Positions 1 to 64,000 of a DNA stretch of 64,000 bases are shown here, piece after piece (position 1 is the stretch's first letter; each line of letters opens with the position of its first letter). The notes under the pieces are model-generated. The model searched no databases and was not told the DNA's origin. It was given only the letters and a program-made list of their open reading frames with translations. Position numbers and translations under genes: made by a program. This DNA is from Spirosoma fluviale (GTDB lineage: Bacteria; Bacteroidota; Bacteroidia; Cytophagales; Spirosomataceae), in contig NZ_OCNH01000003.1 in assembly GCF_900230225.1 (NCBI RefSeq), positions 1,116,001 through 1,180,000 on the forward strand, in the 5' to 3' direction.

Positions 1-1
1 C

Positions 2-3000
2 GGATCGATTGGAAAAACCATCCAGAAGACAGCTTACAGCACGCTATGGCTGATGGCCACCTGCACGATTGACGGTTGCACCAGCAAATCGTCGAAAGAC
101 CTCGATGTGGAAGTTGCAACCCCGGCCATTCCGATTATTGTCAGCAATGCACCCGCTGTTTGTGTTAGCGAAACGGTTTCATTGACAGCAACGGGTTGTG
201 TAGGTGGTACATACGTCTGGTCGGACAACAAAACGGTTGGCAGTACGCTGACCATTACCCCGACGGCCGATGTAAGCTACCGTGTGCGTTGTAAAGTAGG
301 CGATTGCCTCGGCGACTGGTCTGCTTACACAACCATCAAAGTGGGTACCCCAGCGGCACCGACCATTTCGGTCGCCGGGTCTACCAGCAACGTAACGACC
401 TGCTTCGGTACGCCGGTAACCCTAGTTGCTGAAGGCTGTGGTCCGAATAGCTACGTGACCTGGTCGAATAATCAGGTGGGCTCGTCGATCACGGTATCGC
501 TCGCTGCTTCAGCCATCTTTACGGCACAGTGCAGCAACTCGAACCAGTGTAAGAGCGTACCATCGAACACCATTGCGGTAACGGTACTGCCGAAAGTAAC
601 GCAGCCGGTTGTCGTCGACAAGACGAACGCCTGTCCGTTCAAAACGGTCGATCTGGCTACAGCGGTAACCAGTAAGGCTACCACAACGGGTGGTTTGTTC
701 GAATACTATACCAACGCATCATTGAGCAGCGATGCCAAAGTGGTTAACCCTGCGGCTGTTGGTACCGGTACGTACTACGTCGTTGAGCGAACAACTGCCG
801 GTTGTGTAAGCCTGCCAGTTGCGGTTCATGTTCAGATCAATACCTGTGAGGAGCCTAAGCCCTGCGACACGCAGAATCCGGCAACGGCAAATGCAGGTGT
901 CGATGCGAGTATCTGTGCAGCGAAGACCTATCAACTGAGTGGCGTTATGGGTGGTGCGGGTAAAACCGCCCACTGGACCACCAGTGGTAGTGGTTCGTTC
1001 AACAATTCGTACGCGCTCAACGCCATCTATACGGCCAGCGCTGAGGACATCCTGTCGGGTAAGGTAACCCTGACCCTGACAGTACGTACAGATAATGCGA
1101 ACTGCCCGGTGGCTACGGACAATATGCTGCTGACAATTGACGGCATCAAATCTGTTCCGGTGGTAACGTTAGCCGGTGCTGCCAACCTGTGCTATGGCGA
1201 CTCTGTAACCCTGAAGGCACCCGCCGGTGCCGCAGGATACAGGTGGAGCAACAACGCAACGACGCAGACGATTGTGGTGAAAACCAGCGGATCGTATAAT
1301 GTTCAGTTGTTTGACGCCAAAGGTTGTAGCTCCGTTAAATCGGACAATGTGGTCGTGAAAGTGGCTGAGCCGGTTATGCCACCCCTGGTGACTGACCTGC
1401 GCAATACCTGTCCGTCGAAAATTGTCGATCTGACAACAGCACTAGCGGCCCCGAAACCAGGGAATTCCTACGTGTATCGCATTTGCGAGTGTGTCACATC
1501 CAATATCGTGGTTCGTCCGGATTCTGTGTGCGAAGGCACGTACTGGATTGTTGAGAAAGGTCCGACCGGTTGCCTGAGCGCACCAGCCAAAGTGGTTGTT
1601 AACGTCTTCAACTGTGCTACCGATACCGTAGGGACGGACGTAAGCATTGCGAAAACGGCCAGCACCGCTTTTGTACAGAACGGTGCTCCGGTGGTGTACA
1701 CCCTCAAAGTGACCAACAATGGTACACGTACGGCGAAGAACATTCATGTTCGCGACGTATTACCAAAAGGGCTGGAGTTGTTACCTGCATCGGCAGCTAA
1801 CTATACCGTGTCGAATGGTGTGCTCAGCAAACGGATTGACAGCCTGAGAGCGGGTCAGTCTACGGATATTGTCTTCCGTGCACGCATCACGGTGAAAGGT
1901 AAGGAAGTGGTGAACAAAGCCGAGATTACCTATCTCGATAACCAGGACCCCAATCTGGCCAACAACAGCTCAAGCGTAACGGTGAAAGATACATCGTCGC
2001 ACAGGGCAAGTCTGGTGGGTCTGGCGAAAGCGGTACTCGGACAGCCACTGGCCGTTGGTGATTCACTCATCAAGGTCTCGTATAGCTTCGTTGTGACGAA
2101 CTTTGGCGACGATACCCTGCGTAACGTAGTCGTAAACGATGATCTGGCCAGCGTTTTCGCCCCAAATCAGGTGACGTCAGCTAAAGTAACCTTGCTGAAC
2201 ACGGGCTCTACGCTTATTGCTGACCCAACCTTCACGGGTCAGGGTACCAACAAAAAGATGACCAGTTCGACGAGTTATCTGCTGGCGGGTGCTTCGCAGT
2301 CGTTCAAACTCGATCTTACGGTAAAACGTACCACTGGTGATACTACCAAGGTATTCCGTAACACGGCTGATGTAACGGCACTGAACAGTGTAACCGCTGT
2401 CTCTGACCGCTCCACAAGCGGTGGCGATGCTGACCCGGACAATGACGGAAACCCGGCGAACAACTCGGTAGTATCCAGCTTTACCCTGAACGCGGGTCAG
2501 CCTAAAGGCGCAAGTCTTGGTCTGGCACTGGCGGTAATCAAGGTGCAGCAGCAGCCGGACAGTTCGTACAACGTAACCTACAAGGCAACGCTCAAAAACT
2601 TCGGTGATGTAGCGCTGAAAGGGATTGTCCTGACGGATAGTCTGATTCGTACGTTCTCCGCACCGGTTTCGTACAGTGTAGTTGGAGCTCCCGTCGTGGG
2701 CGCAGGCAGTACGCTGGTTGCTAACGCAGGCTTCAACGGAAACAGTCAGCCAACTATTCTGACAAAGGCCAGCCAACTGGGTGTGGGTGTTCAGGATACC
2801 GTACTGATTACGGTGAATGTGAAGACCAACGGTAACTACGGGCCTTTCTATTCCAGCGCAACGGTGGTTGGCCACACGCCCGATTCGAGTCAGGTTGTTA
2901 AAGACATCTCGAATAGCGGATTCAACCCGGCACCAGCTGGTTCGGCAGCGACAACGGTTCGCTTCGATCTGCCGAAAGGCCTGATTGGTGTGGCTAAGTC

Positions 3001-4264
3001 GGTAGGTACACCGGTGCTGGTTTCGACCGGCGTGTATGACATTCCGTACACCATCACGGTAAGTAACCTGGGTAGCGTTCCACTGAAGAAAGTACAGGTA
3101 GTCGATAACCTCTCGCAGACCTTCGGCCACGGTGCGCTGATTGTCAGCAACCAGGTTTCTGTTACGAGCACAGGTACAGTGGTTGTCAATCCAGCCTATA
3201 CTGGGCAGGGATTGGTTACGAAAATGCTGGTTGATTCCGTAAGTACGCTGGCCGTAGGCGCGAAGAGTCATCTAAGCTTTACCGTTCGGGTCGATGTGCG
3301 TAATGCCGACTCGCTGACGTTCTTCAACAGAGCGGATGCTTCCGCCCTTACACCCGCTAACGAGGTGGTACAGGATATGTCGACAGCCGGTACAAACGAT
3401 GACCCGGACAATGACCTTGATCCGCGCAACAACAGCCAGCCAACGCCAATTGCGCTGAATGGTTCATCGACCACATCGTATATTGGTTTAGCAATGGCCG
3501 TACGCGATACCGCTCAACAGACGGATGGCAGTGTCAATGTTACGTATCAGATTGTTGTGAGGAACTACGGTCCGGATGTGCTGAAGAACGTGAGCATTAC
3601 AGACTCGCTGTCTAATGTCTTCAATGCGAAGACGGGAGCCACCTACAAAGTTGTTAAGCCTGCCTTTACAACCTCTACCGGTAGCGCATTGAAAGTCAAC
3701 CTGAACTTCAATGGTGGTTCGGACCCCGTTCTGGTTCTGGGCGACAGCACCAGTGTGCTGGCCGTCGGGAAAACCGATACACTGCTGCTGGTCGTCAACG
3801 TTGTAAGCAACGGCACAACAACGACCTTCCTGAATACGGCATATGCCACGGCTACGGCTAAAACAGGTACGGTAAGCGATGTGTCGACGAGCGGGTTGAA
3901 TCCTGACCTCAATGGTAACGGTAACCCAACTGACTCGAACGAGCGCGAAGCAACTCCGCTGAATCTGCGGCCCGTATTCCAATCACTCTTCATACCGGAA
4001 GGCTTCTCGCCAAACGGTGACGGAATCAACGACCTGTTCGTGATTCGGGGTGTGGCCGGTCTAACGGTTAGCCTGGAAGTGTACAACCGCTGGGGCCATC
4101 TGGTCTACAAGAGTGACGATTATCACAATGATTGGGATGGTAAGCCGAACGCCGGTATTGCCCTCAACTCGGATGCGAATGGCGTGCCCGATGGAACGTA
4201 CTACTACGTAATCAATACCAGCGACGGACGCAAGTTTGTACGATACATGACGATTAACCGCTAA
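2..4264 (+). CDS. Giant repeat adhesin with T9SS type B C-terminal domain (5' end outside window)
   Basis: The reading frame is open to the left edge, so the N-terminus is missing; at least 1,420 codons are present. The first part holds Cys-rich Ig/PKD-like segments. From about residue 528 (counted from the ATG at 53) come DUF11-type beta-sandwich repeats; four of them begin near 653, 820, 976 and 1142 with a G-L-A-x-A/S-V signature and a spacing of about 160 residues, joined by Asp/Asn-rich linkers such as DPDNDGNPANN that could bind calcium. The C-terminal ~90 residues (FSPNGDGINDLF, then VYNRWG and DGTYYYVI) are the gliding-motility-associated domain used as a type B T9SS signal. By family knowledge this is exported through the outer membrane and attached to or shed from the surface. 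A PorP/SprF gene follows 5 bp downstream, the usual partner of type B substrates. Ligand unknown. Confidence 0.9.
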   Translation, partial: GSIGKTIQKTAYSTLWLMATCTIDGCTSKSSKDLDVEVATPAIPIIVSNAPAVCVSETVSLTATGCVGGTYVWSDNKTVGSTLTITPTADVSYRVRCKVGDCLGDWSAYTTIKVGTPAAPTISVAGSTSNVTTCFGTPVTLVAEGCGPNSYVTWSNNQVGSSITVSLAASAIFTAQCSNSNQCKSVPSNTIAVTVLPKVTQPVVVDKTNACPFKTVDLATAVTSKATTTGGLFEYYTNASLSSDAKVVNPAAVGTGTYYVVERTTAGCVSLPVAVHVQINTCEEPKPCDTQNPATANAGVDASICAAKTYQLSGVMGGAGKTAHWTTSGSGSFNNSYALNAIYTASAEDILSGKVTLTLTVRTDNANCPVATDNMLLTIDGIKSVPVVTLAGAANLCYGDSVTLKAPAGAAGYRWSNNATTQTIVVKTSGSYNVQLFDAKGCSSVKSDNVVVKVAEPVMPPLVTDLRNTCPSKIVDLTTALAAPKPGNSYVYRICECVTSNIVVRPDSVCEGTYWIVEKGPTGCLSAPAKVVVNVFNCATDTVGTDVSIAKTASTAFVQNGAPVVYTLKVTNNGTRTAKNIHVRDVLPKGLELLPASAANYTVSNGVLSKRIDSLRAGQSTDIVFRARITVKGKEVVNKAEITYLDNQDPNLANNSSSVTVKDTSSHRASLVGLAKAVLGQPLAVGDSLIKVSYSFVVTNFGDDTLRNVVVNDDLASVFAPNQVTSAKVTLLNTGSTLIADPTFTGQGTNKKMTSSTSYLLAGASQSFKLDLTVKRTTGDTTKVFRNTADVTALNSVTAVSDRSTSGGDADPDNDGNPANNSVVSSFTLNAGQPKGASLGLALAVIKVQQQPDSSYNVTYKATLKNFGDVALKGIVLTDSLIRTFSAPVSYSVVGAPVVGAGSTLVANAGFNGNSQPTILTKASQLGVGVQDTVLITVNVKTNGNYGPFYSSATVVGHTPDSSQVVKDISNSGFNPAPAGSAATTVRFDLPKGLIGVAKSVGTPVLVSTGVYDIPYTITVSNLGSVPLKKVQVVDNLSQTFGHGALIVSNQVSVTSTGTVVVNPAYTGQGLVTKMLVDSVSTLAVGAKSHLSFTVRVDVRNADSLTFFNRADASALTPANEVVQDMSTAGTNDDPDNDLDPRNNSQPTPIALNGSSTTSYIGLAMAVRDTAQQTDGSVNVTYQIVVRNYGPDVLKNVSITDSLSNVFNAKTGATYKVVKPAFTTSTGSALKVNLNFNGGSDPVLVLGDSTSVLAVGKTDTLLLVVNVVSNGTTTTFLNTAYATATAKTGTVSDVSTSGLNPDLNGNGNPTDSNEREATPLNLRPVFQSLFIPEGFSPNGDGINDLFVIRGVAGLTVSLEVYNRWGHLVYKSDDYHNDWDGKPNAGIALNSDANGVPDGTYYYVINTSDGRKFVRYMTINR

Positions 4265-4269
4265 TACCG

Positions 4270-5244
4270 ATGTCAAACAAGTTTTCAACCAAACAGTGGG
4301 CATTTGGGCTGCTACTGATCCTCGGGATCAGTAGCGGCCAGGTCCGGGCGCAGCAGGACAAAATGTTCTCGCAGTACATGTTTAACATGACAGCCATCAA
4401 CCCGGCCTATGCCGGTAGCCGGGATGTGCTGAGCATGTCGGCCCTCTACCGCAACCAGTGGACGGGTTTGCCGGGTGCTCCGCAAACGGCGACGTTTACG
4501 GCCGATATGCCCCTCAATAGTGAGCGCGTAGGCGTTGGCTTGCAACTCTACGGCGACAAAGTGGGTGTTATTCAGGAAACCGGTGCCTTTGCTTCCTATG
4601 CTTTCCGCATAAAAGTGGGAACCAAGAGCACACTGGCACTGGGCTTACAGGCGGGGGCGTCGAGTTATCAGGCAAATCTTACAGATGTAAGAACATCGCT
4701 CGATAACCAGATCGACCCGGCTTTTGCCACGAACATCTCGAAGATGCTGCCCAACTTCGGTACAGGCATTTACCTGAGCAACGACCGGTCGTACCTGAGT
4801 ATATCGGTACCCCGCCTGATCAAAAACAAGTTGAGCGAGTACAACGTAGGCGACTATCGGTCAGTACAGGCCCGTCACGCGTATCTGGCGGCTGGCTTTG
4901 TGGTGGGTATCAGCCCGGTTGTGAAGATGAAGCCGTCGTTCTTGGCAAAGTATGCCGAAGGTGCCCCGCTGGGCTTTGATGCCAACATCAACTTCTGGTT
5001 TGCCGATCGAATCGCGCTTGGTGCTTCCATCCGCCGGAATCAATTTTCGACCTGGACGAAGTACACTACCGACGCTGTTGTTGGCCTGCTGGAAGTGCAG
5101 CTGACGGACCAGTTCCGGTTTGGCTACGCCTATGATCGTACAATGAGCAACCTGCAAAGTGTAGCGCCAAGTTCGCACGAGATCATGATCCGGTACGAAC
5201 TCGGCTTTGGTAAAAACCGCATCCTGACACCACGTTATTTTTAA
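4270..5244 (+). CDS. PorP/SprF family T9SS membrane protein
   Basis: A 324-residue outer-membrane protein with an N-terminal signal peptide (cleavage after VRAQ) followed by the family hallmark QYMFNMTAINPAYAGSR. PorP/SprF proteins are 14-stranded-type barrels that hold or help export T9SS substrates; the SprF branch is specific for type B substrates such as SprB. Its start is only 5 bp after the stop of the upstream type B adhesin, so the two are very probably co-transcribed and work as a secretion pair. A second paralogue lies at 8087-9004. Family assignment is firm; the specific substrate pairing is inferred from adjacency. Confidence 0.92.
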   Translation: MSNKFSTKQWAFGLLLILGISSGQVRAQQDKMFSQYMFNMTAINPAYAGSRDVLSMSALYRNQWTGLPGAPQTATFTADMPLNSERVGVGLQLYGDKVGVIQETGAFASYAFRIKVGTKSTLALGLQAGASSYQANLTDVRTSLDNQIDPAFATNISKMLPNFGTGIYLSNDRSYLSISVPRLIKNKLSEYNVGDYRSVQARHAYLAAGFVVGISPVVKMKPSFLAKYAEGAPLGFDANINFWFADRIALGASIRRNQFSTWTKYTTDAVVGLLEVQLTDQFRFGYAYDRTMSNLQSVAPSSHEIMIRYELGFGKNRILTPRYF

Positions 5245-5351
5245 TCGGGAGAATAAGCAATTAAGTAAATCTCGACCGTCTGCGATTGCGGTCCGGTGAG
5301 TTTAATAAATGTACTTAGATACTTAGTCGGTTAGTGGTGTAGTCGGGCAAC

Positions 5352-5405
5352 AAAATGGTGGGACAGGGAGGATGTCGAAGGACAACTTTCCTGTCCCACC
5401 ATTTT
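5352..5405. repeat. 16-bp perfect inverted repeat, 22-nt loop
   Basis: Arms 5352-5367 and 5390-5405 (AAAATGGTGGGACAGG and its exact complement) sit in the 314-bp gap between the PorP/SprF gene and the PorE-like gene. The loop is long and there is no T-run directly after the arm, so a simple intrinsic terminator is not obvious. Nothing else coding was seen in the gap. Confidence 0.75.
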
Positions 5406-5558
5406 CTGTTTCAGCGCTTCATAATCAACCGGTTTGTCAAATTTTTGCCGCGCGAAAACACCATTTTCGGCGCAGTATTTGCTAATCAAGAAAGTAGGCT
5501 CCCGTTCACTGGACGGTGACATGCCGTTTCGTTTTTGTGGCCCCAACATTTCTACTGT

Positions 5559-7931
5559 ATGACACGTATTTTTTCTATTCTTATACTCGCCTGGGTACTC
5601 GTGGGCCCGTTGGTGGCGCAGTCACTTAGCAAAAAAGCTGACCGCCAGTTCGATCAGCTGGCCTATACCAGTGCTATTGAGTTATATGAACAGGCACTTG
5701 CCAAACCCGGAACCCTGTCGGAGGCAGAACTAAGAGATGCCAAAGCTAAATTAGGCTACAGCTATCAGCAGACGCGCGACATGCTCAATGCAGAGCGGGT
5801 GTATCGTGACCTGACCAGCACGGGCACACTTCCTCCCGATTACGCAAAGTGTTATCTGTTCTACGCCCAGACACTGGCCAGCAATGGCAAATACCGGGAG
5901 GCTCAGGAAGCCTACGATAAATACGGCAGCATACAGGCAAGTGATAAGCGAAGTGCTGCCTTCTCCGATCTCTATCGGGATGTGAGTGCCCTCACCCGGA
6001 ACGCCGGTAGCTATAAGGTTGAGTTTCTGACCATGAATACCCGTAATGCCGAATTTAGCCCGATGATCTATAAAGACGGGTTGGTATTTGTATCGTCGGG
6101 CAACGCCGGTAGCAGCACAAAGCGGGTGTTCAAATGGAACAACACGCCATTCCTTGATTTGTATTATCTGCCGGATCTGAAAACGATACAGGCGTCTAAA
6201 TCATCGAGTATTGGTGGTAGCTCCCCGGCGGCCAAACGAGTACGCACCCGACTTATCCGGCCGCTCGGTAATGATGACTATACGGCACCAACGGCCAATG
6301 ATTCCCGTACCGTTGGTTTTTTTGGAGGCAATAACATCAGTATGGGCTATGAAGATCAGCCCATCAGCGAATCGGATCGGTTTAGCCGAACACTCAATAC
6401 GAAATACCACGAAGGGCCTGCCACGTTTACCAAAGATGGGTCGATGGTGATCTTCACCCGCAATAATTTCAATGAAGGACACTACCGCGAGAGTGCCGAT
6501 GGTGTAAACAAACTAAAGCTGTATGCCGCTACCCAAACAAATGGTATCTGGAGTGATGCGGAAGAGCTGCCGTTTAACAGCGACGAATTTTCGACGGGAC
6601 ACCCGGCCTTATCCAAAGATGATAAGCTGTTGTACTTCTCGTCTGACCGGCCCGGCGGCCTGGGTGGTACCGATATTTATGTGTCAAAATGGATAAATGG
6701 AAAGTGGGGAGAACCGATTAACCTGGGTAAAGAAGTGAACTCCAAGGGCAATGAATTATTTCCTTTTGTGGATGAGAAAGGCAATATCTACTTCTCGTCC
6801 GACGGACGTGCCGGGTTGGGTGGACTGGATATTTTCTACGCACAACTAACGGCAGATGGACAGCAGGGTAAAGTTATCCGTAACCTGGGCGAGCCGATCA
6901 ATTCGCCCAAAGACGATTTTGGCATCGTAACCGATGGCGAGCGGAACAGCGGCTACTTCAGCAGCAATCGCAAAAACGGCGGGGCAGATGATGACGTGTA
7001 CCGCTTTACTCGCGAAGGGTCGCTTTACCCTTGCCGCGAGCTGACCGTCAGCGTGGTGGACGCCAAATCGAAAGAACCCCTGGCCAATACGTTCATTGCT
7101 ATGGATAGCCCCGGTAACAATAAGCAGAAGGAACTGAAAACGGATGCCGATGGTCTGGTGCGCGTATGCCTGGATGTTGACAGTGACTTTAAATTTCTGG
7201 CCACCCGCGAAGGCTATATCGACAATAAAGTTGGGTTTTCCACCCAGGATCTTTCCGACGATCACCCAACTCGTCTGGAAATATTACTCGACAAGCCGGA
7301 GCCTGCCAAACGGCCGGCGTCTACCCTGCGTGGGCGTGTAACAACCCAGGCGGGTAAATTACCTATGGCGGGCGTCAATGTCGTGCTGGCGAACAGCTGC
7401 GACAGCACCAAACAACAAACAACGACCGATGCGGATGGGAACTATACGTTTACTGTGCAGCCAGGATGTGAGTACTCGATCGAAGCCATGAAAGAGAATA
7501 TGGGTACCCTGGGAGGTCGCATTTCCAAAGAGGGCGTTGGCACAACGGAGCTAACGATGTTTAAGAAAGGAGACATCATCCAAATTGATAATATCTATTA
7601 CGATCTCAACAAAGCGACTATACGCCCCGATGCGGCCGTTGAACTCGATAAAGTGGTTGAACTACTTACCAAATACCCGGCAATGACCATCGAAATGCGG
7701 TCACACACCGATAGTCGGGCTACGGCCGTGTACAATAAAACACTGTCCGGCAATCGGGCAAAGTCGGCGGTGGCGTATCTGACATCGAAGGGAATTGCCA
7801 TGAAACGAATGCTGGCCAAAGGGTACGGCGAGAGTCAGTTGCTCAATAAATGTAAAGACGGCGTTAACTGCCCCGAAGAAGATCATCAGCAGAACCGCCG
7901 GACAGAGATCAAAATCCTGAAACTGAAGTAG
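5559..7931 (+). CDS. PorE-like OmpA-family protein (TPR, beta-propeller, CNA-like, OmpA)
   Basis: About 790 residues. I chose the ATG at 5559 because it opens directly with a signal peptide (MTRIFSILILAW, cleavage near VAQS); a TTG 24 nt upstream would put eight odd residues in front. Domain order: TPR-like helices (about 20-150), PD40/WD40-type propeller blades with the repeated FSSDRPGGLGGTDIY and FSSDGRAGLGGLDIF motifs (about 170-490), carboxypeptidase-regulatory-like folds (about 500-660), and a C-terminal OmpA domain with NIYYDLNKATIRP and the peptidoglycan-contact region near the end. This is exactly the domain order of PorE, which anchors the T9SS trans-envelope machinery to peptidoglycan. 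It sits between two PorP/SprF genes. Whether it is PorE itself or one of the usual paralogues serving a single adhesin cannot be decided here. Confidence 0.88.
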   Translation: MTRIFSILILAWVLVGPLVAQSLSKKADRQFDQLAYTSAIELYEQALAKPGTLSEAELRDAKAKLGYSYQQTRDMLNAERVYRDLTSTGTLPPDYAKCYLFYAQTLASNGKYREAQEAYDKYGSIQASDKRSAAFSDLYRDVSALTRNAGSYKVEFLTMNTRNAEFSPMIYKDGLVFVSSGNAGSSTKRVFKWNNTPFLDLYYLPDLKTIQASKSSSIGGSSPAAKRVRTRLIRPLGNDDYTAPTANDSRTVGFFGGNNISMGYEDQPISESDRFSRTLNTKYHEGPATFTKDGSMVIFTRNNFNEGHYRESADGVNKLKLYAATQTNGIWSDAEELPFNSDEFSTGHPALSKDDKLLYFSSDRPGGLGGTDIYVSKWINGKWGEPINLGKEVNSKGNELFPFVDEKGNIYFSSDGRAGLGGLDIFYAQLTADGQQGKVIRNLGEPINSPKDDFGIVTDGERNSGYFSSNRKNGGADDDVYRFTREGSLYPCRELTVSVVDAKSKEPLANTFIAMDSPGNNKQKELKTDADGLVRVCLDVDSDFKFLATREGYIDNKVGFSTQDLSDDHPTRLEILLDKPEPAKRPASTLRGRVTTQAGKLPMAGVNVVLANSCDSTKQQTTTDADGNYTFTVQPGCEYSIEAMKENMGTLGGRISKEGVGTTELTMFKKGDIIQIDNIYYDLNKATIRPDAAVELDKVVELLTKYPAMTIEMRSHTDSRATAVYNKTLSGNRAKSAVAYLTSKGIAMKRMLAKGYGESQLLNKCKDGVNCPEEDHQQNRRTEIKILKLK

Positions 7932-7993
7932 TATTTTCGGCCGGGAGGGCCAGAGAAAGGGAGCTGTTTCTGCCAGACAGAGCATCTTGCGTT

Positions 7994-8045
7994 AAAACGC
8001 CACATGTCCTGTAACTAAACGGGATGTCTGGCGTTTTAGATTTTT
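7994..8045 (+). terminator. Probable intrinsic terminator of the PorE-like gene
   Basis: An inverted repeat (AAAACGCCA at 7994-8002 with TGGCGTTTT at 8029-8037, arms extendable with mismatches) is followed by a T-rich run at 8041-8045. It lies about 60 bp after the PorE-like stop codon and before the next PorP/SprF gene. Confidence 0.6.
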
Positions 8046-8086
8046 AGCCTAACGCTGTTAATATGATGTTTACCTTTACGGTACCT

Positions 8087-9004
8087 ATGCGTTTTACTTT
8101 ATCCCATTCTTTTGTTTTTCTGCTGATTGGTAGTTCACTGCTACTGACGGGGCATCGGGCTCAGGCTCAGAAAGAAGTGCTTTATTCTCAGTATTTGCAG
8201 AATCCGCTGAGCATAAATCCAGCCTATGCAGGTAGCCGGGAGTCCTTCAATCTAACCGCTTTTCTCCGGCGAAAATGGATCAGCGTACGGTACGCACCGG
8301 TAACGCAGAGCGTCTCGGCCGATGGGGCCATTGCCAACGGGCGTGTCGGGCTGGGCTTTCAGGCCTTGAATGACCGGATGGGACTCTTTGCCACAACGGG
8401 CGTTTACGGGAGCGTTGCTTACCGCTTCAACCTACCGGCGCTGGCTAAGTTATCCATTGGTGTGCAGGGCGGAGTCAACGTAGTACCGATCTTCGATATA
8501 ACAACGGCCGCCAGTATAAACCGCGCCGTTGCCAGTGTGGGTGTTGGTGTGTACTACCAGTCCGACCGGTTTTTTGCCGGTGTTTCGGCTCCCGAACTCA
8601 GCGGCCAGCTAACCGATATAACGGGGCGGTACGTATACAAGAGTATCCGGCCGGTTATGATCCAGGCGGGAGTTCCAATTGAGGTAGACGAAGGCACCGT
8701 GCTGATCCCGTCCGTACTCATCTCCAAAATAGCAGATCGCCCGTTGGGGGTAGATATTAACCTGCGGGCCTGGTTTAACGAAGAAATTGGACTCGGTCTG
8801 TCGTATCGGCAAAACAGTCCTGGACTTATCCAGACAAACTACGTACAGGCATTTGCCGAATATCAGCTCACCAAAGCCATTCGGCTCGGTTATACGTTTT
8901 ATTCGCAAACCCCCGAGAGCCCCAATGCCATGCAGTTTGACCAGAAAAGCGTACACGAAATTATGCTTCGCTTCTCACCAAATTCCTTGAAGTTTACCTA
9001 TTAA
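8087..9004 (+). CDS. Second PorP/SprF family T9SS membrane protein
   Basis: About 305 residues from the ATG at 8087, which gives a regular signal peptide (MRFTLSHSFVFLLIG, cleavage after AQAQ); an earlier in-frame ATG at 8063 adds eight residues and is less likely. The mature start QYLQNPLSINPAYAGSR matches the family hallmark and the paralogue at 4270. The C-terminal EIMLRFS strand fits a beta-barrel end. Cluster position after the PorE-like gene suggests a role in T9SS export or attachment of type B adhesins. Which of the two paralogues serves the upstream adhesin is not visible from sequence. Confidence 0.88.
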   Translation: MRFTLSHSFVFLLIGSSLLLTGHRAQAQKEVLYSQYLQNPLSINPAYAGSRESFNLTAFLRRKWISVRYAPVTQSVSADGAIANGRVGLGFQALNDRMGLFATTGVYGSVAYRFNLPALAKLSIGVQGGVNVVPIFDITTAASINRAVASVGVGVYYQSDRFFAGVSAPELSGQLTDITGRYVYKSIRPVMIQAGVPIEVDEGTVLIPSVLISKIADRPLGVDINLRAWFNEEIGLGLSYRQNSPGLIQTNYVQAFAEYQLTKAIRLGYTFYSQTPESPNAMQFDQKSVHEIMLRFSPNSLKFTY

Positions 9005-9084
9005 TTCAGGGCTGGAAACAGTTGTGAATGTAAACTGAAAATAATTAATAACTTAGTCCCTAAGAAACGTAACTCAACGCCAGT

Positions 9085-10200
9085 TTGAAATCGTACGACG
9101 ATCTTTCCGGGGCTGATATGTTGCGCTATCTGTCGGCCAACAGTCGTATGCCCAGTCAAGCCATTATTCAGAATTTATACATCCCCAGCGACCTCGACCG
9201 CGAGTTTCCGCTGGCTCCTCACTTTGTCCAGACATTTGGGAGCTACCCGAATTACATTCATTTCAATGATGATTTCAAGCCCTCCGCTCAGGCCCTGCTG
9301 GATGGCCGGGGATTTACGCTGATTAATCACTCAACCCGCGTCAATGACGAAGGCTGGCATACCATCGAACGGGTCTATCAGCACGAAGAGGGAGTCGTGC
9401 TGAAAGCCGAGTTTGTGGGCGACCGCTTCTTCCGGCTCTATGGCTACTACCGCGACGAAGCGTCGGCCAAAACATTGCTGGAGGGGTTTCAGGAGCATAA
9501 ATACGTCCATGAAGATAACCAGACCCATATTTACCTGATCCAGAGCGGGCTGGGCGGGCTACACACCGAACGGGTCGAGATTCTGCCACCCGACATCAAT
9601 ATTGATCTGCATTACAACGACGATTTTCCGGCCGTTCACGAGCGGCTGGTAAACTTACTGGCGCAACCAAAAAGCAAGGGCCTTATTCTGCTGCACGGCG
9701 AGCCCGGAACCGGCAAAACGACCTACATCAAACACCTTAGCTCGCTGGTTAAGAAGGATATGCTTATTCTGCCGCCTTACATGACCAACTACCTGACATC
9801 GCCCGAGATCATTCCGTTTTTACTGGAAAACAAGGAGTCGGTGCTTATCATTGAAGACGCCGAGCGGATTCTGCAATCGCGCGAAGCCGGGGGCGATACC
9901 AACAGTGTTTCCAACATCCTCAACCTGACGGATGGTCTGCTGGCCGATTGCATGCATATTCAGGTGATAGCCACGTTTAACGCCAGTAAGCATTTGTTAG
10001 ACAAGGCCTTGCTTCGGAAAGGGCGGCTCATGGTCGATTATGCCTTTGGAAAACTGGCACCTGCTAAAGCCAATAATTTGCTCTCTCATCTGGGTGTAGA
10101 GCACCGGACGGATCAACCCATGACCCTGGCCGATATTTTCAATCTCGACGAGCAAACAGTTTCCGGCGAACGGCAGGAGGCTCTGAAGGTTGGGTTTTAG
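9085..10200 (+). CDS. AAA-family ATPase with uncharacterised N-terminal half
   Basis: 371 residues if the TTG at 9085 is used; the first ATG is at 9118 (product then begins MLRYLS), so the start is uncertain by 11 residues. The C-terminal part is a AAA core: Walker A GEPGTGKTT near residue 206, Walker B VLIIEDAER near 253, and a sensor-type Asn/Arg region (FNASKHLLDKALLRKGR). The N-terminal ~190 residues match nothing I recognise. Single AAA modules like this usually remodel a protein partner. No obvious partner gene is adjacent: T9SS genes lie upstream and a sensor kinase 39 bp downstream on the same strand. Substrate unknown. Confidence 0.75.
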   Translation: MKSYDDLSGADMLRYLSANSRMPSQAIIQNLYIPSDLDREFPLAPHFVQTFGSYPNYIHFNDDFKPSAQALLDGRGFTLINHSTRVNDEGWHTIERVYQHEEGVVLKAEFVGDRFFRLYGYYRDEASAKTLLEGFQEHKYVHEDNQTHIYLIQSGLGGLHTERVEILPPDINIDLHYNDDFPAVHERLVNLLAQPKSKGLILLHGEPGTGKTTYIKHLSSLVKKDMLILPPYMTNYLTSPEIIPFLLENKESVLIIEDAERILQSREAGGDTNSVSNILNLTDGLLADCMHIQVIATFNASKHLLDKALLRKGRLMVDYAFGKLAPAKANNLLSHLGVEHRTDQPMTLADIFNLDEQTVSGERQEALKVGF

Positions 10201-10239
10201 GGGTATTGATAGGGTTATTTTCCGCACACCCGATAATGT

Positions 10240-12459
10240 ATGAAGAACGGCTGTTTGGTGGTTTGTTTTTGGCTGGGTACCCTGCTTGCTGGTTTTGCCC
10301 AGACGGGTTTGCCGCCTGTTTTCCAAATCAAAGCCGACTCGTTGCTCACGCCTGATACGGCTCACGTTCAGATACTCAAAGATCCTGAAGGGAATTTTAC
10401 GTTTGAGCAGGTGCAAAAGAGTGCCTTGTTTCGCGTTGCCCCTTTTTTTGATAAAACCCGGCGTTCGCATGTGTACTGGATTCGAATGCGGCTTAAAAAC
10501 ACGCTGCCCGACACCCTGAATCTCTACCTCTGCGATTTCAGTAGCAATTACCTCGATATGTACTGGCTGAACCCGGGAAACCAGTGGCAGCACCAGCGTA
10601 CAGGTGAACTGGTTCCGGAGAGTCAGTTGCCTGACAGGAAGGGAAATAAGGAGCGAAATCGCCTGTTTTTTGCTCTCGCGCCGGGGCAGGAGACAATGAT
10701 TTACCAACGATCGGAAAATGCCCTCTGGCGACCACCGCTAACGTACCTGTCCACGCAAATAGAACTTGAACGGGATCGGATAAACTGGATTTTTAACTAC
10801 ATCCGGGTCGATAAAGGGTGGGAAGACTATTTTTTTGATGGCATCATTATCGGTGTTCTGCTGCTGGCAATCTGTTACAACCTACTTATCTTTTTTTCAA
10901 TAAAAGACAGGGTTTACCTGTACTTTGCCATCTGTCTGTTCTTCTTTACGCTGGACAGAAATGCATATCGAATTCAACTGGCTTTTTTTGGGGAGCATCC
11001 GTATCTGTTCAAGATGCTCTCTCATTTCTTCTTTATTATCTTTTTTATCTTTTTCATTCAGTCGATCCGAAAGTTTATCCAGCCCGGTGTGGCTTTCTCG
11101 TGGTTGAACAGAGCCATTACGGTCTTTCTGGTATTAACGACCCTGGTCATTACCGTTCAGTTCTTTTCCTTCAGAAAGGTGTGGGTTTCACTGGATGGCA
11201 TCGATACATTTATCGAAATCCTGATCCGGGTGGTGTATATGCTGTGTACTATCCTGATCCTGAAAATAAGGAAGACGGGCTCGTCCGACGCTCGATTTGT
11301 GCTGCTGGCAACGGCTCCGCTCTTTATTTTCTGGCTCCTGACGCTGTTTCCGGATGTACTACTAAAGTCGGTTGGTTTCGCTGTTGCCAGAAGTTTCTGG
11401 GACGTAATAAGTTACATTGAAAGTGGCTGTCTGGCCTGGCTGATTATTGTCTTTTCCGGCGCACTCATGAACCGCTATAACCTGGCAAAGCAGCGGCTGG
11501 CCCAGCAGATCATCGAAAAAGAGCAGCTTCAGCGGGAGCGGGAGATTGAGCGTAACCGGATTATTGAAGAACAGAAAGTGGTACTGGAACAACAGGTTGA
11601 AGAGCGAACGGCTCAGCTAAAAGCCTCGCTCGAAGACCTGCGGTTGACGCAGGATCAGCTGATTCAAAAAGAAAAAATGGCTTCGCTGGGCGAACTGACG
11701 GCGGGTATTGCGCACGAAATACAGAACCCCCTCAACTTCGTCAATAACTTCTCGGAAGTTAGTATCGAACTGCTCGACGAACTGAAAGAAGGCCCATTAC
11801 AGAAACTGCCCGATTCGGAGAAGGAATATGCCGACGAAGTCCTGAGCGACCTGGCTCAGAATCTGGAAAAGATTACCCACCACGGCAATCGGGCCAGCAG
11901 CATTGTAAAAGGAATGCTCGAACACAGCCGCACGGCAAACAGCGACCGCCGACCAACCGACCTCAACGCCCTGGCCGATGAATTCATGCGCCTATCGTAT
12001 CACGGACTTCGGGCAAAAGACAAAACCTTCAACTGCGAGCTGGTAACCCAGTTTTCCCCCAATCTGCCCCCGGCAACTATTGTGGCGCAGGAAATTGGGC
12101 GGGTGCTGCTGAACCTGTTCAATAATGCCTTTTACGCCGTTTCGGAAAAGAAGAAACACCTCGACGCTGTAGGCCAAACGGATTATAAACCAATGGTTAG
12201 TGTCTCTACAAAACAAGTTGGCGATGGGCTGGAAATTCAGGTAGCCGACAATGGTACCGGCATCCCGGAAGCCGTAAAGACCAAAATATTCCAGCCCTTT
12301 TTTACCACCAAACCCACCGGAAGCGGTACCGGTCTGGGCCTGTCGCTGTCGTACGATATTGTCACCAAAGGTCATGGCGGGCTGTTGACCGTTGAGAGCG
12401 ACCCCGCTGCCGGCACCGTGTTTAAGGTGATTTTGCCGATTGGCCGGGACAACGGATAA
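10240..12459 (+). CDS. 7TM-DISM sensor histidine kinase
   Basis: 739 residues: signal peptide, an extracellular beta-sandwich of the 7TMR-DISMED2 type (about 25-175), seven predicted membrane helices (about 195-400), a coiled coil (about 405-460), a HisKA domain with the phospho-acceptor His492 in GIAHEIQNP, and a HATPase domain with the N box (NLFNNAFYA), VADNGTGIP and GTGLGLSLS motifs. It senses an extracellular or membrane signal, perhaps a carbohydrate by analogy with other DISM receptors, and phosphorylates an unlinked regulator: no response regulator is adjacent. It follows the AAA gene by 39 bp and may be co-transcribed with it. The following gene is a GH78 glycosidase, but about 110 bp with its own likely -7 box separate them. 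Confidence 0.9.
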
Positions 12460-12569
12460 CACTTCGCCGTAACTAATCTGGTGCGTACTTTCTGTAGCGG
12501 GGTTAGGTAGGTGTGTGAAAGTAATTTAAAAAGGTAAACTTTATCTTTGTTGAATTACATAATCACCTC

Positions 12570-15323
12570 ATGAGCCGTACCCCCTTTTTTAGCCGCCTGT
12601 TCCCTTCTCTCATCCTGTTGCTGGTCGCAACCCGCCTGTTCGCTCAGGTAAGCGTTCAGAACCTGCTTACCGAAAACCGGACGAATCCCGTTGGTCTGGA
12701 TGTGTCCATTCCCCGCTTCAACTGGCAGCTTGTTACGGTTAAACGCAATGTGCTGCAAACGGCTTACGAGATAAGAGTCGGTACCGATGTGGCATCGGCT
12801 ACTAAAGGAACAAACTGGCAATCGGGCCGGGTGGCGTCCGAACAATCCGTTCAGGTGCCCTACGCCGGGTCTGCCCTGCAACCCAGCCAGCGGTACTACT
12901 GGCAGGTGCGGGTTTGGGATAACACCTCCGCAAAGCCGTCGGCCTGGAGTGCGCCCGCTTACTGGCAAACCGGCCTGATGAGTGCTGCTAACTGGCAGGC
13001 TAAATGGATTCAGCAGGGTTTTCCCGGCGATAGCGTCCATAGCCCCAGTCCGCTGTTTCGAAAGGCGTTTGCGGCATCGAAGAAAGTACGTTCTGCCGTT
13101 CTGTACATGACCGCGCATGGTATTTACGAAGCGCAGATCAACGGCAAGCGCGTTGGCGATGCCTACCTCACGCCCGGCTGGACCAGCTACAATCAGCATT
13201 TGCAGTACCAGACCTACGATGTTACGAACCTGTTGAATCAGGGGCAGAACGCCATTGGCGTAACGCTGGGCAGCGGCTGGTACCGTGGGCGAATGGGCTG
13301 GGCCGATCAAAAGAATGTATACGGTAAAGAACTGGCGTTGTTAGGACAACTAGCCATTACGTACACCGACGGAAGCTCGGCAACGATTGGTACCGACGAG
13401 AGTTGGAAATCCTCCACCGGCCCCATCCGTTTCTCTGAAATCTACGACGGGGAGACGTATGATTCGCGGCTCGAAAAAATGGGCTGGACCCTGCCCGGTT
13501 ATGCCGATGCCGACTGGTCGGGCGTAATGGTAAAGCCGTTTGGCTACGCGAATCTGGTGGCAAATTATAACGAACTCATCCGCCGACACGAAACCGTGAA
13601 ACCCGTAAAGGTGCTCACTACACCCAAAGGGAAAACGGTACTGGACTTTGGTCAGAATCTGGTGGGCTGGGTACAGCTGCGCGTAACGGGCAAAGCGGGC
13701 GATAAGATTGTCCTCTCGCACGTAGAAATGCTCGATAAGTTCGGCAATCCCTACCTGGAGAATCTGCGCACCGCCAAAGCGCAGGCCACGTATCTGCTCA
13801 AAGGCGGCACCGAAACGCTGGAACCCCATTTCACCTTCTTCGGCTTTCGGTATGTGCAGGTAGATGGTTTGAGTGGCCCCGTCAACCCCGCCGACTTTAC
13901 GGCTATAACCCTTTACTCCGACATCCCCAAAACGGGGGAGTTTACTACCTCTAACCCTCTCATCAATCAATTACAGAGCAACATTCAATGGGGGCAGCGG
14001 GGTAACTTCCTGGACGTACCGACGGACTGCCCCCAACGCGACGAACGCCTGGGCTGGACCGGCGATGCCGAAGTATTCTCGCGAACGGCGGCTTTCAACT
14101 TTGGCGTCAACAGCTTCTTTACCAAATGGCTCCGGGATGTGTCAGCCGATCAGTTTCCGAACGGGGCGGTGCCGTTTGTGATTCCGGACGTACTCCGGGG
14201 GCCTAACCCCAGCATGGCCGGGGCCGCTGGCTGGTCGGATGCGAGCATCATCATTCCCTGGAACATGTACGTCTCTTACGGCGACCGACGGCTGATCGAG
14301 CAGCAGTATACCAGCATGAAGGCCTACCAGGGGTACATGGAACGCGTGGCTAAAAACGACCTCTGGAGTGAAGGGTTTCAATTTGGCGACTGGCTGTCGT
14401 TTGTCACTACCGAAGGCAGCCCGGCTTTTGAAGCTAAATCGGCGTTTACGGATGTGCATTTGGTGGCACAGTGCTTTTACGCCTACAGCACCGACCTGAT
14501 GCGAAAGACGGCTACGGTACTGGGTAAAACGGATGATGCTGCCCATTACACGGCTCTACTGGAACGAATCAAACAGGCGTTTCAGCAGACTTATATGACG
14601 CCCAGCGGCCGATTGATTTCCGATACCCAAACTGCCTATGTGCTGGCTCTGCAATTCGACATGCTTCCAGAAAACAAGCGGACACAGGCCGTTGACCGCC
14701 TGGTCGACAATGTGAAAAAGTATGAGAATCACCTGACAACGGGCTTTCTGGGTACGCCTTTTCTGTGCCCGGTGCTGAGCCGGTTCGGCCGTACCGATGT
14801 GGCGTATAAACTGCTTTTGCAGGACACGTACCCGTCGTGGTTATACCCGGTTAAAATGGGTGCCACGACCATTTGGGAGCGTTGGGATTCAATGAAGCCG
14901 GACAGTACGTTCCAAAGCCCATCCATGACGTCGTTCAACCACTACGCCTACGGGGCCGTGGGCGACTGGATGTATCGGACTATTACGGGCATCGACACCG
15001 ACGAAACCAAAACGGGGTATAAGCACACGATCATCAAACCGCAGCCGGGCGGAGGATTTACGTCGGCAGAAGCCAGTTTGAAAACGTATTATGGCACTAT
15101 TCGCTCCAGTTGGAAACGGGCTTCGGATGGCCTGACCATGACCGTCGAAATCCCCGCCAATACCACGGCCACTATTTACGTCCCGTCGAAAAATGCGGAG
15201 GCCGTTCAGGAGAGCGGCAAAGCCCTCAGCGCAGCGGGCCTGACCGTGTCCACAACGGAGTCCGGTTATGTGAAGCTAAACGTTGGTTCGGGCGTGTATA
15301 CGTTTACCAGTGCCGGTTATTAA
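12570..15323 (+). CDS. GH78 alpha-L-rhamnosidase, secreted
   Basis: 917 residues with a signal peptide (cleavage after LFAQ). Layout is that of GH78 enzymes: an N-terminal fibronectin-like domain, the Bac_rhamnosid_N beta-sandwich (around residue 170-340), an (alpha/alpha)6 catalytic barrel from about 450, and a C-terminal beta domain. DCPQRDERLGWTGD carries the general-acid region and GATTIWERWD the general-base glutamate. It releases terminal alpha-L-rhamnose from plant glycosides or polysaccharides in the periplasm or outside the cell. It is not in a SusCD polysaccharide locus; no other rhamnose gene is seen nearby. A -7-like box TATCTTTG at 12542-12549 precedes it. Confidence 0.92.
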   Translation: MSRTPFFSRLFPSLILLLVATRLFAQVSVQNLLTENRTNPVGLDVSIPRFNWQLVTVKRNVLQTAYEIRVGTDVASATKGTNWQSGRVASEQSVQVPYAGSALQPSQRYYWQVRVWDNTSAKPSAWSAPAYWQTGLMSAANWQAKWIQQGFPGDSVHSPSPLFRKAFAASKKVRSAVLYMTAHGIYEAQINGKRVGDAYLTPGWTSYNQHLQYQTYDVTNLLNQGQNAIGVTLGSGWYRGRMGWADQKNVYGKELALLGQLAITYTDGSSATIGTDESWKSSTGPIRFSEIYDGETYDSRLEKMGWTLPGYADADWSGVMVKPFGYANLVANYNELIRRHETVKPVKVLTTPKGKTVLDFGQNLVGWVQLRVTGKAGDKIVLSHVEMLDKFGNPYLENLRTAKAQATYLLKGGTETLEPHFTFFGFRYVQVDGLSGPVNPADFTAITLYSDIPKTGEFTTSNPLINQLQSNIQWGQRGNFLDVPTDCPQRDERLGWTGDAEVFSRTAAFNFGVNSFFTKWLRDVSADQFPNGAVPFVIPDVLRGPNPSMAGAAGWSDASIIIPWNMYVSYGDRRLIEQQYTSMKAYQGYMERVAKNDLWSEGFQFGDWLSFVTTEGSPAFEAKSAFTDVHLVAQCFYAYSTDLMRKTATVLGKTDDAAHYTALLERIKQAFQQTYMTPSGRLISDTQTAYVLALQFDMLPENKRTQAVDRLVDNVKKYENHLTTGFLGTPFLCPVLSRFGRTDVAYKLLLQDTYPSWLYPVKMGATTIWERWDSMKPDSTFQSPSMTSFNHYAYGAVGDWMYRTITGIDTDETKTGYKHTIIKPQPGGGFTSAEASLKTYYGTIRSSWKRASDGLTMTVEIPANTTATIYVPSKNAEAVQESGKALSAAGLTVSTTESGYVKLNVGSGVYTFTSAGY

Positions 15324-15377
15324 TGAAGTTTTAATTGATTTTGTACTATTTATTATTAGACGTATGATGGTTTGGTC

Positions 15378-15420
15378 ACGTTTTAATAAGTTTGGCCCAG
15401 AAACAAACTTATTAAAACGT
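15378..15420 (+). promoter_or_regulatory. 17-bp perfect inverted repeat touching a start codon
   Basis: Arms 15378-15394 (ACGTTTTAATAAGTTTG) and 15404-15420 are exactly complementary with a 9-nt loop. The second arm ends two bases before the ATG at 15423. In mRNA it would bury the translation start region; as DNA it could be an operator. Which one cannot be told from sequence. Confidence 0.7.
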
Positions 15421-15422
15421 TT

Positions 15423-16013
15423 ATGAAGCTTTTCTCCATTTTGTTAGTAGCAGGCTTATTGATTACGTCTTCACTTCAGGCACAGGATTCTCCCGCCAGA
15501 GAGATCGGTTTACGGGCCACGGGCTTTGACAGCTTCGGCCTGATCTACAAAAAACAACTTAAGGAAAATACGTATCGGCGTTACCGACTGGCATTTGGTA
15601 ATCTCGGGGCCAATTTTGTTCGCAGTAACACATTGTTTTCTTTTTCGGCCGGGGGCGCTATGGGCAAGGAAAAACGCCGGGACCTTTCCGACAAGCTTCA
15701 GTTTATTTACGGAACTGAATTGATTGCCAGCGTCAGCCTGAATTCGACGACGACAGGGACACTGTCGGTCGATAACGGAGCGGGAGGTACTACAATCTAC
15801 ACGGGTTCCAATATACTGGTCGTAACGCCTACGGTGGGCATCGGCTTTGTATTGGGGGCGCAATATAATTTTAACCCGCGCTGGTATATCAGTGCTGAGT
15901 TGATCCCATCCGTTACAGCCAGTGGAGCCTTTGGGAATGGAACGTCCGTATATAGCATTCAGGCTGGGTTCAATTCCGGCAGTGCGGGTATTACGGGCGC
16001 ATATCGGTTTTAA
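15423..16013 (+). CDS. Small outer-membrane beta-barrel protein, unknown function
   Basis: 196 residues with a clear signal peptide (MKLFSILLVAGLL, cleavage near LQAQ). The mature part alternates polar and hydrophobic residues with many Gly and aromatic positions and ends in YRF, a terminal aromatic typical of outer-membrane barrels. I recognise no named family. It stands alone between a GH78 gene and a convergent peptidase gene, with a strong hairpin right in front of its start codon. Confidence 0.7.
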   Translation: MKLFSILLVAGLLITSSLQAQDSPAREIGLRATGFDSFGLIYKKQLKENTYRRYRLAFGNLGANFVRSNTLFSFSAGGAMGKEKRRDLSDKLQFIYGTELIASVSLNSTTTGTLSVDNGAGGTTIYTGSNILVVTPTVGIGFVLGAQYNFNPRWYISAELIPSVTASGAFGNGTSVYSIQAGFNSGSAGITGAYRF

Positions 16014-16054
16014 CCTGAATCTGCCCTGCCACTCGCTTGAGATATGCAGAGAGG

Positions 16055-17737
16055 TTAAAAGTCAGCCTTTTTTACCGTGTATTTGTCGCCCAGGTTATTG
16101 AGCCACCTTGTTTGCGCGCGCTGAGCCTCTTCCATACTTTCGTAATAATTGAAGTCGCTGGTACACAGTTCGTTGGCTGGGTCGCAATGGCTCTTCACGT
16201 AGGCATAGTACTGCTGACTGGCCTTTTTGATCTCCTCATCGTCCAGTTTAGTCTGCTTTATGGTAGTGTAAAACGCTTGTGGCTTCCGGGTAGTCCCCGC
16301 TTTCAGCACTTCTTTGGAGAGTCCCCAGTAATAATAGGTGGTGCTGGTTGGTTTGAAAAGAGCCAGTAGTGCCGCCCGGCTATTGTCGTTGCTTAAATAG
16401 GTTTCTTCAAAGTCGGCAACCACCTTTTCACTGACCCCGCTTTTCAGCAAACTGCTTCTGAACAGGCTGTAGTCCGTTCCAGCGTTCGGGGTGTTGAGAA
16501 TGGTCTGAAACCATTTCCACATCGGTTGTCGGCCAATCTGTTGCTCCAGGGCCGTCAGCAGCAAAGGCATGTACTGGTAACGGTAGGTCTCGTCGATGTC
16601 GCCGGGTGCGTTGATTTTCCGTAAGGGAGTGAAGTTGGTCATGCTTTTGGTGGCACCAACATAACGTTTAAGCTGACGATCATAAAACCCCTGCCCAATC
16701 AGGTCGCGGGTGGCTTGCAGGGAGAGGTATTCGGTCATACCTTCCAGAAAGGCCCAGCGCAGGGTAGAGTTGGGCGTTACAACCGACCCAAAATAGTAAT
16801 GGCCCAGCTCATGCGCGATGAATGATAAAAGGGACGAGTCGGCCAGCGTCAGCTTTTTCGGATCGACCAGGGTATTCAGCCAGCCTTTGGGGCTAACGCT
16901 GGCAATGGTTGGGTAAGTAACGAACAGCCAGTCATTGCGCCTGGAAACGGGGGTACTGGCCAGCAGGGTAACATCCGCTCCGTATGGAATTTGCAGGTTC
17001 TGGGCGTAATAATCTTTAATCCGGGAAAACCAGCCATCAAGTACACTGGCCTGTGGTGCGCTGAGAGTCGTATTGAGCAGATAGGTGTTTTTCTCTTTTC
17101 GGAAATCGTAATCGCCCACAAACAGGAGTAGTGGAAAGGGGCGGTCAGACCGGAAACGGGCCTGCTGGCTGTACTGGGGCGGACAGCCATTCAGGTAAAT
17201 AGCTTTTGCATCGGGCGCATGAATGGTGATGTCGAATGTAACATTCTGGTATTCTTTGTCTTCGGTGATGTTGTAGAGGATCGGGTACCAGGCCGTCTGT
17301 TCGGAGGCTCGCAGGGTTTTCCCGTTGAAGGCAATGTTGCCTTTCCAGTCGCCCCATTCGCTGCGTTTGGCGGAGTCGCCCGAAACGGGAAACGCACCTA
17401 CGTAGCTAACTTTAAATCGACCGGGCAGATACCGGCCCTTCTGGTCCTTGTCGGGAAACCAGTATTGAAAGCTTTCGCTCGACTTGTCCGGTTTGTACTC
17501 CCGCGCCGAAGCGTACGAAACCGAGTCGGTACTATCTCTAAAGAACTGGATGTTCAGCCCTGCGTTCAGCCGAATGGCATAATTTGTCGTTTTAGGGAGC
17601 CGCGACACATCCAGATCGGCTTTAAACGTGCCATTCTTAACGGATATGTACACGTCGCCGGAAATGTGCGGGGTTTGAGCGTACCCTGTAAAGCCAGTCA
17701 GAAGTACGAGTAACAAAAGGAGTTTGCGGATAGTCAT
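16055..17737 (-). CDS. M1-like (gluzincin) metallopeptidase, secreted
   Basis: 560 residues with a signal peptide (MTIRKLLLLLVLL, cleavage near TGYAQ). The zinc site is intact: H309-E310-L-G-H313 followed by the third ligand Glu332 after 18 residues (FLEGMTEY), the spacing of the M1/gluzincin families. The N-terminal half is beta-rich as in M1 enzymes, but the exopeptidase GAMEN motif is not visible, so this may not be a true aminopeptidase. It is presumably periplasmic or surface-bound. It is divergent from the USP gene at 17895 and convergent with the small barrel gene (41-bp gap). Confidence 0.82.
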   Translation of the reverse strand: MTIRKLLLLLVLLTGFTGYAQTPHISGDVYISVKNGTFKADLDVSRLPKTTNYAIRLNAGLNIQFFRDSTDSVSYASAREYKPDKSSESFQYWFPDKDQKGRYLPGRFKVSYVGAFPVSGDSAKRSEWGDWKGNIAFNGKTLRASEQTAWYPILYNITEDKEYQNVTFDITIHAPDAKAIYLNGCPPQYSQQARFRSDRPFPLLLFVGDYDFRKEKNTYLLNTTLSAPQASVLDGWFSRIKDYYAQNLQIPYGADVTLLASTPVSRRNDWLFVTYPTIASVSPKGWLNTLVDPKKLTLADSSLLSFIAHELGHYYFGSVVTPNSTLRWAFLEGMTEYLSLQATRDLIGQGFYDRQLKRYVGATKSMTNFTPLRKINAPGDIDETYRYQYMPLLLTALEQQIGRQPMWKWFQTILNTPNAGTDYSLFRSSLLKSGVSEKVVADFEETYLSNDNSRAALLALFKPTSTTYYYWGLSKEVLKAGTTRKPQAFYTTIKQTKLDDEEIKKASQQYYAYVKSHCDPANELCTSDFNYYESMEEAQRAQTRWLNNLGDKYTVKKADF

Positions 17738-17789
17738 GGCCGTTGATAATCAGATGATCTGGTTTCACTTGCTAAAATCAACAAATAAA

Positions 17790-17833
17790 TTGACTTATAT
17801 CAGGTTGATAACGAAATAGCTGCGCTTGCTTTG
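17790..17833 (+). promoter_or_regulatory. Fnr/Crp-like operator and -7 box in front of a USP gene
   Basis: TTGACTTATATCAG (17790-17803) fits NTGA-N6-TCAN. A -7-like box TTGCTTTG (17826-17833) starts 29.5 bp from the operator centre, the same spacing as at ccoI, adh, ldh and others in this window, which matches a class II activator position near -41.5. The start codon is at 17895. Confidence 0.7.
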
Positions 17834-17894
17834 TGTGGTAAGTGAACCCCAAAACTGGTGGTGCTTAGCCTCAACTCAGGTAAAACTCGTTCGT

Positions 17895-18716
17895 ATGAAA
17901 ACCATCGTTTTAGCTACCGACTTCTCAGCCAATGCCAATAAAGTCGCTCATTTTGCCATGCAACTTGCTCAGGCGCAAAAAGCGAACCTGATTCTAATGC
18001 ACGCGTTTCATTTCTGGCCCACAAACCCGGCCGAAACGGGGGCGGACTTTCCGCTCAGTGCCAAAGCCATGCACGACGACAGTCAGAAGGGGCTCAACCA
18101 ACTGGCCCATACGTTAAGCGGACAGTACGGGGCTGAGGTCCCCATTCGCTGCATGACTAAAGAAGGCTACCCCATACCGGCCATTCGGGAAGTTGCGGAA
18201 GCCGAAAAAGCCGATCTGGTCATCATGTCCACGACTGGTACCGCGCCCCAAAGTGCTCAGTTAATGGGCAGTGTGGCAACGAGTATGGTGGCCGAAACCA
18301 ATGTGCCTCTGCTGCTTGTGCCGCCTTCTGTTGGGTATGCCGAGGTGAAAAATGTGGTGCTGGGCATTGACCTCGATACACCACCCAATGCCGTAGCCCT
18401 GGATACGGCGCTCCGGTTTGCCCGGCAGTTTGACTGTGTGGTTAATCTGTTGTGTATTTACCCGCACCCAGCCGATGCCCACGTCCGTACAAAGGCCGAA
18501 CACATCCGGGAGCTGATGGTATCGGTACCGCATACGATGACCATCCTGTCGGGCGAAGAAATTTACGATACGCTGCTAACATTCGCCCACGAAAATAAAG
18601 CCGACCTGATCATGATGCTGCCTCAAACGCACGGTTGGTTCAGACGGCTGTTCGTTGAAGGAGAAACCGAGCGGATGGCCCGCCTAACCGATATTCCGCT
18701 GCTGGCTATTGTTTAA
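17895..18716 (+). CDS. Tandem universal stress protein
   Basis: 273 residues from the ATG at 17895, where the typical USP opening MKTIVLATDFS begins; a frame extension to 17826 overlaps the predicted promoter and is rejected. Two USP folds in tandem: residues 1-145 (ending in VPLLLVP) and 150-273 (ending in IPLLAIV). USPs bind nucleotides or act as signalling proteins during energy or oxygen limitation. It is one of four full-length two-domain USPs in the window. The upstream operator ties it to the micro-oxic gene set. Divergent from the M1-like peptidase. Confidence 0.92.
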   Translation: MKTIVLATDFSANANKVAHFAMQLAQAQKANLILMHAFHFWPTNPAETGADFPLSAKAMHDDSQKGLNQLAHTLSGQYGAEVPIRCMTKEGYPIPAIREVAEAEKADLVIMSTTGTAPQSAQLMGSVATSMVAETNVPLLLVPPSVGYAEVKNVVLGIDLDTPPNAVALDTALRFARQFDCVVNLLCIYPHPADAHVRTKAEHIRELMVSVPHTMTILSGEEIYDTLLTFAHENKADLIMMLPQTHGWFRRLFVEGETERMARLTDIPLLAIV

Positions 18717-18756
18717 TCAACTAACGATAAAGACTGCTGGCGGAAGAGGGTTTACT

Positions 18757-18897
18757 GTTGTGAAGTCGGGTTCTTAAACCCGACATTTGTCAGGTTTCTC
18801 AAAACCTTGTGTAGGCTGACTCCCGGTAGGTTTTGAGAAACCTACCGGGAGTCAGGTTTAAGAACCTGACTCCACAACAAGAACCCGACTTCACAAC
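18757..18897. repeat. Nested palindrome (four hairpins inside a 19-bp inverted repeat)
   Basis: Outer arms GTTGTGAAGTCGGGTTCTT (18757-18775) and its exact complement (18879-18897) enclose further palindromes: GTCGGGTT/AACCCGAC, AGGTTT/AAACCT, a 16-bp perfect stem starting GACTCCCGG around 18818-18853, and GTCAGGTT/AACCTGAC. It lies between convergent genes (a USP and hemJ), so it may serve as a two-way terminator, but it is far more elaborate than needed for that. Confidence 0.8.
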
Positions 18898-18924
18898 GGT
18901 GAGCTAATTCAGCCCGAATTAGGT

Positions 18925-19452
18925 TCACCGTTCCCGGATGCGCTTGTACAGCCAGATGCCTGCCAGGAGTAAGCCCATAAACAGAAGCAGGCCCAGCATA
19001 CCCCAGGCCAGGCTCAGCACATCTTTGAGTACCACCAGAAAAACAATGCTGAACAGCAGGAGCGTGGCTACTTCGTTCCAGATGCGGAGTTGGGTGGAGG
19101 TGTACTGCAACTGCCCTCGCTGTTGCTGCCGAAAGAGAATATGGCAGGCCAGGTGATAAGCGTACAGGCTCCCGACGAACGCCAGCTTAACCACCAGCCA
19201 GGGCGGTGTGGCCCCATACTGATACCAGGTGCTTAAACCCAGAACAAGCGTAATGAGCGCCGACGGCCACGTGATGCCATACCAAAGTCGACGCTGCATA
19301 AGAGCAAACTGAGTTTGCAGAATCTGTCGGGCGGGTTCGGGTTGATCGGCAGCTTCGGTAAAGTAGATGAACAGGCGGGGTATGTAAAAAAGCCCGGCAA
19401 ACCAGGTCACCACAAAAATGATGTGCAGGGCTTTGAGGTAGAAAAACGTCAT
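18925..19452 (-). CDS. hemJ: HemJ-type protoporphyrinogen IX oxidase
   Basis: 175 residues, four to five predicted membrane helices. The opening FYLKALHIIFVVTWFAGLFY with a conserved His in helix 1 and the following RLFIYF match the HemJ/CopD-like family, which oxidises protoporphyrinogen IX to protoporphyrin IX in the inner membrane. It starts 16 bp after the hemN stop on the same strand, so the two form a haem operon; both serve the penultimate steps of haem synthesis. The C-terminus KRIRER is basic and cytoplasmic. A plain CopD-family protein is the alternative, but the hemN linkage favours HemJ. Confidence 0.85.
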   Translation of the reverse strand: MTFFYLKALHIIFVVTWFAGLFYIPRLFIYFTEAADQPEPARQILQTQFALMQRRLWYGITWPSALITLVLGLSTWYQYGATPPWLVVKLAFVGSLYAYHLACHILFRQQQRGQLQYTSTQLRIWNEVATLLLFSIVFLVVLKDVLSLAWGMLGLLLFMGLLLAGIWLYKRIRER

Positions 19453-19468
19453 GACAGCAAAGGTATAC

Positions 19469-20857
19469 TCATACTGTACTGGAGAAAAGAGGCCTGGCCG
19501 TTGTCGTTAATGGGTTTCGGGTCAGGTAGCGGTCGAACACCATGCAGATATTCCTCAGAAACGGCCGTCCTTCCGGTCGCACCCACAGCCCTGTTTCGTC
19601 GTATACCAGCAGCCCATCAGCCCGTAAATCGTCGAGTTGATGACTTATTTCCCTCCATTCGGCCGGAGTCCACTCCGTAGTCGACCACCTGGTTTGAAAA
19701 CGGCACATGATATTTAAAATATGCTGCCGTATCTCGGTGTCCTCTTCGGTGAGCAGGTGGCCCTTGAATAGGGGTAATTGATTATGAAGTACGTCATCCT
19801 GGTAAGAGCCAATGTCTTTATGGTTTTGCATAAATGCCGTTCCGACATCGCTGATGGCCGACGCACCCAGTCCCAGCAGTATGTCGGTCTGGGTGGTGGT
19901 GTAGCCCATAAAATTCCGGTGCAGCTGGCCGGTATTCATGGCTTTGAAGAGCGAGTCGTGCGGCAGGGCAAAATGGTCCATGCCAATTTCGGTATAACCA
20001 CCGGCTTCGAGCAGGGTGCGTCCTGTTTCATAAAGTGCCCGCTTTTTGTCGGCACCCGGCAGGTCGGTATCGGCAAAGCCCCGCTGGCCCGTTCCTTTTA
20101 TCCAGGGGACGTGTGCATACGAATAAAACGCGATCCGGTCGGGTCGGAGGGAGAGGGTTTGGGTAATGGTATCCTGAATGGACGACTGTTGCTGAAAGGG
20201 CAGTCCGAACACAAGGTCGTGGCTGATGGAGGTGTAGCCAATGGCCCGGGCCTGTTCGGTAACCCGTTTTACGTTGGCAAACGGCTGGTGCCGGTGAATG
20301 GCTTTCTGCACCACCGGGTCGTAGTCCTGTACGCCGAAGCTCACCCGCCGGAAACCATATTCGTAAAGCGTTTGCAGGTGTTCGGTCGTGGTGTTGTTGG
20401 GGTGACCTTCCCAGCCAAAATCGGGACCGCTGGTCTCGGTAGTGGGTACGGGATCTGCCCACCGGAAAATACCGGTCATCAGCCGACGTAACTCATAGGG
20501 CGAAAAAAAGCTGGGCGTTCCTCCGCCGAGGTGCAGTTCGGCAATGCGGGGCCGCTCCGGGAGCCACTCACAGTACATCTCCCACTCACTGAGCAGGGCA
20601 TCGATATACGGTTCTTCTACGTCGTGATTTCGGGTGATGCGTTTGTTGCAGCCGCAAAACGTACACAAACTTTCGCAGAAGGGCAGGTGAATGTATAGAC
20701 TGATCCCCGCCGAATAATTGCTGTTGGCGAAGGTCGTTGTCAGCCGCTTTTGCCAGTCTTCACGGGTAAAAGCGGCTGTATTCCAGAAAGGCACGGTGGG
20801 GTAGCTGGTATAGCGAGGACCGGCTACATTATACTTGGCAATCAGTGAATCGCTCAT
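19469..20857 (-). CDS. hemN: Oxygen-independent coproporphyrinogen III oxidase
   Basis: 462 residues, the usual HemN length. The radical-SAM cluster motif CESLCTFCGC (CxxxCxxC) is at about residues 61-70, and ELHLGGGTPS and the C-terminal HemN domain follow. The enzyme decarboxylates coproporphyrinogen III without O2, in the cytoplasm, using SAM and a 4Fe-4S cluster. HemN is needed when oxygen is low, which agrees with the Fnr/Crp-like operator at 20945-20958 and with its neighbours (ccoI, USPs). hemJ follows in the same operon. Confidence 0.95.
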   Translation of the reverse strand: MSDSLIAKYNVAGPRYTSYPTVPFWNTAAFTREDWQKRLTTTFANSNYSAGISLYIHLPFCESLCTFCGCNKRITRNHDVEEPYIDALLSEWEMYCEWLPERPRIAELHLGGGTPSFFSPYELRRLMTGIFRWADPVPTTETSGPDFGWEGHPNNTTTEHLQTLYEYGFRRVSFGVQDYDPVVQKAIHRHQPFANVKRVTEQARAIGYTSISHDLVFGLPFQQQSSIQDTITQTLSLRPDRIAFYSYAHVPWIKGTGQRGFADTDLPGADKKRALYETGRTLLEAGGYTEIGMDHFALPHDSLFKAMNTGQLHRNFMGYTTTQTDILLGLGASAISDVGTAFMQNHKDIGSYQDDVLHNQLPLFKGHLLTEEDTEIRQHILNIMCRFQTRWSTTEWTPAEWREISHQLDDLRADGLLVYDETGLWVRPEGRPFLRNICMVFDRYLTRNPLTTTARPLFSSTV

Positions 20858-20944
20858 CGGAAACCCCAGTGGCCAAAGCCGCCTGGTACCACAAAAGTCG
20901 TATTTCCCGAACTAGCCTATCCCGTGGTTTTATCAGTTGAAATC

Positions 20945-20958
20945 CTGATTTATGTCAG
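20945..20958 (-). promoter_or_regulatory. Fnr/Crp-like operator upstream of hemN
   Basis: CTGATTTATGTCAG fits NTGA-N6-TCAN and ends 87 bp before the hemN start. A possible -7 box on the minus strand (GACTTTTG, first base at 20899) is 52.5 bp from the centre, one base off the 51.5-bp spacing seen at other promoters, so the promoter assignment here is weaker than the operator. Confidence 0.6.
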
Positions 20959-21012
20959 CCGTCCAAAGGCAGAACTACGGGGATTTTTAAAGAGCGGATC
21001 AGCGGGCAACAC

Positions 21013-21828
21013 TTACTGATAGGGAATGGCGAGAACCGGGATGGGGGAGTGGTTAACGACATCCTCCGCCACGCTGCCATTGAAGAAGTGCCAGAAACCT
21101 TTGCGCTGGCTCGTGAACAGAACGATGAGGTCGAATCCATTCTGTTCGGCAAACTGGATAATGCCCTCGTGTGCGGTTTGGTGGGCGATAATCGTAAGGT
21201 GATAGTCGGTCAATTTCTGGGCTTCGGCCAGTTCACTCACCCAGTCCCGAATGCCTTCCAGTGCGCGGGGTTCGTTGGGCGTATTTATGAACAGAAACTC
21301 TTTACGGGCATCGGCACCCGGCAGCGGGTACGAAAACTGGGCTTTCAGCCGGTCGTCGGCATCAATGGCAAAGAGTACTTTTTTGGGTGTAAACTCCGTA
21401 TAAGCCTGTTTGACAACCAGTACCGGGCAATCGACTACCTCCATCACGTGCTCGGCGTTGGAGCCAATGAGCCACTCCGCCAACCCATCGGCCCCGTGCG
21501 ACGCCAGTACAACCAGATCTGCGGCTTCGTCGGCAATAGCGCCATAGAGCCCTTTTACGCTTCGGCTCAGGACTGGCGTCAACTGAACTCCATCCGATGC
21601 GTACTGGTTGCAAATCTCCTGGAGCCGGTCGTTGGCGGCCGTTGTCTGCTCGTTAACGTATTGGGCCATGGCCACTGGAGCCTGGCTTAGCTCCGGGTCG
21701 AGGATGCTGAGGGATAAATAGTGCAGCAGCCGCACGTCAGCCCTAATCTGTTTGGCGAGACTCACCGCTACCGGTAATGCGGCAGATGCCAGAGGACTTA
21801 AATCAATGGGAACCAGAATCGTTTTCAT
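21013..21828 (-). CDS. Tandem universal stress protein
   Basis: 271 residues, two USP folds. It opens with MKTILVPIDLS and has the nucleotide-loop-like segment HGADGLAEWLIGSNAE at the end of domain 1, and KGFWHFFNGSVAEDVV at the end of domain 2. It is a close paralogue of the USP at 46223-47059, which has the same GADGLxEWLIGSNAE and GSVAEDVxNH segments. Divergent from ccoI. The operator at 21972 is 144 bp from its start and oriented to ccoI, so direct control of this gene is not established. Confidence 0.92.
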   Translation of the reverse strand: MKTILVPIDLSPLASAALPVAVSLAKQIRADVRLLHYLSLSILDPELSQAPVAMAQYVNEQTTAANDRLQEICNQYASDGVQLTPVLSRSVKGLYGAIADEAADLVVLASHGADGLAEWLIGSNAEHVMEVVDCPVLVVKQAYTEFTPKKVLFAIDADDRLKAQFSYPLPGADARKEFLFINTPNEPRALEGIRDWVSELAEAQKLTDYHLTIIAHQTAHEGIIQFAEQNGFDLIVLFTSQRKGFWHFFNGSVAEDVVNHSPIPVLAIPYQ

Positions 21829-21971
21829 GGGTCAGTTTTAGTCATGTAGTGATAACGATAGTGCTGATGGCGAGCTTGTGGCGGTCTGCAACCCCAAATC
21901 CCTATCCTGTCAGGCAGGGTAAAACTCGTACATCAAGCCGGTTATAACCTGTAGCAGAATCAATTGCCGGG

Positions 21972-22015
21972 TTGATTTATGTCAGCTGATGTTGAGGCTA
22001 ATAGAGTCAAATTTG
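21972..22015 (+). promoter_or_regulatory. Fnr/Crp-like operator and -7 box of ccoI
   Basis: TTGATTTATGTCAG (21972-21985) is followed by CAAATTTG (22008-22015), whose first base is 29.5 bp from the operator centre. A transcript would start near 22022, just before the ATGs at 22034 and 22037, which argues against any start further upstream. Confidence 0.75.
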
Positions 22016-22036
22016 GGGAAATTTCAGGTGATTATG

Positions 22037-24562
22037 ATGACCGCTGCCCCTCCCAAAACCGTATGCTACCATTGCGGTAATGAATGCCCTTCCGATACCG
22101 AAACACTTTATTTCGCCGATAAGCCATTTTGCTGCTCGGGTTGCCAAACAGTATACCAGATTCTTAGTGAACATCAGCTTTGCCAGTATTACGACTTAAA
22201 TCCAACACCGGGCAAAACGCCGAAACTCGAACGGCTTGCTTTTCTGGATCACCCCGATATTGCCGGTAAGCTGATTGATTTTCAGAATGAAAGTGTAGCC
22301 CACGTAACCTTCTATGTGCCGTCTATTCACTGCTCATCCTGCCTGTGGCTGCTCGAGCATCTGTACCGGATAGAACCGGCGGTGCGGCAAACGCGCGTCG
22401 ATTTTCTGAAAAAGCAGGTTCACCTCATGTACAGTCCCGCGCAGCTTTCGCTCCGGCAGGTAGCCGAGCTGCTGACGTCGCTGGGGTACGAGCCGCTGAT
22501 TAGTCTGGACGATGTGGTGAAGCAGGGGAAGAAACCCAGCTATCGGCCATTGCTTTACCGGCTGGCGCTGGCGGGCTTTTGCGCGGGAAATATCATGCTG
22601 TTCAGCTTTCCCGAATACCTTGGTCTCAATGATCCGGATTTCAAACATTTGTTCGGAATCCTGAATCTGATACTCGCTACGCCCGTTGTGTTTTATTCGG
22701 GTTCAGGGTACTTCGAATCGGTTTGGAAAAGCCTGCGCCGGGGTATTATCAACATCGACTTTCCCATTCTGCTCGGTATTCTGGTTGCGTATTTCCGGGG
22801 TACCTATGAGGTGCTTGCGATGGGTGGGGCAGGTTATTATGATTCGGTCACGGGTCTTATCTTCTTTCTGTTGTGCGGCAAGTGGTTCCAGCAGCGTACG
22901 TATGACTTTTTATCCTTCGAGCGGGATTACAAATCCTACTTCCCTCTGGCCGTGACGCGACTAGGGGAGAGGGCAGAGGGTAGAGGGCGTGGGGCAGAGG
23001 GTGAGGGGCAGGGGGTAAAGGGTGACGGGTCAAGGATCTCGAACCAACCTATCTCCTCCGCCCAATCCCCAACCCCCTCTGCCCAATCCCCACTGCCCAA
23101 CGCCCCCGACCAGGAAACGCCCGTTCCGGTGGCAGATTTGCAGAAAGGCGACCGCATTCGGGTACGTCACGGCGATTTGATTCCGGCCGATAGCCTATTA
23201 TACCGGGGCACCGGCCTCATCGACTATTCATTCGTAACGGGCGAATCGGAACCGGAGTCCAAAGATCCAGGATCGCTTCTGTATGCCGGTGGACGGCAGA
23301 TGGGCGGTACTATCGACCTCGAAATCGTTCGGGATGTATCGCATAGCTACCTCACGCAGCTCTGGAATAACGATACCTTTCGGAAAGAGAAGCCTAACCG
23401 CGCCAAAACATTTGCCGATGCTGTTGGTACGTATTTCACCCTAACCGTACTCACGCTGGCTACCTTCGTTGGGGCCTACTGGTATATTTGGGCCGGGCAG
23501 CCCACCACCGCTGTCAACGCGTTTACGGCCATCCTGATTGTGGCCTGCCCCTGTGTGCTTTCTTTGTCCTATCCGGTCGCGCTGGGGCATGGCCTGCGGT
23601 GGCTCAGCAAGCAGGGTGTCTACCTCAAAAATGCCGATGTAATTGAGCAGCTTACCCACTGCGATACCATTGTGTTCGATAAAACGGGCACCCTGACCAC
23701 ACCCGCTTCAGACGTAGTCACCGAGTCGTTTACAAAACCACTGACCAGCCTTGAACGGGCTATGGTTCGGGCCGTCATCAATCAGTCGGCGCACCCGCTG
23801 AGCCAGCGACTCCGTCAGTTTCTGGCCGAATGTCCGCCGATGCTTGTCGAAAACTTTACGGAATTGCCCGGTAAAGGGGTTGTGGGGCTGGTCGACGATC
23901 AGATCGTTAAAGTCGGCAGCGCGTCTTTTGTGGGGGGCGTCGACCAGAAAAACGGGCCATCGGTGCATGTCAGTATCAACGGAACGTACCGGGGGCAGTT
24001 TACTATTGCGGCCCCCATGCGGGAAGGGCTGGCGAGCATGCTGACGTCGTTTGTCGGGAATGGCAGGAAACTCTACCTGTTATCCGGCGACACCAGCACC
24101 GCCCGTACCGAACTCCGAAGCTGGTTTGCCGATGACGCCATGCGGTTTGGCTGTAGCCCGGACGATAAGCTCCGGTTTATTCGGGAGCTACAGGAAAACG
24201 GGCATCATGTGCTAATGATTGGCGATGGTCTCAACGATGCCGGTGCCCTTAAACAAGCCGATGTGGGTATTGCCGTAACGGACGATACGCTGCGGTTCAC
24301 ACCCGCCAGCGATGCCATTCTGGAAGCCCGCTCGCTGCGTCTGCTACCTACCTATCTGCGCTACAGTCGGTTCGCCATGCGGCTTATTCGGTTTAGCTTC
24401 GGCGTATCGCTTCTGTACAATCTGGTTGGGCTGTCGTTTGCCGCTGCGGGGCATCTCTCGCCGGTAGTAGCGGCTGTATTGATGCCGCTGAGTTCAGCTA
24501 CCATGGTGCTCATTGCCACGGTCGGTATGCGGACATGGGGTAAAGCCCATCCAGTTACCTAA
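22037..24562 (+). CDS. ccoI: CcoI/FixI-type copper-translocating P-type ATPase
   Basis: About 841 residues from the ATG at 22037 (22034 is equally possible). The N-terminal CcoI-type Cys cluster (CYHCGNEC at 10-17, FCCSGC further on) precedes an HMA domain with C99-S-S-C102, then eight membrane helices with the CPC motif (504-506), the phosphorylated Asp548 in DKTGT, and GDGLND near the end. The pump delivers copper across the inner membrane for cbb3 oxidase assembly, consistent with the cco operon 9 kb away and the shared operator type. Odd: between the second helix pair and the actuator domain there is a low-complexity insert (about 309-358) rich in Gly/Glu/Arg, then Ser/Pro/Gln, encoded by a palindromic DNA stretch (22962-23110). 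Confidence 0.93.
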   Translation: MTAAPPKTVCYHCGNECPSDTETLYFADKPFCCSGCQTVYQILSEHQLCQYYDLNPTPGKTPKLERLAFLDHPDIAGKLIDFQNESVAHVTFYVPSIHCSSCLWLLEHLYRIEPAVRQTRVDFLKKQVHLMYSPAQLSLRQVAELLTSLGYEPLISLDDVVKQGKKPSYRPLLYRLALAGFCAGNIMLFSFPEYLGLNDPDFKHLFGILNLILATPVVFYSGSGYFESVWKSLRRGIINIDFPILLGILVAYFRGTYEVLAMGGAGYYDSVTGLIFFLLCGKWFQQRTYDFLSFERDYKSYFPLAVTRLGERAEGRGRGAEGEGQGVKGDGSRISNQPISSAQSPTPSAQSPLPNAPDQETPVPVADLQKGDRIRVRHGDLIPADSLLYRGTGLIDYSFVTGESEPESKDPGSLLYAGGRQMGGTIDLEIVRDVSHSYLTQLWNNDTFRKEKPNRAKTFADAVGTYFTLTVLTLATFVGAYWYIWAGQPTTAVNAFTAILIVACPCVLSLSYPVALGHGLRWLSKQGVYLKNADVIEQLTHCDTIVFDKTGTLTTPASDVVTESFTKPLTSLERAMVRAVINQSAHPLSQRLRQFLAECPPMLVENFTELPGKGVVGLVDDQIVKVGSASFVGGVDQKNGPSVHVSINGTYRGQFTIAAPMREGLASMLTSFVGNGRKLYLLSGDTSTARTELRSWFADDAMRFGCSPDDKLRFIRELQENGHHVLMIGDGLNDAGALKQADVGIAVTDDTLRFTPASDAILEARSLRLLPTYLRYSRFAMRLIRFSFGVSLLYNLVGLSFAAAGHLSPVVAAVLMPLSSATMVLIATVGMRTWGKAHPVT
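22962..23110. repeat. Palindromic low-complexity insert within ccoI, in frame
   Basis: A purine arm made of GGGCAGAGGGTAGAGGG-like blocks (about 22962-23024) faces a pyrimidine arm of CCCAATCCCC/CTCTGCCC blocks (about 23053-23106). The arms are imperfectly complementary. The reading frame passes through without a stop and adds about 50 residues that ordinary CcoI proteins lack. Related motifs occur in ccoG (36228-36318) and at the 3' end of the P-type ATPase gene (11-mer AGGGTAGAGGG at 41073). Confidence 0.7.
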
Positions 24563-24665
24563 TGAGCTATTAATTTACCGTTTCCTCAAGCATTACCTTC
24601 CTCTGTTTCCACCCAGGAGTAGTCCTGCGACTAACGGTCTAGAAACTAATACATACATCTAGATC

Positions 24666-25244
24666 ATGAGAACAGGATTACTACTTGGGTTTTTGCTGGG
24701 AGCAGCAAGCCTGACCGGTTGCACGCCAAAAGAGACTGTGAAACCATCTGAAAATGCTATTACAAACTTTATTGGCGCAGAAAGCTCGATTACATCCGGA
24801 AGCCGCACGTCGGGTCCCTGGGAGTTAGGTGTAGTATTCAGCTCGTCGGTGGCGGGTAAGCTGACGCAAGTGGGCAGCAAAATGCCGGAGCCCGGTTCGT
24901 ACCGGATTATTGTGTGGGACTTCGATACAAAGGCAGTCCTTCGGCAGAAGACCATCGAACAGAGCACACCCGATAAACTGACGCTCGACGATGTTGAGTC
25001 GCTGGCGTTGACGGCCAACAAAAAGTACGTTATCAGCATCAATAACCAGTCGAGTGGGGCCAATAAGAAATACGGTTTCGCATATAAATCCGGCAGTGCC
25101 GATTTCATGCCGTTCACGAAAGGCAGCATCCTGGTCTACAACGCCTGCTACCGAAACACGGCCACCGCTTTGTTTCCCGATGTCGTTTCAAACGTAAAAT
25201 ATGAGCTCTACGGCTATCCGGAGTTTACGTTCATCCCGGACTGA
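24666..25244 (+). CDS. Lipoprotein with DUF4082-like domain
   Basis: 192 residues. A lipoprotein signal with the lipobox LTGC (Cys19) is followed by one beta-sandwich whose pattern (VVFSSSVAGKLTQVG, then YRIIVWD, then KYVISINN) resembles DUF4082, a carbohydrate-binding-like fold. It should be anchored in the outer membrane or periplasm. It is a single gene: ccoI ends 103 bp upstream and strong palindromes follow it. Role unknown. Confidence 0.75.
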   Translation: MRTGLLLGFLLGAASLTGCTPKETVKPSENAITNFIGAESSITSGSRTSGPWELGVVFSSSVAGKLTQVGSKMPEPGSYRIIVWDFDTKAVLRQKTIEQSTPDKLTLDDVESLALTANKKYVISINNQSSGANKKYGFAYKSGSADFMPFTKGSILVYNACYRNTATALFPDVVSNVKYELYGYPEFTFIPD

Positions 25245-25285
25245 CTGGTCTGGTCGGTTCAATAGACTGACTTGAGTACTTATGT

Positions 25286-25330
25286 AATGCGGTGGTGCAG
25301 ATGGCGTTTGTCATCTGCACCACCGCATTT
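25286..25330 (+). terminator. Strong hairpin after the DUF4082 lipoprotein gene
   Basis: 18-bp perfect stem (AATGCGGTGGTGCAGATG, 25286-25303, with 25312-25329) and an 8-nt loop, followed by a partly T-rich tail (GTGTTTTTAT). It starts 41 bp after the stop codon. Confidence 0.7.
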
Positions 25331-25382
25331 GTGTTTTTATTCTGATAGACAAAAATGGATTAAATACACAGACGGTCGTTTG

Positions 25383-25449
25383 TAGCCTGGACGTCCACGT
25401 CCGGGTAAGCAGCTAACTAGTTTACTCCCGGACGTGGACGTCCAGGCTA
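25383..25449. repeat. Dispersed palindrome, copy 1
   Basis: 23-bp perfect arms (25383-25405 and 25427-25449; core TGGACGTCCACGTCCGGG). The same sequence with two differences per arm occurs at 53969-54040, so this is a repeat family and not a chance hairpin. It lies 95 bp upstream of the GH31 start. With the hairpin at 25286 it accounts for most of the 299-bp gap. Confidence 0.8.
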
Positions 25450-25543
25450 TATTCGCTAAACAGCAATCACGTAAGTAAGCTTGTGCGGGTTTTCTGCTTT
25501 TCGGATCGCCCGTCCAATCTCCACTTTATAGTTACGTTTAGTC

Positions 25544-27679
25544 ATGGTCGTTCGTATTCTTCTGTTCGTTGTTCTGTCACTTCATTTCGCCCAGGGTCAG
25601 GCTGTTGTCTGGACACTGGTACAGCCCGGCGTCTGGAAAGGTACCATCGGGAAACCCGAAGCGTATAATTTACTGACGGCCGCCGGGGCAACCCCCAATA
25701 CAGCGGCCCTGACCCGGCTGGGTGCGGCCGACTTTCCGTTGCCCAAACCGGCCATTGTTACGCAGCTTATCGATGGTAAAACCTACCTCCGTTTTCCCCT
25801 CGACCGAACGGAGCAACTCTATGGCTTTGGGCTTAACTTTCAGACCGTACACCAGCGGGGGCGCATTCTGAACCTGCACATGGATCATTTTGGCGGGTCC
25901 GATAATGGTCGTACGCATGCGCCCACGCCCTTTTACGTGTCCTCGAAAGGGTACGGCGTGTTTATCAATTCCGCCCGCTACCTGACCGTGTATGCCGGTT
26001 CGGCAGCCCGGAAAGACAGCCCCGATGCCTCCGAAGCTAAAGACCGGAATACCGATAAAACCTGGACGGCCAGTCCTTATTCCGACGCCGTCGAGATTGT
26101 GGTGCCTGCCGCCGGGGTGGAGTTTTACGTGTTTGGCGGACCGAAGCCGCTCGATGTGGTTCGGCGGTATAATCTCTTTTCGGGGGGCGGTTGTCTCCCT
26201 CCGCGCTGGGGACTGGGGTTTCAGCAGCGGGTCAAATCGCTGAACACCTCCGATCAGGTGCAGGCCGAAGCGGATGAATTTGAACACAAAGGTTTTCCGC
26301 TCGATGTGATCGGGCTGGAACCGGGCTGGCAAAGTAAATCGTACCCCGGCACGCTGGAATGGGACAAAACCCGCTACCCCGATCCAAACGGCTTTCTGAA
26401 AGTGATGCAAAGCAAGGGCATTCGAACGAACCTCTGGATCAATCCCTACATAGCGCCGAGTGCGTCGATTTACAAAGCCATTCGCCCGCTTACGGCCTCG
26501 CATACGGTCTGGTCGGGGGTGGTGCCGGATTTCACCCTTCCCGAAGCCCGACGCATTTTCTTTGGGCAACTGGCCAAAGATGGCATCGGGCCGGGCGTGA
26601 GCGGGTATAAAATTGATGAAGTTGACGGCTATGATTCGTGGCTCTGGCCCGATGTAGCCACCTTCCCATCAGGACATTCGGCGGAGCAGATGCGGCAAAC
26701 CTACGGGCTGCTGGTACAACGATACAGTACAGACGTTTATCACGCGAAAAACACCCGGACGTATGGGCTGGTACGGGCGTCGAACGCGGGCGGTTCATCT
26801 TTCCCGTATGTTATCTACAACGATTATTACAAGCACGAAGATTTTATTACGGCGCTCATTACCAGTAGCTTTTGCGGAGTGTTGTGGACGCCCGAAGTCC
26901 GGGCTTCCCAAACCAGCGAAGAATGGCTGCGTCGGTTCCAGACGGTCGTTTTTTCACCCCTGGCGATGATCAATGCGTGGGCGAGCGGTACCAAACCCTG
27001 GTCGTTTCCGGACGTAAGCGAGTCGGTAAAAGCGATGGCCCTGCTGCGGATGCAGATGATGCCGTACTGGTACAGCGAATTTGCCAAATACCACTTTGAG
27101 GGTACGCCCCCGTTTAGGGCCATGAGTCTGGAAGAAGGGTTTCTGGCCGATGTGCGTACCGCCGTAATCAACGAAAATCTAAACGATAACCCTTATGCAC
27201 TGGCCATCCGCCGGGAGGTGAAAGACCAGTACATGGCGGGCGAAAACCTGCTGGTGGCCCCTTTGTTTGCCGGACAGAAAAGCAGGCTGGTGACCTTGCC
27301 CAAAGGTAACTGGTACGATTTCTACACCGGGGAACTGGTGGGTAACGGCCAGCAGATCACGGCGGCTCCGGGTCTGGACCGGATTCCGGTATATGTAAAA
27401 GATGGCGGTATTGTGCCCATGATGCCCGCCCGGCTACACGCGCCCAAAGCCGGTGAAACGGTGCCCATCGAGGTGCGGTATTACGGTAGCAAGCCGGGAG
27501 CGTACCGGCTCTACGACGATGACGGCGAAACGTTCAACTACGAACGCGGGCAATACAGCTTCCGCGAAATTCAGGTAACGAAAAATGGGCAAACGGGTAT
27601 CCGGGGGAGTATCTCAGCAGCGGAACCCGGCAAGCCAAATACCGTTGGCGTGGTGACGTTTGTGCAAATGACGAAGTAG
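25544..27679 (+). CDS. GH31 family glycosidase (alpha-glucosidase/xylosidase type), secreted
   Basis: 711 residues with a signal peptide (cleavage near FAQG). An N-terminal beta-sandwich (about 25-210) is followed by the GH31 barrel: GLEPGWQ, then LWINPYIAP, then GYKIDEVDGYD, where Asp in KIDE is in the position of the catalytic nucleophile, and a C-terminal beta domain ending in YYGSKPGAYRLYDDDGET. The acid/base segment (YNDYYKHEDF) differs from the common GH31 motif, so substrate type cannot be named. GH31 enzymes hydrolyse or transfer alpha-glycosides. No polysaccharide locus surrounds it. Confidence 0.88.
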   Translation: MVVRILLFVVLSLHFAQGQAVVWTLVQPGVWKGTIGKPEAYNLLTAAGATPNTAALTRLGAADFPLPKPAIVTQLIDGKTYLRFPLDRTEQLYGFGLNFQTVHQRGRILNLHMDHFGGSDNGRTHAPTPFYVSSKGYGVFINSARYLTVYAGSAARKDSPDASEAKDRNTDKTWTASPYSDAVEIVVPAAGVEFYVFGGPKPLDVVRRYNLFSGGGCLPPRWGLGFQQRVKSLNTSDQVQAEADEFEHKGFPLDVIGLEPGWQSKSYPGTLEWDKTRYPDPNGFLKVMQSKGIRTNLWINPYIAPSASIYKAIRPLTASHTVWSGVVPDFTLPEARRIFFGQLAKDGIGPGVSGYKIDEVDGYDSWLWPDVATFPSGHSAEQMRQTYGLLVQRYSTDVYHAKNTRTYGLVRASNAGGSSFPYVIYNDYYKHEDFITALITSSFCGVLWTPEVRASQTSEEWLRRFQTVVFSPLAMINAWASGTKPWSFPDVSESVKAMALLRMQMMPYWYSEFAKYHFEGTPPFRAMSLEEGFLADVRTAVINENLNDNPYALAIRREVKDQYMAGENLLVAPLFAGQKSRLVTLPKGNWYDFYTGELVGNGQQITAAPGLDRIPVYVKDGGIVPMMPARLHAPKAGETVPIEVRYYGSKPGAYRLYDDDGETFNYERGQYSFREIQVTKNGQTGIRGSISAAEPGKPNTVGVVTFVQMTK

Positions 27680-27796
27680 AGTTTGTGGGCTTTACTGCCG
27701 TTTACTAAAGTGTTGGTTGTAAATAGCGATGATAGTAGCATATTGAGTTGATAATCAATAGGCTACTGTTGCCTTCCTCTTTACCCTACACGCTCA

Positions 27797-29176
27797 ATGG
27801 AAGCTCTACGCGCGCACCAGTCCGGGGAGGTTGACCCGGCCGTTCATCCGGTTGTTCAGACGGAACGCATCCCAACACTCGATATACTCCGGGGTGTTGC
27901 CCTGCTCGGGATACTGCTCATGAACATACAGGCCTTTGGGCTTACCGATGCCAGCCTGGATCAACTGATCCGAAACCCACATGGGGGTAATTACTGGCTG
28001 ATGACCCTGGTACACGGGCTGTTCGAGAACAAGATGCGCGCCCTGTTCTCCATGCTGTTTGGGGCGGGTATTATCCTGTTTCTGACCAAGACCCGCAGCG
28101 GCTCGGGGATGGATGCCCCCGAGCTATTCATCCGGCGTCAACTGTGGCTCATTGTCTTCGGACTCGTCAATGCCTGGGGGTTACTGTGGCCCTACGATAT
28201 CCTTTTTCACTATGGCATCGTGGGGATTTTCCTCTTTCCATTCATCCGGCTATCACCAAGGGCCTTGCTCGTGTGCGCCGTTGTGGCGGGGTTAATTTTC
28301 AGTGGAAAGCTCTACTGGCAGTTTGCCGAACAGAAGCAGAAATATGAGAAATTTCTGCCCATAGCGGCCCTCGAAAAAAAGAATAAAAAGGTAAAGCTTA
28401 CCGACGAACAGAAAGAAGCTAAGTCGGCCTGGGAGGGGCTGGTGAAAGAACACCAGTACGACAGAAAAGCCGACAACGCCGACGTGCTGGCGATGCGCTC
28501 CGACTACAGCACTGTCTGGGCGCATCAGGCGTCCAAAATCAAGGAGATGGAAGCTCCTTCGTTCTATCAGGAAGGAATCTGGGACATTCTCTCCATGATG
28601 TTGCTGGGGATGGCCCTGTTTAAATGGGGATTTCTGTCCAGTCGGCTTACCACCCGGCAGTACATCTTTCTGGCTATTGGCGGGCTCCTGGTCGGTCAGG
28701 CAATGGCCTGGCTTTCGATGCCTTCCCACGAGCTCGAAGTTGTCAATTTTACGAAATATATCAGCGGTGCCAGCCTGCCGGTTGCTGGTGTATTTATGCC
28801 CTTCGAGCGGGCTTTTTCGAGTATTGGCTGGGCCAGTCTGGTGCTGTTGGCGTACCGGGCCGGAATTGGCATGTGGTTGTGGAAGGCGTTGGGTGCCGTG
28901 GGGCAACTGGCCTTTACCAATTACCTGATGCAAAGTGTGCTCTGTACCCTGTTTTTCTACGGCTATGGCCTGGGTTATTTTGGCGACCTGAAGCTCTATC
29001 AGCTGTACATTGTGGTGGCGGAGGTTTGGCTGCTTCAGATCGTTTTTAGTCTCGTCTGGCTGAAAAACTTCCGCTTCGGTCCGCTCGAATGGCTCTGGCG
29101 TTCCTTAACCTACGGCAAGCGCCAACCCATGCGATTGACCGAAAAAACCTCGCCAGTCACCCCTGTTCTCTCCTGA
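27797..29176 (+). CDS. DUF418 membrane protein (YeiB-like), copy A
   Basis: 459 residues, about nine to ten predicted helices. The opening RIPTLDILRGVALLGILLMN and the C-terminal FTNYLMQSVLCTLFFYGYG, then PLEWLWRSLTYGKRQPMR, define the DUF418/YeiB family, thought to be transporters or acyltransferase-like enzymes of unknown substrate. A Lys-rich loop with LTDEQKEAKSAWE interrupts the membrane core at about residues 190-240. The next gene is a paralogue 23 bp downstream, so both are one operon. Confidence 0.88.
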   Translation: MEALRAHQSGEVDPAVHPVVQTERIPTLDILRGVALLGILLMNIQAFGLTDASLDQLIRNPHGGNYWLMTLVHGLFENKMRALFSMLFGAGIILFLTKTRSGSGMDAPELFIRRQLWLIVFGLVNAWGLLWPYDILFHYGIVGIFLFPFIRLSPRALLVCAVVAGLIFSGKLYWQFAEQKQKYEKFLPIAALEKKNKKVKLTDEQKEAKSAWEGLVKEHQYDRKADNADVLAMRSDYSTVWAHQASKIKEMEAPSFYQEGIWDILSMMLLGMALFKWGFLSSRLTTRQYIFLAIGGLLVGQAMAWLSMPSHELEVVNFTKYISGASLPVAGVFMPFERAFSSIGWASLVLLAYRAGIGMWLWKALGAVGQLAFTNYLMQSVLCTLFFYGYGLGYFGDLKLYQLYIVVAEVWLLQIVFSLVWLKNFRFGPLEWLWRSLTYGKRQPMRLTEKTSPVTPVLS

Positions 29177-29199
29177 CCCTTCTCTAACCAGCTCATTCG

Positions 29200-30609
29200 A
29201 TGGAAACCAATCCGATCTTACCCATAACCGCCGACACCGCTATACCGGGATTGACGGTGAACCTGCCGGCCAACGATCAGGCTACGGTTCAGCCCTCGGC
29301 CGCACCCCAGCCGGTGTCCAAAGCCGCCCGTATCGAAACAATCGACCTAATCCGGGGCCTGGCCCTGCTGGGTATTCTGATGATGAACATTCCCGGATTC
29401 GGTTTCCTGTCATCGGGTTTCAACCGATTGATGAACACCCCGGCCGGGCCTGACTTTTACGCTTTCTTTGTTGTCAGTCTTGGCTTCGAAGGAACGATGC
29501 GCGCGCTGTTTTCAATGCTGTTCGGGGCCGGTATGGTTCTCTTTACCCAGAATAAACGCGAACAGATCAATGGCCCAACCGTAGCCGAGTATTACTACCG
29601 TCGGCTGTTGTGGCTGGTGTTGTTCGGGATCATCAACGCTTATGTGTTTCTCTGGCGTGGCGATATCCTGTTCTTTTATGGCCTTTGCGGAATGATTCTG
29701 TACCCCTTTCGTCGGGTAAAAGCGGGTTGGCTAATCGCGCTGGCCGTTCTGTGCATGGGGCTAAACTCCATTCGTACTGAATTATGGTACAGTGAGTTAC
29801 GGGCAAATCGGGCGGGGTATCTGGAAGCGGTGAAGCAGGAGAAAGCGAACAAAAAACTGACGGATAAGCAGAAAGAAGCCAAAGGGGCGTGGGAAAAGTT
29901 CGAGAAGGGGTTTAAGCCGGACCCTAAAAAAGATGCGAAAGAGTTAACCAAAATGCGCTCCGGCTACGGCACGGTCTTCATGCATCTATTGCCGGAAAAC
30001 AGCTCATCCGAAACATTTTACACCTATTACGGCAGTTGGGATATGCTGCTGATGATGTTTATCGGGATGGCTCTGCTGAGCTGGGGCTTTTTTACCAATA
30101 CACTATCTACTTCCACCTACGTCGTCACGCTGCTCATCGGGTACGGGCTGGGCTTGCCGATCAGTTGGTTTTACACACAGGCACAGGTAGAGTGGACACA
30201 ACACGCGGGGCAGATCGTCGACAATTACCGAACCATCCCCTTTCAGGTGTATGACCTACGGCGGGTCCTGCTGGCACTCGGTCACGCGAGTTTATTGCTG
30301 CTTGTGTATCGGTCGCAATTCGTGCCCTGGCTCATGCGGGCGCTGACGGCCGTGGGGCAAATGGCCTTCACCAATTACCTGATGCAGTCAATTATCTGCA
30401 CGCTGATATTCCACGGCTACGGGCTGGGCTATTACGGAAAGATGGCTTTCCATGAGTTGTATTACGTGGTAGCCGGAGTTTGGGTTTTCCAACTGATTGT
30501 GTCGCCCATCTGGTTGCAGTATTTCCTGTTCGGTCCGTTCGAGTGGCTCTGGCGTTCACTCACCTATTGGAAACTACATCCCATGCGGAGGAGAGTGGCG
30601 GTGGGGTGA
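29200..30609 (+). CDS. DUF418 membrane protein (YeiB-like), copy B
   Basis: 469 residues, homologous over its length to the upstream gene: RIETIDLIRGLALLGILMMN near residue 46, the same charged loop (LTDKQKEAKGAWEKF), and FTNYLMQSIICTLIFHGYG with PFEWLWRSLTYWK at the end. It has an extra Thr/Pro-rich N-terminal ~40 residues. Start ATG at 29200. The pair looks like a tandem duplication that has diverged; they may form a heterodimer, which is inference only. Function unknown. Confidence 0.88.
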   Translation: METNPILPITADTAIPGLTVNLPANDQATVQPSAAPQPVSKAARIETIDLIRGLALLGILMMNIPGFGFLSSGFNRLMNTPAGPDFYAFFVVSLGFEGTMRALFSMLFGAGMVLFTQNKREQINGPTVAEYYYRRLLWLVLFGIINAYVFLWRGDILFFYGLCGMILYPFRRVKAGWLIALAVLCMGLNSIRTELWYSELRANRAGYLEAVKQEKANKKLTDKQKEAKGAWEKFEKGFKPDPKKDAKELTKMRSGYGTVFMHLLPENSSSETFYTYYGSWDMLLMMFIGMALLSWGFFTNTLSTSTYVVTLLIGYGLGLPISWFYTQAQVEWTQHAGQIVDNYRTIPFQVYDLRRVLLALGHASLLLLVYRSQFVPWLMRALTAVGQMAFTNYLMQSIICTLIFHGYGLGYYGKMAFHELYYVVAGVWVFQLIVSPIWLQYFLFGPFEWLWRSLTYWKLHPMRRRVAVG

Positions 30610-30626
30610 GAGAATGGTCTATTGGC

Positions 30627-30678
30627 ATGTAAACAGTTGTGGCGCGGGTAGAGATACCCGCGCCACAACTGTTTACAT
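30627..30678. terminator. 24-bp perfect hairpin between convergent genes
   Basis: Arms 30627-30650 and 30655-30678 (outer ATGTAAACAGTTGTGG, inner GCGCGGGTA) are perfectly complementary with a GAGA loop. The distal arm covers the stop codon and last codon of the desaturase gene. There is no T-run; by position it probably ends transcription from both sides. Confidence 0.7.
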
Positions 30679-31422
30679 ATACGCTTCGTCGCGCCCGAGC
30701 CGGAGTTTGAGCACCCCTATTTTATTGAGCAGCAGAATGAGCGGGTAGGCGGGGTCGAACTCGTGCCAGCGGAACCCGCCGAAGTTAGGGCGGCCACCGT
30801 ATTTGTGGTGGTTGTTGTGATAGGATTCGCCCATCATCAGGAAATCGAACGGCAGGAGGTTTTTGGCCGTATCGTCCAGTTTGAAGTTGGTGTAGCCGTA
30901 GCGGTGCGCGTACCAGTTGATGATGGCCCCGTGTACCGGTCCCATCAGAAATTGAATGGGCAGTAGCAGAAAATACCAGGGAGATGGCGCAAACTGAATA
31001 TAAAAGAGGGTATAGGCCGTGCCCCAGGCTAGCCGTATGGGCCAGCGGTCGCCGAGCCATTCCATAAACTCCCAATTAGGCACTCCCTTTTTGAATTTCG
31101 CCGGAATCGTATCGCGGTTGTTGAGGATGTCGTTGTAAAACGTCCGGGTTTTCCACATCATGTCGAAGAGGTTATCCGAAAACTCGGGCGAGTGAGGGTC
31201 AGACTCCGTATCGGCGTGAGCGTGGTGGAGCCGGTGCATAATACCGTAAGCGCGGGGGCTCAGGAAGGACGAACCCTGTCCGATAAACGTGAGTACGTAA
31301 AAAAACTTTTCCCAGCCGGGGCTCATGGTGAACATCTGGTGAGCGGCATAGCGGTGGAGAAAAAACGTTTGCATCAGTACCGACAGATACCAGTGCGCCA
31401 GAAAAAAGGCAATAATGATCAT
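30673..31422 (-). CDS. Membrane fatty acyl desaturase
   Basis: 249 residues with all three histidine boxes of the delta-9-type desaturase family: HRYAAH, HRLHHAH and HNNHH, and hydrophobic stretches at the N-terminus and around residues 125-165. It introduces a double bond into membrane acyl chains with O2 and a di-iron centre in the inner membrane. The start ATG at 31422 gives MIIIAFFLAHW, placing the first His box early, as in short family members. It is upstream of and divergent to the cbb3 operon; none of the operators there is at a matching distance for it. Confidence 0.9.
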   Translation of the reverse strand: MIIIAFFLAHWYLSVLMQTFFLHRYAAHQMFTMSPGWEKFFYVLTFIGQGSSFLSPRAYGIMHRLHHAHADTESDPHSPEFSDNLFDMMWKTRTFYNDILNNRDTIPAKFKKGVPNWEFMEWLGDRWPIRLAWGTAYTLFYIQFAPSPWYFLLLPIQFLMGPVHGAIINWYAHRYGYTNFKLDDTAKNLLPFDFLMMGESYHNNHHKYGGRPNFGGFRWHEFDPAYPLILLLNKIGVLKLRLGRDEAYM

Positions 31423-31639
31423 TGTGGGAAGTCGTGTGGCTTCACAAATCGCTGGTACGTACAGAGAGTACCAACCAATGCGACGCCGAGGTTAAAAGAC
31501 AGTTCAACGGGTGCCGATAACGGTACTCTCTAAACCTACTTTTAGATGGGGCAGGATGACCCTTGCCCAGGAGAGGGAGACTTTGTGTACCGGGAAAACC
31601 CTGATTCCGCAAAGCTGAGCCCTTTTTTCTGAGCAAAAA

Positions 31640-31754
31640 CTGACCTGCATCAGGTGGCTTTCTGATAAGAATCAACTCGCCTGACTACCTGAATCTTATC
31701 AACTGCCGGACTGACGAAACTCATCGAAAGCTGATCGAATGACCCGCACTTTTG
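31640..31754 (+). promoter_or_regulatory. Promoter of the cbb3 oxidase operon with four operator-like sites
   Basis: Within the 350-bp gap: CTGACCTGCATCAG (31640-31653), CTGATAAGAATCAA (31662-31675), CTGAATCTTATCAA (31689-31702) and a one-mismatch site CTGACGAAACTCAT (31711-31724). Sites 1-2 and 3-4 are each 22 bp apart. The -7-like box CACTTTTG (31747-31754) is 29.5 bp from the centre of site 4 and 51.5 bp from site 3. Transcription would begin near 31761, just before ccoS. The rest of the gap (31423-31639) shows nothing clear. Confidence 0.75.
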
Positions 31755-31775
31755 GGGAGTCAAACGCGAATGGGT

Positions 31776-31982
31776 ATGTCTATTATTTTTTTCATGATCG
31801 GAATTAGTCTGTTAATGGCACTGGGGTTTCTGGGTGCGTTCATCTGGTCGATGCGAACCGGCCAGCAGGATGACCTCTACACGCCTTCGCTCCGGATGCT
31901 GCTCGACGATGAGCTGCCGGACGAATCCGCACTACTGCCCCAGACGCCACTGACAACTAAACCGCTAAGCCGGACAGCCTAA
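31776..31982 (+). CDS. ccoS: CcoS, cbb3 oxidase assembly protein
   Basis: 68 residues from the ATG at 31776 (MSIIFFMIGISLLMALG; ATG at 31770 also possible). One membrane helix, then FIWSMRTGQQDDLYTPSLRML, the typical CcoS pattern with the Gly-Gln-x-Asp-Asp segment. It helps insert copper and haem into CcoN. The predicted transcription start near 31761 rules out the TTG at 31752. It precedes ccoNO by 20 bp, in the same operon. Confidence 0.9.
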   Translation: MSIIFFMIGISLLMALGFLGAFIWSMRTGQQDDLYTPSLRMLLDDELPDESALLPQTPLTTKPLSRTA

Positions 31983-32002
31983 AAAAAATCCGCTACTGCC
32001 GT

Positions 32003-34204
32003 ATGAACGTTACAAGCAATCAGCCAATTCAAATCATTTCGCCCGATCGGTCTGCCATCGGGCAGCCACCACCGGGCCAGCAACCCGTTGTTGAACGGTT
32101 TGCCTACGACAATACCATCGTGCGCAACTTCGCCGTGGCCTCCGTCATCTGGGGTATCATCGGCATGATCGTCGGGGTACTCGTAGCCAGCCAGCTCTTT
32201 GCACCAGCTGCTAATTTGGGCAACCAGTACACCACCTTCGGGCGGATACGTCCCCTGCACACCAACGCCGTTATTTTTGCCTTTGTGGGCAACGCCATTT
32301 TTATGGGCGTTTATTATTCGCTGCAGCGGCTCTGCAAAGCCCGGATGTTTTCGGACCTGCTCAGCAAAATTCACTTCTGGGGCTGGCAGTTGATTATCCT
32401 GTCGGCGGTGGCTACCCTGCCACTGGGTTTGACGACCTCTAAAGAATACGCTGAACTCGAATGGCCCATCGATATCGCCATTACGCTGATCTGGGTCGTG
32501 TTCGGTATCAACATGTTCGGTACGATTGTGAAACGGCGGGAACGTCACCTGTACGTGGCCATCTGGTTCTACATCGCTACGTTCGTGACGGTTGCCGTGC
32601 TGCACATTGTCAACTCAATGGCAATGCCCGTTAGCTTCCTGAAAAGCTACTCGATGTATGCGGGGGTTCAGGATGCGCTGGTGCAGTGGTGGTACGGTCA
32701 CAACGCCGTTGCTTTCTTCCTGACCACGCCGTATCTGGGTATGATGTACTACTTCCTGCCTAAAATGGCGAACCGGCCCGTGTACTCGTATCGGTTGTCG
32801 ATTCTTCACTTCTGGGCGCTGATATTCCTGTATATCTGGGCCGGTCCTCACCATTTGCTGTATAGCTCGCTGCCCGACTGGGCGCAGTCGCTGGGCGTTG
32901 TGTTCTCCATTATGCTCATTGCGCCATCCTGGGGTGGTATGATCAATGGATTGCTGACCCTGCGGGGTGCCTGGGATAAAGTTCGCGAAGATGCTATCCT
33001 GAAATTCATGGTTGTGGGCCTGACCGCCTACGGTATGGCTACCTTCGAAGGGCCGCTACTGTCGCTCAAGAATGTAAACGGCATCGCGCACTTTACCGAC
33101 TGGATCGTGGCGCACGTTCACGTGGGAGCACTGGGCTGGAACGGCTTCCTGACCTTCGCCATGCTGTACTGGCTCATTCCACGCATGTACCACACCCCGC
33201 TGCACTCGAAGAAACTGCTCAATGTTCACTTCTGGCTCGGTACGCTGGGTATTCTGTTCTATGCAGTGCCGATGTACATTTCGGGCTTCACGCAGGGTAT
33301 GATGTGGAAAGAATTCACGCCTGAAAGTACCCTACGCTACAGCAACTTCCTCGAAACGACAATCCAATTGTTGCCCATGCACCGGATGCGGGCCATTGGC
33401 GGAGTACTTTATCTGACAGGCGCTATCCTGATGGCCTACAACCTGTTCAAGACAATGGCTGTCGGTACGCTGACGGCTAACGAACCGGCCGAAGCACCTG
33501 CCCTGGCCATTGCCTACAAACCCGAAGGCAGCGATACTTTCTGGCACCGCTGGCTGGAACGCAAGCCTTTCCCGCTGCTGGTGGCCTCACTGGTTGTGAT
33601 TCTGATTGGGGGTCTGGTCGAAATGGTACCAACATTTATGGTGAAGAGCAACGTGCCGACTATTGCCGCCGTACAACCCTATACCGCTCTCGAAGTAGAA
33701 GGCCGCGACCTCTACATCCGCGAAGGCTGCGTAGGTTGCCACAGCCAGATGATCCGCCCGTTCCGTTCCGAAACCGAGCGTTATGGCGAGTACTCCAAAG
33801 CGGGTGAGTTTGTTTATGATCACCCGTTCCTGTGGGGCAGCAAGCGTACCGGTCCGGACCTTCACCGCGAAGGAGGCAAGTACCCCAACTCCTGGCACTA
33901 CTACCACATGCGCGACCCGGCTTCTATGTCGCCCGGCTCCATTATGCCGCCGTACCCCTGGTTGCTGGAACAGAAACTGGACGTGTCTCACACCGAAGCC
34001 AAGTTGAAAGCCCTCAAAAAAGTGGGTGTTCCGTACGAAGACGTGACCATCAAATACGCCCAGGACGATCTGCAAAAACAGGCGGGCGACATCAGCAGCC
34101 AACTGGCTACAGATGGCATCAAGGTGCAGCCCGACCGCGAAATCATCGCCCTCATCGCCTACCTGCAACGGCTGGGAACGGATATTAAGAAAATGGAAAA
34201 GTAA
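32003..34204 (+). CDS. ccoNO: cbb3 cytochrome c oxidase, fused subunits I and II
   Basis: 733 residues. The first ~480 are the 12-helix CcoN haem-copper core (for example HNAVAFFLTTPYLG, then WAGPHHLLYSSLPDWAQ with metal-ligand histidines, then HVHVGALGWNG). A linker joins CcoO: one membrane helix (LVASLVVILIGGLVEMVP) and a haem c site C576-VGC-H580 with a distal Met in GSIMPPYPWL. Fusion of ccoN and ccoO is common in Bacteroidota. The complex reduces O2 at low concentration in the inner membrane and pumps protons. A 214-bp repeat element separates it from ccoQ. Confidence 0.96.
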   Translation: MNVTSNQPIQIISPDRSAIGQPPPGQQPVVERFAYDNTIVRNFAVASVIWGIIGMIVGVLVASQLFAPAANLGNQYTTFGRIRPLHTNAVIFAFVGNAIFMGVYYSLQRLCKARMFSDLLSKIHFWGWQLIILSAVATLPLGLTTSKEYAELEWPIDIAITLIWVVFGINMFGTIVKRRERHLYVAIWFYIATFVTVAVLHIVNSMAMPVSFLKSYSMYAGVQDALVQWWYGHNAVAFFLTTPYLGMMYYFLPKMANRPVYSYRLSILHFWALIFLYIWAGPHHLLYSSLPDWAQSLGVVFSIMLIAPSWGGMINGLLTLRGAWDKVREDAILKFMVVGLTAYGMATFEGPLLSLKNVNGIAHFTDWIVAHVHVGALGWNGFLTFAMLYWLIPRMYHTPLHSKKLLNVHFWLGTLGILFYAVPMYISGFTQGMMWKEFTPESTLRYSNFLETTIQLLPMHRMRAIGGVLYLTGAILMAYNLFKTMAVGTLTANEPAEAPALAIAYKPEGSDTFWHRWLERKPFPLLVASLVVILIGGLVEMVPTFMVKSNVPTIAAVQPYTALEVEGRDLYIREGCVGCHSQMIRPFRSETERYGEYSKAGEFVYDHPFLWGSKRTGPDLHREGGKYPNSWHYYHMRDPASMSPGSIMPPYPWLLEQKLDVSHTEAKLKALKKVGVPYEDVTIKYAQDDLQKQAGDISSQLATDGIKVQPDREIIALIAYLQRLGTDIKKMEK

Positions 34205-34206
34205 CG

Positions 34207-34420
34207 ATGTAGAGACGCAATCCCTTGCGTCTCACGCGCCGGATGGTTTTGTTTAACCATTAGCGATAAAGACGCAAGGGATTGTCTGAAAATCAGACGC
34301 AAAGGGTTGCGAAACATTAAGACGCAAAGGGTTGCGAAACATTGAGACGCAAAGGGTTGCGAAACATTGAGACGCAAAGGGTTGCGAAACATTGAGACGC
34401 AAGGTATTGCGTCTCTACAT
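34207..34420. mobile_element. MITE-like element inside the cbb3 operon
   Basis: Bounded by perfect 15-bp terminal inverted repeats ATGTAGAGACGCAAT (34207-34221) and its complement (34406-34420). Inside: a 9-bp hairpin GAGACGCAA/TTGCGTCTC (34212-34233) and four tandem copies of a 25-bp unit (34296-34395; GACGCAAAGGGTTGCGAAAC then ATTGA) plus a partial fifth. No coding capacity. A short relative (GAGACGCGA hairpin) is at 58481-58502. It occupies nearly the whole ccoNO-ccoQ gap. Confidence 0.75.
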
Positions 34421-34433
34421 AATCCAAAAAAAT

Positions 34434-34604
34434 ATGTTCAAGCAATTTATCTCCAAAATACCCGGTGCGGACCTGTATATGGTTGGTTCGTTCATGACAT
34501 TCTTTGTCTTCTTCGTGCTGGTTGGCCTGTATTTATGGCTATCCGACAAAAACCATATGAGGCAGATGAGTCGTCTGCCGTTCGATGAGTCATCCACCGA
34601 TTAA
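34434..34604 (+). CDS. ccoQ: CcoQ-like small cbb3 subunit
   Basis: 56 residues: MFKQFISKIPGADLYMVG, one membrane helix (FMTFFVFFVLVGLYLWLS) and a short polar tail. Size, position between ccoNO and ccoP and topology match CcoQ/FixQ, which stabilises the complex. The longer frame starting at 34392 would run into the repeat element and is not used. ccoP starts 15 bp downstream. Confidence 0.8.
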   Translation: MFKQFISKIPGADLYMVGSFMTFFVFFVLVGLYLWLSDKNHMRQMSRLPFDESSTD

Positions 34605-34619
34605 CCGCTATTGTCGCTC

Positions 34620-35438
34620 ATGAATCTGCTTTTTATACTATTATCAATCGGCCCATCACCCATGTGGGATATTAAATCGGGGGAGGATTTAATTCTGCTT
34701 TCGATGTCCATCTTCCTGCTGGTGGGTATGGTGCTGGTGGGCGTTGTGGCGCTCTACCTGCTGTTTATCATCCGGAAAGCGGTGAATCCGCAGGTAGCCG
34801 TTGCTAAACCCGCCGATACCCGCACGCTCTGGCAGCGTGTGTCGGGGTTACACGCCCTCAGCCAGGAGCAAGACCTGGTCATGGAACATGCCTACGACGG
34901 TATCCACGAACTGGATAACCCAACGCCACCCTGGTTTATGGGCCTCTTTTACAGTACCATTGCGTTCGGTCTTGTATACGTCATCGTCTTCCACCTCACT
35001 GGTCTGGGCGATCTGCAAACGGCCGAATATACGCAGGAGGTCGCTATTGCCGAACAGCAGCGCGATGCCTACATCAAAAAAGTAGCGGGCTCGATCAACG
35101 AAAATAACGTGGCCTTTGTGAAGGACGCCAAAGCGATCGATGCGGGTAAAGCCGTGTTTCTGCAAAGCTGTGTCGCCTGTCACGGGCAGCAGGGGCAGGG
35201 GGGCGTTGGCCCAAACCTGACCGACGAGTTCTGGTTGCATGGCGGCTCGATGAAGTCGGTATTCCACACCATTACCGAAGGTGTTCCCGAAAAGGGCATG
35301 ATGTCGTGGAAGAAACAGCTTAACCCATTGCAGGTACAACAGGTAGCCAGTTATATCCTGACATTACAAGGGACAAATCCCGCCGGAGCGAAAGCGCCCC
35401 AGGGCGAAAAGGAAGCTCCCGTACTGGCTAGTAAGTAA
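34620..35438 (+). CDS. ccoP: cbb3 oxidase subunit III (CcoP), mono-haem form
   Basis: 272 residues from the ATG at 34620; a TTG nine bases earlier is less likely. Two hydrophobic segments near 20-45 and 110-130, the CcoP signature DGIHELDNPTPPWF between them, and one cytochrome c domain with C184-VAC-H188 and a Met in GMMSWKKQLNP. Proteobacterial CcoP has two haem c sites; only one CxxCH is present here, as often in Bacteroidota. It passes electrons to CcoO/N on the periplasmic side. ccoG follows after 6 bp. Confidence 0.94.
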   Translation: MNLLFILLSIGPSPMWDIKSGEDLILLSMSIFLLVGMVLVGVVALYLLFIIRKAVNPQVAVAKPADTRTLWQRVSGLHALSQEQDLVMEHAYDGIHELDNPTPPWFMGLFYSTIAFGLVYVIVFHLTGLGDLQTAEYTQEVAIAEQQRDAYIKKVAGSINENNVAFVKDAKAIDAGKAVFLQSCVACHGQQGQGGVGPNLTDEFWLHGGSMKSVFHTITEGVPEKGMMSWKKQLNPLQVQQVASYILTLQGTNPAGAKAPQGEKEAPVLASK

Positions 35439-35444
35439 TAACCT

Positions 35445-36944
35445 ATGACAACTCAACTACCTCCAGCCCCGGCCGATGATTACTTTCGGTCGCACCTCCC
35501 GAACCAGAACGAAAACGGGAAACGGAAATGGCTCTACCCCAAAGCTACGTCCGGGCGTTTCACGCGCTGGCGTACGGTGGTGGCCATCGGGCTGCTGGTT
35601 GCGTTGTTTGCGGGGCCGTTCGTTTGGGTCGATGGACATCCGCTGTTTCTGTTCAATGTGCTCGAACGGCGGTTTATCTTCTTCGGCGTAACGTTCTGGC
35701 CGCAGGATTTTTACCTCGTTGCCATCGGTCTCATTACGTTTGTGGTGTTCATTTCGCTGTTTACGGTCGTATTTGGACGCGTTTTCTGCGGATGGGCCTG
35801 TCCGCAAACGATTTTCATGGAAATGGTTTTCCGGAAGATCGAAGGCTGGATCGAAGGCGATTTTAAAGCCCGTCAGCGGCTGGATGCCGGTCCCTGGACA
35901 ACGGAAAAAATCCTGAAGAAGACGGCCAAGCACACGGCCTTTTTTCTGATCTCATTTGCCATCAGTAATACGTTTCTGGCGTATATCATCGGTCGCGACA
36001 ACTGGCTGAAACTTATTACCGACAGTCCGTCCGAACACGTGGCGGGTTTGGTCGCCATGCTGGTCTTTACGGGTGTTTTCTACGCTGTTTTTGCCTATCT
36101 GCGCGAAATCGTTTGCACGACCATCTGTCCGTACGGACGATTGCAGAGTGTGATGCTCGATAAAAACTCGCTCATCGTTGCGTACGACTACATCCGGGGC
36201 GAACCTCGGGGCAAAAAACAACGGACCGTGGCAGAGGGCGTAGGGCCGGGGGGCAGTGGTACCAGCGATGGGGCTATCGTTATGAGCAACGTCCCCTCTA
36301 CCCTATATCCTCTGCCACTGGCAGCTCAACCCAAAGGCGATTGTGTCGACTGTAAACTTTGCGTTCATGTCTGCCCAACCGGCATCGACATTCGTAATGG
36401 TACGCAGATGGAATGCATCAACTGCACGGCCTGCATGGACGCCTGCGATGAAGTGATGGTCAAGATCGACCGGCCGCTGGGCCTGATCCGGATGGATTCG
36501 CAGAAGGGGATCGAAACCCGGCAGCCGTTCCGGTTCACGACCCGGATCGGGGCGTATACGGCGGTACTGGTAGCTTTACTGGCGGTACTGGGATTCCTGC
36601 TGATCAGTCGGCCGTCGCTCGACGTTACGGTGCTTCGGGCACCGGGGCAACTGTTTCAGCGGGAGGCAAACGGCATCGTTTCCAACCTTTATTCGGTTGA
36701 GATCATCAACAAAACGTACCAGCCCATGCCCGTTCAGTTTCGCGTGAGTAATCCCGATGCCCGGTTGCGATTCGTGCAGCCGATGACGGAAACGAAGCCC
36801 GGCGAACTGACGAAAACCATGTTTTTTATCACCCTGCCACAGCGGGCAATCCATCAGGATAATACCAACCTGACCATCGATATTCTATCCGGCAACACCG
36901 TCATCGACCAAATCGAAACTAACTTTCTGGGACCAAATCAATGA
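35445..36944 (+). CDS. ccoG: CcoG, cbb3 oxidase accessory ferredoxin-like protein
   Basis: 499 residues, five to six helices. Cys motifs: GWACPQTIF, CTTICPYGR and two 4Fe-4S sets in CVDCKLCVHVCP and CINCTACMDAC, then a C-terminal Ig-like domain (about 390-499). CcoG reduces Cu2+ to Cu+ for cbb3 assembly. Odd: between YIRGEPRGKK and GDCVDC there is an extra stretch of about 35 residues (TVAEGVGPGGSG to LPLAAQP) encoded by a palindromic DNA segment (36228-36318), analogous to the insert in ccoI. Same operon as ccoP. Confidence 0.95.
   Translation: MTTQLPPAPADDYFRSHLPNQNENGKRKWLYPKATSGRFTRWRTVVAIGLLVALFAGPFVWVDGHPLFLFNVLERRFIFFGVTFWPQDFYLVAIGLITFVVFISLFTVVFGRVFCGWACPQTIFMEMVFRKIEGWIEGDFKARQRLDAGPWTTEKILKKTAKHTAFFLISFAISNTFLAYIIGRDNWLKLITDSPSEHVAGLVAMLVFTGVFYAVFAYLREIVCTTICPYGRLQSVMLDKNSLIVAYDYIRGEPRGKKQRTVAEGVGPGGSGTSDGAIVMSNVPSTLYPLPLAAQPKGDCVDCKLCVHVCPTGIDIRNGTQMECINCTACMDACDEVMVKIDRPLGLIRMDSQKGIETRQPFRFTTRIGAYTAVLVALLAVLGFLLISRPSLDVTVLRAPGQLFQREANGIVSNLYSVEIINKTYQPMPVQFRVSNPDARLRFVQPMTETKPGELTKTMFFITLPQRAIHQDNTNLTIDILSGNTVIDQIETNFLGPNQ
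36228..36318. repeat. Palindromic insert within ccoG, in frame
   Basis: GTGGCAGAGG (36228-36237) is the exact complement of CCTCTGCCAC (36309-36318), and the sequence inward (GGCGTAGGGCCGGGG against CCCCTCTACCCTAT) continues the pairing with mismatches. The frame stays open. Style and motif (GGCAGAGGGxGxAGGG) match the ccoI insert. Confidence 0.7.
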
Positions 36945-36961
36945 GCGAATGAGTGCGTGAT

Positions 36962-37022
36962 GAATGAGTGAATAGAAATGACAAACACTCATCCAGTCTG
37001 CCACTTACTCATTCACTCATTC
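36962..37022. repeat. Inverted ACTCATTC-type repeats between ccoG and fixH
   Basis: GAATGAGTGAAT (36962-36973) pairs exactly with ATTCACTCATTC (37011-37022), and further copies of the 4-bp ACTC/ATTC rhythm flank it. It fills most of the 105-bp gap inside the operon. Confidence 0.65.
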
Positions 37023-37049
37023 TATCACTCACTCATTAGTCATTAAATT

Positions 37050-37481
37050 ATGAACTGGGGTAAATCTATTGTTCTTGTCTTCGTCCTGTTTGCCGGATTT
37101 ATCGGCACGATGGTTGTACGAATGAGCCGCCAGACAATTGATCTGGTGCGCGATGATTATTATCAGGACGAAATGGCGTATCAACAGCAGATCGACCGGG
37201 TATCTAATGCCCGTGAACTCGATCCGGCTACGTATATCCAGTATCAGGATGGAAGCCAGCAGGTCAAACTTCGTTTGCCAGACTCGCTCCAGCGCGGTAC
37301 ACTAACACTCTACTGCCCCGCCGACCGCAAGCAGGACATTCGGTTACCGTTAACGGCCTCCACGCAGGTTATTACGGCCATTTCCATGCAGAAGCGGCAA
37401 CGGGGCCTGTGGCGGGCACAACTCGCCTGGTTCGATGGCAAACGCGAGTACTACACCGAGCGCGAACTGATTTTGCCATGA
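37050..37481 (+). CDS. FixH family protein
   Basis: 143 residues: N-terminal helix (SIVLVFVLFAGFIGTMV), the FixH-like segment DLVRDDYYQDEMAYQQQID and a C-terminal beta domain (LRLPDSLQRGTLTLYCP and GLWRAQLAWFDGKREYY). FixH/CcoH-like proteins assist cbb3 and CcoI assembly. The stop codon overlaps the next start (ATGA at 37478-37481), showing translational coupling. A soluble relative of the C-terminal domain is at 49849-50091. Confidence 0.88.
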   Translation: MNWGKSIVLVFVLFAGFIGTMVVRMSRQTIDLVRDDYYQDEMAYQQQIDRVSNARELDPATYIQYQDGSQQVKLRLPDSLQRGTLTLYCPADRKQDIRLPLTASTQVITAISMQKRQRGLWRAQLAWFDGKREYYTERELILP

Positions 37482-38176
37482 TCGTATGGCTCACAACGGC
37501 CCTATTGACCGGTCTGGCCGGGAGCCTGCACTGCATTGGCATGTGTGGGCCACTGGCTATGGCCCTGCCCGTGGGGCGGTTGCCGGTGGGCCAGCGCGTC
37601 CTGGCGCGGGGGTTGTATCACCTGGGGCGGCTGAGTGCGTATAGCCTGCTGGGGGTTGTGGTGGGGAGTGTTGGTCAGGGGTTACTCTTAACGGGTCTAC
37701 AGCGACCGGTTTCTATTGGCGCTGGTATTCTGCTGCTGGTCTGGGTGGTTTCGGCACGAACATTTCCGAATTGGGTGCATGCGTCTCCGCTCACCCGCCG
37801 GTTAACGGCCCCGCTGGCGCAACTCCTCCGCCAGCCAACTTTACAGCACATAACCGGACTTGGTTTTCTGAATGGATTGTTGCCCTGCGGTTCCGTTTAC
37901 GTAGCGCTGGCTGGCGCTTTAGCCGCTCCTTCGCTGCTGAATGGCGGCTTATATATGCTGGTGTTTGGCCTGGGCACGGTGCCCGCCATGGTGAGCATCA
38001 CAACGGCTCTTACTCATCTGACCCCTCGTCTGCGGCAACGATTCGGGAAAGCCCTGCCGGTGGCCACCGTTCTGCTGGCCCTTCTGCTCATTGTGCGGGG
38101 CATCGGTTTCCCCACGCATTCGGCCAAAAATGGGTCGGATACAATACCTGTGTGCCACGGTAGCCGGTCAATGTAA
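37478..38176 (+). CDS. TauE/SafE-like (COG2836) membrane protein, cbb3 assembly associated
   Basis: 232 residues, six predicted helices, starting at the ATG that overlaps the fixH stop. GLAGSLHCIGMCGPLAMALP near the start contains the Cys/His/Met pattern of COG2836 proteins (CcoH2-like), which are linked to copper supply for cbb3 oxidases; a second half-repeat has GFLNGLLPCGSVYVALAGAL. It is the last gene of the cco operon and converges with the DUF2892 gene, the ends overlapping by 9 bp (38168-38176). Confidence 0.87.
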   Translation: MIVWLTTALLTGLAGSLHCIGMCGPLAMALPVGRLPVGQRVLARGLYHLGRLSAYSLLGVVVGSVGQGLLLTGLQRPVSIGAGILLLVWVVSARTFPNWVHASPLTRRLTAPLAQLLRQPTLQHITGLGFLNGLLPCGSVYVALAGALAAPSLLNGGLYMLVFGLGTVPAMVSITTALTHLTPRLRQRFGKALPVATVLLALLLIVRGIGFPTHSAKNGSDTIPVCHGSRSM

Positions 38177-38392
38177 TTGGTTCTTTGGCTTGTGTTTGTG
38201 GCGGGTACTAAGGTTGAGAACCCGGTATAACGGACAGGAGCCGGTAATGCCAGTAAGCAGCAGGGCTATACTGACGAGCAGATAAAACCAGCTTATCGGC
38301 GAATGCAAATCGTTGACTAAAAACAAAATCAGTAGACACATGCCGATAATAATCCGCAGAGAGATGTCATAATAACCAAGGTTCTTTTTCAT
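38168..38392 (-). CDS. DUF2892 small membrane protein
   Basis: 74 residues from the ATG at 38392: MKKNLGYYDISLRIIIG, two membrane helices, GITGSCPLYRVLNLST with a conserved Cys, and a basic tail. DUF2892 proteins are inner-membrane proteins, often beside rhodaneses; function unknown. The predicted promoter (38414-38457) would start transcription near 38407, which supports this start and not the longer frame to 38482 that enters a palindrome. Confidence 0.83.
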   Translation of the reverse strand: MKKNLGYYDISLRIIIGMCLLILFLVNDLHSPISWFYLLVSIALLLTGITGSCPLYRVLNLSTRHKHKPKNQLH

Positions 38393-38413
38393 ATAATTAG
38401 CTGGATTGATGCA

Positions 38414-38457
38414 TAAAAGTAAATTGGCGTATGGTTGTGTAACTTGATGGTTATCAA
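38414..38457 (-). promoter_or_regulatory. Canonical Fnr-box operator and -7 box of the DUF2892 gene
   Basis: TTGATGGTTATCAA (38444-38457) equals the classical TTGAT-N4-ATCAA Fnr site. On the minus strand TACTTTTA (first base 38421) lies 29.5 bp from the centre. On the plus strand no matching -7 box is found towards the P-type ATPase gene. Confidence 0.75.
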
Positions 38458-38482
38458 AGGCGAGTTTGATTTTTCTCAACAT

Positions 38483-38580
38483 TGTAATACCGATCGTCGG
38501 CCCGGCGACCGTCCCGGTCGGGCGTGAATTAATTTTCCTGCCCGACCGGGACGGTCGCCGGGCCGACGCTCGGCATTACA
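38483..38580. repeat. 41-bp inverted repeat just upstream of the P-type ATPase start
   Basis: Arms 38483-38523 and 38540-38580 differ from perfect complementarity at two positions; the inner 28 bp (38496-38523, GTCGGCCCGGCGACCGTC and onward) are perfect. Very GC-rich, 16-nt AT-rich loop. It ends 16 bp before the ATG at 38597 and lies in a divergent region, so it is not a terminator of a converging pair. Confidence 0.85.
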
Positions 38581-38596
38581 GGTATAATCAGGATCT

Positions 38597-41095
38597 ATGA
38601 CGTCTACCAACGCTCCCTATATAAATGGGCCATTCACGGGTCTTACAAACGTGGAAGTGGATACTTCCCGGCAGCAATTCGGCAGTAACCGGTTGGCAAC
38701 GCAGGAATCTCAAACGGGCTGGCGGTTGTTTGTCGAGATCATTTCCGAGCCCATGTTCATTTTGCTGGCTGTGGCCAGTTCGCTCTACGTGATTCTGGGC
38801 CAATGGGAAGAAGGCGCTGTGCTGGGTGTAGCTATGGTGTTTATTTCGGCTATTTCCTTCTTTCAATCTGTTCGGAGCGACCGGGCGTTACAGGCTCTCC
38901 GACAATTGTCTCAGCCAATGGTAGCAGTGCTTCGCGACGGGCAGCAACAGCGTGTACCCGTGGAAGAACTGGTCGTTGGCGATGTTGTCTGGCTCGCAGA
39001 AGGACAGACCGTTCCGGCCGATGGCGTGCTGATTCAGGGCAACGACTGTTCCGTTGACGAATCCATCCTGACGGGCGAGTCGGTTTCGGTGGCAAAAACC
39101 AATCCTGATACAGACCGGTTTCTGGCTGGTACGCTGCTTACCTCCGGCAGTGCTTATGTACGGATAAACGCCGTGGGAGAAGCAACCGAATTGGGTAAAC
39201 TGGGTCATTCGCTGCAGACCATAGAAGTCGAGAAAACACCTTTACAGCAACAGATAGCCCAATTTGTCCAGCGCATGGCCTTTGCCGGATTCGGCGCTTT
39301 TGCGCTGGTCTGGGCCATTAACTTTGCCCAATCCGGCGATCGCGTTACTTCGCTGCTGCTGGGACTGACCATTGCCATGTCTGTTTTGCCCGAAGAGATA
39401 CCGGTAGCATTCAGCAGTTTTATGGCCCTGGGAGCCGCCCGCATGGTACGCCTTGGCGTCCTCACAAAACAACCCCAAACGGTTGAGAGCTTAGGCTCAG
39501 CCACGGTCATCTGCACCGATAAAACCGGAACCATCACGCAGGATGGCATGACCCTCGCCCAGCTGTACGTCTATAGTGACAATACCGTTGTGCCGTTGAC
39601 CAATACGCTGCGACCATCGGCTGCTGAGGTGCTGGCGTATGCCCGTTGGGCGAGTGAGCCCACACCCTTCGATACCATGGAGCAGGCCATTGTAGCGGCT
39701 TATGAAGCTCGCTTTAGTTCAGTCACTTATCCATTACAGCACGAATACCCACTAGGCGGCACACCGCCTATGATGACCCACGTGTATGCCGCCGGTATCG
39801 CTCCGGTACGCGTGGCGGGGAAAGGAGCAGTGGAGCGCATTGTTCAGGTTTGTCAGCTGTCGGCGGCAGAAAAAGCCAGAGTTCTTGCGCAGGCAACCGA
39901 ATTGGCCGGGTGCGGGTATCGGGTACTGGGTGTTGCGGGAAGCGACTGGGCCACCAAAAATTACCCCGCCAGTCAGGATGATTTTAGCTGGTCGTTTAAA
40001 GGCCTTGTGGCACTGGAGAATCCGCCCAAGGCCAACGCGAAGTCCGTCATTCAGCAGTTCAACCGGGCTGGCATTGCCGTGAAAATGATTACCGGCGATT
40101 CGCCCGAAACCGCCTGTGCCATAGCCCGGCAGGTCGACTTGCCCAATGCCGAACGAATGCTGATCGGGCAACAGGTGATGGCGCTCCCGGAAGCGGAGTT
40201 ACAGGCCGAAGTGAAGCAGGTGAATGTATTTGCCCGGATGTTTCCGGAGGCCAAGCTGCGTGTAATCCGGGCGTTGAAAGCGAATGGTGAGGTGGTCGCC
40301 ATGACCGGCGATGGAGTCAATGACGGCCCGGCGCTCAAAGCGGCTCATATCGGGGTAGCCATGGGCCGTCGGGGAACGGAAGTGGCCAAACAGGCGGCCT
40401 CGCTGATACTGGTGAATGATGATTTAAGCGGTATGGTCGATGCCATTGCCCAGGGTCGGCGCATTTATCAGAACCTGAAACGGGCTGTGGGCTACATCGT
40501 CTCCATCCATATTCCCATTATTCTGACGGTCACGATACCGTTGCTGTTTGGCTGGCGGTACATCAACCTCTTCAGTCCGATACACGTTATTTTTCTGGAA
40601 TTGGTTATGGGGCCAACCTGCTCCATTGCCTTTGAGAACGAACCGGCCGAACACGACCTGATGCAACAGCGCCCCCGACCGTTTACCGCTACGTTCTTTA
40701 CGGCTGGGGAATTAGGGGTTAGCGTGGTGCAGGGGATTGTGATTGCAGGGGCTGTGCTGGGCGTTTACTGGCAGGGAATGAACGCGGGGATGTCAATCGA
40801 GAGCGTACGGACAATGACGTTCGTAACGCTGGTGCTGAGCAACATCTGGTTAACCCTGGTGAGCCGATCGGGACGGGAGCCGGTTTGGCAAACGATGCGT
40901 CGCCCTAATCCACTGCTTTGGCTGATGCTGTCCATAACCGGTTTACTACTCATTAGCGCACTACTTTTTCCGCCCATGCGCGGCCTGATGAAATTCGTTG
41001 AACTAGCGTCAGGAGATTTTACGCACTGCCTGCTCTGGTCATGCCTGGGTGTGGGCTGGATTGAGCTGGTGAAGGGTAGAGGGTGGTGGCATTAG
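38597..41095 (+). CDS. P2-type (Ca2+-like) cation-transporting ATPase
   Basis: 832 residues. The N-terminal cation-ATPase domain, TGES at about 159-162, the membrane motif LPEEIPVAF (PEEIP is typical of P2A/P2B calcium pumps), Asp308 in CTDKTGT, TGDGVNDGPALK and a C-terminal six-helix block. The N-terminus is short and lacks metal-binding motifs. It probably extrudes Ca2+ or a similar cation at the inner membrane. The last residues VKGRGWWH are encoded by AGGGTAGAGGG, the 11-mer also found in the ccoI insert. Its promoter is uncertain; the Fnr box at 38444 lies 139 bp upstream. Confidence 0.9.
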   Translation: MTSTNAPYINGPFTGLTNVEVDTSRQQFGSNRLATQESQTGWRLFVEIISEPMFILLAVASSLYVILGQWEEGAVLGVAMVFISAISFFQSVRSDRALQALRQLSQPMVAVLRDGQQQRVPVEELVVGDVVWLAEGQTVPADGVLIQGNDCSVDESILTGESVSVAKTNPDTDRFLAGTLLTSGSAYVRINAVGEATELGKLGHSLQTIEVEKTPLQQQIAQFVQRMAFAGFGAFALVWAINFAQSGDRVTSLLLGLTIAMSVLPEEIPVAFSSFMALGAARMVRLGVLTKQPQTVESLGSATVICTDKTGTITQDGMTLAQLYVYSDNTVVPLTNTLRPSAAEVLAYARWASEPTPFDTMEQAIVAAYEARFSSVTYPLQHEYPLGGTPPMMTHVYAAGIAPVRVAGKGAVERIVQVCQLSAAEKARVLAQATELAGCGYRVLGVAGSDWATKNYPASQDDFSWSFKGLVALENPPKANAKSVIQQFNRAGIAVKMITGDSPETACAIARQVDLPNAERMLIGQQVMALPEAELQAEVKQVNVFARMFPEAKLRVIRALKANGEVVAMTGDGVNDGPALKAAHIGVAMGRRGTEVAKQAASLILVNDDLSGMVDAIAQGRRIYQNLKRAVGYIVSIHIPIILTVTIPLLFGWRYINLFSPIHVIFLELVMGPTCSIAFENEPAEHDLMQQRPRPFTATFFTAGELGVSVVQGIVIAGAVLGVYWQGMNAGMSIESVRTMTFVTLVLSNIWLTLVSRSGREPVWQTMRRPNPLLWLMLSITGLLLISALLFPPMRGLMKFVELASGDFTHCLLWSCLGVGWIELVKGRGWWH

Positions 41096-41112
41096 TGGAG
41101 TGTACCACTCCA
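41096..41112. terminator. Small palindrome between convergent genes
   Basis: TGGAGTG (41096-41102), TAC, CACTCCA (41106-41112), in the 22 bp between the P-type ATPase stop and the end of the thioredoxin-like gene. There is no T-run, so the terminator role rests on position only. Confidence 0.35.
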
Positions 41113-41117
41113 CCAAA

Positions 41118-41441
41118 TCAATCCATCATCAGGTGTTTGGCTACGGCAGAAACCATGCCTTTGTCGGAAACCAGACCGACTTGCCGCCATATCTCTGTGC
41201 CCTGACGCACCAGTACAAAAGAGGGTGTTTGGGTGATGCCAAAACTCTGCACAACTTCGGGATGAGACAATTCATCAATCTTCAGAATACGCACAGCCTC
41301 CCCGAGCAGATTTTGCAGTGAGTCGGCCAGGGTAATATAAGAGGCACGCTTCTGGCGGTCGGCTCTTTCCGAAGGAATAAAGAATAATAAAACTGCCGAT
41401 CGGGCAGGAATAAGGATCGGAGTTGGGTCGTCGCGTTTCAT
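41118..41441 (-). CDS. Thioredoxin-fold protein without CXXC
   Basis: 107 residues. The pattern VLLFFIPSERADRQ, then VRILKIDELSHPEVVQSFGI, then TQTPSFVLVRQGTEIWRQVG (cis-Pro region TPSF) is that of thioredoxin-like proteins, but the active-site CxxC is replaced by a stretch with no cysteine. It is therefore probably not a redox enzyme; it may be a binding or scaffold version. It converges with the P-type ATPase. No signal peptide. Confidence 0.7.
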   Translation of the reverse strand: MKRDDPTPILIPARSAVLLFFIPSERADRQKRASYITLADSLQNLLGEAVRILKIDELSHPEVVQSFGITQTPSFVLVRQGTEIWRQVGLVSDKGMVSAVAKHLMMD

Positions 41442-41606
41442 AGTTGTGCGGCCTGCCGGATGCTGTAAGACAAAAAATAATCGTTGTTCGTGATGTAAAA
41501 TTGGTCGATTATCCCCGCAGATGAGCTGACATTCGTTAGCCGACTCAATGATTATTGACCGTTTTCTGAAAGATTACTGTAATTTGGCGTAGAAATCTTT
41601 CGTCAT

Positions 41607-43250
41607 ATGCTGAAAGATTACGTCTGTATGTTGACAGAGCTATACTCAAGTACGTTAACGAATTTGCTTTTCGAGAAGAGCGATGAATTTATCGGCATCT
41701 ACGACCTTAACGAAGAACGATTTATTCGAATAAACCAGGCTGGCGCACGCATGCTTGGATTTGAATCGGAGGCCGTCATGCTGGCTGACCCGGTTCGGTC
41801 CCGGTCTCTTCGGATTCAGCCGCTTGCAAACGAAGATCGGACGGAACTGATCCGAAAAATTCGGGAATCAGATCCTTATGAGGAAGTCATTCAAACGGGT
41901 CGGCAGGATGGACGATCATTCTGGGGGCGGCTTATCATTTATTCGTTCACTAATAACGACAACCCGTTTGCTATTGTCAGGCTCATCGACCAGGCCCGGC
42001 TGCACCAGGCTGAACGTGAACTGGAGCACAGCGTTCGGCGGTACGAAGCCATTTTTTCCAGTGCTACCATCGGTATAATTGTTTGCGATAAGCAGGGGGC
42101 TATTGTGTCAGCTAATCAGCTGGCCAATCAGTTGTTTGGATACACTAACGTCGAAATGATGACGCTGGCCATCGAGCAACTGGTGCCAACGCGTATAAGC
42201 CATTACCACCAGAAACTCCGGCAGTCGTTTAATGAGAGCCCACAGGTGCGTGCGATGGGGCATAACCGGGATCTCAACGCACAACGGAAAGACGGGTCCG
42301 TCTTTCCGGTTGAAGTTAGTTTAAGCTATTTCCGGCTCGAAGATGAGCTGTACGCTGTTGCGTATATTATCGACAGTACGTTCAAGAAAGAAGCCGAGCA
42401 GCAGTTACTAACTCACCGCGATGATATTGAACGGCTCAATTCCGATCTGGAACAAAAAGTGGTCGACCGGACGCATGCGCTCATGAATACGCTCGATCAG
42501 CTGGAGCAGTCCAAAGATGAACTGGCCAGGGCATTGACCGTAGAGCGGGAGCTGGGCGAACTGAAGTCCCGTTTTGTGGCGATGGCCTCCCATGAGTTTC
42601 GTACCCCCCTGACCGCCGTGCTGACGTCGGCCACGTTAATCGAAAAATACACCACGAGCGAGCAGCAGGATAAGCGGGAGAAACACCTGATGCGCATTCG
42701 GGCGTCGGTAAACCACCTCAACGATATTCTGGAGGAATTCTTGTCTGTCGGCAAACTTGAAGAGGGAAAAGTGGAAACGCACCCCGCCGAAATCAATCTG
42801 GCAAAACTGGTGGACGAAACCATTACCGATATGCGATCGGGGCTGAAACCCGGCCAGCAAATTCGAAGCCAGCTCGACTGTACACATACGATTTGGCTCG
42901 ATCCGTCGATGCTTCGCAAAATTCTGGTCAATCTACTGAGTAATGCCGTAAAATATTCAGGGCCTGATTCGGTTGTGTATGTACGGGCTACCTGTTCGGG
43001 TACTAACTTACACCTGGTTGTTGAAGACCAGGGGTTAGGTATCGCGAAAGAAGACCAGGAGCACCTGTTCGAACGATTCTTCCGGGCCAGAAACGTGACC
43101 AACATTGCGGGTACCGGTCTGGGGCTCCACATCGTAGGCCGCTACGTAGACTTAATGGGGGGCACTATTGCGCTAACCAGTGAACTCAACAAAGGAACAA
43201 CCCTCACCTTAAACCTTCCGTATGAAAACTATCTTGTTGATCGAGGATAA
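41607..43250 (+). CDS. Cytoplasmic PAS sensor histidine kinase
   Basis: 547 residues, no membrane helices. PAS domain 1 (about 22-130), PAS domain 2 (about 142-260), a coiled coil (about 262-320), HisKA with His329 in ASHEFRTPL, and HATPase motifs NLLSNAVKY, VEDQGLGI and GTGLGLHIVG. PAS 2 contains LVPTRISHYHQKLRQSF followed by AQRKDGSVFPVEVSLS, the layout of FixL-type PAS domains in which a His of the first segment can be the haem ligand; this subfamily pattern also occurs in non-haem PAS domains, so oxygen sensing is only a possibility. It overlaps the next gene by 29 bp, so kinase and regulator are translationally coupled. Confidence 0.93.
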   Translation: MLKDYVCMLTELYSSTLTNLLFEKSDEFIGIYDLNEERFIRINQAGARMLGFESEAVMLADPVRSRSLRIQPLANEDRTELIRKIRESDPYEEVIQTGRQDGRSFWGRLIIYSFTNNDNPFAIVRLIDQARLHQAERELEHSVRRYEAIFSSATIGIIVCDKQGAIVSANQLANQLFGYTNVEMMTLAIEQLVPTRISHYHQKLRQSFNESPQVRAMGHNRDLNAQRKDGSVFPVEVSLSYFRLEDELYAVAYIIDSTFKKEAEQQLLTHRDDIERLNSDLEQKVVDRTHALMNTLDQLEQSKDELARALTVERELGELKSRFVAMASHEFRTPLTAVLTSATLIEKYTTSEQQDKREKHLMRIRASVNHLNDILEEFLSVGKLEEGKVETHPAEINLAKLVDETITDMRSGLKPGQQIRSQLDCTHTIWLDPSMLRKILVNLLSNAVKYSGPDSVVYVRATCSGTNLHLVVEDQGLGIAKEDQEHLFERFFRARNVTNIAGTGLGLHIVGRYVDLMGGTIALTSELNKGTTLTLNLPYENYLVDRG

Positions 43251-44268
43251 TGACGCTATCCGCGAGAATACCGCCGAAATCCTTGAACTAACGGGCTACA
43301 CCGTCGATACCGCTGAAAACGGTAAGCTCGGTGTTGAAAAAGCCCTCGCCAAGAAGCCCGATCTGGTTATCTGCGACATCATGATGCCCGTACTCGACGG
43401 CTATGGTGTACTGCATATTTTTAATAAAAACCCCCAGCTGTCGGGGGTGCCGTTCATCTTCCTGACGGCCAAAACGGAACGCAATGACCTGCGAAAAGGC
43501 ATGGAGCTGGGTGCCGACGATTACCTGACCAAACCGTTCGATGAGTCGGAACTGCTCAGTGCCATTGAAGGGCGACTAAACCGATTTGCGCACCTCAGGC
43601 CAGATTATGACCTGGTACACGACGGCCTCGATCAGTTTATGGACGATGCCCGCAGAGTAGGAAATCTGCAAAGCCTGGCAGCCGACCGCAAGGTTCATGC
43701 GGTGCGGAAGAAGCAATACATTTACTCGGAAGGGGACGAAGCCAATCGCTTGTATTTTCTTAAATCGGGTCGGGTAAAAGCGGTTCGCATCAATACCGAC
43801 GGCAAAGAGCTGATCATGGAAATCTACACCCCCGGCGATTTTTTTGGCTACCTGCCTCTCTTCGACAGCCGCCGGTATACCGAATCGGCAGTAACCATGG
43901 AAGACTCGGAGCTGTATTACATTCCGGTGGAAGATTTTCAGCAGTTGCTGCTGGCTAATCCGGAAGTAAGTCAGCATTTTATCCAGCTGCTGGCTGGTCG
44001 GGTAGCCGAGCGGGAGGAGCAACTGGTGGGTATGGCATACAATTCGCTTCGGCGTCGAGTGGCGGATACGCTCTTGCGGCTGCATAATCAGCAAAATGGG
44101 GAGATCATCCAACTCTCGCGCGACGATCTGGCGGCAATAGTTGGTACCGCTACCGAATCCCTGATTCGTACCCTGAGCGAGTTTCGGCAGGATGGTCTTA
44201 TTGAAGTGATTGCACCAACGGGTATTCGGGTGCTGCAAGCCGAAAAACTACGCCGGGCTAACTGGTAA
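43222..44268 (+). CDS. Response regulator: receiver fused to Crp/Fnr DNA-binding module
   Basis: 348 residues. Receiver domain 1-120 with acidic pocket E8/D9, phospho-acceptor D52 (VICDIMMP), T82 and K104 (TKPFD). A cNMP-type beta-barrel follows (about 150-265; YIYSEGDEANRLYFLKSG, then YTPGDFFGYLPLF), a dimer helix, and a Crp-type HTH (IQLSRDDLAAIVGTATESLI). The recognition helix keeps the Glu and Arg (E-S-L-I-R) that contact the TGA half-site in Crp and Fnr. No Cys cluster for Fe-S is present, so oxygen sensing would come through the partner kinase. It is the best local candidate to bind the NTGA-N6-TCAN sites. Confidence 0.93.
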   Translation: MKTILLIEDNDAIRENTAEILELTGYTVDTAENGKLGVEKALAKKPDLVICDIMMPVLDGYGVLHIFNKNPQLSGVPFIFLTAKTERNDLRKGMELGADDYLTKPFDESELLSAIEGRLNRFAHLRPDYDLVHDGLDQFMDDARRVGNLQSLAADRKVHAVRKKQYIYSEGDEANRLYFLKSGRVKAVRINTDGKELIMEIYTPGDFFGYLPLFDSRRYTESAVTMEDSELYYIPVEDFQQLLLANPEVSQHFIQLLAGRVAEREEQLVGMAYNSLRRRVADTLLRLHNQQNGEIIQLSRDDLAAIVGTATESLIRTLSEFRQDGLIEVIAPTGIRVLQAEKLRRANW

Positions 44269-44309
44269 ACGGCCGGTTTGCCGGATCGCTGCATGACAAA
44301 ATCGACCGT

Positions 44310-44375
44310 ATGACAATAATCAGGTTTTGGGCTAAGCCCGCTCATCTGCATCGGCAGAAGGGCGGGCTAATTTTA
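44310..44375 (+). promoter_or_regulatory. Tandem operator and -7 box upstream of the half-size USP-like gene
   Basis: ATGACAATAATCAG (44310-44323) is 51.5 bp from TAATTTTA (44368-44375). A degenerate site CTAAGCCCGCTCAT (44332-44345) is 22 bp downstream, exactly at the 29.5-bp position. The same two-site pattern occurs at ccoS and at the USP gene ending at 47059. Confidence 0.55.
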
Positions 44376-44445
44376 TGGTGTAAATGTGTTGGTCGTCAGT
44401 TGTAACCGACTCAATGTGCCACCGTAAAAGAAACCTGTCTGGTTC

Positions 44446-44868
44446 ATGAAAACAGCCCTTTTTGTCACCGACTGCTCTGTTGACTCTGCGCTTACCGTAC
44501 GTAACTGGCTTTCCGCTCATTCACACCAACCTATTCGTTTAACCGTTGTACTGCCCTACGATATTGATGAGGGACAATCGTTAGACAAAAAGAGCCTGCA
44601 AGCTGCTAAGTCGGAAGCGAGTAACCGGCTAAAAAACTGGTCGGATCTGCTTAGCGCCACTGATCCTGGCAGTGTGGTGGCCGAAACACTCCTGGCTAAT
44701 CCGGAACTGGCGATCAGTATGCACCTGCTCATTCGGCGGTATGACTACTGGCTGGTCGAAGACTGGTCGCTGGTGACCAATCCTACCCTGTCGTCCATAT
44801 TGAATCAACCTACTTTACAAACCCTGCCTCTGGCTATCAACCTGGCCCCTGCGCTGGTAACGGTTTAG
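44446..44868 (+). CDS. Half-size USP-like protein
   Basis: 140 residues. It opens MKTALFVTDCS like the USPs nearby, has alternating strands and helices, and ends with LPLAINLAP, similar to the last USP strand. The nucleotide-loop glycine motif is missing. I call it a degenerate single-domain USP; the similarity is weak. It sits alone after the kinase/regulator pair, under its own promoter with operator sites. Confidence 0.55.
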   Translation: MKTALFVTDCSVDSALTVRNWLSAHSHQPIRLTVVLPYDIDEGQSLDKKSLQAAKSEASNRLKNWSDLLSATDPGSVVAETLLANPELAISMHLLIRRYDYWLVEDWSLVTNPTLSSILNQPTLQTLPLAINLAPALVTV

Positions 44869-44966
44869 CTGTTTAGGATTTTCTACGGGTTCGCTGCTCG
44901 TAAATCTATGTGCCGTCTCGGCCTGTACCAGCAACAGGTAATATGCGTTTTTTAATGTCTTCTTTC

Positions 44967-44994
44967 AGGCCGCAGTTGCGGCCTTTTTGTTTTG
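44967..44994 (+). terminator. Intrinsic terminator
   Basis: AGGCCGCA (44967-44974), GT, TGCGGCCT (44977-44984), then a T-rich tail TTTTGTTTTG. It ends transcription from the half-size USP-like gene about 100 bp after the stop. Confidence 0.85.
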
Positions 44995-45077
44995 TTGTCA
45001 GGAACATAGCTGGCGGAGAGTAGCAAACCTGCATCAGCATTATTCCGGGAAAGATATGTCTAAAGTCATGCTAATCC

Positions 45078-45121
45078 CTGAGTCGCATCATGACTGAAAA
45101 TTTATTTCAGTGACAATTTTG
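45078..45121 (+). promoter_or_regulatory. Operator and -7 box of the D-lactate dehydrogenase gene
   Basis: CTGAGTCGCATCAT (45078-45091, one half-site mismatch) and CAATTTTG (45114-45121) with the 29.5-bp spacing. Predicted start near 45128; ATG at 45150. Confidence 0.6.
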
Positions 45122-45149
45122 AGGTGTTAAGCTTTATACCTCTCTCCTT

Positions 45150-46139
45150 ATGAATATTGCCTTTTTTAGTACGCTCTCCTTTGAGCAGGCCTGGTTCGAT
45201 CAGTACAGCGCTCATCACCGGATTACGTATATTCCTGAGAGGCTGACGACCAAAACGGTTCATTTGGCTCAGGGACATAATGCGGTTTGCGTTTTCGTCA
45301 ATGACGACCTGAGTCGCCCCGTACTTACATTACTGAAAGGGATGGGTATAGGCGTAGTGGGGATGCGGTGTATGGGTACAGATAACGCAGACACACAGGC
45401 AATTGCCGATCTGGGTATGACACTGCTGCACAGCAGCTATTCTCCTTATTCGATTGCGGAGCAGACGGTTGCTCTGCTAATGGGTATGTTGCGGCATCTG
45501 CCCCAAGCTCATCAGCGGGTACAGGCTGGTAACTTCGCCATCGATGGATTGGTGGGGTATGACCTCCACGGCAAAACGGTTGGAGTAGTTGGGACGGGGC
45601 ATATCGGTAAAGCGTTTATCCGGATTATGCTGGGCTTCGGCTGTAAAGTGCTCGCTTACGATGTCTGCGTTGACCGTAGACTAACGGAAATTGGGGTAAC
45701 CTACCTGTCGCTGCCGGAACTCCTGCAACGGGCCGATGTCGTTTCGCTGCACTGCCCCTTAAACTCCGCTACTCAGCACATGATAAACGAGCAGACCCTC
45801 TCGTTAATGAAGCAAAGTGTCATACTGGTTAATACCGGGCGTGGGGGTCTGGTTGATACCAGCGCCGTGCTGGATGCGCTGGATACCGGAAAACTGGCTG
45901 GCTATGCGGCCGATGTATACGAACGGGAACGTAATTATTTTCACTATGATTGTTCGAATAAACACATAGTCGATGATGTTCTGAACCGCCTTCGCCAACA
46001 CCCGAAGGTACTGTTAACGGCTCACCAGGGCTTTCTTACCGAAGATGCGCTGCGCCAGATTGCCTTGAGCCTGATCAATCAATTCAGTTTTTTTGACAAC
46101 CAGCAGACGGCGTCCATCACCAAAGCATCGATGTGTTAA
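45150..46139 (+). CDS. ldhA: D-lactate dehydrogenase (2-hydroxyacid dehydrogenase family)
   Basis: 329 residues, usual for LdhA. NAD-binding GTGHIGKAFIRIMLGFG near residue 150, the catalytic Arg in VNTGRGGLVD, Glu in the DVYERE region and the His near LLTAHQGFLTEDA. It reduces pyruvate to D-lactate with NADH in the cytoplasm, a fermentative NADH sink, which fits an operator of the micro-oxic set. Other 2-hydroxyacid substrates cannot be excluded. Converges with the USP at 46223. Confidence 0.88.
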   Translation: MNIAFFSTLSFEQAWFDQYSAHHRITYIPERLTTKTVHLAQGHNAVCVFVNDDLSRPVLTLLKGMGIGVVGMRCMGTDNADTQAIADLGMTLLHSSYSPYSIAEQTVALLMGMLRHLPQAHQRVQAGNFAIDGLVGYDLHGKTVGVVGTGHIGKAFIRIMLGFGCKVLAYDVCVDRRLTEIGVTYLSLPELLQRADVVSLHCPLNSATQHMINEQTLSLMKQSVILVNTGRGGLVDTSAVLDALDTGKLAGYAADVYERERNYFHYDCSNKHIVDDVLNRLRQHPKVLLTAHQGFLTEDALRQIALSLINQFSFFDNQQTASITKASMC

Positions 46140-46222
46140 CCTGATTAACAGAAAGTCGGGTGACTGGCCTGTGTCGCCCGGCTTCTCAATTCCGCCACCA
46201 CAGGCCAGGTACCCGGCCGCTA

Positions 46223-47059
46223 TTACCCGGCCCGCATAACCAGCACGGGTATCTGCGTATGATTCAGCACATCTTCGGCTACGCTGCCAGTCAGTAGATG
46301 GAGGAAGCCTTTATGCCCGTGCGTAAAAAGAACAATCAGGTCGGCTTCAACGTCGTTGGCATAGTCGATGACGCCCTGCGGTACGGTTTTGGCGTGATGA
46401 ATAACAAATTCGAACGCTGTAATCCCTTTTGCATCGGCAAATTCATCGACCCACTCACGTACGCCTTCGGGGTCGCGGTTGTCGGAGGGCGTCATCACGT
46501 AGAGGAACTGGTGTAGCCCATTTTCGCCCATCTGAAAAGGAAAGTGGTAAATTGATTTCAGCCGGTCGTCAAGATCAATGGCGCAAACGATGTTTTGGGG
46601 CTGGAAATGAGGAGTGGCGTGCTTCACTACCAAGACCGGGCAGTGCGCATAGCGAACAATGACTTCGGCGTTGGAGCCAATCAGCCACTCTTCCAGGCCA
46701 TCCGCGCCCTTCGAACTCATCACAATCAGATCGGCCGGTCGGGTGGTGACGTTATCAACCAATGGCTGTCCATTCGTAATCAGCGTTGGGGTAATGGTAA
46801 CGCCCGCGTAAGCCGGATTTGTTGCGAGTTGTTCGAGTATTTCGCGGGCGTCCTCTTCCAGTAGCCGGTAGGTAGACAGGGTATTTTCGGTAACAACAGT
46901 CAACGCTTCGGCGTAAACGGGAGTAGGCACCGGCATTGGGTAGATTACTGAATGCAGGAGTATAATTTCGCCCCCGTTGGTTCGGGCCAGATTAACCGCA
47001 ACAGACAGGGCTATATCGGTCATGGGGCTAAGGTCTGTTGGGACAAGGATCGTTTTCAT
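46223..47059 (-). CDS. Tandem universal stress protein
   Basis: 278 residues from the ATG at 47059 (MKTILVPTDLSPM); a frame extension of nine residues upstream is rejected because transcription is predicted to begin near 47077 and USPs start at MKTI. Domain 1 ends with KGADGLEEWLIGSNAE and VLVVK, domain 2 with KGFLHLLTGSVAEDVL. Closest local relative: the USP at 21013-21828. It is divergent from the NimA-like gene. Confidence 0.92.
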   Translation of the reverse strand: MKTILVPTDLSPMTDIALSVAVNLARTNGGEIILLHSVIYPMPVPTPVYAEALTVVTENTLSTYRLLEEDAREILEQLATNPAYAGVTITPTLITNGQPLVDNVTTRPADLIVMSSKGADGLEEWLIGSNAEVIVRYAHCPVLVVKHATPHFQPQNIVCAIDLDDRLKSIYHFPFQMGENGLHQFLYVMTPSDNRDPEGVREWVDEFADAKGITAFEFVIHHAKTVPQGVIDYANDVEADLIVLFTHGHKGFLHLLTGSVAEDVLNHTQIPVLVMRAG

Positions 47060-47083
47060 GCAGCTGTTGTTTAGATGACCCCA

Positions 47084-47149
47084 CAAAAGAACACGTCTTG
47101 TTTTGCCCGTTACATGAGTGCCGCCAGTTGCTTACCTGATTGACGTCAG
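47084..47149 (-). promoter_or_regulatory. Tandem operator and -7 box of the USP gene
   Basis: CTGATTGACGTCAG (47136-47149); on the minus strand TTCTTTTG (first base 47091) is 51.5 bp from its centre, and a degenerate site ATGAGTGCCGCCAG (47114-47127) fills the 29.5-bp position. For the divergent flavoprotein gene no -7 box is found at either distance. Confidence 0.6.
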
Positions 47150-47242
47150 TTGAGGAAAATCAAGTTACCAACTGATGTACCTTCGGGATTGGCAGCACGG
47201 CCATTCGTAGCTTTGGTACCTCACATAAACCTGATGTTCACT

Positions 47243-47677
47243 ATGTTACGTGACCTTTCGCCCGAAGTGACGGACCATTTGCTGAGTACACAGTTTTTTG
47301 GTCGTATTGGCTGCGCTGCCGATGGGCAGGTGCTGGTAGTGCCGGTTAGCTATCTGTATGACGGACAGGCTATTTATGGACATACCTACGAAGGAACGAA
47401 AACCCGTTTACTGCGCAAAAACCCAGCCGTCTGTTTCGAGGTCGACGATATCACTGGCCCTTCTTCCTGGCGTAGTGTGGTTGTACAGGGTGTTTATGAA
47501 GAGTTGGAGGGCGATGAACGGCTATATGCCGAACAACGGCTGGGTCCGGGGCGAATAGCGCCCGTTAAAGAGCTCCTGGCTGGAGAAACGGACTCGGAAC
47601 AACCCGGCTCTAACGTGGTGTATCGAATTCGTATTCTTACCAAAACAGGTCGAAGCGAGGTGAAATCTGGATTGTAA
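47243..47677 (+). CDS. NimA-like pyridoxamine 5'-phosphate oxidase-fold flavoprotein
   Basis: 144 residues from the ATG at 47243 (47234 also possible; the TTG at 47150 overlaps the end of the operator and is rejected). The split-barrel pattern LLSTQFFGRIGCAADGQ, then VPVSYLYDGQAIYGHTYEGTK, then VCFEVDDI is typical of the PPOX/NimA-like family that binds FMN, F420 or haem. Members reduce nitro compounds or handle other small molecules. Similar proteins are common near USPs in low-oxygen gene sets. The substrate is unknown. Confidence 0.85.
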   Translation: MLRDLSPEVTDHLLSTQFFGRIGCAADGQVLVVPVSYLYDGQAIYGHTYEGTKTRLLRKNPAVCFEVDDITGPSSWRSVVVQGVYEELEGDERLYAEQRLGPGRIAPVKELLAGETDSEQPGSNVVYRIRILTKTGRSEVKSGL

Positions 47678-47683
47678 GGTTAT

Positions 47684-47734
47684 TAGTTATTGGTTACTGG
47701 CAGCGAATAACCAATAACCAGTAACCAATAACTA
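47684..47734. repeat. 17-bp inverted repeat of TTGGTTA type
   Basis: TAGTTATTGGTTACTGG (47684-47700) and its exact complement (47718-47734). The spacer also carries AACCAATAACC. Related words reappear at 48447-48530 on the other side of the next gene. Confidence 0.75.
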
Positions 47735-47772
47735 CTAACCATCACCAACCACCAATCAAACCGATAAAAACA

Positions 47773-48201
47773 ATGAAACTAGCTGGATTCCGGGTCTACT
47801 TACCGCTTGTCTTACTGGCCACGTTGCCCTGGTCGTGTACAGATCACAGACCATTAACGAATACAGAGTCATTACTGACCGGTTGTACGGCGGGTTGGAA
47901 AGTAGTGAATCGAAAATTTACCAGTTCTACTCTCAACTTCCCGAACCAGGATTGTTACCGGCTCATTTTCCAAACCGACCACAATCTGGTTGAAGACCAA
48001 AGTCGATGCGGGAACGGAAACAACAAACAGGTGCTCGGTAGCTGGTCGTCTACTGAAACGACGCTGGCAATGCCCGTACTTCAGTATGCTCCCGGATACG
48101 CAGCGGAGTATCGGTTAGATGAGTTGTCCGCTACCACACTTGTGTTCAGCTGGCAGCGGGGTGGCCCCGATCGGTACATAGAAACCTGGACGTGTCCCTA
48201 G
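47773..48201 (+). CDS. Small lipoprotein, unknown function
   Basis: 142 residues with a lipoprotein-type signal (VLLATLPWSC, Cys near 23). The mature part has an NxxSLLTGCTAGWKV motif, four further cysteines and a beta-rich pattern resembling the small lipocalin-like lipoproteins of Bacteroidota. I do not recognise a named family. It is flanked on both sides by TTGGTTA-type palindromes. Confidence 0.65.
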   Translation: MKLAGFRVYLPLVLLATLPWSCTDHRPLTNTESLLTGCTAGWKVVNRKFTSSTLNFPNQDCYRLIFQTDHNLVEDQSRCGNGNNKQVLGSWSSTETTLAMPVLQYAPGYAAEYRLDELSATTLVFSWQRGGPDRYIETWTCP

Positions 48202-48410
48202 CTTTACGACCAACCATACGAGTTGACTTTTTTAGTATCGACTTTTTCGCTGTGATTCACAGTGATTATAATCACCGAAGAGGCTGATTAACAGCATAAG
48301 CCATCAGGGCGGTACTACCTATTTTTGTTAAGGGAAATAATTAGAGTTTAGCGAGTCAATAGGGTTAGTGTCATGATAGCCGTGTACTAACTGGAGATGG
48401 GGAATTGAAA

Positions 48411-48446
48411 AAAAAGCCTGCAGCGATTTCGCTACAGGCTTTTTAG
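48411..48446. terminator. Two-way terminator between convergent genes
   Basis: AAAAAGCCTG(C)AGCGA (48411-48426) pairs with TCGCT(A)CAGGCTTTTT (48429-48444), one mismatch, A-run before and T-run after. It lies between the lipoprotein gene and the L,D-transpeptidase gene. The gap before it (48202-48400) shows nothing recognisable. Confidence 0.85.
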
Positions 48447-48530
48447 TTGTTGGTTAGTGGTTGGTTAATAGTTACTGGTTATTAAGTTATCAGTTAATAG
48501 GTATTCTACCAACAGTAACCAATAACCACT
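48447..48530. repeat. Imperfect TTGGTTA/TAACCAA palindrome
   Basis: GTTGGTTAGTGGTTGGTTA-type words on the left side face AGTAACCAATAACCACT on the right, which runs into the L,D-transpeptidase stop codon at 48530. Same word family as 47684-47734. Confidence 0.6.
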
Positions 48531-49669
48531 CAAAGCACCGGGTGCCATTTTCTGTACACGTTGGGATACACCTGAATAGCGCCCGCTTCGTCAATATCCA
48601 GCACATTATAGGTTGTAATAACGGGTACCGATGCGGGCAGAGAAACCGTTTTAGGTCTGGCATTTTTAGGACAGCTTGTCAGATAGTCCGCTTTGAAACG
48701 GGTATAGCCCAGCAGCAGGTTAGCCAGTTCGGCCGGTTTCTCAACCCGAATGCAACCGTGGCTCAACTGCCGGTTTTCGCTGGCAAAAGCGTGTCGGGCA
48801 TTGGTGTCGTGGAGGTAAACGTCATAGGGACTGTTTACATTGAACTTCAGTATGCCTAGGGCATTGGCGCAACCGGTCAACTGCCGCAGTCGGTAGGGGA
48901 ACGAACCGTTGTAAATCGCTGATGCCGGTACTGACCAGTTTACTGTTTTGGGGTCTACCACCTGCCCTTTGGTATCAATAACTTCCAGATTCAGAAAGGT
49001 TAGTACCAGTGTTGGATTTTTTTGAATCCTGGGCAGCATTTCCCTGGCCATAATGGAACGGGGGACATTCCAGTACGGGTACATAACCAGGCTGGGAATA
49101 AAGGCGGTGAACAAGGGCGTTGGCGTATCGGCTTTACCGACCACAACCCGGCTGGTGAGTAGCGTTTTCCCCTGCCGGTCGATAACCCGGAGCATAGCCG
49201 ACGGTATGTTGACAACAATACGTTTGCTGGTACGAAATCGGTTGATCCATCGGTAGGTGTTGAGCGTTTCCTGCACCTGTCCGAGCGTAAGGGAATCGGC
49301 CATGTAATCATCGATCAGGCAGCGCATACAATACTCTTTCAACTGCCGGTAGCTTCGGTCCGGCGATTCGAGCGAATCCAGCAATGGACACCAGTCGTCT
49401 CCGGCCAGAAACAAGCGCGTAAGCCGGTTCAGCCGCAGTGTATCCATCGACTCCGTAACACCCTGGTAGCCCATATGGCGAGGTACTCGGCCATAAATGA
49501 TTTCTTTAAAATACCGTTTCAGGCAGGCTGGGTCGGGCGTGTTGCACAGGCTGTCTACCCCAATGGAAGCCGCATACTGACGAAGCCGGGACCAGTCGGC
49601 TGCGGGTTGGGCTTTTACGGAGCAGACAGTGAATGAGAGCAGTAGAAGGATACTCAGAAAACGGCTCAT
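48530..49669 (-). CDS. L,D-transpeptidase (YkuD/YcbB-like)
   Basis: 379 residues with a signal peptide (cleavage after VKAQ). A helical N-terminal part (about 20-160) resembles the scaffold of YcbB-like enzymes; the YkuD catalytic domain follows (about 165-345) with the active Cys in LSHGCIRVEKP. It forms 3-3 cross-links in peptidoglycan or attaches proteins to it, in the periplasm. No classic lysozyme-like or LysM binding domain is seen. Divergent from the FixH-like gene. Confidence 0.9.
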   Translation of the reverse strand: MSRFLSILLLLSFTVCSVKAQPAADWSRLRQYAASIGVDSLCNTPDPACLKRYFKEIIYGRVPRHMGYQGVTESMDTLRLNRLTRLFLAGDDWCPLLDSLESPDRSYRQLKEYCMRCLIDDYMADSLTLGQVQETLNTYRWINRFRTSKRIVVNIPSAMLRVIDRQGKTLLTSRVVVGKADTPTPLFTAFIPSLVMYPYWNVPRSIMAREMLPRIQKNPTLVLTFLNLEVIDTKGQVVDPKTVNWSVPASAIYNGSFPYRLRQLTGCANALGILKFNVNSPYDVYLHDTNARHAFASENRQLSHGCIRVEKPAELANLLLGYTRFKADYLTSCPKNARPKTVSLPASVPVITTYNVLDIDEAGAIQVYPNVYRKWHPVL

Positions 49670-49754
49670 AAGTAGCAGATTGTGAGAGTGTAATCAGTGC
49701 AGCAAAGGTGTACTTGTTCGTCTGGTTCGCAATTGACCGGGTTCAGTTTTTAGT

Positions 49755-49820
49755 TTGAATACTATCAATTTTATACCTGATGGCTGTCAGGTAGCAAGTC
49801 ATTTTCATCGGCCACATTTG
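49755..49820 (+). promoter_or_regulatory. Tandem Fnr/Crp-like operators and -7 box
   Basis: TTGAATACTATCAA (49755-49768, perfect TTGA-N6-TCAA) and CTGATGGCTGTCAG (49777-49790) are 22 bp apart. CACATTTG (49813-49820) starts 29.5 bp from the centre of the second and 51.5 bp from the first. Predicted start near 49827, ATG at 49849. Confidence 0.8.
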
Positions 49821-49848
49821 CCCTGTTCTTTTTAATTTCAATAAGGCC

Positions 49849-50091
49849 ATGACATTTGAACCGACCTCCCATCTACTGGCTTTCGTGCTGCCGATGTCCT
49901 TTAAAAAAGGAGATGTAACTTTTGTTGCTCCGGCAACGGGCGAAGATGTTCGGGTGCCGATCGCTGCCAGCAACCGGCCCCGGAAAGTTGTATCCACTGC
50001 CCAGCTGGCCAAGGGTGTCTGGCGAGCCATGTTACACTGGACCGACGGACAACAGCAGTACCAGGACGAACAACAAATCATTGTAACATAA
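49849..50091 (+). CDS. Soluble FixH-like domain protein
   Basis: 80 residues. Aligned by eye to the C-terminal domain of the FixH protein at 37050: AFVLPMSFKKGDVTFVAP against LRLPDSLQRGTLTLYCP, and GVWRAMLHWTDGQQQYQDEQ against GLWRAQLAWFDGKREYYTER. The membrane anchor and the N-terminal linker are absent, and no signal peptide is seen, so it should be cytoplasmic unless a start lies elsewhere. It is first in an operon with a USP (38 bp downstream) under two strong operators. It may be a remnant of a fixH copy or a free-standing module; the promoter argues that it is expressed. Confidence 0.7.
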   Translation: MTFEPTSHLLAFVLPMSFKKGDVTFVAPATGEDVRVPIAASNRPRKVVSTAQLAKGVWRAMLHWTDGQQQYQDEQQIIVT

Positions 50092-50128
50092 AGCAAGCCT
50101 TCGAACCTCCCACTTACTACCTACATCT

Positions 50129-51007
50129 ATGTATAAGATCTTATTATTGACTGATTTTTCAGTGGCTTCACGGCACGCTATTGCGTATACGCAGACTTTA
50201 TTTGCCGATACCGCAGCGGACTTCTGTCTGCTGAATGCCTTTCCGCTTGAACCGGAAGTGGGATTTACCGGCGCTTTTCTAATTGTGGAAGAGCGGGAGC
50301 AGGCCGAGAAGTCCTTAATTGCCCTTCGGCATGAAGTGACCCAACAGCCGGAACCAGCCTATCATACGTACCGAACCGTAGTCGTACCGGGTAGTCCGGA
50401 GGCCTCGGTGGATGTTATGCTGCACCAGGAACATTTCGACTTGGTGGTAGTAGGGGCCACGGGTTCCGGCCGGAGTGAATTGCTGGGCAGCGTTGCCACG
50501 GCCATCACCCGAACCGCAACAACGAACGTGCTGGTGGTACCGGCTACATTCCCCATCCGCCCGCTCGAACGGATTGTGTTGTCCACCGACTATCGGTCGG
50601 TCAACGATGCGGAGTCGTTCGGAATTCTCGCTGACATTGCCAACCGAAAAGGGGCTCAGCTTACGCTGCTGACCATCGATAAATCCGGTACAGCCGGAGC
50701 CACTGATTTGACAAGGCAGTATGTAGAACAGGCGTTCGACTCGGTTTCGACGGATTCATACGTCATTCATGACAATAACGTGTTGCATGGCATTAATGCC
50801 TATCTGGATGCCCACACGGTCGATCTGCTGGTGTTGTTGCCCCATCACAAAGGGTTTTTCGATGTGCTACGGAACAACAGTGTTACGCGTTCGGTGGCCT
50901 ATCATCCGCGCGTTCCCCTGCTGACGCTCTACGATGCCGAACCTAAGAAGACAGCTACGGCGGAAATGCCTGAACTCGATAACCTGCCATTTGCAACCTA
51001 CCTTTAA
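50129..51007 (+). CDS. Tandem universal stress protein
   Basis: 292 residues, two USP folds. Domain 1 (MYKILLLTDFS to TNVLVVPA) keeps a full nucleotide loop GATGSGRSELLGSVATAI; domain 2 (about 150-275) ends VPLLTLYD. The C-terminal ~15 residues are an acidic tail. It is second in the operon that begins with the FixH-like gene, and a helical protein gene follows after 11 bp. Confidence 0.92.
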   Translation: MYKILLLTDFSVASRHAIAYTQTLFADTAADFCLLNAFPLEPEVGFTGAFLIVEEREQAEKSLIALRHEVTQQPEPAYHTYRTVVVPGSPEASVDVMLHQEHFDLVVVGATGSGRSELLGSVATAITRTATTNVLVVPATFPIRPLERIVLSTDYRSVNDAESFGILADIANRKGAQLTLLTIDKSGTAGATDLTRQYVEQAFDSVSTDSYVIHDNNVLHGINAYLDAHTVDLLVLLPHHKGFFDVLRNNSVTRSVAYHPRVPLLTLYDAEPKKTATAEMPELDNLPFATYL

Positions 51008-51018
51008 CCGATCTCCCC

Positions 51019-51414
51019 ATGAAAGCAGAAAAATACCGCCAGCTTACAGACGTGCATTTGTTGCAGCGTATCTGGCGAAATGAATTGGAACTGGCTCTCC
51101 AGGAAGTTGATTTCTGGGAGAAGTTGCTGGGAACATTAAGCGAAGGTCTGGACGCCCGGGTGACCGACTCGGATACCTGGAAAGGGGAAGTGAGCCAGTT
51201 ACACCATTTTCGTCGGTTAGCGAAACGGTTGCTTGACGAGATTAAGGAAATTGATGAACAGGTGGCGGCCGGTGTTCGGGTCGACCGTGTGCTGGATGCC
51301 GATACGCGCTTGAATCATCAGTACCTGCGTCAGGAAATGGATAGCTTTCACGCCGACTTCCGAACGTTTAAATCTGACATTCGCCAGTACATGGTTCTCC
51401 AGCCAACGTTTTAA
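51019..51414 (+). CDS. Helical cytoplasmic protein, unknown function
   Basis: 131 residues, almost wholly alpha-helical and highly charged, without signal peptide or membrane segment. Coiled-coil-like heptads run through residues 15-125 (for example FRRLAKRLLDEIKEIDEQV). I recognise no family. Last gene of the FixH-like/USP operon, so presumably expressed in low oxygen with them. Confidence 0.65.
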   Translation: MKAEKYRQLTDVHLLQRIWRNELELALQEVDFWEKLLGTLSEGLDARVTDSDTWKGEVSQLHHFRRLAKRLLDEIKEIDEQVAAGVRVDRVLDADTRLNHQYLRQEMDSFHADFRTFKSDIRQYMVLQPTF

Positions 51415-51422
51415 ACTCAAAT

Positions 51423-51512
51423 AAAAACAGCTAACTACAGAGCCACAAAGCGCACAGAGGTTTCAACATAAACTACTCTGTGCGCTTTGTGGCTCTGTGG
51501 TTAGCTGTTTTT
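51423..51512. terminator. 37-bp hairpin between convergent genes
   Basis: Arms 51423-51459 and 51476-51512 are complementary with one mismatch (AAAAACAGCTAAC, then CAGAGCCACAAAGCGC). A-run before and T-run after, so it can end transcription from both sides (helical protein gene and pfkB). Confidence 0.8.
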
Positions 51513-51569
51513 TTTAGCCTGACGGCTCAACAGCAGGATGCTGTCGGGTGCAGAAAACAGCAAAAACGA

Positions 51570-52514
51570 TCAGACGATTACAAATTTCTGTTGCTGATTG
51601 ATCCAGCTTAGTAGGCGGTCAACGTCGGCTTTTTGAAAGAGTTGGGTACCGGGGTTCATGGTGGCGGCTGTTCCGCAGGCTACTCCCAGCCGAATCATAT
51701 CGGAGTACGACATACCCTGCGAAAGGGCGTAAACCATGCCGCCAACCAGACTGTCGCCCGCGCCCACGGTACTGATTTTCTTTACCGGCGGAGCCTGTAC
51801 CAACTCCTGCCCGTTGCGGGTGATGAGCATGGCACCCAATGGCCCCAGCGACACCACCACAATTTCGCAGCTGCCCGCCTGAATGAGCGTATCGGCGGCT
51901 TTCGCAATCTGGTCGGTTTCGAGCCGTTCGACACCAACCAGACGAGCCAGCTCACCCACATTAGGCTTGATCAGGAAAACACCTTCGGCAAGGGCCATCC
52001 GTAAGGATTCTCCGGCCGCATCGAGCACCAGCCGGATACCGCGCTCTTTGGCGATGCGGGCAATCCGGGCATAGAAATCGACGGGTAAGCCCGGTGGTAA
52101 ACTGCCGCTGGCTACCAGGTAGTCGATGGGTTCGGCCAGCGTTTGCAAATGCGACAGACAGGCATCGGCTTCGGCGGAACTGAGTGTCGGGCCGGGCGTT
52201 CCAAATCGAAACTGTTGATTGGGAATGGTTTCGGTGACGACGAAGCACTCCCGCGTGAGGCCGTCAATGCCAATAATCTCGTAATGGATACCTTCCTTTT
52301 CGACTAACTCCTGAAGCCGGAGTCCCGATGACCCACCGGAGGTAAACACGGCCAGCGACTCGCCACCCAGCCGATGAATGGCTTTAGATACATTGATGCC
52401 GCCACCACCGGCATCGTAGCGGGGCTGAGAGCAATGGATCTTCTGTTCGGGAATCAGCCGGTCCGTCGTCATACTGATATCGACGGCTGGGTTAAGTGTG
52501 AGGGTTACAAGCAT
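51570..52514 (-). CDS. PfkB-family hexose-phosphate kinase
   Basis: 314 residues. LTLNPAVDISMTT at the start, GGGGINVSKAIHRLGG (sugar binding) and TVGAGDSLVGGMVYAL (anion hole, catalytic Asp) place it in the 1-phosphofructokinase/6-phosphofructokinase-2/tagatose-6-P kinase branch. It phosphorylates a sugar phosphate with ATP in the cytoplasm, most likely fructose-6-P given the lack of a fru operon. It is divergent from adh, and one operator lies between them. PfkB next to USPs and a P-ATPase is also seen in the DosR set. Confidence 0.88.
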   Translation of the reverse strand: MLVTLTLNPAVDISMTTDRLIPEQKIHCSQPRYDAGGGGINVSKAIHRLGGESLAVFTSGGSSGLRLQELVEKEGIHYEIIGIDGLTRECFVVTETIPNQQFRFGTPGPTLSSAEADACLSHLQTLAEPIDYLVASGSLPPGLPVDFYARIARIAKERGIRLVLDAAGESLRMALAEGVFLIKPNVGELARLVGVERLETDQIAKAADTLIQAGSCEIVVVSLGPLGAMLITRNGQELVQAPPVKKISTVGAGDSLVGGMVYALSQGMSYSDMIRLGVACGTAATMNPGTQLFQKADVDRLLSWINQQQKFVIV

Positions 52515-52578
52515 TTCTGTGGGGTTAATGTCCAGGCGTGCAAAGAGTTTTATCTTAGGCGTTCCGGACGTGTTATGG

Positions 52579-52644
52579 TAAAAATGACGAGTTCGTGATT
52601 AGCGCAGTATGATTCAAATTGGCTCATTAGCTGATCGGTGTCAG
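52579..52644 (-). promoter_or_regulatory. Operator and -7 box towards pfkB
   Basis: The operator CTGATCGGTGTCAG (52631-52644) is shared with adh. On the minus strand CATTTTTA (first base 52586) lies 51.5 bp from its centre, the upstream spacing seen elsewhere. Only a weak half-site is present at the 29.5-bp position. Confidence 0.45.
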
Positions 52645-52674
52645 CTATTGTCGACGGGTACGAATGTACGTTTG
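52631..52674 (+). promoter_or_regulatory. Operator and consensus -7 box of the alcohol dehydrogenase gene
   Basis: CTGATCGGTGTCAG (52631-52644) and TACGTTTG (52667-52674, a perfect TAnnTTTG) with the 29.5-bp spacing. Predicted start near 52681, gene start at 52708. Confidence 0.75.
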
Positions 52675-52707
52675 TAACATCATCATTTACAATGTGTCAG
52701 CAAAACT

Positions 52708-53736
52708 ATGATTCCATCAACAATGAAAGCGGCTGTTCTGCATGGATATGGCCAGCCATTACAACTCGAAACAATTCCGGTGCCCACCATTGGCCCCGGC
52801 CAAATATTGGTTAAAGTAGCCGCCTGTGGCGTTTGTCATACCGATTTACATGCTATAGACGGCGACTGGCCCGTAAAAGCCACACTTCCGCTCATCCCCG
52901 GTCATGAAGGTGTAGGTACCGTTGTGGCAGTGGGCGCGGGTGTAACCCACATCCACGAAGGCGACCGTGTTGGTGTTCCCTGGCTCTACTCAGCCTGCGG
53001 ACACTGTGAATATTGTTATTCCGGCTGGGAAACACTTTGCCACAATCAGCAAAATACGGGCTACTCGGTGCAGGGAAGTTATGCCGAATACGTAGTGGCA
53101 GACCCCGATTACGTGGGGCATATTCCCGATGGATTGTCTTTCGTGGATGCTGCGCCCATTCTCTGCGCCGGTGTTACGGTGTATAAAGGGCTAAAAGAAA
53201 CCGAAGTAAAACCCGGCGAATGGGTGGTCATTTCGGGCATTGGCGGGCTGGGACACCTGGCCGTTCAATACGCCAAAGCGATGGGTATGCACGTGGTTGC
53301 CGTCGACATCAGCCCCGAAAAACTAGCCCTGGCGAAAGAAGTCGGTGCCGACCTGACCATAAACGCAGCCACCGAAGACCCCGCAGCTATTGTTCAAGCC
53401 CAAATCGGGGGGGCGCATGGTGTGCTGGTGACGGCTGTTTCCCGAACGGCATTCGCGCAGGGCGTCGACATGCTGCGCCGGAAGGGAACGCTTGCGCTGG
53501 TAGGTTTACCACCGGGCGATTTCGACGTGAATATTTTCGACGTAACCCTGAACCGGAAAACCATTCGCGGCTCCATTGTGGGTACCCGGCAGGATTTGAC
53601 CGAAAGTCTGGCCTTCGCTGCGGATGGGAAAGTACATGTACACTACCGGACGGATAAACTTGAGAATATAAATCAGGTGCTTGCCGACCTGAAAGCGGGT
53701 CAGATTGACGGGCGCGTTATTCTGGATTTTCAGTAA
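52708..53736 (+). CDS. adhP: Zinc-dependent alcohol dehydrogenase (AdhP type)
   Basis: 342 residues (ATG at 52708; the ATG at 52723, [10 protein letters not shown], is equally likely). Catalytic zinc ligands in [11 protein letters not shown] and PGHEGVG; structural zinc Cys set in [15 protein letters not shown]; the NAD-binding [17 protein letters not shown]. It interconverts acetaldehyde and ethanol with NAD(H) in the cytoplasm, a fermentative function that fits its operator. Divergent from pfkB. Confidence 0.93.
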
Positions 53737-53755
53737 ACTCGTGTAGGTTGATAGA

Positions 53756-53828
53756 CCTTTAGATGCAGTAAAACGGCGTACTCCTTATCAGGTAGATAGA
53801 GGGTACGCCGTTTTACTGCATCTAAAGG
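53756..53828. terminator. 26-bp perfect hairpin after adhP
   Basis: Arms 53756-53781 and 53803-53828 (CCTTTAGATGCAGTAAAACG and onward) are perfectly complementary with a 21-nt loop. It starts 20 bp after the adhP stop. It is one of two large palindromes in the 318-bp gap before the CDF gene; the stretch between them (53829-53968) shows nothing. Confidence 0.65.
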
Positions 53829-53968
53829 GAAGGACTCACGACGGCTTAGGCAAAACCATCGGGCAGAAGTTATGTTACCATCTACAATAAACCCTTTGTC
53901 CATAGTCCGGCAAGGGGCTTGTTTTATCAGTGCCGAACGCGCCAAAACAGTCGGTTGACAAAGAAGCC

Positions 53969-54040
53969 TGTAGTCTGGACGGCCACGTCCGGGTGTATGT
54001 AAAGCCTATTTTTAACCCGGACGTGGCCGTCCAGGCTACA
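53969..54040. repeat. Dispersed palindrome, copy 2, abutting the CDF gene
   Basis: 26-bp arms (53969-53994 and 54015-54040) with one mismatch. Apart from a second-site change (GGACGGCCACGTCC instead of GGACGTCCACGTCC) it is the palindrome of 25383-25449. It ends 14 bp before the ATG at 54055. Confidence 0.8.
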
Positions 54041-54054
54041 CGTTAAGAAATCGA

Positions 54055-54939
54055 ATGGAAGAGCAACTGAAGCCCCATCAGGCAGAGCGGGGACAAAAGT
54101 CGACCCTAGTGGGTATTGCCGTTAATATCGGGTTGGTATTGGTAAAAGGAACCGCCGGTTGGCTGGGAAACTCATACGCACTTATTGCCGATGCCATGGA
54201 ATCTGCCACCGATATAGTGACGTCTATTTTTGTATGGGTAGGCCTGCGAACGGCGGCCCGCGCCCCCGACCAAAACCACCCCTATGGCCACGGTAAAGCC
54301 GAGCCATTGGCGGCTATCGTCGTGGCTTTTGCGCTGGTGGGGGCGGCTATTTTGATTGCGATGCAGAGTATTGAAAATATACGCGTCCCGCATAAAACTC
54401 CGGCTCCGTTTACGCTGGCAGTGCTGGCGGGCGTTGTCATTGTGAAAGAAGTCCTCTTCCGGCGTGTGGCACAGGTAGGACAGGAAACCGAGAGCAGCGC
54501 CGTTAAAGCCGATGCCTGGCACCACCGAAGTGACGCCATTACGTCGTTAACGGCCTTTATCGGGATTAGTATTGCCCTGATTGGCGGGCCGGGGTACGAA
54601 AGCGCCGACGACTGGGCTGCCCTGCTGGCGTCGGGCTTCATCGTTTATAACGCCTACCACATCTTCCGCCCGTCGTTCGGCGAAATCATGGACGAAACGC
54701 CCGAAGGCGACTGGCAACAGGAGCTGCAAACGCTGGCCATGACTGTGCCGGAGGTGAAAGGCATTGATAAGTTTCGGGTTCGAAAAACGGGTTTCGAATA
54801 CTTCGTCGATCTCCATGTGCGTGTCCCCGGCAACCTGACCGTTAGCCAGGGACACGACATTGCCCACGCCGTGAAAGCGGCCATTCTGGAAGCCAGACCC
54901 GCCGTTTACGACGTGCTGGTACATATTGAGCCGGTTTGA
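54055..54939 (+). CDS. Cation diffusion facilitator (CDF) transporter
   Basis: 294 residues, six helices. The metal-site motifs are ALIADAMESATD (helix II, HxxxD-like with Asp) and KADAWHHRSDA (helix V, HxxxD). A C-terminal cytoplasmic domain (about 215-294) with HIEPV at the end binds metal. It exports Zn2+, Mn2+ or Fe2+ using proton antiport at the inner membrane; the first Asp (instead of His) in helix II is common in Mn/Fe-type members. Promoter not recognised; a large hairpin lies 14 bp before its start. Confidence 0.9.
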   Translation: MEEQLKPHQAERGQKSTLVGIAVNIGLVLVKGTAGWLGNSYALIADAMESATDIVTSIFVWVGLRTAARAPDQNHPYGHGKAEPLAAIVVAFALVGAAILIAMQSIENIRVPHKTPAPFTLAVLAGVVIVKEVLFRRVAQVGQETESSAVKADAWHHRSDAITSLTAFIGISIALIGGPGYESADDWAALLASGFIVYNAYHIFRPSFGEIMDETPEGDWQQELQTLAMTVPEVKGIDKFRVRKTGFEYFVDLHVRVPGNLTVSQGHDIAHAVKAAILEARPAVYDVLVHIEPV

Positions 54940-54967
54940 TTTTTTGTTATTTCGACGCAAGGAGGGA

Positions 54968-55016
54968 GGTTATAGTCGTTGGGTATAGTCTGTGATTATG
55001 CCCAACGACTATAACC
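54968..55016. terminator. 16-bp hairpin between convergent genes
   Basis: GGTTATAGTCGTTGGG (54968-54983) and its exact complement (55001-55016), 17-nt loop, between the CDF and biotin carboxylase genes. Confidence 0.65.
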
Positions 55017-55034
55017 CTTAGCCAACGAGTACAA

Positions 55035-56531
55035 TCAAGCCAGCCTATTCGCTTTCCACTTACTTCTTGAGGCCGTGGCAACCACAGTTCCAGTGCTTTT
55101 AGGCTTACTGTTCTCCATCAGCCAGGCGGCTAGCACAGCGGCTAATGTACTTTCTGTGGCGTCGGGGGCGGGGGTTAGTTTGTCGGGCGTGAAGTACTTG
55201 CTGACAAAGCCCGTATCGAACTGGCCGGAGCGGAATGCGTCGTGCTTCATCACAAAGCGGCAGAACGGCAGCGTCGTTTGTACGCCCGAAATCTGGTACT
55301 CGTCGATGGCCCGGATCATTTTCTGGATGGCTTCTTCCCGCGTATCGCCGTAGGTGATGAGTTTGGCAATCATCGGGTCATAATAAATGGGAATGGCCAT
55401 GCCCTGTTCGAAACCATCGTCGACCCGAACGCCATTGCCCTGCGGCCGGATGTACGTATCGAGGGTACCCACGTCGGGCAGGAAGTTGTTGGCGGGGTCT
55501 TCGGCATAAACCCGCACTTCAACGGCATGACCCTTTATCTGTAAATCCTCCTGCCGGATGGTGATCGGTTTGCCTTCGGCGATGTAGATCATCTGCTTCA
55601 CCAGGTCGACGCCTGTAATCTGCTCCGTAACGGGGTGCTCCACCTGAAGGCGGGTATTCATCTCCAGAAAATAGAAGTCAAGGGCATCGTTGACGATGAA
55701 TTCGACGGTTCCCGCACCATAATACCCGCACGCACGGGCAACATCGACGGCGGCCCGGCCCATGGCCTCGCGGATTTCGGGCGTAAGGATGGCCGAGGGG
55801 GCTTCTTCAACTACTTTCTGATGCCGACGCTGTACGGAGCATTCGCGCTCGAACAAGTGGATGATGTTGCCGTGCTGATCGCCCAATACCTGAATCTCGA
55901 CATGCCGGGGCGAGGTGACGTACTTCTCGATGAATACCGACCCATCGCCAAAGGCCGAAATGGCTTCACTCACGGCGCGGTCCATCTGCTCATCGAAATC
56001 GCCTTCGCTTTCTACTACGCGCATCCCTTTACCGCCCCCGCCCGCACTGGCTTTGATCAGGATCGGGTAGCCAATCGTTGCCGAGATGGCTTTGGCTTCG
56101 GTGCGGTCGGTGATGGCCGATGGCGTACCGGGAACCATCGGGATATTATACTGGGCAACGGCGGCTTTAGCAGCCAGTTTACTGCCCATCACCTCGATAC
56201 TCTCGGGCGAGGGGCCAATGAAAATTAACCCGGCCTCGCGAACAGAACGGGCAAAACCAGCATTTTCGGACAGAAAACCGTAGCCTGGATGAATTGCATC
56301 GACGTTCAGTCGTTTACAAACATCAATAATGACATCGGTTTTTAAATAAGATTCGGAGGAAGGAGCCGGTCCTACACATACTGCTTCATCGGCGTAGCGA
56401 ACGTGGAGGGCATTTCGGTCGGCTTCGGAGTAAATAGCGACTGTCTTGATGCCCATTTCGCGGGCAGTCCGCATGATCCGCAAAGCGATTTCGCCCCGAT
56501 TGGCGATAAGGATTTTTTGAATAGTTGGCAC
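55035..56531 (-). CDS. accC: Biotin carboxylase subunit (acetyl/propionyl-CoA carboxylase)
   Basis: 498 residues. KILIANRGEIALRI at the start, the ATP-grasp Gly-rich loop SAGGGGKGMR near 165, EMNTRLQVEHPVTE (catalytic Glu/Arg) near 290, and a C-terminal ~50-residue extension ending KWKANRLA. No biotin carrier domain is fused and no accB or carboxyltransferase gene is adjacent, so its partner is elsewhere. It carboxylates biotin with bicarbonate and ATP. Bacteroidota usually have two such subunits, one for acetyl-CoA and one for propionyl-CoA; which one this is cannot be decided here. Confidence 0.92.
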   Translation of the reverse strand: MPTIQKILIANRGEIALRIMRTAREMGIKTVAIYSEADRNALHVRYADEAVCVGPAPSSESYLKTDVIIDVCKRLNVDAIHPGYGFLSENAGFARSVREAGLIFIGPSPESIEVMGSKLAAKAAVAQYNIPMVPGTPSAITDRTEAKAISATIGYPILIKASAGGGGKGMRVVESEGDFDEQMDRAVSEAISAFGDGSVFIEKYVTSPRHVEIQVLGDQHGNIIHLFERECSVQRRHQKVVEEAPSAILTPEIREAMGRAAVDVARACGYYGAGTVEFIVNDALDFYFLEMNTRLQVEHPVTEQITGVDLVKQMIYIAEGKPITIRQEDLQIKGHAVEVRVYAEDPANNFLPDVGTLDTYIRPQGNGVRVDDGFEQGMAIPIYYDPMIAKLITYGDTREEAIQKMIRAIDEYQISGVQTTLPFCRFVMKHDAFRSGQFDTGFVSKYFTPDKLTPAPDATESTLAAVLAAWLMENSKPKSTGTVVATASRSKWKANRLA

Positions 56532-56694
56532 GTTACTACTTGGTAATGTTCAGGATAAATAATCTGGTCGATTCAGCGCCGATAGCCTGACGGTTTATGG
56601 CATTTCAGGACACTGGCCGCCTTTTTAACAACGGATAACCAATAATACGATTTTGTGACAAAATGATTATCGAATTGAATTTTACTGGCGCGAG

Positions 56695-56725
56695 TTTGTG
56701 CGACCGAAAGTTAACCGTATTTTTG
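56695..56725 (+). promoter_or_regulatory. Exact Bacteroidota consensus promoter
   Basis: TTTG (56695-56698), 19 bp, TATTTTTG (56718-56725): both boxes and the spacing match the known -33/-7 consensus of the primary sigma factor of Bacteroidota. It would start transcription near 56732, 44 bp before the gene. No Fnr/Crp-like site is present. Confidence 0.8.
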
Positions 56726-56775
56726 CACTTACTCTGTAAAAAACCGGGGTTTGCCCTGATAAACAATAGCAATAA

Positions 56776-58080
56776 GTGGATTTATTTGAGAAACTACGTA
56801 ACAACCTAGGCCCAATCGGTTCGCCGGCACGGGAGTTCAATGGCCACCATTATTTCGCATTTCCAAAACTTGAAGGCGAGCTTGGTCCCCACATGCGGTT
56901 TCGTGGTAAAGAGGTCCTGAACTGGAGCCTGAATAATTACCTGGGTTTGGGTAATCACCCCGAAATCCGGAAGGCGGATGCTGAGGCATCGGCCCAATGG
57001 GGATTGGCGTATCCAATGGGCGCCCGGATGATGTCGGGAAACAGCGACCTGCATGAGCAGTTCGAAAAAGAACTGGCCGAGTTTGTCGGTAAAGAAGATT
57101 CCTTCCTGCTCAACTACGGGTATCAGGGGGTAATGTCGGCCATTGAAGCTGTCGTTGACCACCGCGATGTAATCGTTTATGATGCCGAGTGCCATGCCTG
57201 TTTGATTGACGGTATCCGTCTGCACAAAGCGAAGATGGGTGAATACTATAAATTCAACCATAACGACATGGAAAGTCTGGAGAAGAACCTCCAGCGGGCG
57301 ACAAAGAAAGCCGCCGAGAAAAACGGCAGCATTCTGGTTATTACCGAAGGCGTTTTTGGGATGTCGGGTAAAGTAGGCAGCCTGGATAAAATTGTTGCCC
57401 TGAAAGAGAAATATGAATTCCGGCTGTTGGTCGACGACGCCCACGGTTTCGGTACGATGGGTGCCACCGGTGCCGGTGTTGGCGAAATGCTCGGTTGCCA
57501 GGATGGTATCGACCTGTATTTCTCCACGTTTGCCAAGTCGATGGCCGCTATTGGCGCGTTCATTGCGGGTGATCACGACATCATCATGTACCTTAAGTAC
57601 AACATGCGGTCGCAGACGTACGCCAAAGCCTTGCCAATGCCCTATGTGGTGGGTGGCCTGAAGCGACTTGATATGATTCGGAACTCGTCCGAGTTCCGGG
57701 ATAAACTCTGGGAAAACGTTCGGGCACTGCAAAATGGTCTGAAAGAACGCGGCTTTGACATCGGCGATACGCAGTCGCCGGTAACACCCGTGCTGCTGCA
57801 AAACCTGACGGGCGGTATTCCCGAAGTGACCGCTCTCATCCGCGACCTTCGCGAAAACCTGGGTATCTTCTGCTCCATTGTGGTGTATCCTGTTGTGCCC
57901 AAAGAGATCGTTATGCTGCGGATCATTCCAACGGCTGCTCACACCCTCGAAGACGTACAAATTACCCTCGAAGCATTCTCGGCTGTAGCTGAAAAGCTGG
58001 CAAATGGCGACTACCGGCAAAAAACCACCGATATTGCTTCAGAAACGATAGAAGTATCGGCCGAAGCAGCCGCTGAGTAG
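56776..58080 (+). CDS. Alpha-oxoamine synthase family PLP enzyme (serine palmitoyltransferase or KBL type)
   Basis: 434 residues, GTG start at 56776. Family features: NNYLGLGNHPEIR, GARMMSGNSDLHEQFE, LLVDDAHGFGTMG, and the PLP lysine in STFAKSMAAIGAF. Such enzymes condense an amino acid with an acyl-CoA; in Bacteroidota members include serine palmitoyltransferase for sphingolipids and 2-amino-3-ketobutyrate ligase. The sequence does not let me choose. The C-terminal ~25 residues are an acidic Ala/Glu tail. It has a strong consensus promoter, fitting a housekeeping membrane-lipid role. Confidence 0.85.
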   Translation: MDLFEKLRNNLGPIGSPAREFNGHHYFAFPKLEGELGPHMRFRGKEVLNWSLNNYLGLGNHPEIRKADAEASAQWGLAYPMGARMMSGNSDLHEQFEKELAEFVGKEDSFLLNYGYQGVMSAIEAVVDHRDVIVYDAECHACLIDGIRLHKAKMGEYYKFNHNDMESLEKNLQRATKKAAEKNGSILVITEGVFGMSGKVGSLDKIVALKEKYEFRLLVDDAHGFGTMGATGAGVGEMLGCQDGIDLYFSTFAKSMAAIGAFIAGDHDIIMYLKYNMRSQTYAKALPMPYVVGGLKRLDMIRNSSEFRDKLWENVRALQNGLKERGFDIGDTQSPVTPVLLQNLTGGIPEVTALIRDLRENLGIFCSIVVYPVVPKEIVMLRIIPTAAHTLEDVQITLEAFSAVAEKLANGDYRQKTTDIASETIEVSAEAAAE

Positions 58081-58225
58081 GCTTTTTACAGAAAAGTTGC
58101 ATTTTTTGGCTATTTTTTTGTCTTGCCTATTGCGCTGTATGAGAGAATGACTAAATTTCCGTCGAAAACCGCGTTTTTAGCGGAATTTGGGCATTTTTCA
58201 TACACTTAAACCCATACAAATCGCT

Positions 58226-58405
58226 ATGGCACGCTTCGATGAAGTAAAGAATTTGGTTATGTCGCTTGAAAGTGATTTCGAGAAATTTTACGAAAAAAAT
58301 AACCAGGCTGCCGGAACTCGCGTTCGTAAAGGAATGCAAGATTTGAAGACGTTAGCACAGGAGATTCGTTCTGAAGTTCAGAATGCGAAGAACGGTGCAG
58401 CGTAA
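58226..58405 (+). CDS. Histone H1-like small protein
   Basis: 59 residues from the ATG at 58226 (MARFDEVKNLVMSLESDF). It is helical with spread Lys/Arg and is the short 'histone H1' protein that is widespread in Bacteroidota, thought to bind DNA, although it lacks the long Lys/Ala/Pro tail of Hc1. A frame extension to 58187 is not needed. Monocistronic, with a strong terminator behind it. Confidence 0.85.
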   Translation: MARFDEVKNLVMSLESDFEKFYEKNNQAAGTRVRKGMQDLKTLAQEIRSEVQNAKNGAA

Positions 58406-58431
58406 GTAACAGGTCTTTTCGGACCCCTAAA

Positions 58432-58475
58432 AAAGACTCCCCCACTTGGCAAATGCACCAGGTGGGGGAGTCTTT
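58432..58475. terminator. Two-way terminator
   Basis: AAAGACTCCCCCACTTGG (58432-58449) with CCAGGTGGGGGAGTCTTT (58458-58475); one G-U-type mismatch, 8-nt loop. Between the histone-like gene and the MaoC gene. Confidence 0.85.
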
Positions 58476-58480
58476 GCGTA

Positions 58481-58502
58481 GAGACGCGACCCTTCGCGTC
58501 TC
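58481..58502. repeat. GAGACGCGA hairpin, relative of the cco-operon element
   Basis: GAGACGCGA (58481-58489) and TCGCGTCTC (58494-58502), preceded by GTA as in the terminal repeat at 34207. Probably a minimal member of the same repeat family. Confidence 0.6.
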
Positions 58503-58517
58503 AAATAGTCAAATACA

Positions 58518-58934
58518 TTACAGAATTTTCTCGCGGTGCATCAGGGTAGCTATTCCCTTTGTAGTAACTTTTCCGGTTTGCTTGTCCCTAATCTCGCCAA
58601 GGATTTGCGCCGTGTGCCTGGCCGAATCAATGGCCTGGACCGTAAACGTAGCTTCATAGTCCGTGTCAACGAACATAGGCCTTAAAAACTCCAGCGTTTG
58701 GCCCAGGTAAACAGAACCATAGCCCGGGAACTCGGTGCCCAACACTTTTGTGAATACACTCGCCCCCAGCATGCCGTGGATAATGGGGCGTTTAAACGGG
58801 GTCTGTGCCGCAAAATCGGCATCAAGGTGAAGCGGATTGTTATCGCCTGTAACGCGGGCGAAGTCGGCTACATCAGCCTGCGAAAACCGAAAGGAGTAAC
58901 TATGGCTAGCGTTTAGGCCAAATTCAGGAGTCAT
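58518..58934 (-). CDS. MaoC-like (R)-specific enoyl-CoA hydratase
   Basis: 138 residues, single hot-dog fold. The hydratase-2 motif is in FARVTGDNNPLHLDADFAAQ (Asp and His catalytic), followed by PIIHGMLGASVFTKVLG. It hydrates trans-2-enoyl-CoA to (R)-3-hydroxyacyl-CoA in the cytoplasm, as PhaJ does. No PHA genes are near, so a role in fatty-acid metabolism is just as likely. Divergent from the acyltransferase gene. Confidence 0.88.
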   Translation of the reverse strand: MTPEFGLNASHSYSFRFSQADVADFARVTGDNNPLHLDADFAAQTPFKRPIIHGMLGASVFTKVLGTEFPGYGSVYLGQTLEFLRPMFVDTDYEATFTVQAIDSARHTAQILGEIRDKQTGKVTTKGIATLMHREKIL

Positions 58935-59071
58935 ATGGGAAGATGAATGATAAATAATGAAGATTAATGCCGCGAAAGTCGGTAAAGTTCGGGATGTTTC
59001 GTTAAATCATTCATCACTGATTCGCCAGCCCGGTTATCATTCGTAATTCTCTAGTACCTTCGTAGTGAATT

Positions 59072-60304
59072 ATGCTGAGAAATCTATTTTCGCTCGATAC
59101 AGCGACAGCGAAGCGCGTATTCGGGTTAGATATTATGCGGGCCGTTGCCATCCTGATTGTTGTGGATGCGCATGCAACCATTGCCCTTAAAGAATATTAT
59201 AGCGGAGCATTCTGGCACCACCTGTTGCCCGATGGTGTCGAGCTTTTTTTTGTGCTTAGTGGTTTTTTGATCGGCGGGATTCTGATTCGATCTTACGAAA
59301 AGAAACAAACCTTCGACCGGCAGTTGCTGCTGAATTTCTGGACTCGCCGGTGGTTTCGTACGCTGCCAAACTACTACCTGGTCCTGACCGGAATCATCTT
59401 GTTAGCACTCGTGAGGGCGTGGCGAAGTGGCTTGCCCAATGCCCTTCCCGATACCGGAATACTGGTAAGGTACTACCTGTTCGTACAAAACTTTGCCAGC
59501 TACATACCTGACTTTTTCCCCGAAACCTGGAGCCTGGCCATTGAAGAGTGGTCGTACATAACGCTGCCATTGGTGCTTTGGGGAATGCATCGTCTGCTGA
59601 TCGGACATTGGTCACGGCAGCGAATCGTTCTGATAACAATTCTCCTTATTATTATCGGTACAAACCTGTACCGGCTTATATCGGCTCTTCAGATTCCGAT
59701 GTCGGAGGGGGAACTAGGGTATCGGGGCATTGTGATGACCCGCCTGGATGCCATTTCATACGGGGTGCTGGCTGCTTACGTTAAGCATTATTTTCCCAAT
59801 AGCTGGCAAAATCATTCGCTGCGTACCCGGTTACTGGTTGTGGGTTTATGCCTTACGGTACTGGCTGCTTTCACGTCCTCTATCGTTATTCTGACGTTTT
59901 ACAATGATGTTGGCCTGTTCCCGGCATATACTTTCTATAAGCGTACCGTCTACTTTCCCGTTATTGGCCTGAGTATGGCGTTGCTGATGCCTTATATGGA
60001 TGGCTGGCGAACCGCTCCGGTAAGTTGGGTAACGTTTGGTGTTGCCCGCGCCATTACACATATCAGCCTGATCTCTTACTCCATGTACCTGCTCAACCTA
60101 ACGCCAATCATGTCGACGCTGGTTGATCGTATACCTACTACATCGCTTACGATAGGCTGGGTAAAAGTGGGGGTATTTTGGGCACTGGTACTGGTCTTGT
60201 CAACGTTGCTCTACAAGTTTTTTGAAAAGCCGGTTACCGAACTTCGCGAGCGCCTGTCGGCTAAGGAACCGACACAGCTTATTAACGAACGGGTGGACGG
60301 GTAG
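59072..60304 (+). CDS. Acyltransferase 3 family membrane protein
   Basis: 410 residues, about ten helices. LDIMRAVAILIVVDAHATIA has the family's N-terminal His (in position of RxxxxxxVxxxH), GVELFFVLSGFLIGGI and WSLAIEEWSYI follow. Members O-acetylate (or otherwise acylate) surface polysaccharides or lipids at the inner membrane. Substrate unknown; no polysaccharide locus is in view, though UDP-glucose dehydrogenase begins 3.4 kb downstream. Confidence 0.9.
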   Translation: MLRNLFSLDTATAKRVFGLDIMRAVAILIVVDAHATIALKEYYSGAFWHHLLPDGVELFFVLSGFLIGGILIRSYEKKQTFDRQLLLNFWTRRWFRTLPNYYLVLTGIILLALVRAWRSGLPNALPDTGILVRYYLFVQNFASYIPDFFPETWSLAIEEWSYITLPLVLWGMHRLLIGHWSRQRIVLITILLIIIGTNLYRLISALQIPMSEGELGYRGIVMTRLDAISYGVLAAYVKHYFPNSWQNHSLRTRLLVVGLCLTVLAAFTSSIVILTFYNDVGLFPAYTFYKRTVYFPVIGLSMALLMPYMDGWRTAPVSWVTFGVARAITHISLISYSMYLLNLTPIMSTLVDRIPTTSLTIGWVKVGVFWALVLVLSTLLYKFFEKPVTELRERLSAKEPTQLINERVDG

Positions 60305-60320
60305 CGAACCCGGTTTATTT

Positions 60321-60360
60321 ATTAAAAAAGGTGCCTGATTGATCAGGCACCTTTTTTAAT
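60321..60360. terminator. Perfect two-way terminator
   Basis: 19-bp perfect stem (ATTAAAAAAGGTGCCTGAT, 60321-60339, and 60342-60360) with a 2-nt spacer, poly-A before and poly-T after. Between the acyltransferase and the secreted-protein gene. Confidence 0.92.
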
Positions 60361-60380
60361 AGTGAGATAGATAGAAAGAG

Positions 60381-60788
60381 TTAGTTGATAGCAACCAGTC
60401 GGTTGGGTGTAGCAGGTTGATTTGTCGAAAGGATCACATTTTGCGTCGTTGTTTCGGCTCCATTGCTGATTTCCAACGTGTATGTACCGTCTTCCAGATC
60501 GCTTAGGTTTAAGCTCAGGCGGCAACCTTTGTCATGCTTGCCAAGGTATTGTGCGTACAATACTGTACCCGTCGTGTCCTTCAGACGAATGTCGACCCGG
60601 CCGTTTGTCTCTTTATCAAGGGCGATGTTCAACTTGCCTTTCACGGTTGTGTAAATACCTGTTTTGTAGGTGGCAACCTTCGATGCGCGACCAATGGGGT
60701 TGGTTTCTGTAGCTTTTGCAAAAGAAGCAACCGAAGCAACAACGGTAAGTGAAAGAGCTAAAGCGAGGGATTTGATGAGCGTTTTCAT
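60381..60788 (-). CDS. Small secreted protein with sorting-domain-like beta fold
   Basis: 135 residues from the ATG at 60788 (MKTLIKSLALALSLTVVAS, signal peptide cleaved near SFAKA). The mature part is one beta-sandwich: KLNIALDKETNGRVDIRL, then LSLNLSDLEDGTYTLEISNG, which looks like the T9SS type A sorting-domain fold (DGTYTLEI), but it lacks the usual final KVVK-type strand. The upstream 21 in-frame residues would be part of the leader and are not used. A -7-like box TATCTTTG lies on the minus strand about 65 bp before the start. Confidence 0.7.
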   Translation of the reverse strand: MKTLIKSLALALSLTVVASVASFAKATETNPIGRASKVATYKTGIYTTVKGKLNIALDKETNGRVDIRLKDTTGTVLYAQYLGKHDKGCRLSLNLSDLEDGTYTLEISNGAETTTQNVILSTNQPATPNRLVAIN

Positions 60789-61034
60789 GGTCTTTATATT
60801 TTTGTGTTTTGAGTTAAATGCGAGTCGGGTTATTCCCGATTGGTGAAACAAAGATATAGGCTATGGTTGGTACTATGTAATGCAAACTACTGGAGCGGTT
60901 ATTCCGGTTGATGAGTGGACTAAAACCACGTTGCCTGAGCGAACGGTACGTTAGGAAGGAGTCAATTTAGGCCGCAACTTTGTCGGACTTTAGCCAGGAG
61001 TGGATGCCTGCAAGCTTATAATTGTCCAGATTTC

Positions 61035-61781
61035 ATGAAATCGTATTATAGTCCAGCTATATTTTCTTTATTCCCTACGGTAATTGCTGCCGAGAGTACC
61101 CGACAGGGGGGTGTTAGTCCTGCTCCTTTTACGTCGCTCAACCTGGGGATAAACACCGCCGATGAAGTTGTCAATGTTGATGAGAACCGTCGTCGTTTCT
61201 TTTCGGTCATTGGTGCCGGTTCGTTCCAGTTTGCGTCGTCACATCAGGTGCATGGTACTGCTGTTTTATATGCAACGGAACCGGGTCGGTTTGAAGGCTA
61301 TGATGCCCTGATCACTAACCGGCCAAATCTGCTCGTTGGGGTAACGGTGGCGGACTGTGTCCCAATTTTAATTTATGACCAGATTCATCAGGCAGTTGCG
61401 GCTATCCATGCGGGCTGGCGGGGAACGGTAGGCGGAATTGTAACCAAAACATTAGAGGCCATGCAGAATCAGTTTGGCACATTGCCGGAGGGGTGTTATT
61501 GTTATATAGGCACCTGCATTGATGAATGCGCGTTTGAGGTTGGTCCCGAAGTAGCCGAGCAGTTCTCGCCAGCGTTCAGGCGTGCTGATGATACCACTGG
61601 AAAAAGTTACATTGATCTGAAAGCAGCAAATACACGGTTGCTGATTGATTTCGGAGTGCCTGAAAACCAGATAAGTATTTCTCCGTTTTCGACAGCAGTA
61701 AACAACGATACGTATTTCTCATATCGGATGGAGGGAGGGCAAACCGGACGAATGTTAGCGGTTATCGGGTTGAGTGAGTAA
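61035..61781 (+). CDS. pgeF: Peptidoglycan editing factor / YfiH-type multicopper oxidase fold
   Basis: 248 residues. Conserved metal/active-site motifs: SSHQVHG, VTVADCVPIL and AIHAGWRGT, with CIDECAFEVG. PgeF hydrolyses misincorporated amino acids from UDP-MurNAc in the cytoplasm; older annotations call it laccase or polyphenol oxidase. Length and motif order are standard. Monocistronic. Confidence 0.93.
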   Translation: MKSYYSPAIFSLFPTVIAAESTRQGGVSPAPFTSLNLGINTADEVVNVDENRRRFFSVIGAGSFQFASSHQVHGTAVLYATEPGRFEGYDALITNRPNLLVGVTVADCVPILIYDQIHQAVAAIHAGWRGTVGGIVTKTLEAMQNQFGTLPEGCYCYIGTCIDECAFEVGPEVAEQFSPAFRRADDTTGKSYIDLKAANTRLLIDFGVPENQISISPFSTAVNNDTYFSYRMEGGQTGRMLAVIGLSE

Positions 61782-61849
61782 ACAATACTATAGTAGTTGA
61801 GTTATGTATCTGTTCTAATCAAATTACTTTTACTCAACACTCAAACGTC

Positions 61850-62092
61850 ATGGGAATCTTAGTATCAATTCTGGTAGGTGCAGTGGCCGGCTGGCTTGCT
61901 GATCTTGTTTTCAAACGGTTTTCGTTTTCACTCTTTGCCGAAATTTTGCTGGGTATTGCCGGTGGATTTGTAGGTGGCTGGATTTTCGGCCGGGATGGCG
62001 GTATTATTGACCAGATTCTAACAGCTTTTGTTGGCGCTGTTGTTATTCTTGGTATTGCAGCCTTGATTAAGGGCTCGCGCCGTACGGTATAA
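61850..62092 (+). CDS. GlsB/YeaQ/YmgE family stress membrane protein
   Basis: 80 residues, three helices with many glycines: VGAVAGWLADLVFKR, then GIAGGFVGGWIFGR, then AFVGAVVILGIAALIKG. It is the transglycosylase-associated (GlsB) family, a small inner-membrane protein of unknown mechanism linked to stress. It ends 4 bp before a 68-bp perfect palindrome. Confidence 0.9.
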   Translation: MGILVSILVGAVAGWLADLVFKRFSFSLFAEILLGIAGGFVGGWIFGRDGGIIDQILTAFVGAVVILGIAALIKGSRRTV

Positions 62093-62096
62093 GTTA

Positions 62097-62164
62097 ATAT
62101 TAAAGTAGTCAAAATTACACGGGCGGCCCTAGGGCCGCCCGTGTAATTTTGACTACTTTAATAT
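62097..62164. terminator. 68-bp perfect palindrome without spacer
   Basis: Every base from 62097 to 62130 pairs with its mirror at 62131-62164 (centre GGCCCTAGGGCC). It overlaps the last three codons and the stop of the acyl-CoA dehydrogenase gene and lies between two converging genes. As RNA it folds into a single long hairpin in both directions. Confidence 0.9.
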
Positions 62165-63292
62165 CTGCCTCGAAATGACCAACTTCTGGATTTCGCTGGT
62201 TCCTTCACCAATAGTACACAACTTCGCATCGCGGTAAAACTTCTCAACGGGGTAATCCTTCGTGTACCCATAACCGCCGAAGATCTGAACAGCCTCATTA
62301 GCAACGCTAACCGCTGTTTCAGACGCAAACAACTTCGCCATTGCCGATTCTTTCGTGACCGACTCTCCGGCATCTTTCAAGATAGCGGCCTGATAGGTCA
62401 GTAGTTTAGCGGCTTCAATGGCGGTGGCCATATCGGCCAGTTTAAAGCTTATTCCCTGGAAATTCGCAATTGGCTGACCAAATTGTTCCCGCTCTTTAGC
62501 ATAAGCAACGGCGGCATCATACGCCCCGTAAGCAATACCAAGGCTTAGGGCCGCGATAGAAATACGGCCTCCATCGAGTACTTTGAGTGATTGTACAAAA
62601 CCATCACCAACCGCGCCAAGCCGTTGACTATCGGAAATGCGGCAGTCCTGAAAAAGCATTTCTGCCGTTTCCGACGCCCGCATACCGAGTTTATCTTCTT
62701 TCCGCCCCCCTAAAAAGCCGGGAGTACCGCGTTCTACAATAAACGCTGTGGCGTTGTGTGGCGTATTGGGTTCGCCAGTACGGGCAATCACAACCGCTAC
62801 ATGGCCGCTTTTGCCATGCGTGATGAAGTTCTTTGCCCCATTTAATACCCAATCGTCACCGTCCTGTTGAGCGGTTGTTCGCATATTTCCGGCGTCGGAG
62901 CCGGTATTGGGTTCTGTAAGGCCCCAGGCCCCCAGCCACTCGCCTGATGCCAGCCGTGGCAAATAGGTTTCTTTCTGGGTTTCATTGCCGAACAGAAGAA
63001 TGTGATTTGTGCAAAGTGAATTATGGGCAGCCATCGATAAGCCAATGGAACCGTCAACGCGGGAAAGCTCAACGATAGCCGTTACATATTCCTGATAACC
63101 CAAACCCGATCCACCGTAATATTCCGGAACAAGCATACCCATTAACCCCTGTTCGCCCAGTTCCTGGAACAGTTCTGAGGGAAAGTATTGACTATCATCC
63201 CATTGACGAATGTTGGGGAGAATGAACCGTTCACTAAATTTTCGAACTGATTGGGCAATTAATTCTTTGTTTTCTACAATTTCATTTGTCAT
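62153..63292 (-). CDS. Acyl-CoA dehydrogenase
   Basis: 379 residues, the usual length. Motifs: GAWGLTEPNTGSDAG (FAD/substrate region), NGAKNFITHG, FGGYGYTKDYPVEKFYRDAK and the catalytic Glu in CTIGEGTSEIQ near the C-terminus. It oxidises short- or medium-chain acyl-CoA to enoyl-CoA, passing electrons to ETF, in the cytoplasm. The stop codon lies inside the long palindrome. Confidence 0.94.
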   Translation of the reverse strand: MTNEIVENKELIAQSVRKFSERFILPNIRQWDDSQYFPSELFQELGEQGLMGMLVPEYYGGSGLGYQEYVTAIVELSRVDGSIGLSMAAHNSLCTNHILLFGNETQKETYLPRLASGEWLGAWGLTEPNTGSDAGNMRTTAQQDGDDWVLNGAKNFITHGKSGHVAVVIARTGEPNTPHNATAFIVERGTPGFLGGRKEDKLGMRASETAEMLFQDCRISDSQRLGAVGDGFVQSLKVLDGGRISIAALSLGIAYGAYDAAVAYAKEREQFGQPIANFQGISFKLADMATAIEAAKLLTYQAAILKDAGESVTKESAMAKLFASETAVSVANEAVQIFGGYGYTKDYPVEKFYRDAKLCTIGEGTSEIQKLVISRQILK

Positions 63293-63662
63293 AAAGTTGG
63301 GTCTCTTTAGTTGTTGATTGGGAAGAAAGTTAAGGAATTTCTAGGATAAGTACAAGTCTAAAGTTAAGGCTTACATAAGCGTTTTTATTTGCAGAAAAAG
63401 GTCGTAAAATAGTTTTTTGATTAACGAAAATAAATATTAGTAAATCTATTGTTTTTGTTAACTGGTATTTTGTATTTTTGTCATGCGTAATTTTATAAAC
63501 GTTTTAAACTGAATAATCGAAATGAAAAGCTTTTGACACGTACAGGATATTATTTACTGGCCCTAGGAGCTTATTAAAAAACTCCTATTTTTGTACCGTT
63601 GATTATCGTAAATGAGTAGTATAAATAGTCAATTTTTAATTTTTTATTTTAATAGATAATAT
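63293..63662. other. 370-bp AT-rich gap
   Basis: Divergent upstream region of the acyl-CoA dehydrogenase and UDP-glucose dehydrogenase genes. It holds two -7-like boxes TATTTTTG (63473-63480 and 63586-63593) without a TTTG at exactly 19 bp, and a 6-bp stem TAGGAG/CTCCTA (63564-63587). No ORF, no Fnr/Crp-like site. Confidence 0.5.
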
Positions 63663-64000
63663 ATGAAACTAGCTGTTGTTGGAACCGGATATGTAGGACT
63701 TGTTACGGGTACGTGCTTTGCCGAAACGGGAAATCAGGTTACCTGTGTAGACATTGATGAGCGCAAAGTAGGCAAACTTAATAACGGGATTGTTCCTATT
63801 TACGAACCAGGTCTGGAGACTTTGTTTCACCGGAATGTTGAAGAAGGTCGTTTGACGTTCACCACTAATCTGGAAGAAGGAATCAAGGGAGCCGAAGTTA
63901 TCTTTCTGGCCCTGCCAACTCCTCCGGGTGAGGATGGCTCCGCTGATTTGAAATACATTTTGAAAGTAGCCAGTGACCTGGGCCCAATTTTGAGCCAATA
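63663..64000 (+). CDS. UDP-glucose 6-dehydrogenase (3' end outside window)
   Basis: The first 112 residues only. MKLAVVGTGYVGLVTGTCFA is the Rossmann GxGxxG of the UDP-Glc/GDP-Man dehydrogenase family, followed by VDIDERKVGKLNNGIVPIYE and FLALPTPPGEDGSAD. The form with TPP-x-x-DGSAD is typical of UDP-glucose 6-dehydrogenase (UDP-glucuronate for polysaccharides). The gene runs out of the window at the right edge. Confidence 0.92.
   Translation, partial: MKLAVVGTGYVGLVTGTCFAETGNQVTCVDIDERKVGKLNNGIVPIYEPGLETLFHRNVEEGRLTFTTNLEEGIKGAEVIFLALPTPPGEDGSADLKYILKVASDLGPILSQ

Follow-up and report, generated by a model that had tools for sequence, protein, structure and literature searches.

Introduction

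The closest described systems are the FixL-FixJ-FixK cascade of rhizobia, the DosR-DosS/T system of mycobacteria, FNR and CRP. FixJ is formed by a receiver (REC) and a LuxR-type domain, and FixK is a separate protein. DosR is also a REC-LuxR protein, with another operator, and its regulon includes USPs, PfkB, a P-type ATPase and pyridoxamine-oxidase-like proteins; the recognition helix of Escherichia coli FNR has the form E-xxSR. Housekeeping promoters of Bacteroidota carry a TAnnTTTG element at -7 together with a TTG element at -33. In the literature searched we found no description of oxygen control by a kinase and a REC-CRP protein in Bacteroidota. Here, we present evidence that a 64-kb stretch of DNA of a Spirosoma-like bacterium (hereafter the window, i.e., the whole of the stretch analyzed) is likely to contain the home cluster of a kinase-driven, two-component Crp/Fnr regulon for low-oxygen genes, a condensed version of FixL-FixJ-FixK.

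Results

A spaced operator-box pair in the window

A TGA-N6-TCA core with a YAnnTTTR box at exactly 29.5 bp occurs at eight of the 76 site-strands of the window, and with the box at 51.5 bp at nine of them; the means over 200 dinucleotide shuffles were 0.02 and 0.015, respectively (maximum 1 in both cases), and the other core-to-box spacings tested gave a mean of 0.125. All 17 spaced pairs are confined to 16-54 kb; the 26 site-strands beyond this interval include none that qualifies at either spacing, which bears out the original prediction that comparable sites are lacking at 1-16 and 54-64 kb. The core alone is not enriched in the window (TTGAN6TCAA with one mismatch, 28 matches against 25.3 expected); the signal is carried by operator, box and spacing together. 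In the 7.8-Mb genome, the 29.5-bp pair is found 16 times, against once for a reversed-pattern control, and eight of the 16 fall in a 31-kb part of the window (binomial P 9e-16, with this part picked post hoc). Tandem pairs of operators number nine genome-wide, against none in the control, and five of these are in the window.

We then turn to 80 loci from other genomes, picked solely by REC-CRP homology (see below), where TANNTTTG occurs 53 times at 29.5 bp and 66 times at 51.5 bp, 11 times at 52.5 bp and otherwise at most four times per spacing; other core spacers in these loci gave no comparable spike (top count 5). An operator with its box is present in 71 of the 80 loci (4, 7 and 1 in the controls) and a tandem with a step of 22/23 bp in 58 (1 and 0 in the controls), while eight have neither form. 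The chance frequency of the core alone would suit an origin of the spacing in chance or base composition, but shuffled, reversed-pattern, other-spacing and other-spacer controls all failed to reproduce it; this explanation is refuted by them, and we leave it a negligible probability. The condition set originally for discarding the prediction, a spacing no commoner than in shuffled intergenic DNA, did not hold: the excess shows over the reversed-pattern control in the genome, over shuffles in the window and over other spacings in the 80 loci.

In the 80 loci, as in the window, the operators recur as tandem pairs with a step of 22 bp, corresponding to -41.5 and -63.5 relative to the predicted transcription starts. 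In an alignment of 109 promoters, for which a -7 box was a requirement of the search, no position from -34 to -13 exceeds 0.25 bits; thus, no -33 signal is seen in these promoters, as expected for activator-dependent ones. This geometry fits the combination of a class II activator at -41.5 with the Bacteroidota -7 box that had been proposed. Neither the 22-bp register nor the regulator gene was named in the original prediction.

Genes behind the operators

Every NTGA-N6-TCAN site listed originally is present in the sequence, and further sites are found at 38467, 47151, 49734 and 48263. The 29.5-bp pairs claimed for seven promoters are also there, with the reservation, made at the outset, that the box at USP 17895 is non-canonical: operator TGACTTATATCA (17791-17802, + strand) stands 29.5 bp from TTGCTTTG (17826-17833), at USP ORF 17826-18716, whose ortholog in the relative G371 has a core upstream, with no fitting box. 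The operator upstream of hemN (20946-20957, - strand; hemN, 19469-20857, - strand) is not accompanied by a fitting box at either 29.5 or 51.5 bp; the hemN ortholog of a same-genus genome (G249) is preceded by tandem operators and a box (29.5/51.5). At 21973-21984 (+), an operator with box CAAATTTG (22008-22015) accompanies a heavy-metal P-type ATPase ORF (21989-24562; ccoI in the original prediction), the true start of which is probably later than 21989.

The cbb3 oxidase region (32003-38176, +) encodes a ccoN-ccoO fusion, ccoP, a FixG/ccoG-like protein, FixH and a DsbD_2-domain protein. Upstream of it, 22-bp tandem operators at 31690-31723 (+), with box CACTTTTG (31747-31754), precede a small ORF (annotated earlier as ccoS) and ccoN-ccoO; the relatives keep this promoter as a tandem (G249) or in the 51.5-bp form (G371). 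A second tandem with the same step, at 31641-31674 (-) with box CAGCTTTG (31610-31617), faces a fatty-acid desaturase-like gene (30673-31422, -), the G249 ortholog of which also has a tandem promoter. A third is found at 38445-38478 (-), with box TACTTTTA (38414-38421), at a small ORF (38168-38482, -; earlier DUF2892), the added site 38467 being the tandem partner of 38445.

The operator at 44311-44322 (+) lies 51.5 bp from TAATTTTA and upstream of ORF 44446-44868 (the half-size USP of the original prediction), which has no Pfam match; a hairpin (44335-44368), perhaps the regulator gene's terminator, precedes this 'box', and orthologs of the ORF have operator and box in two relatives (51.5 bp in G249, 29.5 bp in G371). 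The D-2-hydroxyacid (lactate) dehydrogenase gene (45150-46139) has an operator at 45079-45090 (+) with box CAATTTTG (45114-45121), and its G371 ortholog shows the same 29.5-bp spacing. USP 46223-47086 (-) is separated from a pyridoxamine-oxidase-like gene (+) by a region with two closely placed operators (47137-47162); that at 47151 has TAGCTTTG at 51.5 bp on the + strand. The 51.5-bp sites proposed for the half-size USP and pfkB were recovered; for the 47086 USP the - strand shows at this distance TTCTTTTG, which is outside YAnnTTTR. Operator GTGATTATAATCAC (48263-48274, +) is at 51.5 bp from TATTTTTG.

A triple array with 22-bp steps (49734/49756/49778; 49734-49789) separates divergent genes for a YkuD L,D-transpeptidase-like protein (48530-49669, -; box CACCTTTG) and a USP (50129-51007, +; box CACATTTG on its side), and its middle site is at -63.5 for both; in G371, the YkuD ortholog has a tandem pair upstream and the USP ortholog has none. 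The single operator at 52632-52643 lies between two genes, at 29.5 bp for adhP (52708-53736, +; box TACGTTTG, 52667-52674) and at 51.5 bp for pfkB (51570-52514, -; CATTTTTA). For several window-gene orthologs in three relatives the promoter sites are kept, and for several no site was found.

Across genomes, the cbb3 oxidase is the most frequent of the presumed targets: ccoN is among the first genes behind the grammar in 13 of 81 cases against 3 of 81 neighbors (p 0.008, optimistic since the genomes are related). Metal ATPases bearing PF12156 account for 6 of 81, USPs are weakly enriched (8 against 3 neighbors, p 0.1), and HSP20 and hemerythrin/ScdA_N genes also occur. The notion of one regulator for cbb3 oxidase, copper pump, hemN, D-LDH, Adh, PfkB and USPs has gained a candidate encoded in the cluster itself; for hemN and the 47086 USP, no box that fits is present here.

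A REC-CRP protein and its adjacent kinase

The candidate activator (43222-44268, +; 348 residues) consists, by Pfam, of a receiver, a cNMP-type beta-roll and an HTH_Crp_2 domain; with its cNMP_binding and HTH_Crp domains (PF00027, PF13545, PF00325) it groups, by sequence, with the Crp/Fnr superfamily. Residues D9, D52 and K104 of the receiver are found in all 78 aligned orthologs, and position 82 is Thr in 75 and Ser in three; with a conserved phospho-acceptor Asp, Thr/Ser and Lys, REC-CRP has the sequence features of a response regulator. Many Crp/Fnr-family regulators both activate and repress, and REC-CRP might accordingly be a repressor or work unphosphorylated; the invariance of the phosphorylation residues, and operators at -41.5 upstream of a -7 box with no -33 signal, the look of activator-dependent promoters, make this improbable.

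E312 and R316 of the recognition helix are also present in 78 of 78 orthologs. A second REC-CRP and kinase pair is encoded elsewhere in the genome, its REC-CRP being 65% identical and having the same helix. Could another Crp/Fnr protein read the operators, with REC-CRP a mere neighbor? A third HTH_Crp_2 protein, at C7, is over the Pfam cut-off (three weaker matches are below it), and the -41.5 geometry is found in genomes without REC-CRP. However, the helix of the C7 protein differs (TSREVISR), GTATE-xxIR being limited to the two REC-CRPs among the three proteins over the cut-off; an FNR query gave no match at E 1e-45 in this genome; tandem pairs come as close as about 1.25 kb to the second REC-CRP gene and about 4.8 kb to the first; and grammar and REC-CRP co-occur in loci from other genomes. 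We therefore give this alternative little weight, and take REC-CRP as the putative DNA-binding protein at the operators listed above.

A PAS histidine kinase gene (41607-43250, +; Pfam) overlaps that of REC-CRP by 29 nt, and its product is the proposed partner and sensor. In 77 of 78 readable loci a same-strand ORF lies directly upstream of REC-CRP, and 76 of these 77 have the HisKA His. The modelled PAS domain (42024-42392, +) has heme PAS domains as all of its best 29 PDB matches, and a His occupies the FixL heme-ligand position in 72 of 77 kinases (61 of 62 in a trimmed set). The model thus fits a FixL-type architecture (heme-PAS fold with proximal His, HisKA, HATPase), and the domain probably senses O2, NO or redox state through heme. 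No operator with a box was found in front of the kinase gene of the window; in other loci one lies beside it in 37 of 75, 13 in forward orientation.

With regulon and regulator as described, the signal could still be one other than oxygen: general starvation, for instance, or NO or the redox/quinone state. O2, NO and CO are all ligands of heme PAS domains, the position of the O2-stabilizing Arg of FixL (Arg220) is Arg in only 28 of 77 kinases, and the USP, HSP20 and hemerythrin/ScdA_N targets suit NO or stress as well. Set against this, cbb3 oxidase, the PF12156 ATPases and, in the same-genus relative, hemN form the classic low-oxygen set of FixK and FNR. A different signal is thus a real though minority possibility, and we retain oxygen as the presumed input.

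Distribution of REC-CRP and of tandem operators

REC-CRP was found in 143 of 295 sampled genomes of the class (taken to be Bacteroidia); only 5-7 candidates were scored per genome, so that some absences may be misses. The set-up of REC-CRP and kinase is widespread in Bacteroidota. Tandem pairs are present in 132 of the 143 genomes with REC-CRP (11 lack them) and in 68 of the 152 without (p 3e-24, again optimistic because of relatedness). The single -41.5 geometry is enriched without REC-CRP too (in G202, 19 matches against 3 for the control) and is therefore not diagnostic by itself. Among 46 REC-CRP-negative genomes with at least two tandem pairs, 40 have an FNR homolog and six have no close one. 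In relatives without REC-CRP there are standalone Crp/Fnr proteins; of the 25 retained for analysis, 23 have a CxxC and 24 a GTATE-xxIR helix, and further Cys accompany the CxxC. Conversely, 49 of 80 REC-CRP genomes searched lack an FNR by the criterion used, and 47 of these 49 have tandem pairs.

Discussion

We propose that the PAS kinase, as a probable heme sensor, would phosphorylate the receiver of the adjacent REC-CRP, phosphorylation being the presumed switch, and that the activated dimer would bind TGAY-N4-RTCA operators. One dimer at about -41.5 would make class II contact with RNA polymerase at a TAnnTTTG -7 box with no -33 element, often with a second dimer two helical turns upstream, at -63.5. 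Falling oxygen would then switch on the cbb3 oxidase, its copper pump and haem synthesis, as well as D-lactate and alcohol dehydrogenases, PfkB, USPs and other stress genes. On balance we favor, by a modest degree, a broader reading: in about half of the sampled class genomes an FNR regulon may have had its oxygen input exchanged or supplemented and its DNA grammar retained. One REC-CRP fusion, under the control of a heme-PAS kinase, would then read the tandem -41.5/-63.5 operators that in related genomes would be read by a [4Fe-4S] FNR sharing its recognition helix. This would be the FixL-to-FixK pathway minus its middle step, acting in these lineages as the master switch for low oxygen. It would constitute a natural swap of sensors on one operator set, iron-sulphur against heme kinase and receiver, and is of interest for the rewiring of global regulons. 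With a named regulator and kinase, a strict grammar (TGAY-N4-RTCA at -41.5/-63.5, YAnnTTTG box) and a target list, the proposal is testable in one mutant.

Among Bacteroidota Crp/Fnr proteins, the homologs of Flavobacteriales and Saprospiraceae MAGs differ in being treated as MalR-like carbon sensors in a report where the word 'receiver' is absent (PMC8510549). REC-CRP shares with CRP the cNMP-binding beta-roll and HTH, but does not keep the cAMP-contacting Glu/Arg: positions 211 and 221, which we take to correspond to Glu72 and Arg82/Ser83, are mostly L/I/M/T and mostly E/D, and a cAMP-dependent CRP was rejected. The likeness to FNR extends to the Crp/Fnr fold, the TGA-N6-TCA operator (putatively bound by REC-CRP), the -41.5 class II geometry and the Glu/Arg of the helix; REC-CRP differs in its receiver, in a helix of the form E-xxIR rather than that of E. 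coli FNR, and in lacking the FNR cysteine set. As a [4Fe-4S] FNR it was rejected, the output modules of the 78 orthologs having a mean of 0.41 Cys where four are required. With DosR-DosS/T, the system shares a heme-sensor kinase (a probable one here) and putative targets of the same kinds, the regulons being alike in gene content only. The cascade it most resembles is FixL-FixJ-FixK, with a heme-PAS-like kinase, a phosphoreceiver, a Crp/Fnr-family activator and, as targets, cbb3 oxidase, copper pump and hemN (the last from the relative's promoter). REC-CRP is not FixJ, since Pfam shows a Crp-type output rather than a LuxR-type HTH, nor FixK, since it is fused to a receiver with the kinase directly upstream and does not stand alone below a FixJ. 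It would instead be FixJ and FixK fused in one protein, with one transcription step fewer.

A fixed operator-box spacing in the window and its genome

The TGA-N6-TCA core alone was rejected as evidence, since its frequency is at chance level. All of the cores listed in the original prediction are present in the window, errors of detail apart, and its central claim, that in about 12 promoters the cores stand at a fixed 29.5 or 51.5 bp (operator centre to first base of the box) from YAnnTTTR, was borne out: the box lies exactly 29.5 bp from a core at 8 of 76 site-strands and 51.5 bp from a core at 9 of 76, against an average of 0.125 at the other spacings tested and 0.02 and 0.015, respectively (maximum 1), in 200 dinucleotide shuffles of the window. 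The sites are also confined to the cluster, as had been proposed; all 17 operator-box pairs are located within 16-54 kb, and 0 of the 26 site-strands outside qualify. We assume, by a convention that combines a premise of the prediction with general knowledge of Bacteroidota promoters, that the box starts at -12, which places the operator centres at -41.5 and -63.5. Five pairs of cores are exactly 22 bp apart (31641/31663, 31690/31712, 38445/38467, 49734/49756 and 49756/49778), and in the array at 49734/49756/49778, common to two divergent genes, the outer cores are at 29.5 bp, one for each gene, and the middle core is at 51.5 bp for both.

A long GC-rich inverted repeat (38483-38580; 46-nt arms, 91% complementary, 6-nt loop) sits between the 38445/38467 operators and a cation P-type ATPase gene. 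Also inside the cluster, at 27797-30609, are two neighbouring DUF418 (YeiB-like) genes beside an alpha-glucosidase/xylosidase-like gene; no fitting operator for the DUF418 pair was found among the window sites.

The whole genome (7.8 Mb) has 16 pairs at 29.5 bp versus one for the reversed pattern, and eight of the 16 fall within a 31-kb stretch of the window (binomial P 9e-16, for a stretch picked after the fact). The window itself occupies 1116001-1180000 of contig C10. Tandem operator pairs number nine, versus none for the reversed pattern: five in the window, one about 1.25 kb from the gene for a second REC-CRP (see below) and three elsewhere.

The grammar is conserved at independent loci

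The promoter grammar is real and conserved. Eighty loci (1.39 Mb) were fetched solely by homology to REC-CRP, a protein joining a response regulator receiver to a Crp/Fnr output module; they include Spirosoma, Rudanella, Larkinella, Hymenobacter, Runella, Chitinophaga, Ohtaekwangia, Ferruginibacter and MAGs. In this set, which is unthinned and has some near-identical rows, TANNTTTG occurs 66 times at 51.5 bp, 53 times at 29.5 bp, 11 times at 52.5 bp and at most four times at any other spacing; control cores whose spacer is 4, 5, 7 or 8 bases long, or whose order is inverted, occur at most five times at any spacing. Core pairs number 87 at 22 bp, 20 at 23 bp and no more than four at other steps. 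Counted by locus, an operator-box pair at 29.5/51.5 bp is found in 71/80 (versus four and seven for other gap pairs and one for the reversed core) and a tandem at 22/23 bp in 58/80 (versus one and none at other steps); eight of the 80 have neither. Alignment of 109 promoters from these loci and our own genome, 67 of them tandem, gives the consensus TGAY-N4-RTCA, and no position between -34 and -13 exceeds 0.25 bits. One locus, on a contig labelled as an Alphaproteobacteria MAG (L070, JAIXUT010000215.1), encodes a REC-CRP output module identical to that of Runella sp. CRIBMP; this contig is probably mis-binned.

Ortholog promoters were compared in three relatives. The 44446 gene is preceded by an operator-box pair in both G249 and G371. 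The same holds in G249 for hemN, the desaturase, ccoS/ccoN and the kinase, and in G371 for ldhA, YkuD and ccoN; G387 has tandem operators without a box before ccoI and ccoN. The box of the 44311 site could be doubted as a mere terminator tract, but these orthologs of the 44446 gene weaken the doubt. Other orthologs lack an operator-box pair, among them ccoP and ccoG in the two relatives in which both could be identified, and the 50129 USP gene in G371.

A candidate regulator inside the cluster

The original prediction invoked one Crp/Fnr-type regulator and left its gene unnamed; a candidate lies inside the cluster itself. By Pfam, REC-CRP (43222-44268, plus strand) consists of a receiver, a cNMP-type Crp/Fnr roll and HTH_Crp_2, and its start is overlapped by the gene for a PAS histidine kinase (41607-43250, plus strand). 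Its nearest named relatives are from Rudanella and Spirosoma, which marks the organism as Spirosoma-like. Among the 25 NCBIfam matches listed for REC-CRP, no named family is over its cut-off; for the kinase, the sole model over cut-off among those listed is a generic PAS S-box domain. None of 60 PDB chains listed spans both REC and CRP.

HTH_Crp_2 has three matches over the Pfam cut-off in the genome, and three weaker ones. The three are the window REC-CRP; a second REC-CRP on contig C4, with 65% identity, the same helix and its own PAS kinase; and a standalone 212-aa protein on contig C7, whose helix differs. The second kinase/REC-CRP pair (L017, 10011-12258) adjoins a DNA polymerase IV-like (IMS) gene and has, just upstream, a divergent tandem promoter facing two small genes without a Pfam match. 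Elsewhere, two SnoaL_2 genes (L019, 6759, on C7; L020, 7095, on C8) each have a TTGATATACATCAA element that is 30.5 bp upstream of TACTTTTG; these elements are perhaps sites of the C7 protein, whose gene is about 16 kb away from one of the two.

REC-CRP, tandem operators and FNR-like proteins across genomes

A single operator-box pair was rejected as a marker of REC-CRP, because the 29.5-bp pair is also enriched in many genomes without it; the tandem form was used instead. REC-CRP was called (E 1e-55, seven candidates scored per genome, so that some absences may be misses) in 143 of 295 genomes drawn from the window's class. Tandem pairs were found in 132/143 genomes with REC-CRP (mean 5.3) versus 68/152 without (mean 1.1), an association with p 3e-24 when kinship is ignored; the reversed-pattern means are 0.05 and 0.13, respectively. 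A second search of 45 negatives, with HTH_Crp_2, listed no match in an open frame longer than 295 aa, and thus no REC-CRP is hidden there. In a draw of 395 genomes from the phylum, at least 56 have a full-length match, none of them more distant than the window's own class, and those from elsewhere match the REC or CRP parts only, among the matches listed. Two genomes of another class in the phylum, G271 and G306, have 29 and 32 operator-box hits (controls, 1 and 0) and no full-length REC-CRP among the matches listed; they may hold an extensive regulon with this geometry that answers to a different regulator. The most tandem pairs of any genome examined, 40, are in G583; in the one read (L154, 4767/4789), the box is at 30.5/52.5 bp, not 29.5/51.5.

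Among genomes without REC-CRP, a standalone 235-aa FNR-like protein has a homolog (E 1e-50 or better) in 40/46 that have at least two tandem pairs versus 9/34 that have none (Fisher p 4e-8, in a case-control design on 80 of the 152 negatives, grouped by tandem count and including G484, the source of the query). Thirty standalone Crp/Fnr loci were read, of which L124 and L126 gave no ORF and L115, L123 and L128 were dropped before tree building; the 25 proteins kept have CxxC in 23 cases and a GTATE-xxIR helix in 24, and those of L117 and L125 lack the motif's cysteines. Two inputs, REC-CRP and FNR-like, thus appear to serve one grammar. Among 80 REC-CRP genomes searched, 31 have the FNR-like protein and 49 do not; tandem pairs are present in 47 of the 49, or in 45/47 if G445 and G489, with a weaker standalone match whose N-terminal part is absent, are excluded. 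The REC-CRP output modules (78 rows) form one group in the tree (support 100/99), which is midpoint-rooted, has a very long C7 branch and gives no direction from FNR to REC-CRP.

Target genes and possible autoregulation

The 81 first genes are those left after removal of genes more than 260 bp from the box, genes shorter than 70 aa, genes of our own genome, and those that lie within another ORF and have no tandem. At these other loci, ccoN-type oxidase genes make up 13/81 first genes behind the grammar (neighbours, 3/81), Usp genes 8/81 (3/81) and P-type ATPase genes 6/81 (4/81); PF12156 is present in all six of these ATPases and is not among the 25 families listed for neighbours. Four DoxX, two HSP20 and two hemerythrin genes were also found. 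An apparent enrichment of kinases in the Pfam comparison (10/81, none in the 25 neighbour families listed) does not count, since the way the neighbour set was built left out kinase and REC-CRP genes. A comparison of upstream regions, given next, takes its place.

An operator-box pair adjoins the kinase gene in 37/75 loci (13 forward, 29 divergent), which suggests that kinase and REC-CRP may be autoregulated in some lineages; none was found beside the window's own kinase gene. For forward sites, the only ones compared, the frequency is 13/75 upstream of kinase genes versus 22/314 for other plus-strand genes.

Conserved residues and likeness to heme PAS sensors

Glu and Arg are the usual contacts to TGA. 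Both helix residues, E312 and R316, are invariant in 78 REC-CRP rows (two own copies included; L034, L040, L041 and L050 gave no readable ORF), as are D9, D52 and K104 of the receiver, with Thr or Ser at position 82. In the output modules, cysteines are rare and the cAMP residues are absent from the aligned rows. A same-strand ORF is directly upstream in 77/78 readable loci, with the HisKA His in 76/77. That REC-CRP is the regulator of the grammar is well supported; DNA binding, phosphorylation, heme and oxygen response are predicted.

A search by title and abstract found nothing on a receiver-Crp/Fnr fusion in Bacteroidota or on the operator-box grammar, and the combination may well figure in domain censuses. 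Bacteroidota Crp/Fnr homologs are discussed, in part of one paper, as MalR-like (PMC8510549). For the kinase, the 29 PDB entries closest to the PAS domain model (mean pLDDT 94.4) are without exception heme PAS domains (FixL, DosP/Ec DOS and FG214). The position of FixL Arg220 is Arg in 28/77 kinases, and a His occupies the FixL ligand position in 72/77 (61/62 in the trimmed alignment). The PAS domain of the paralog has its best sequence match in FG214 (10jx), where this His is likewise present.
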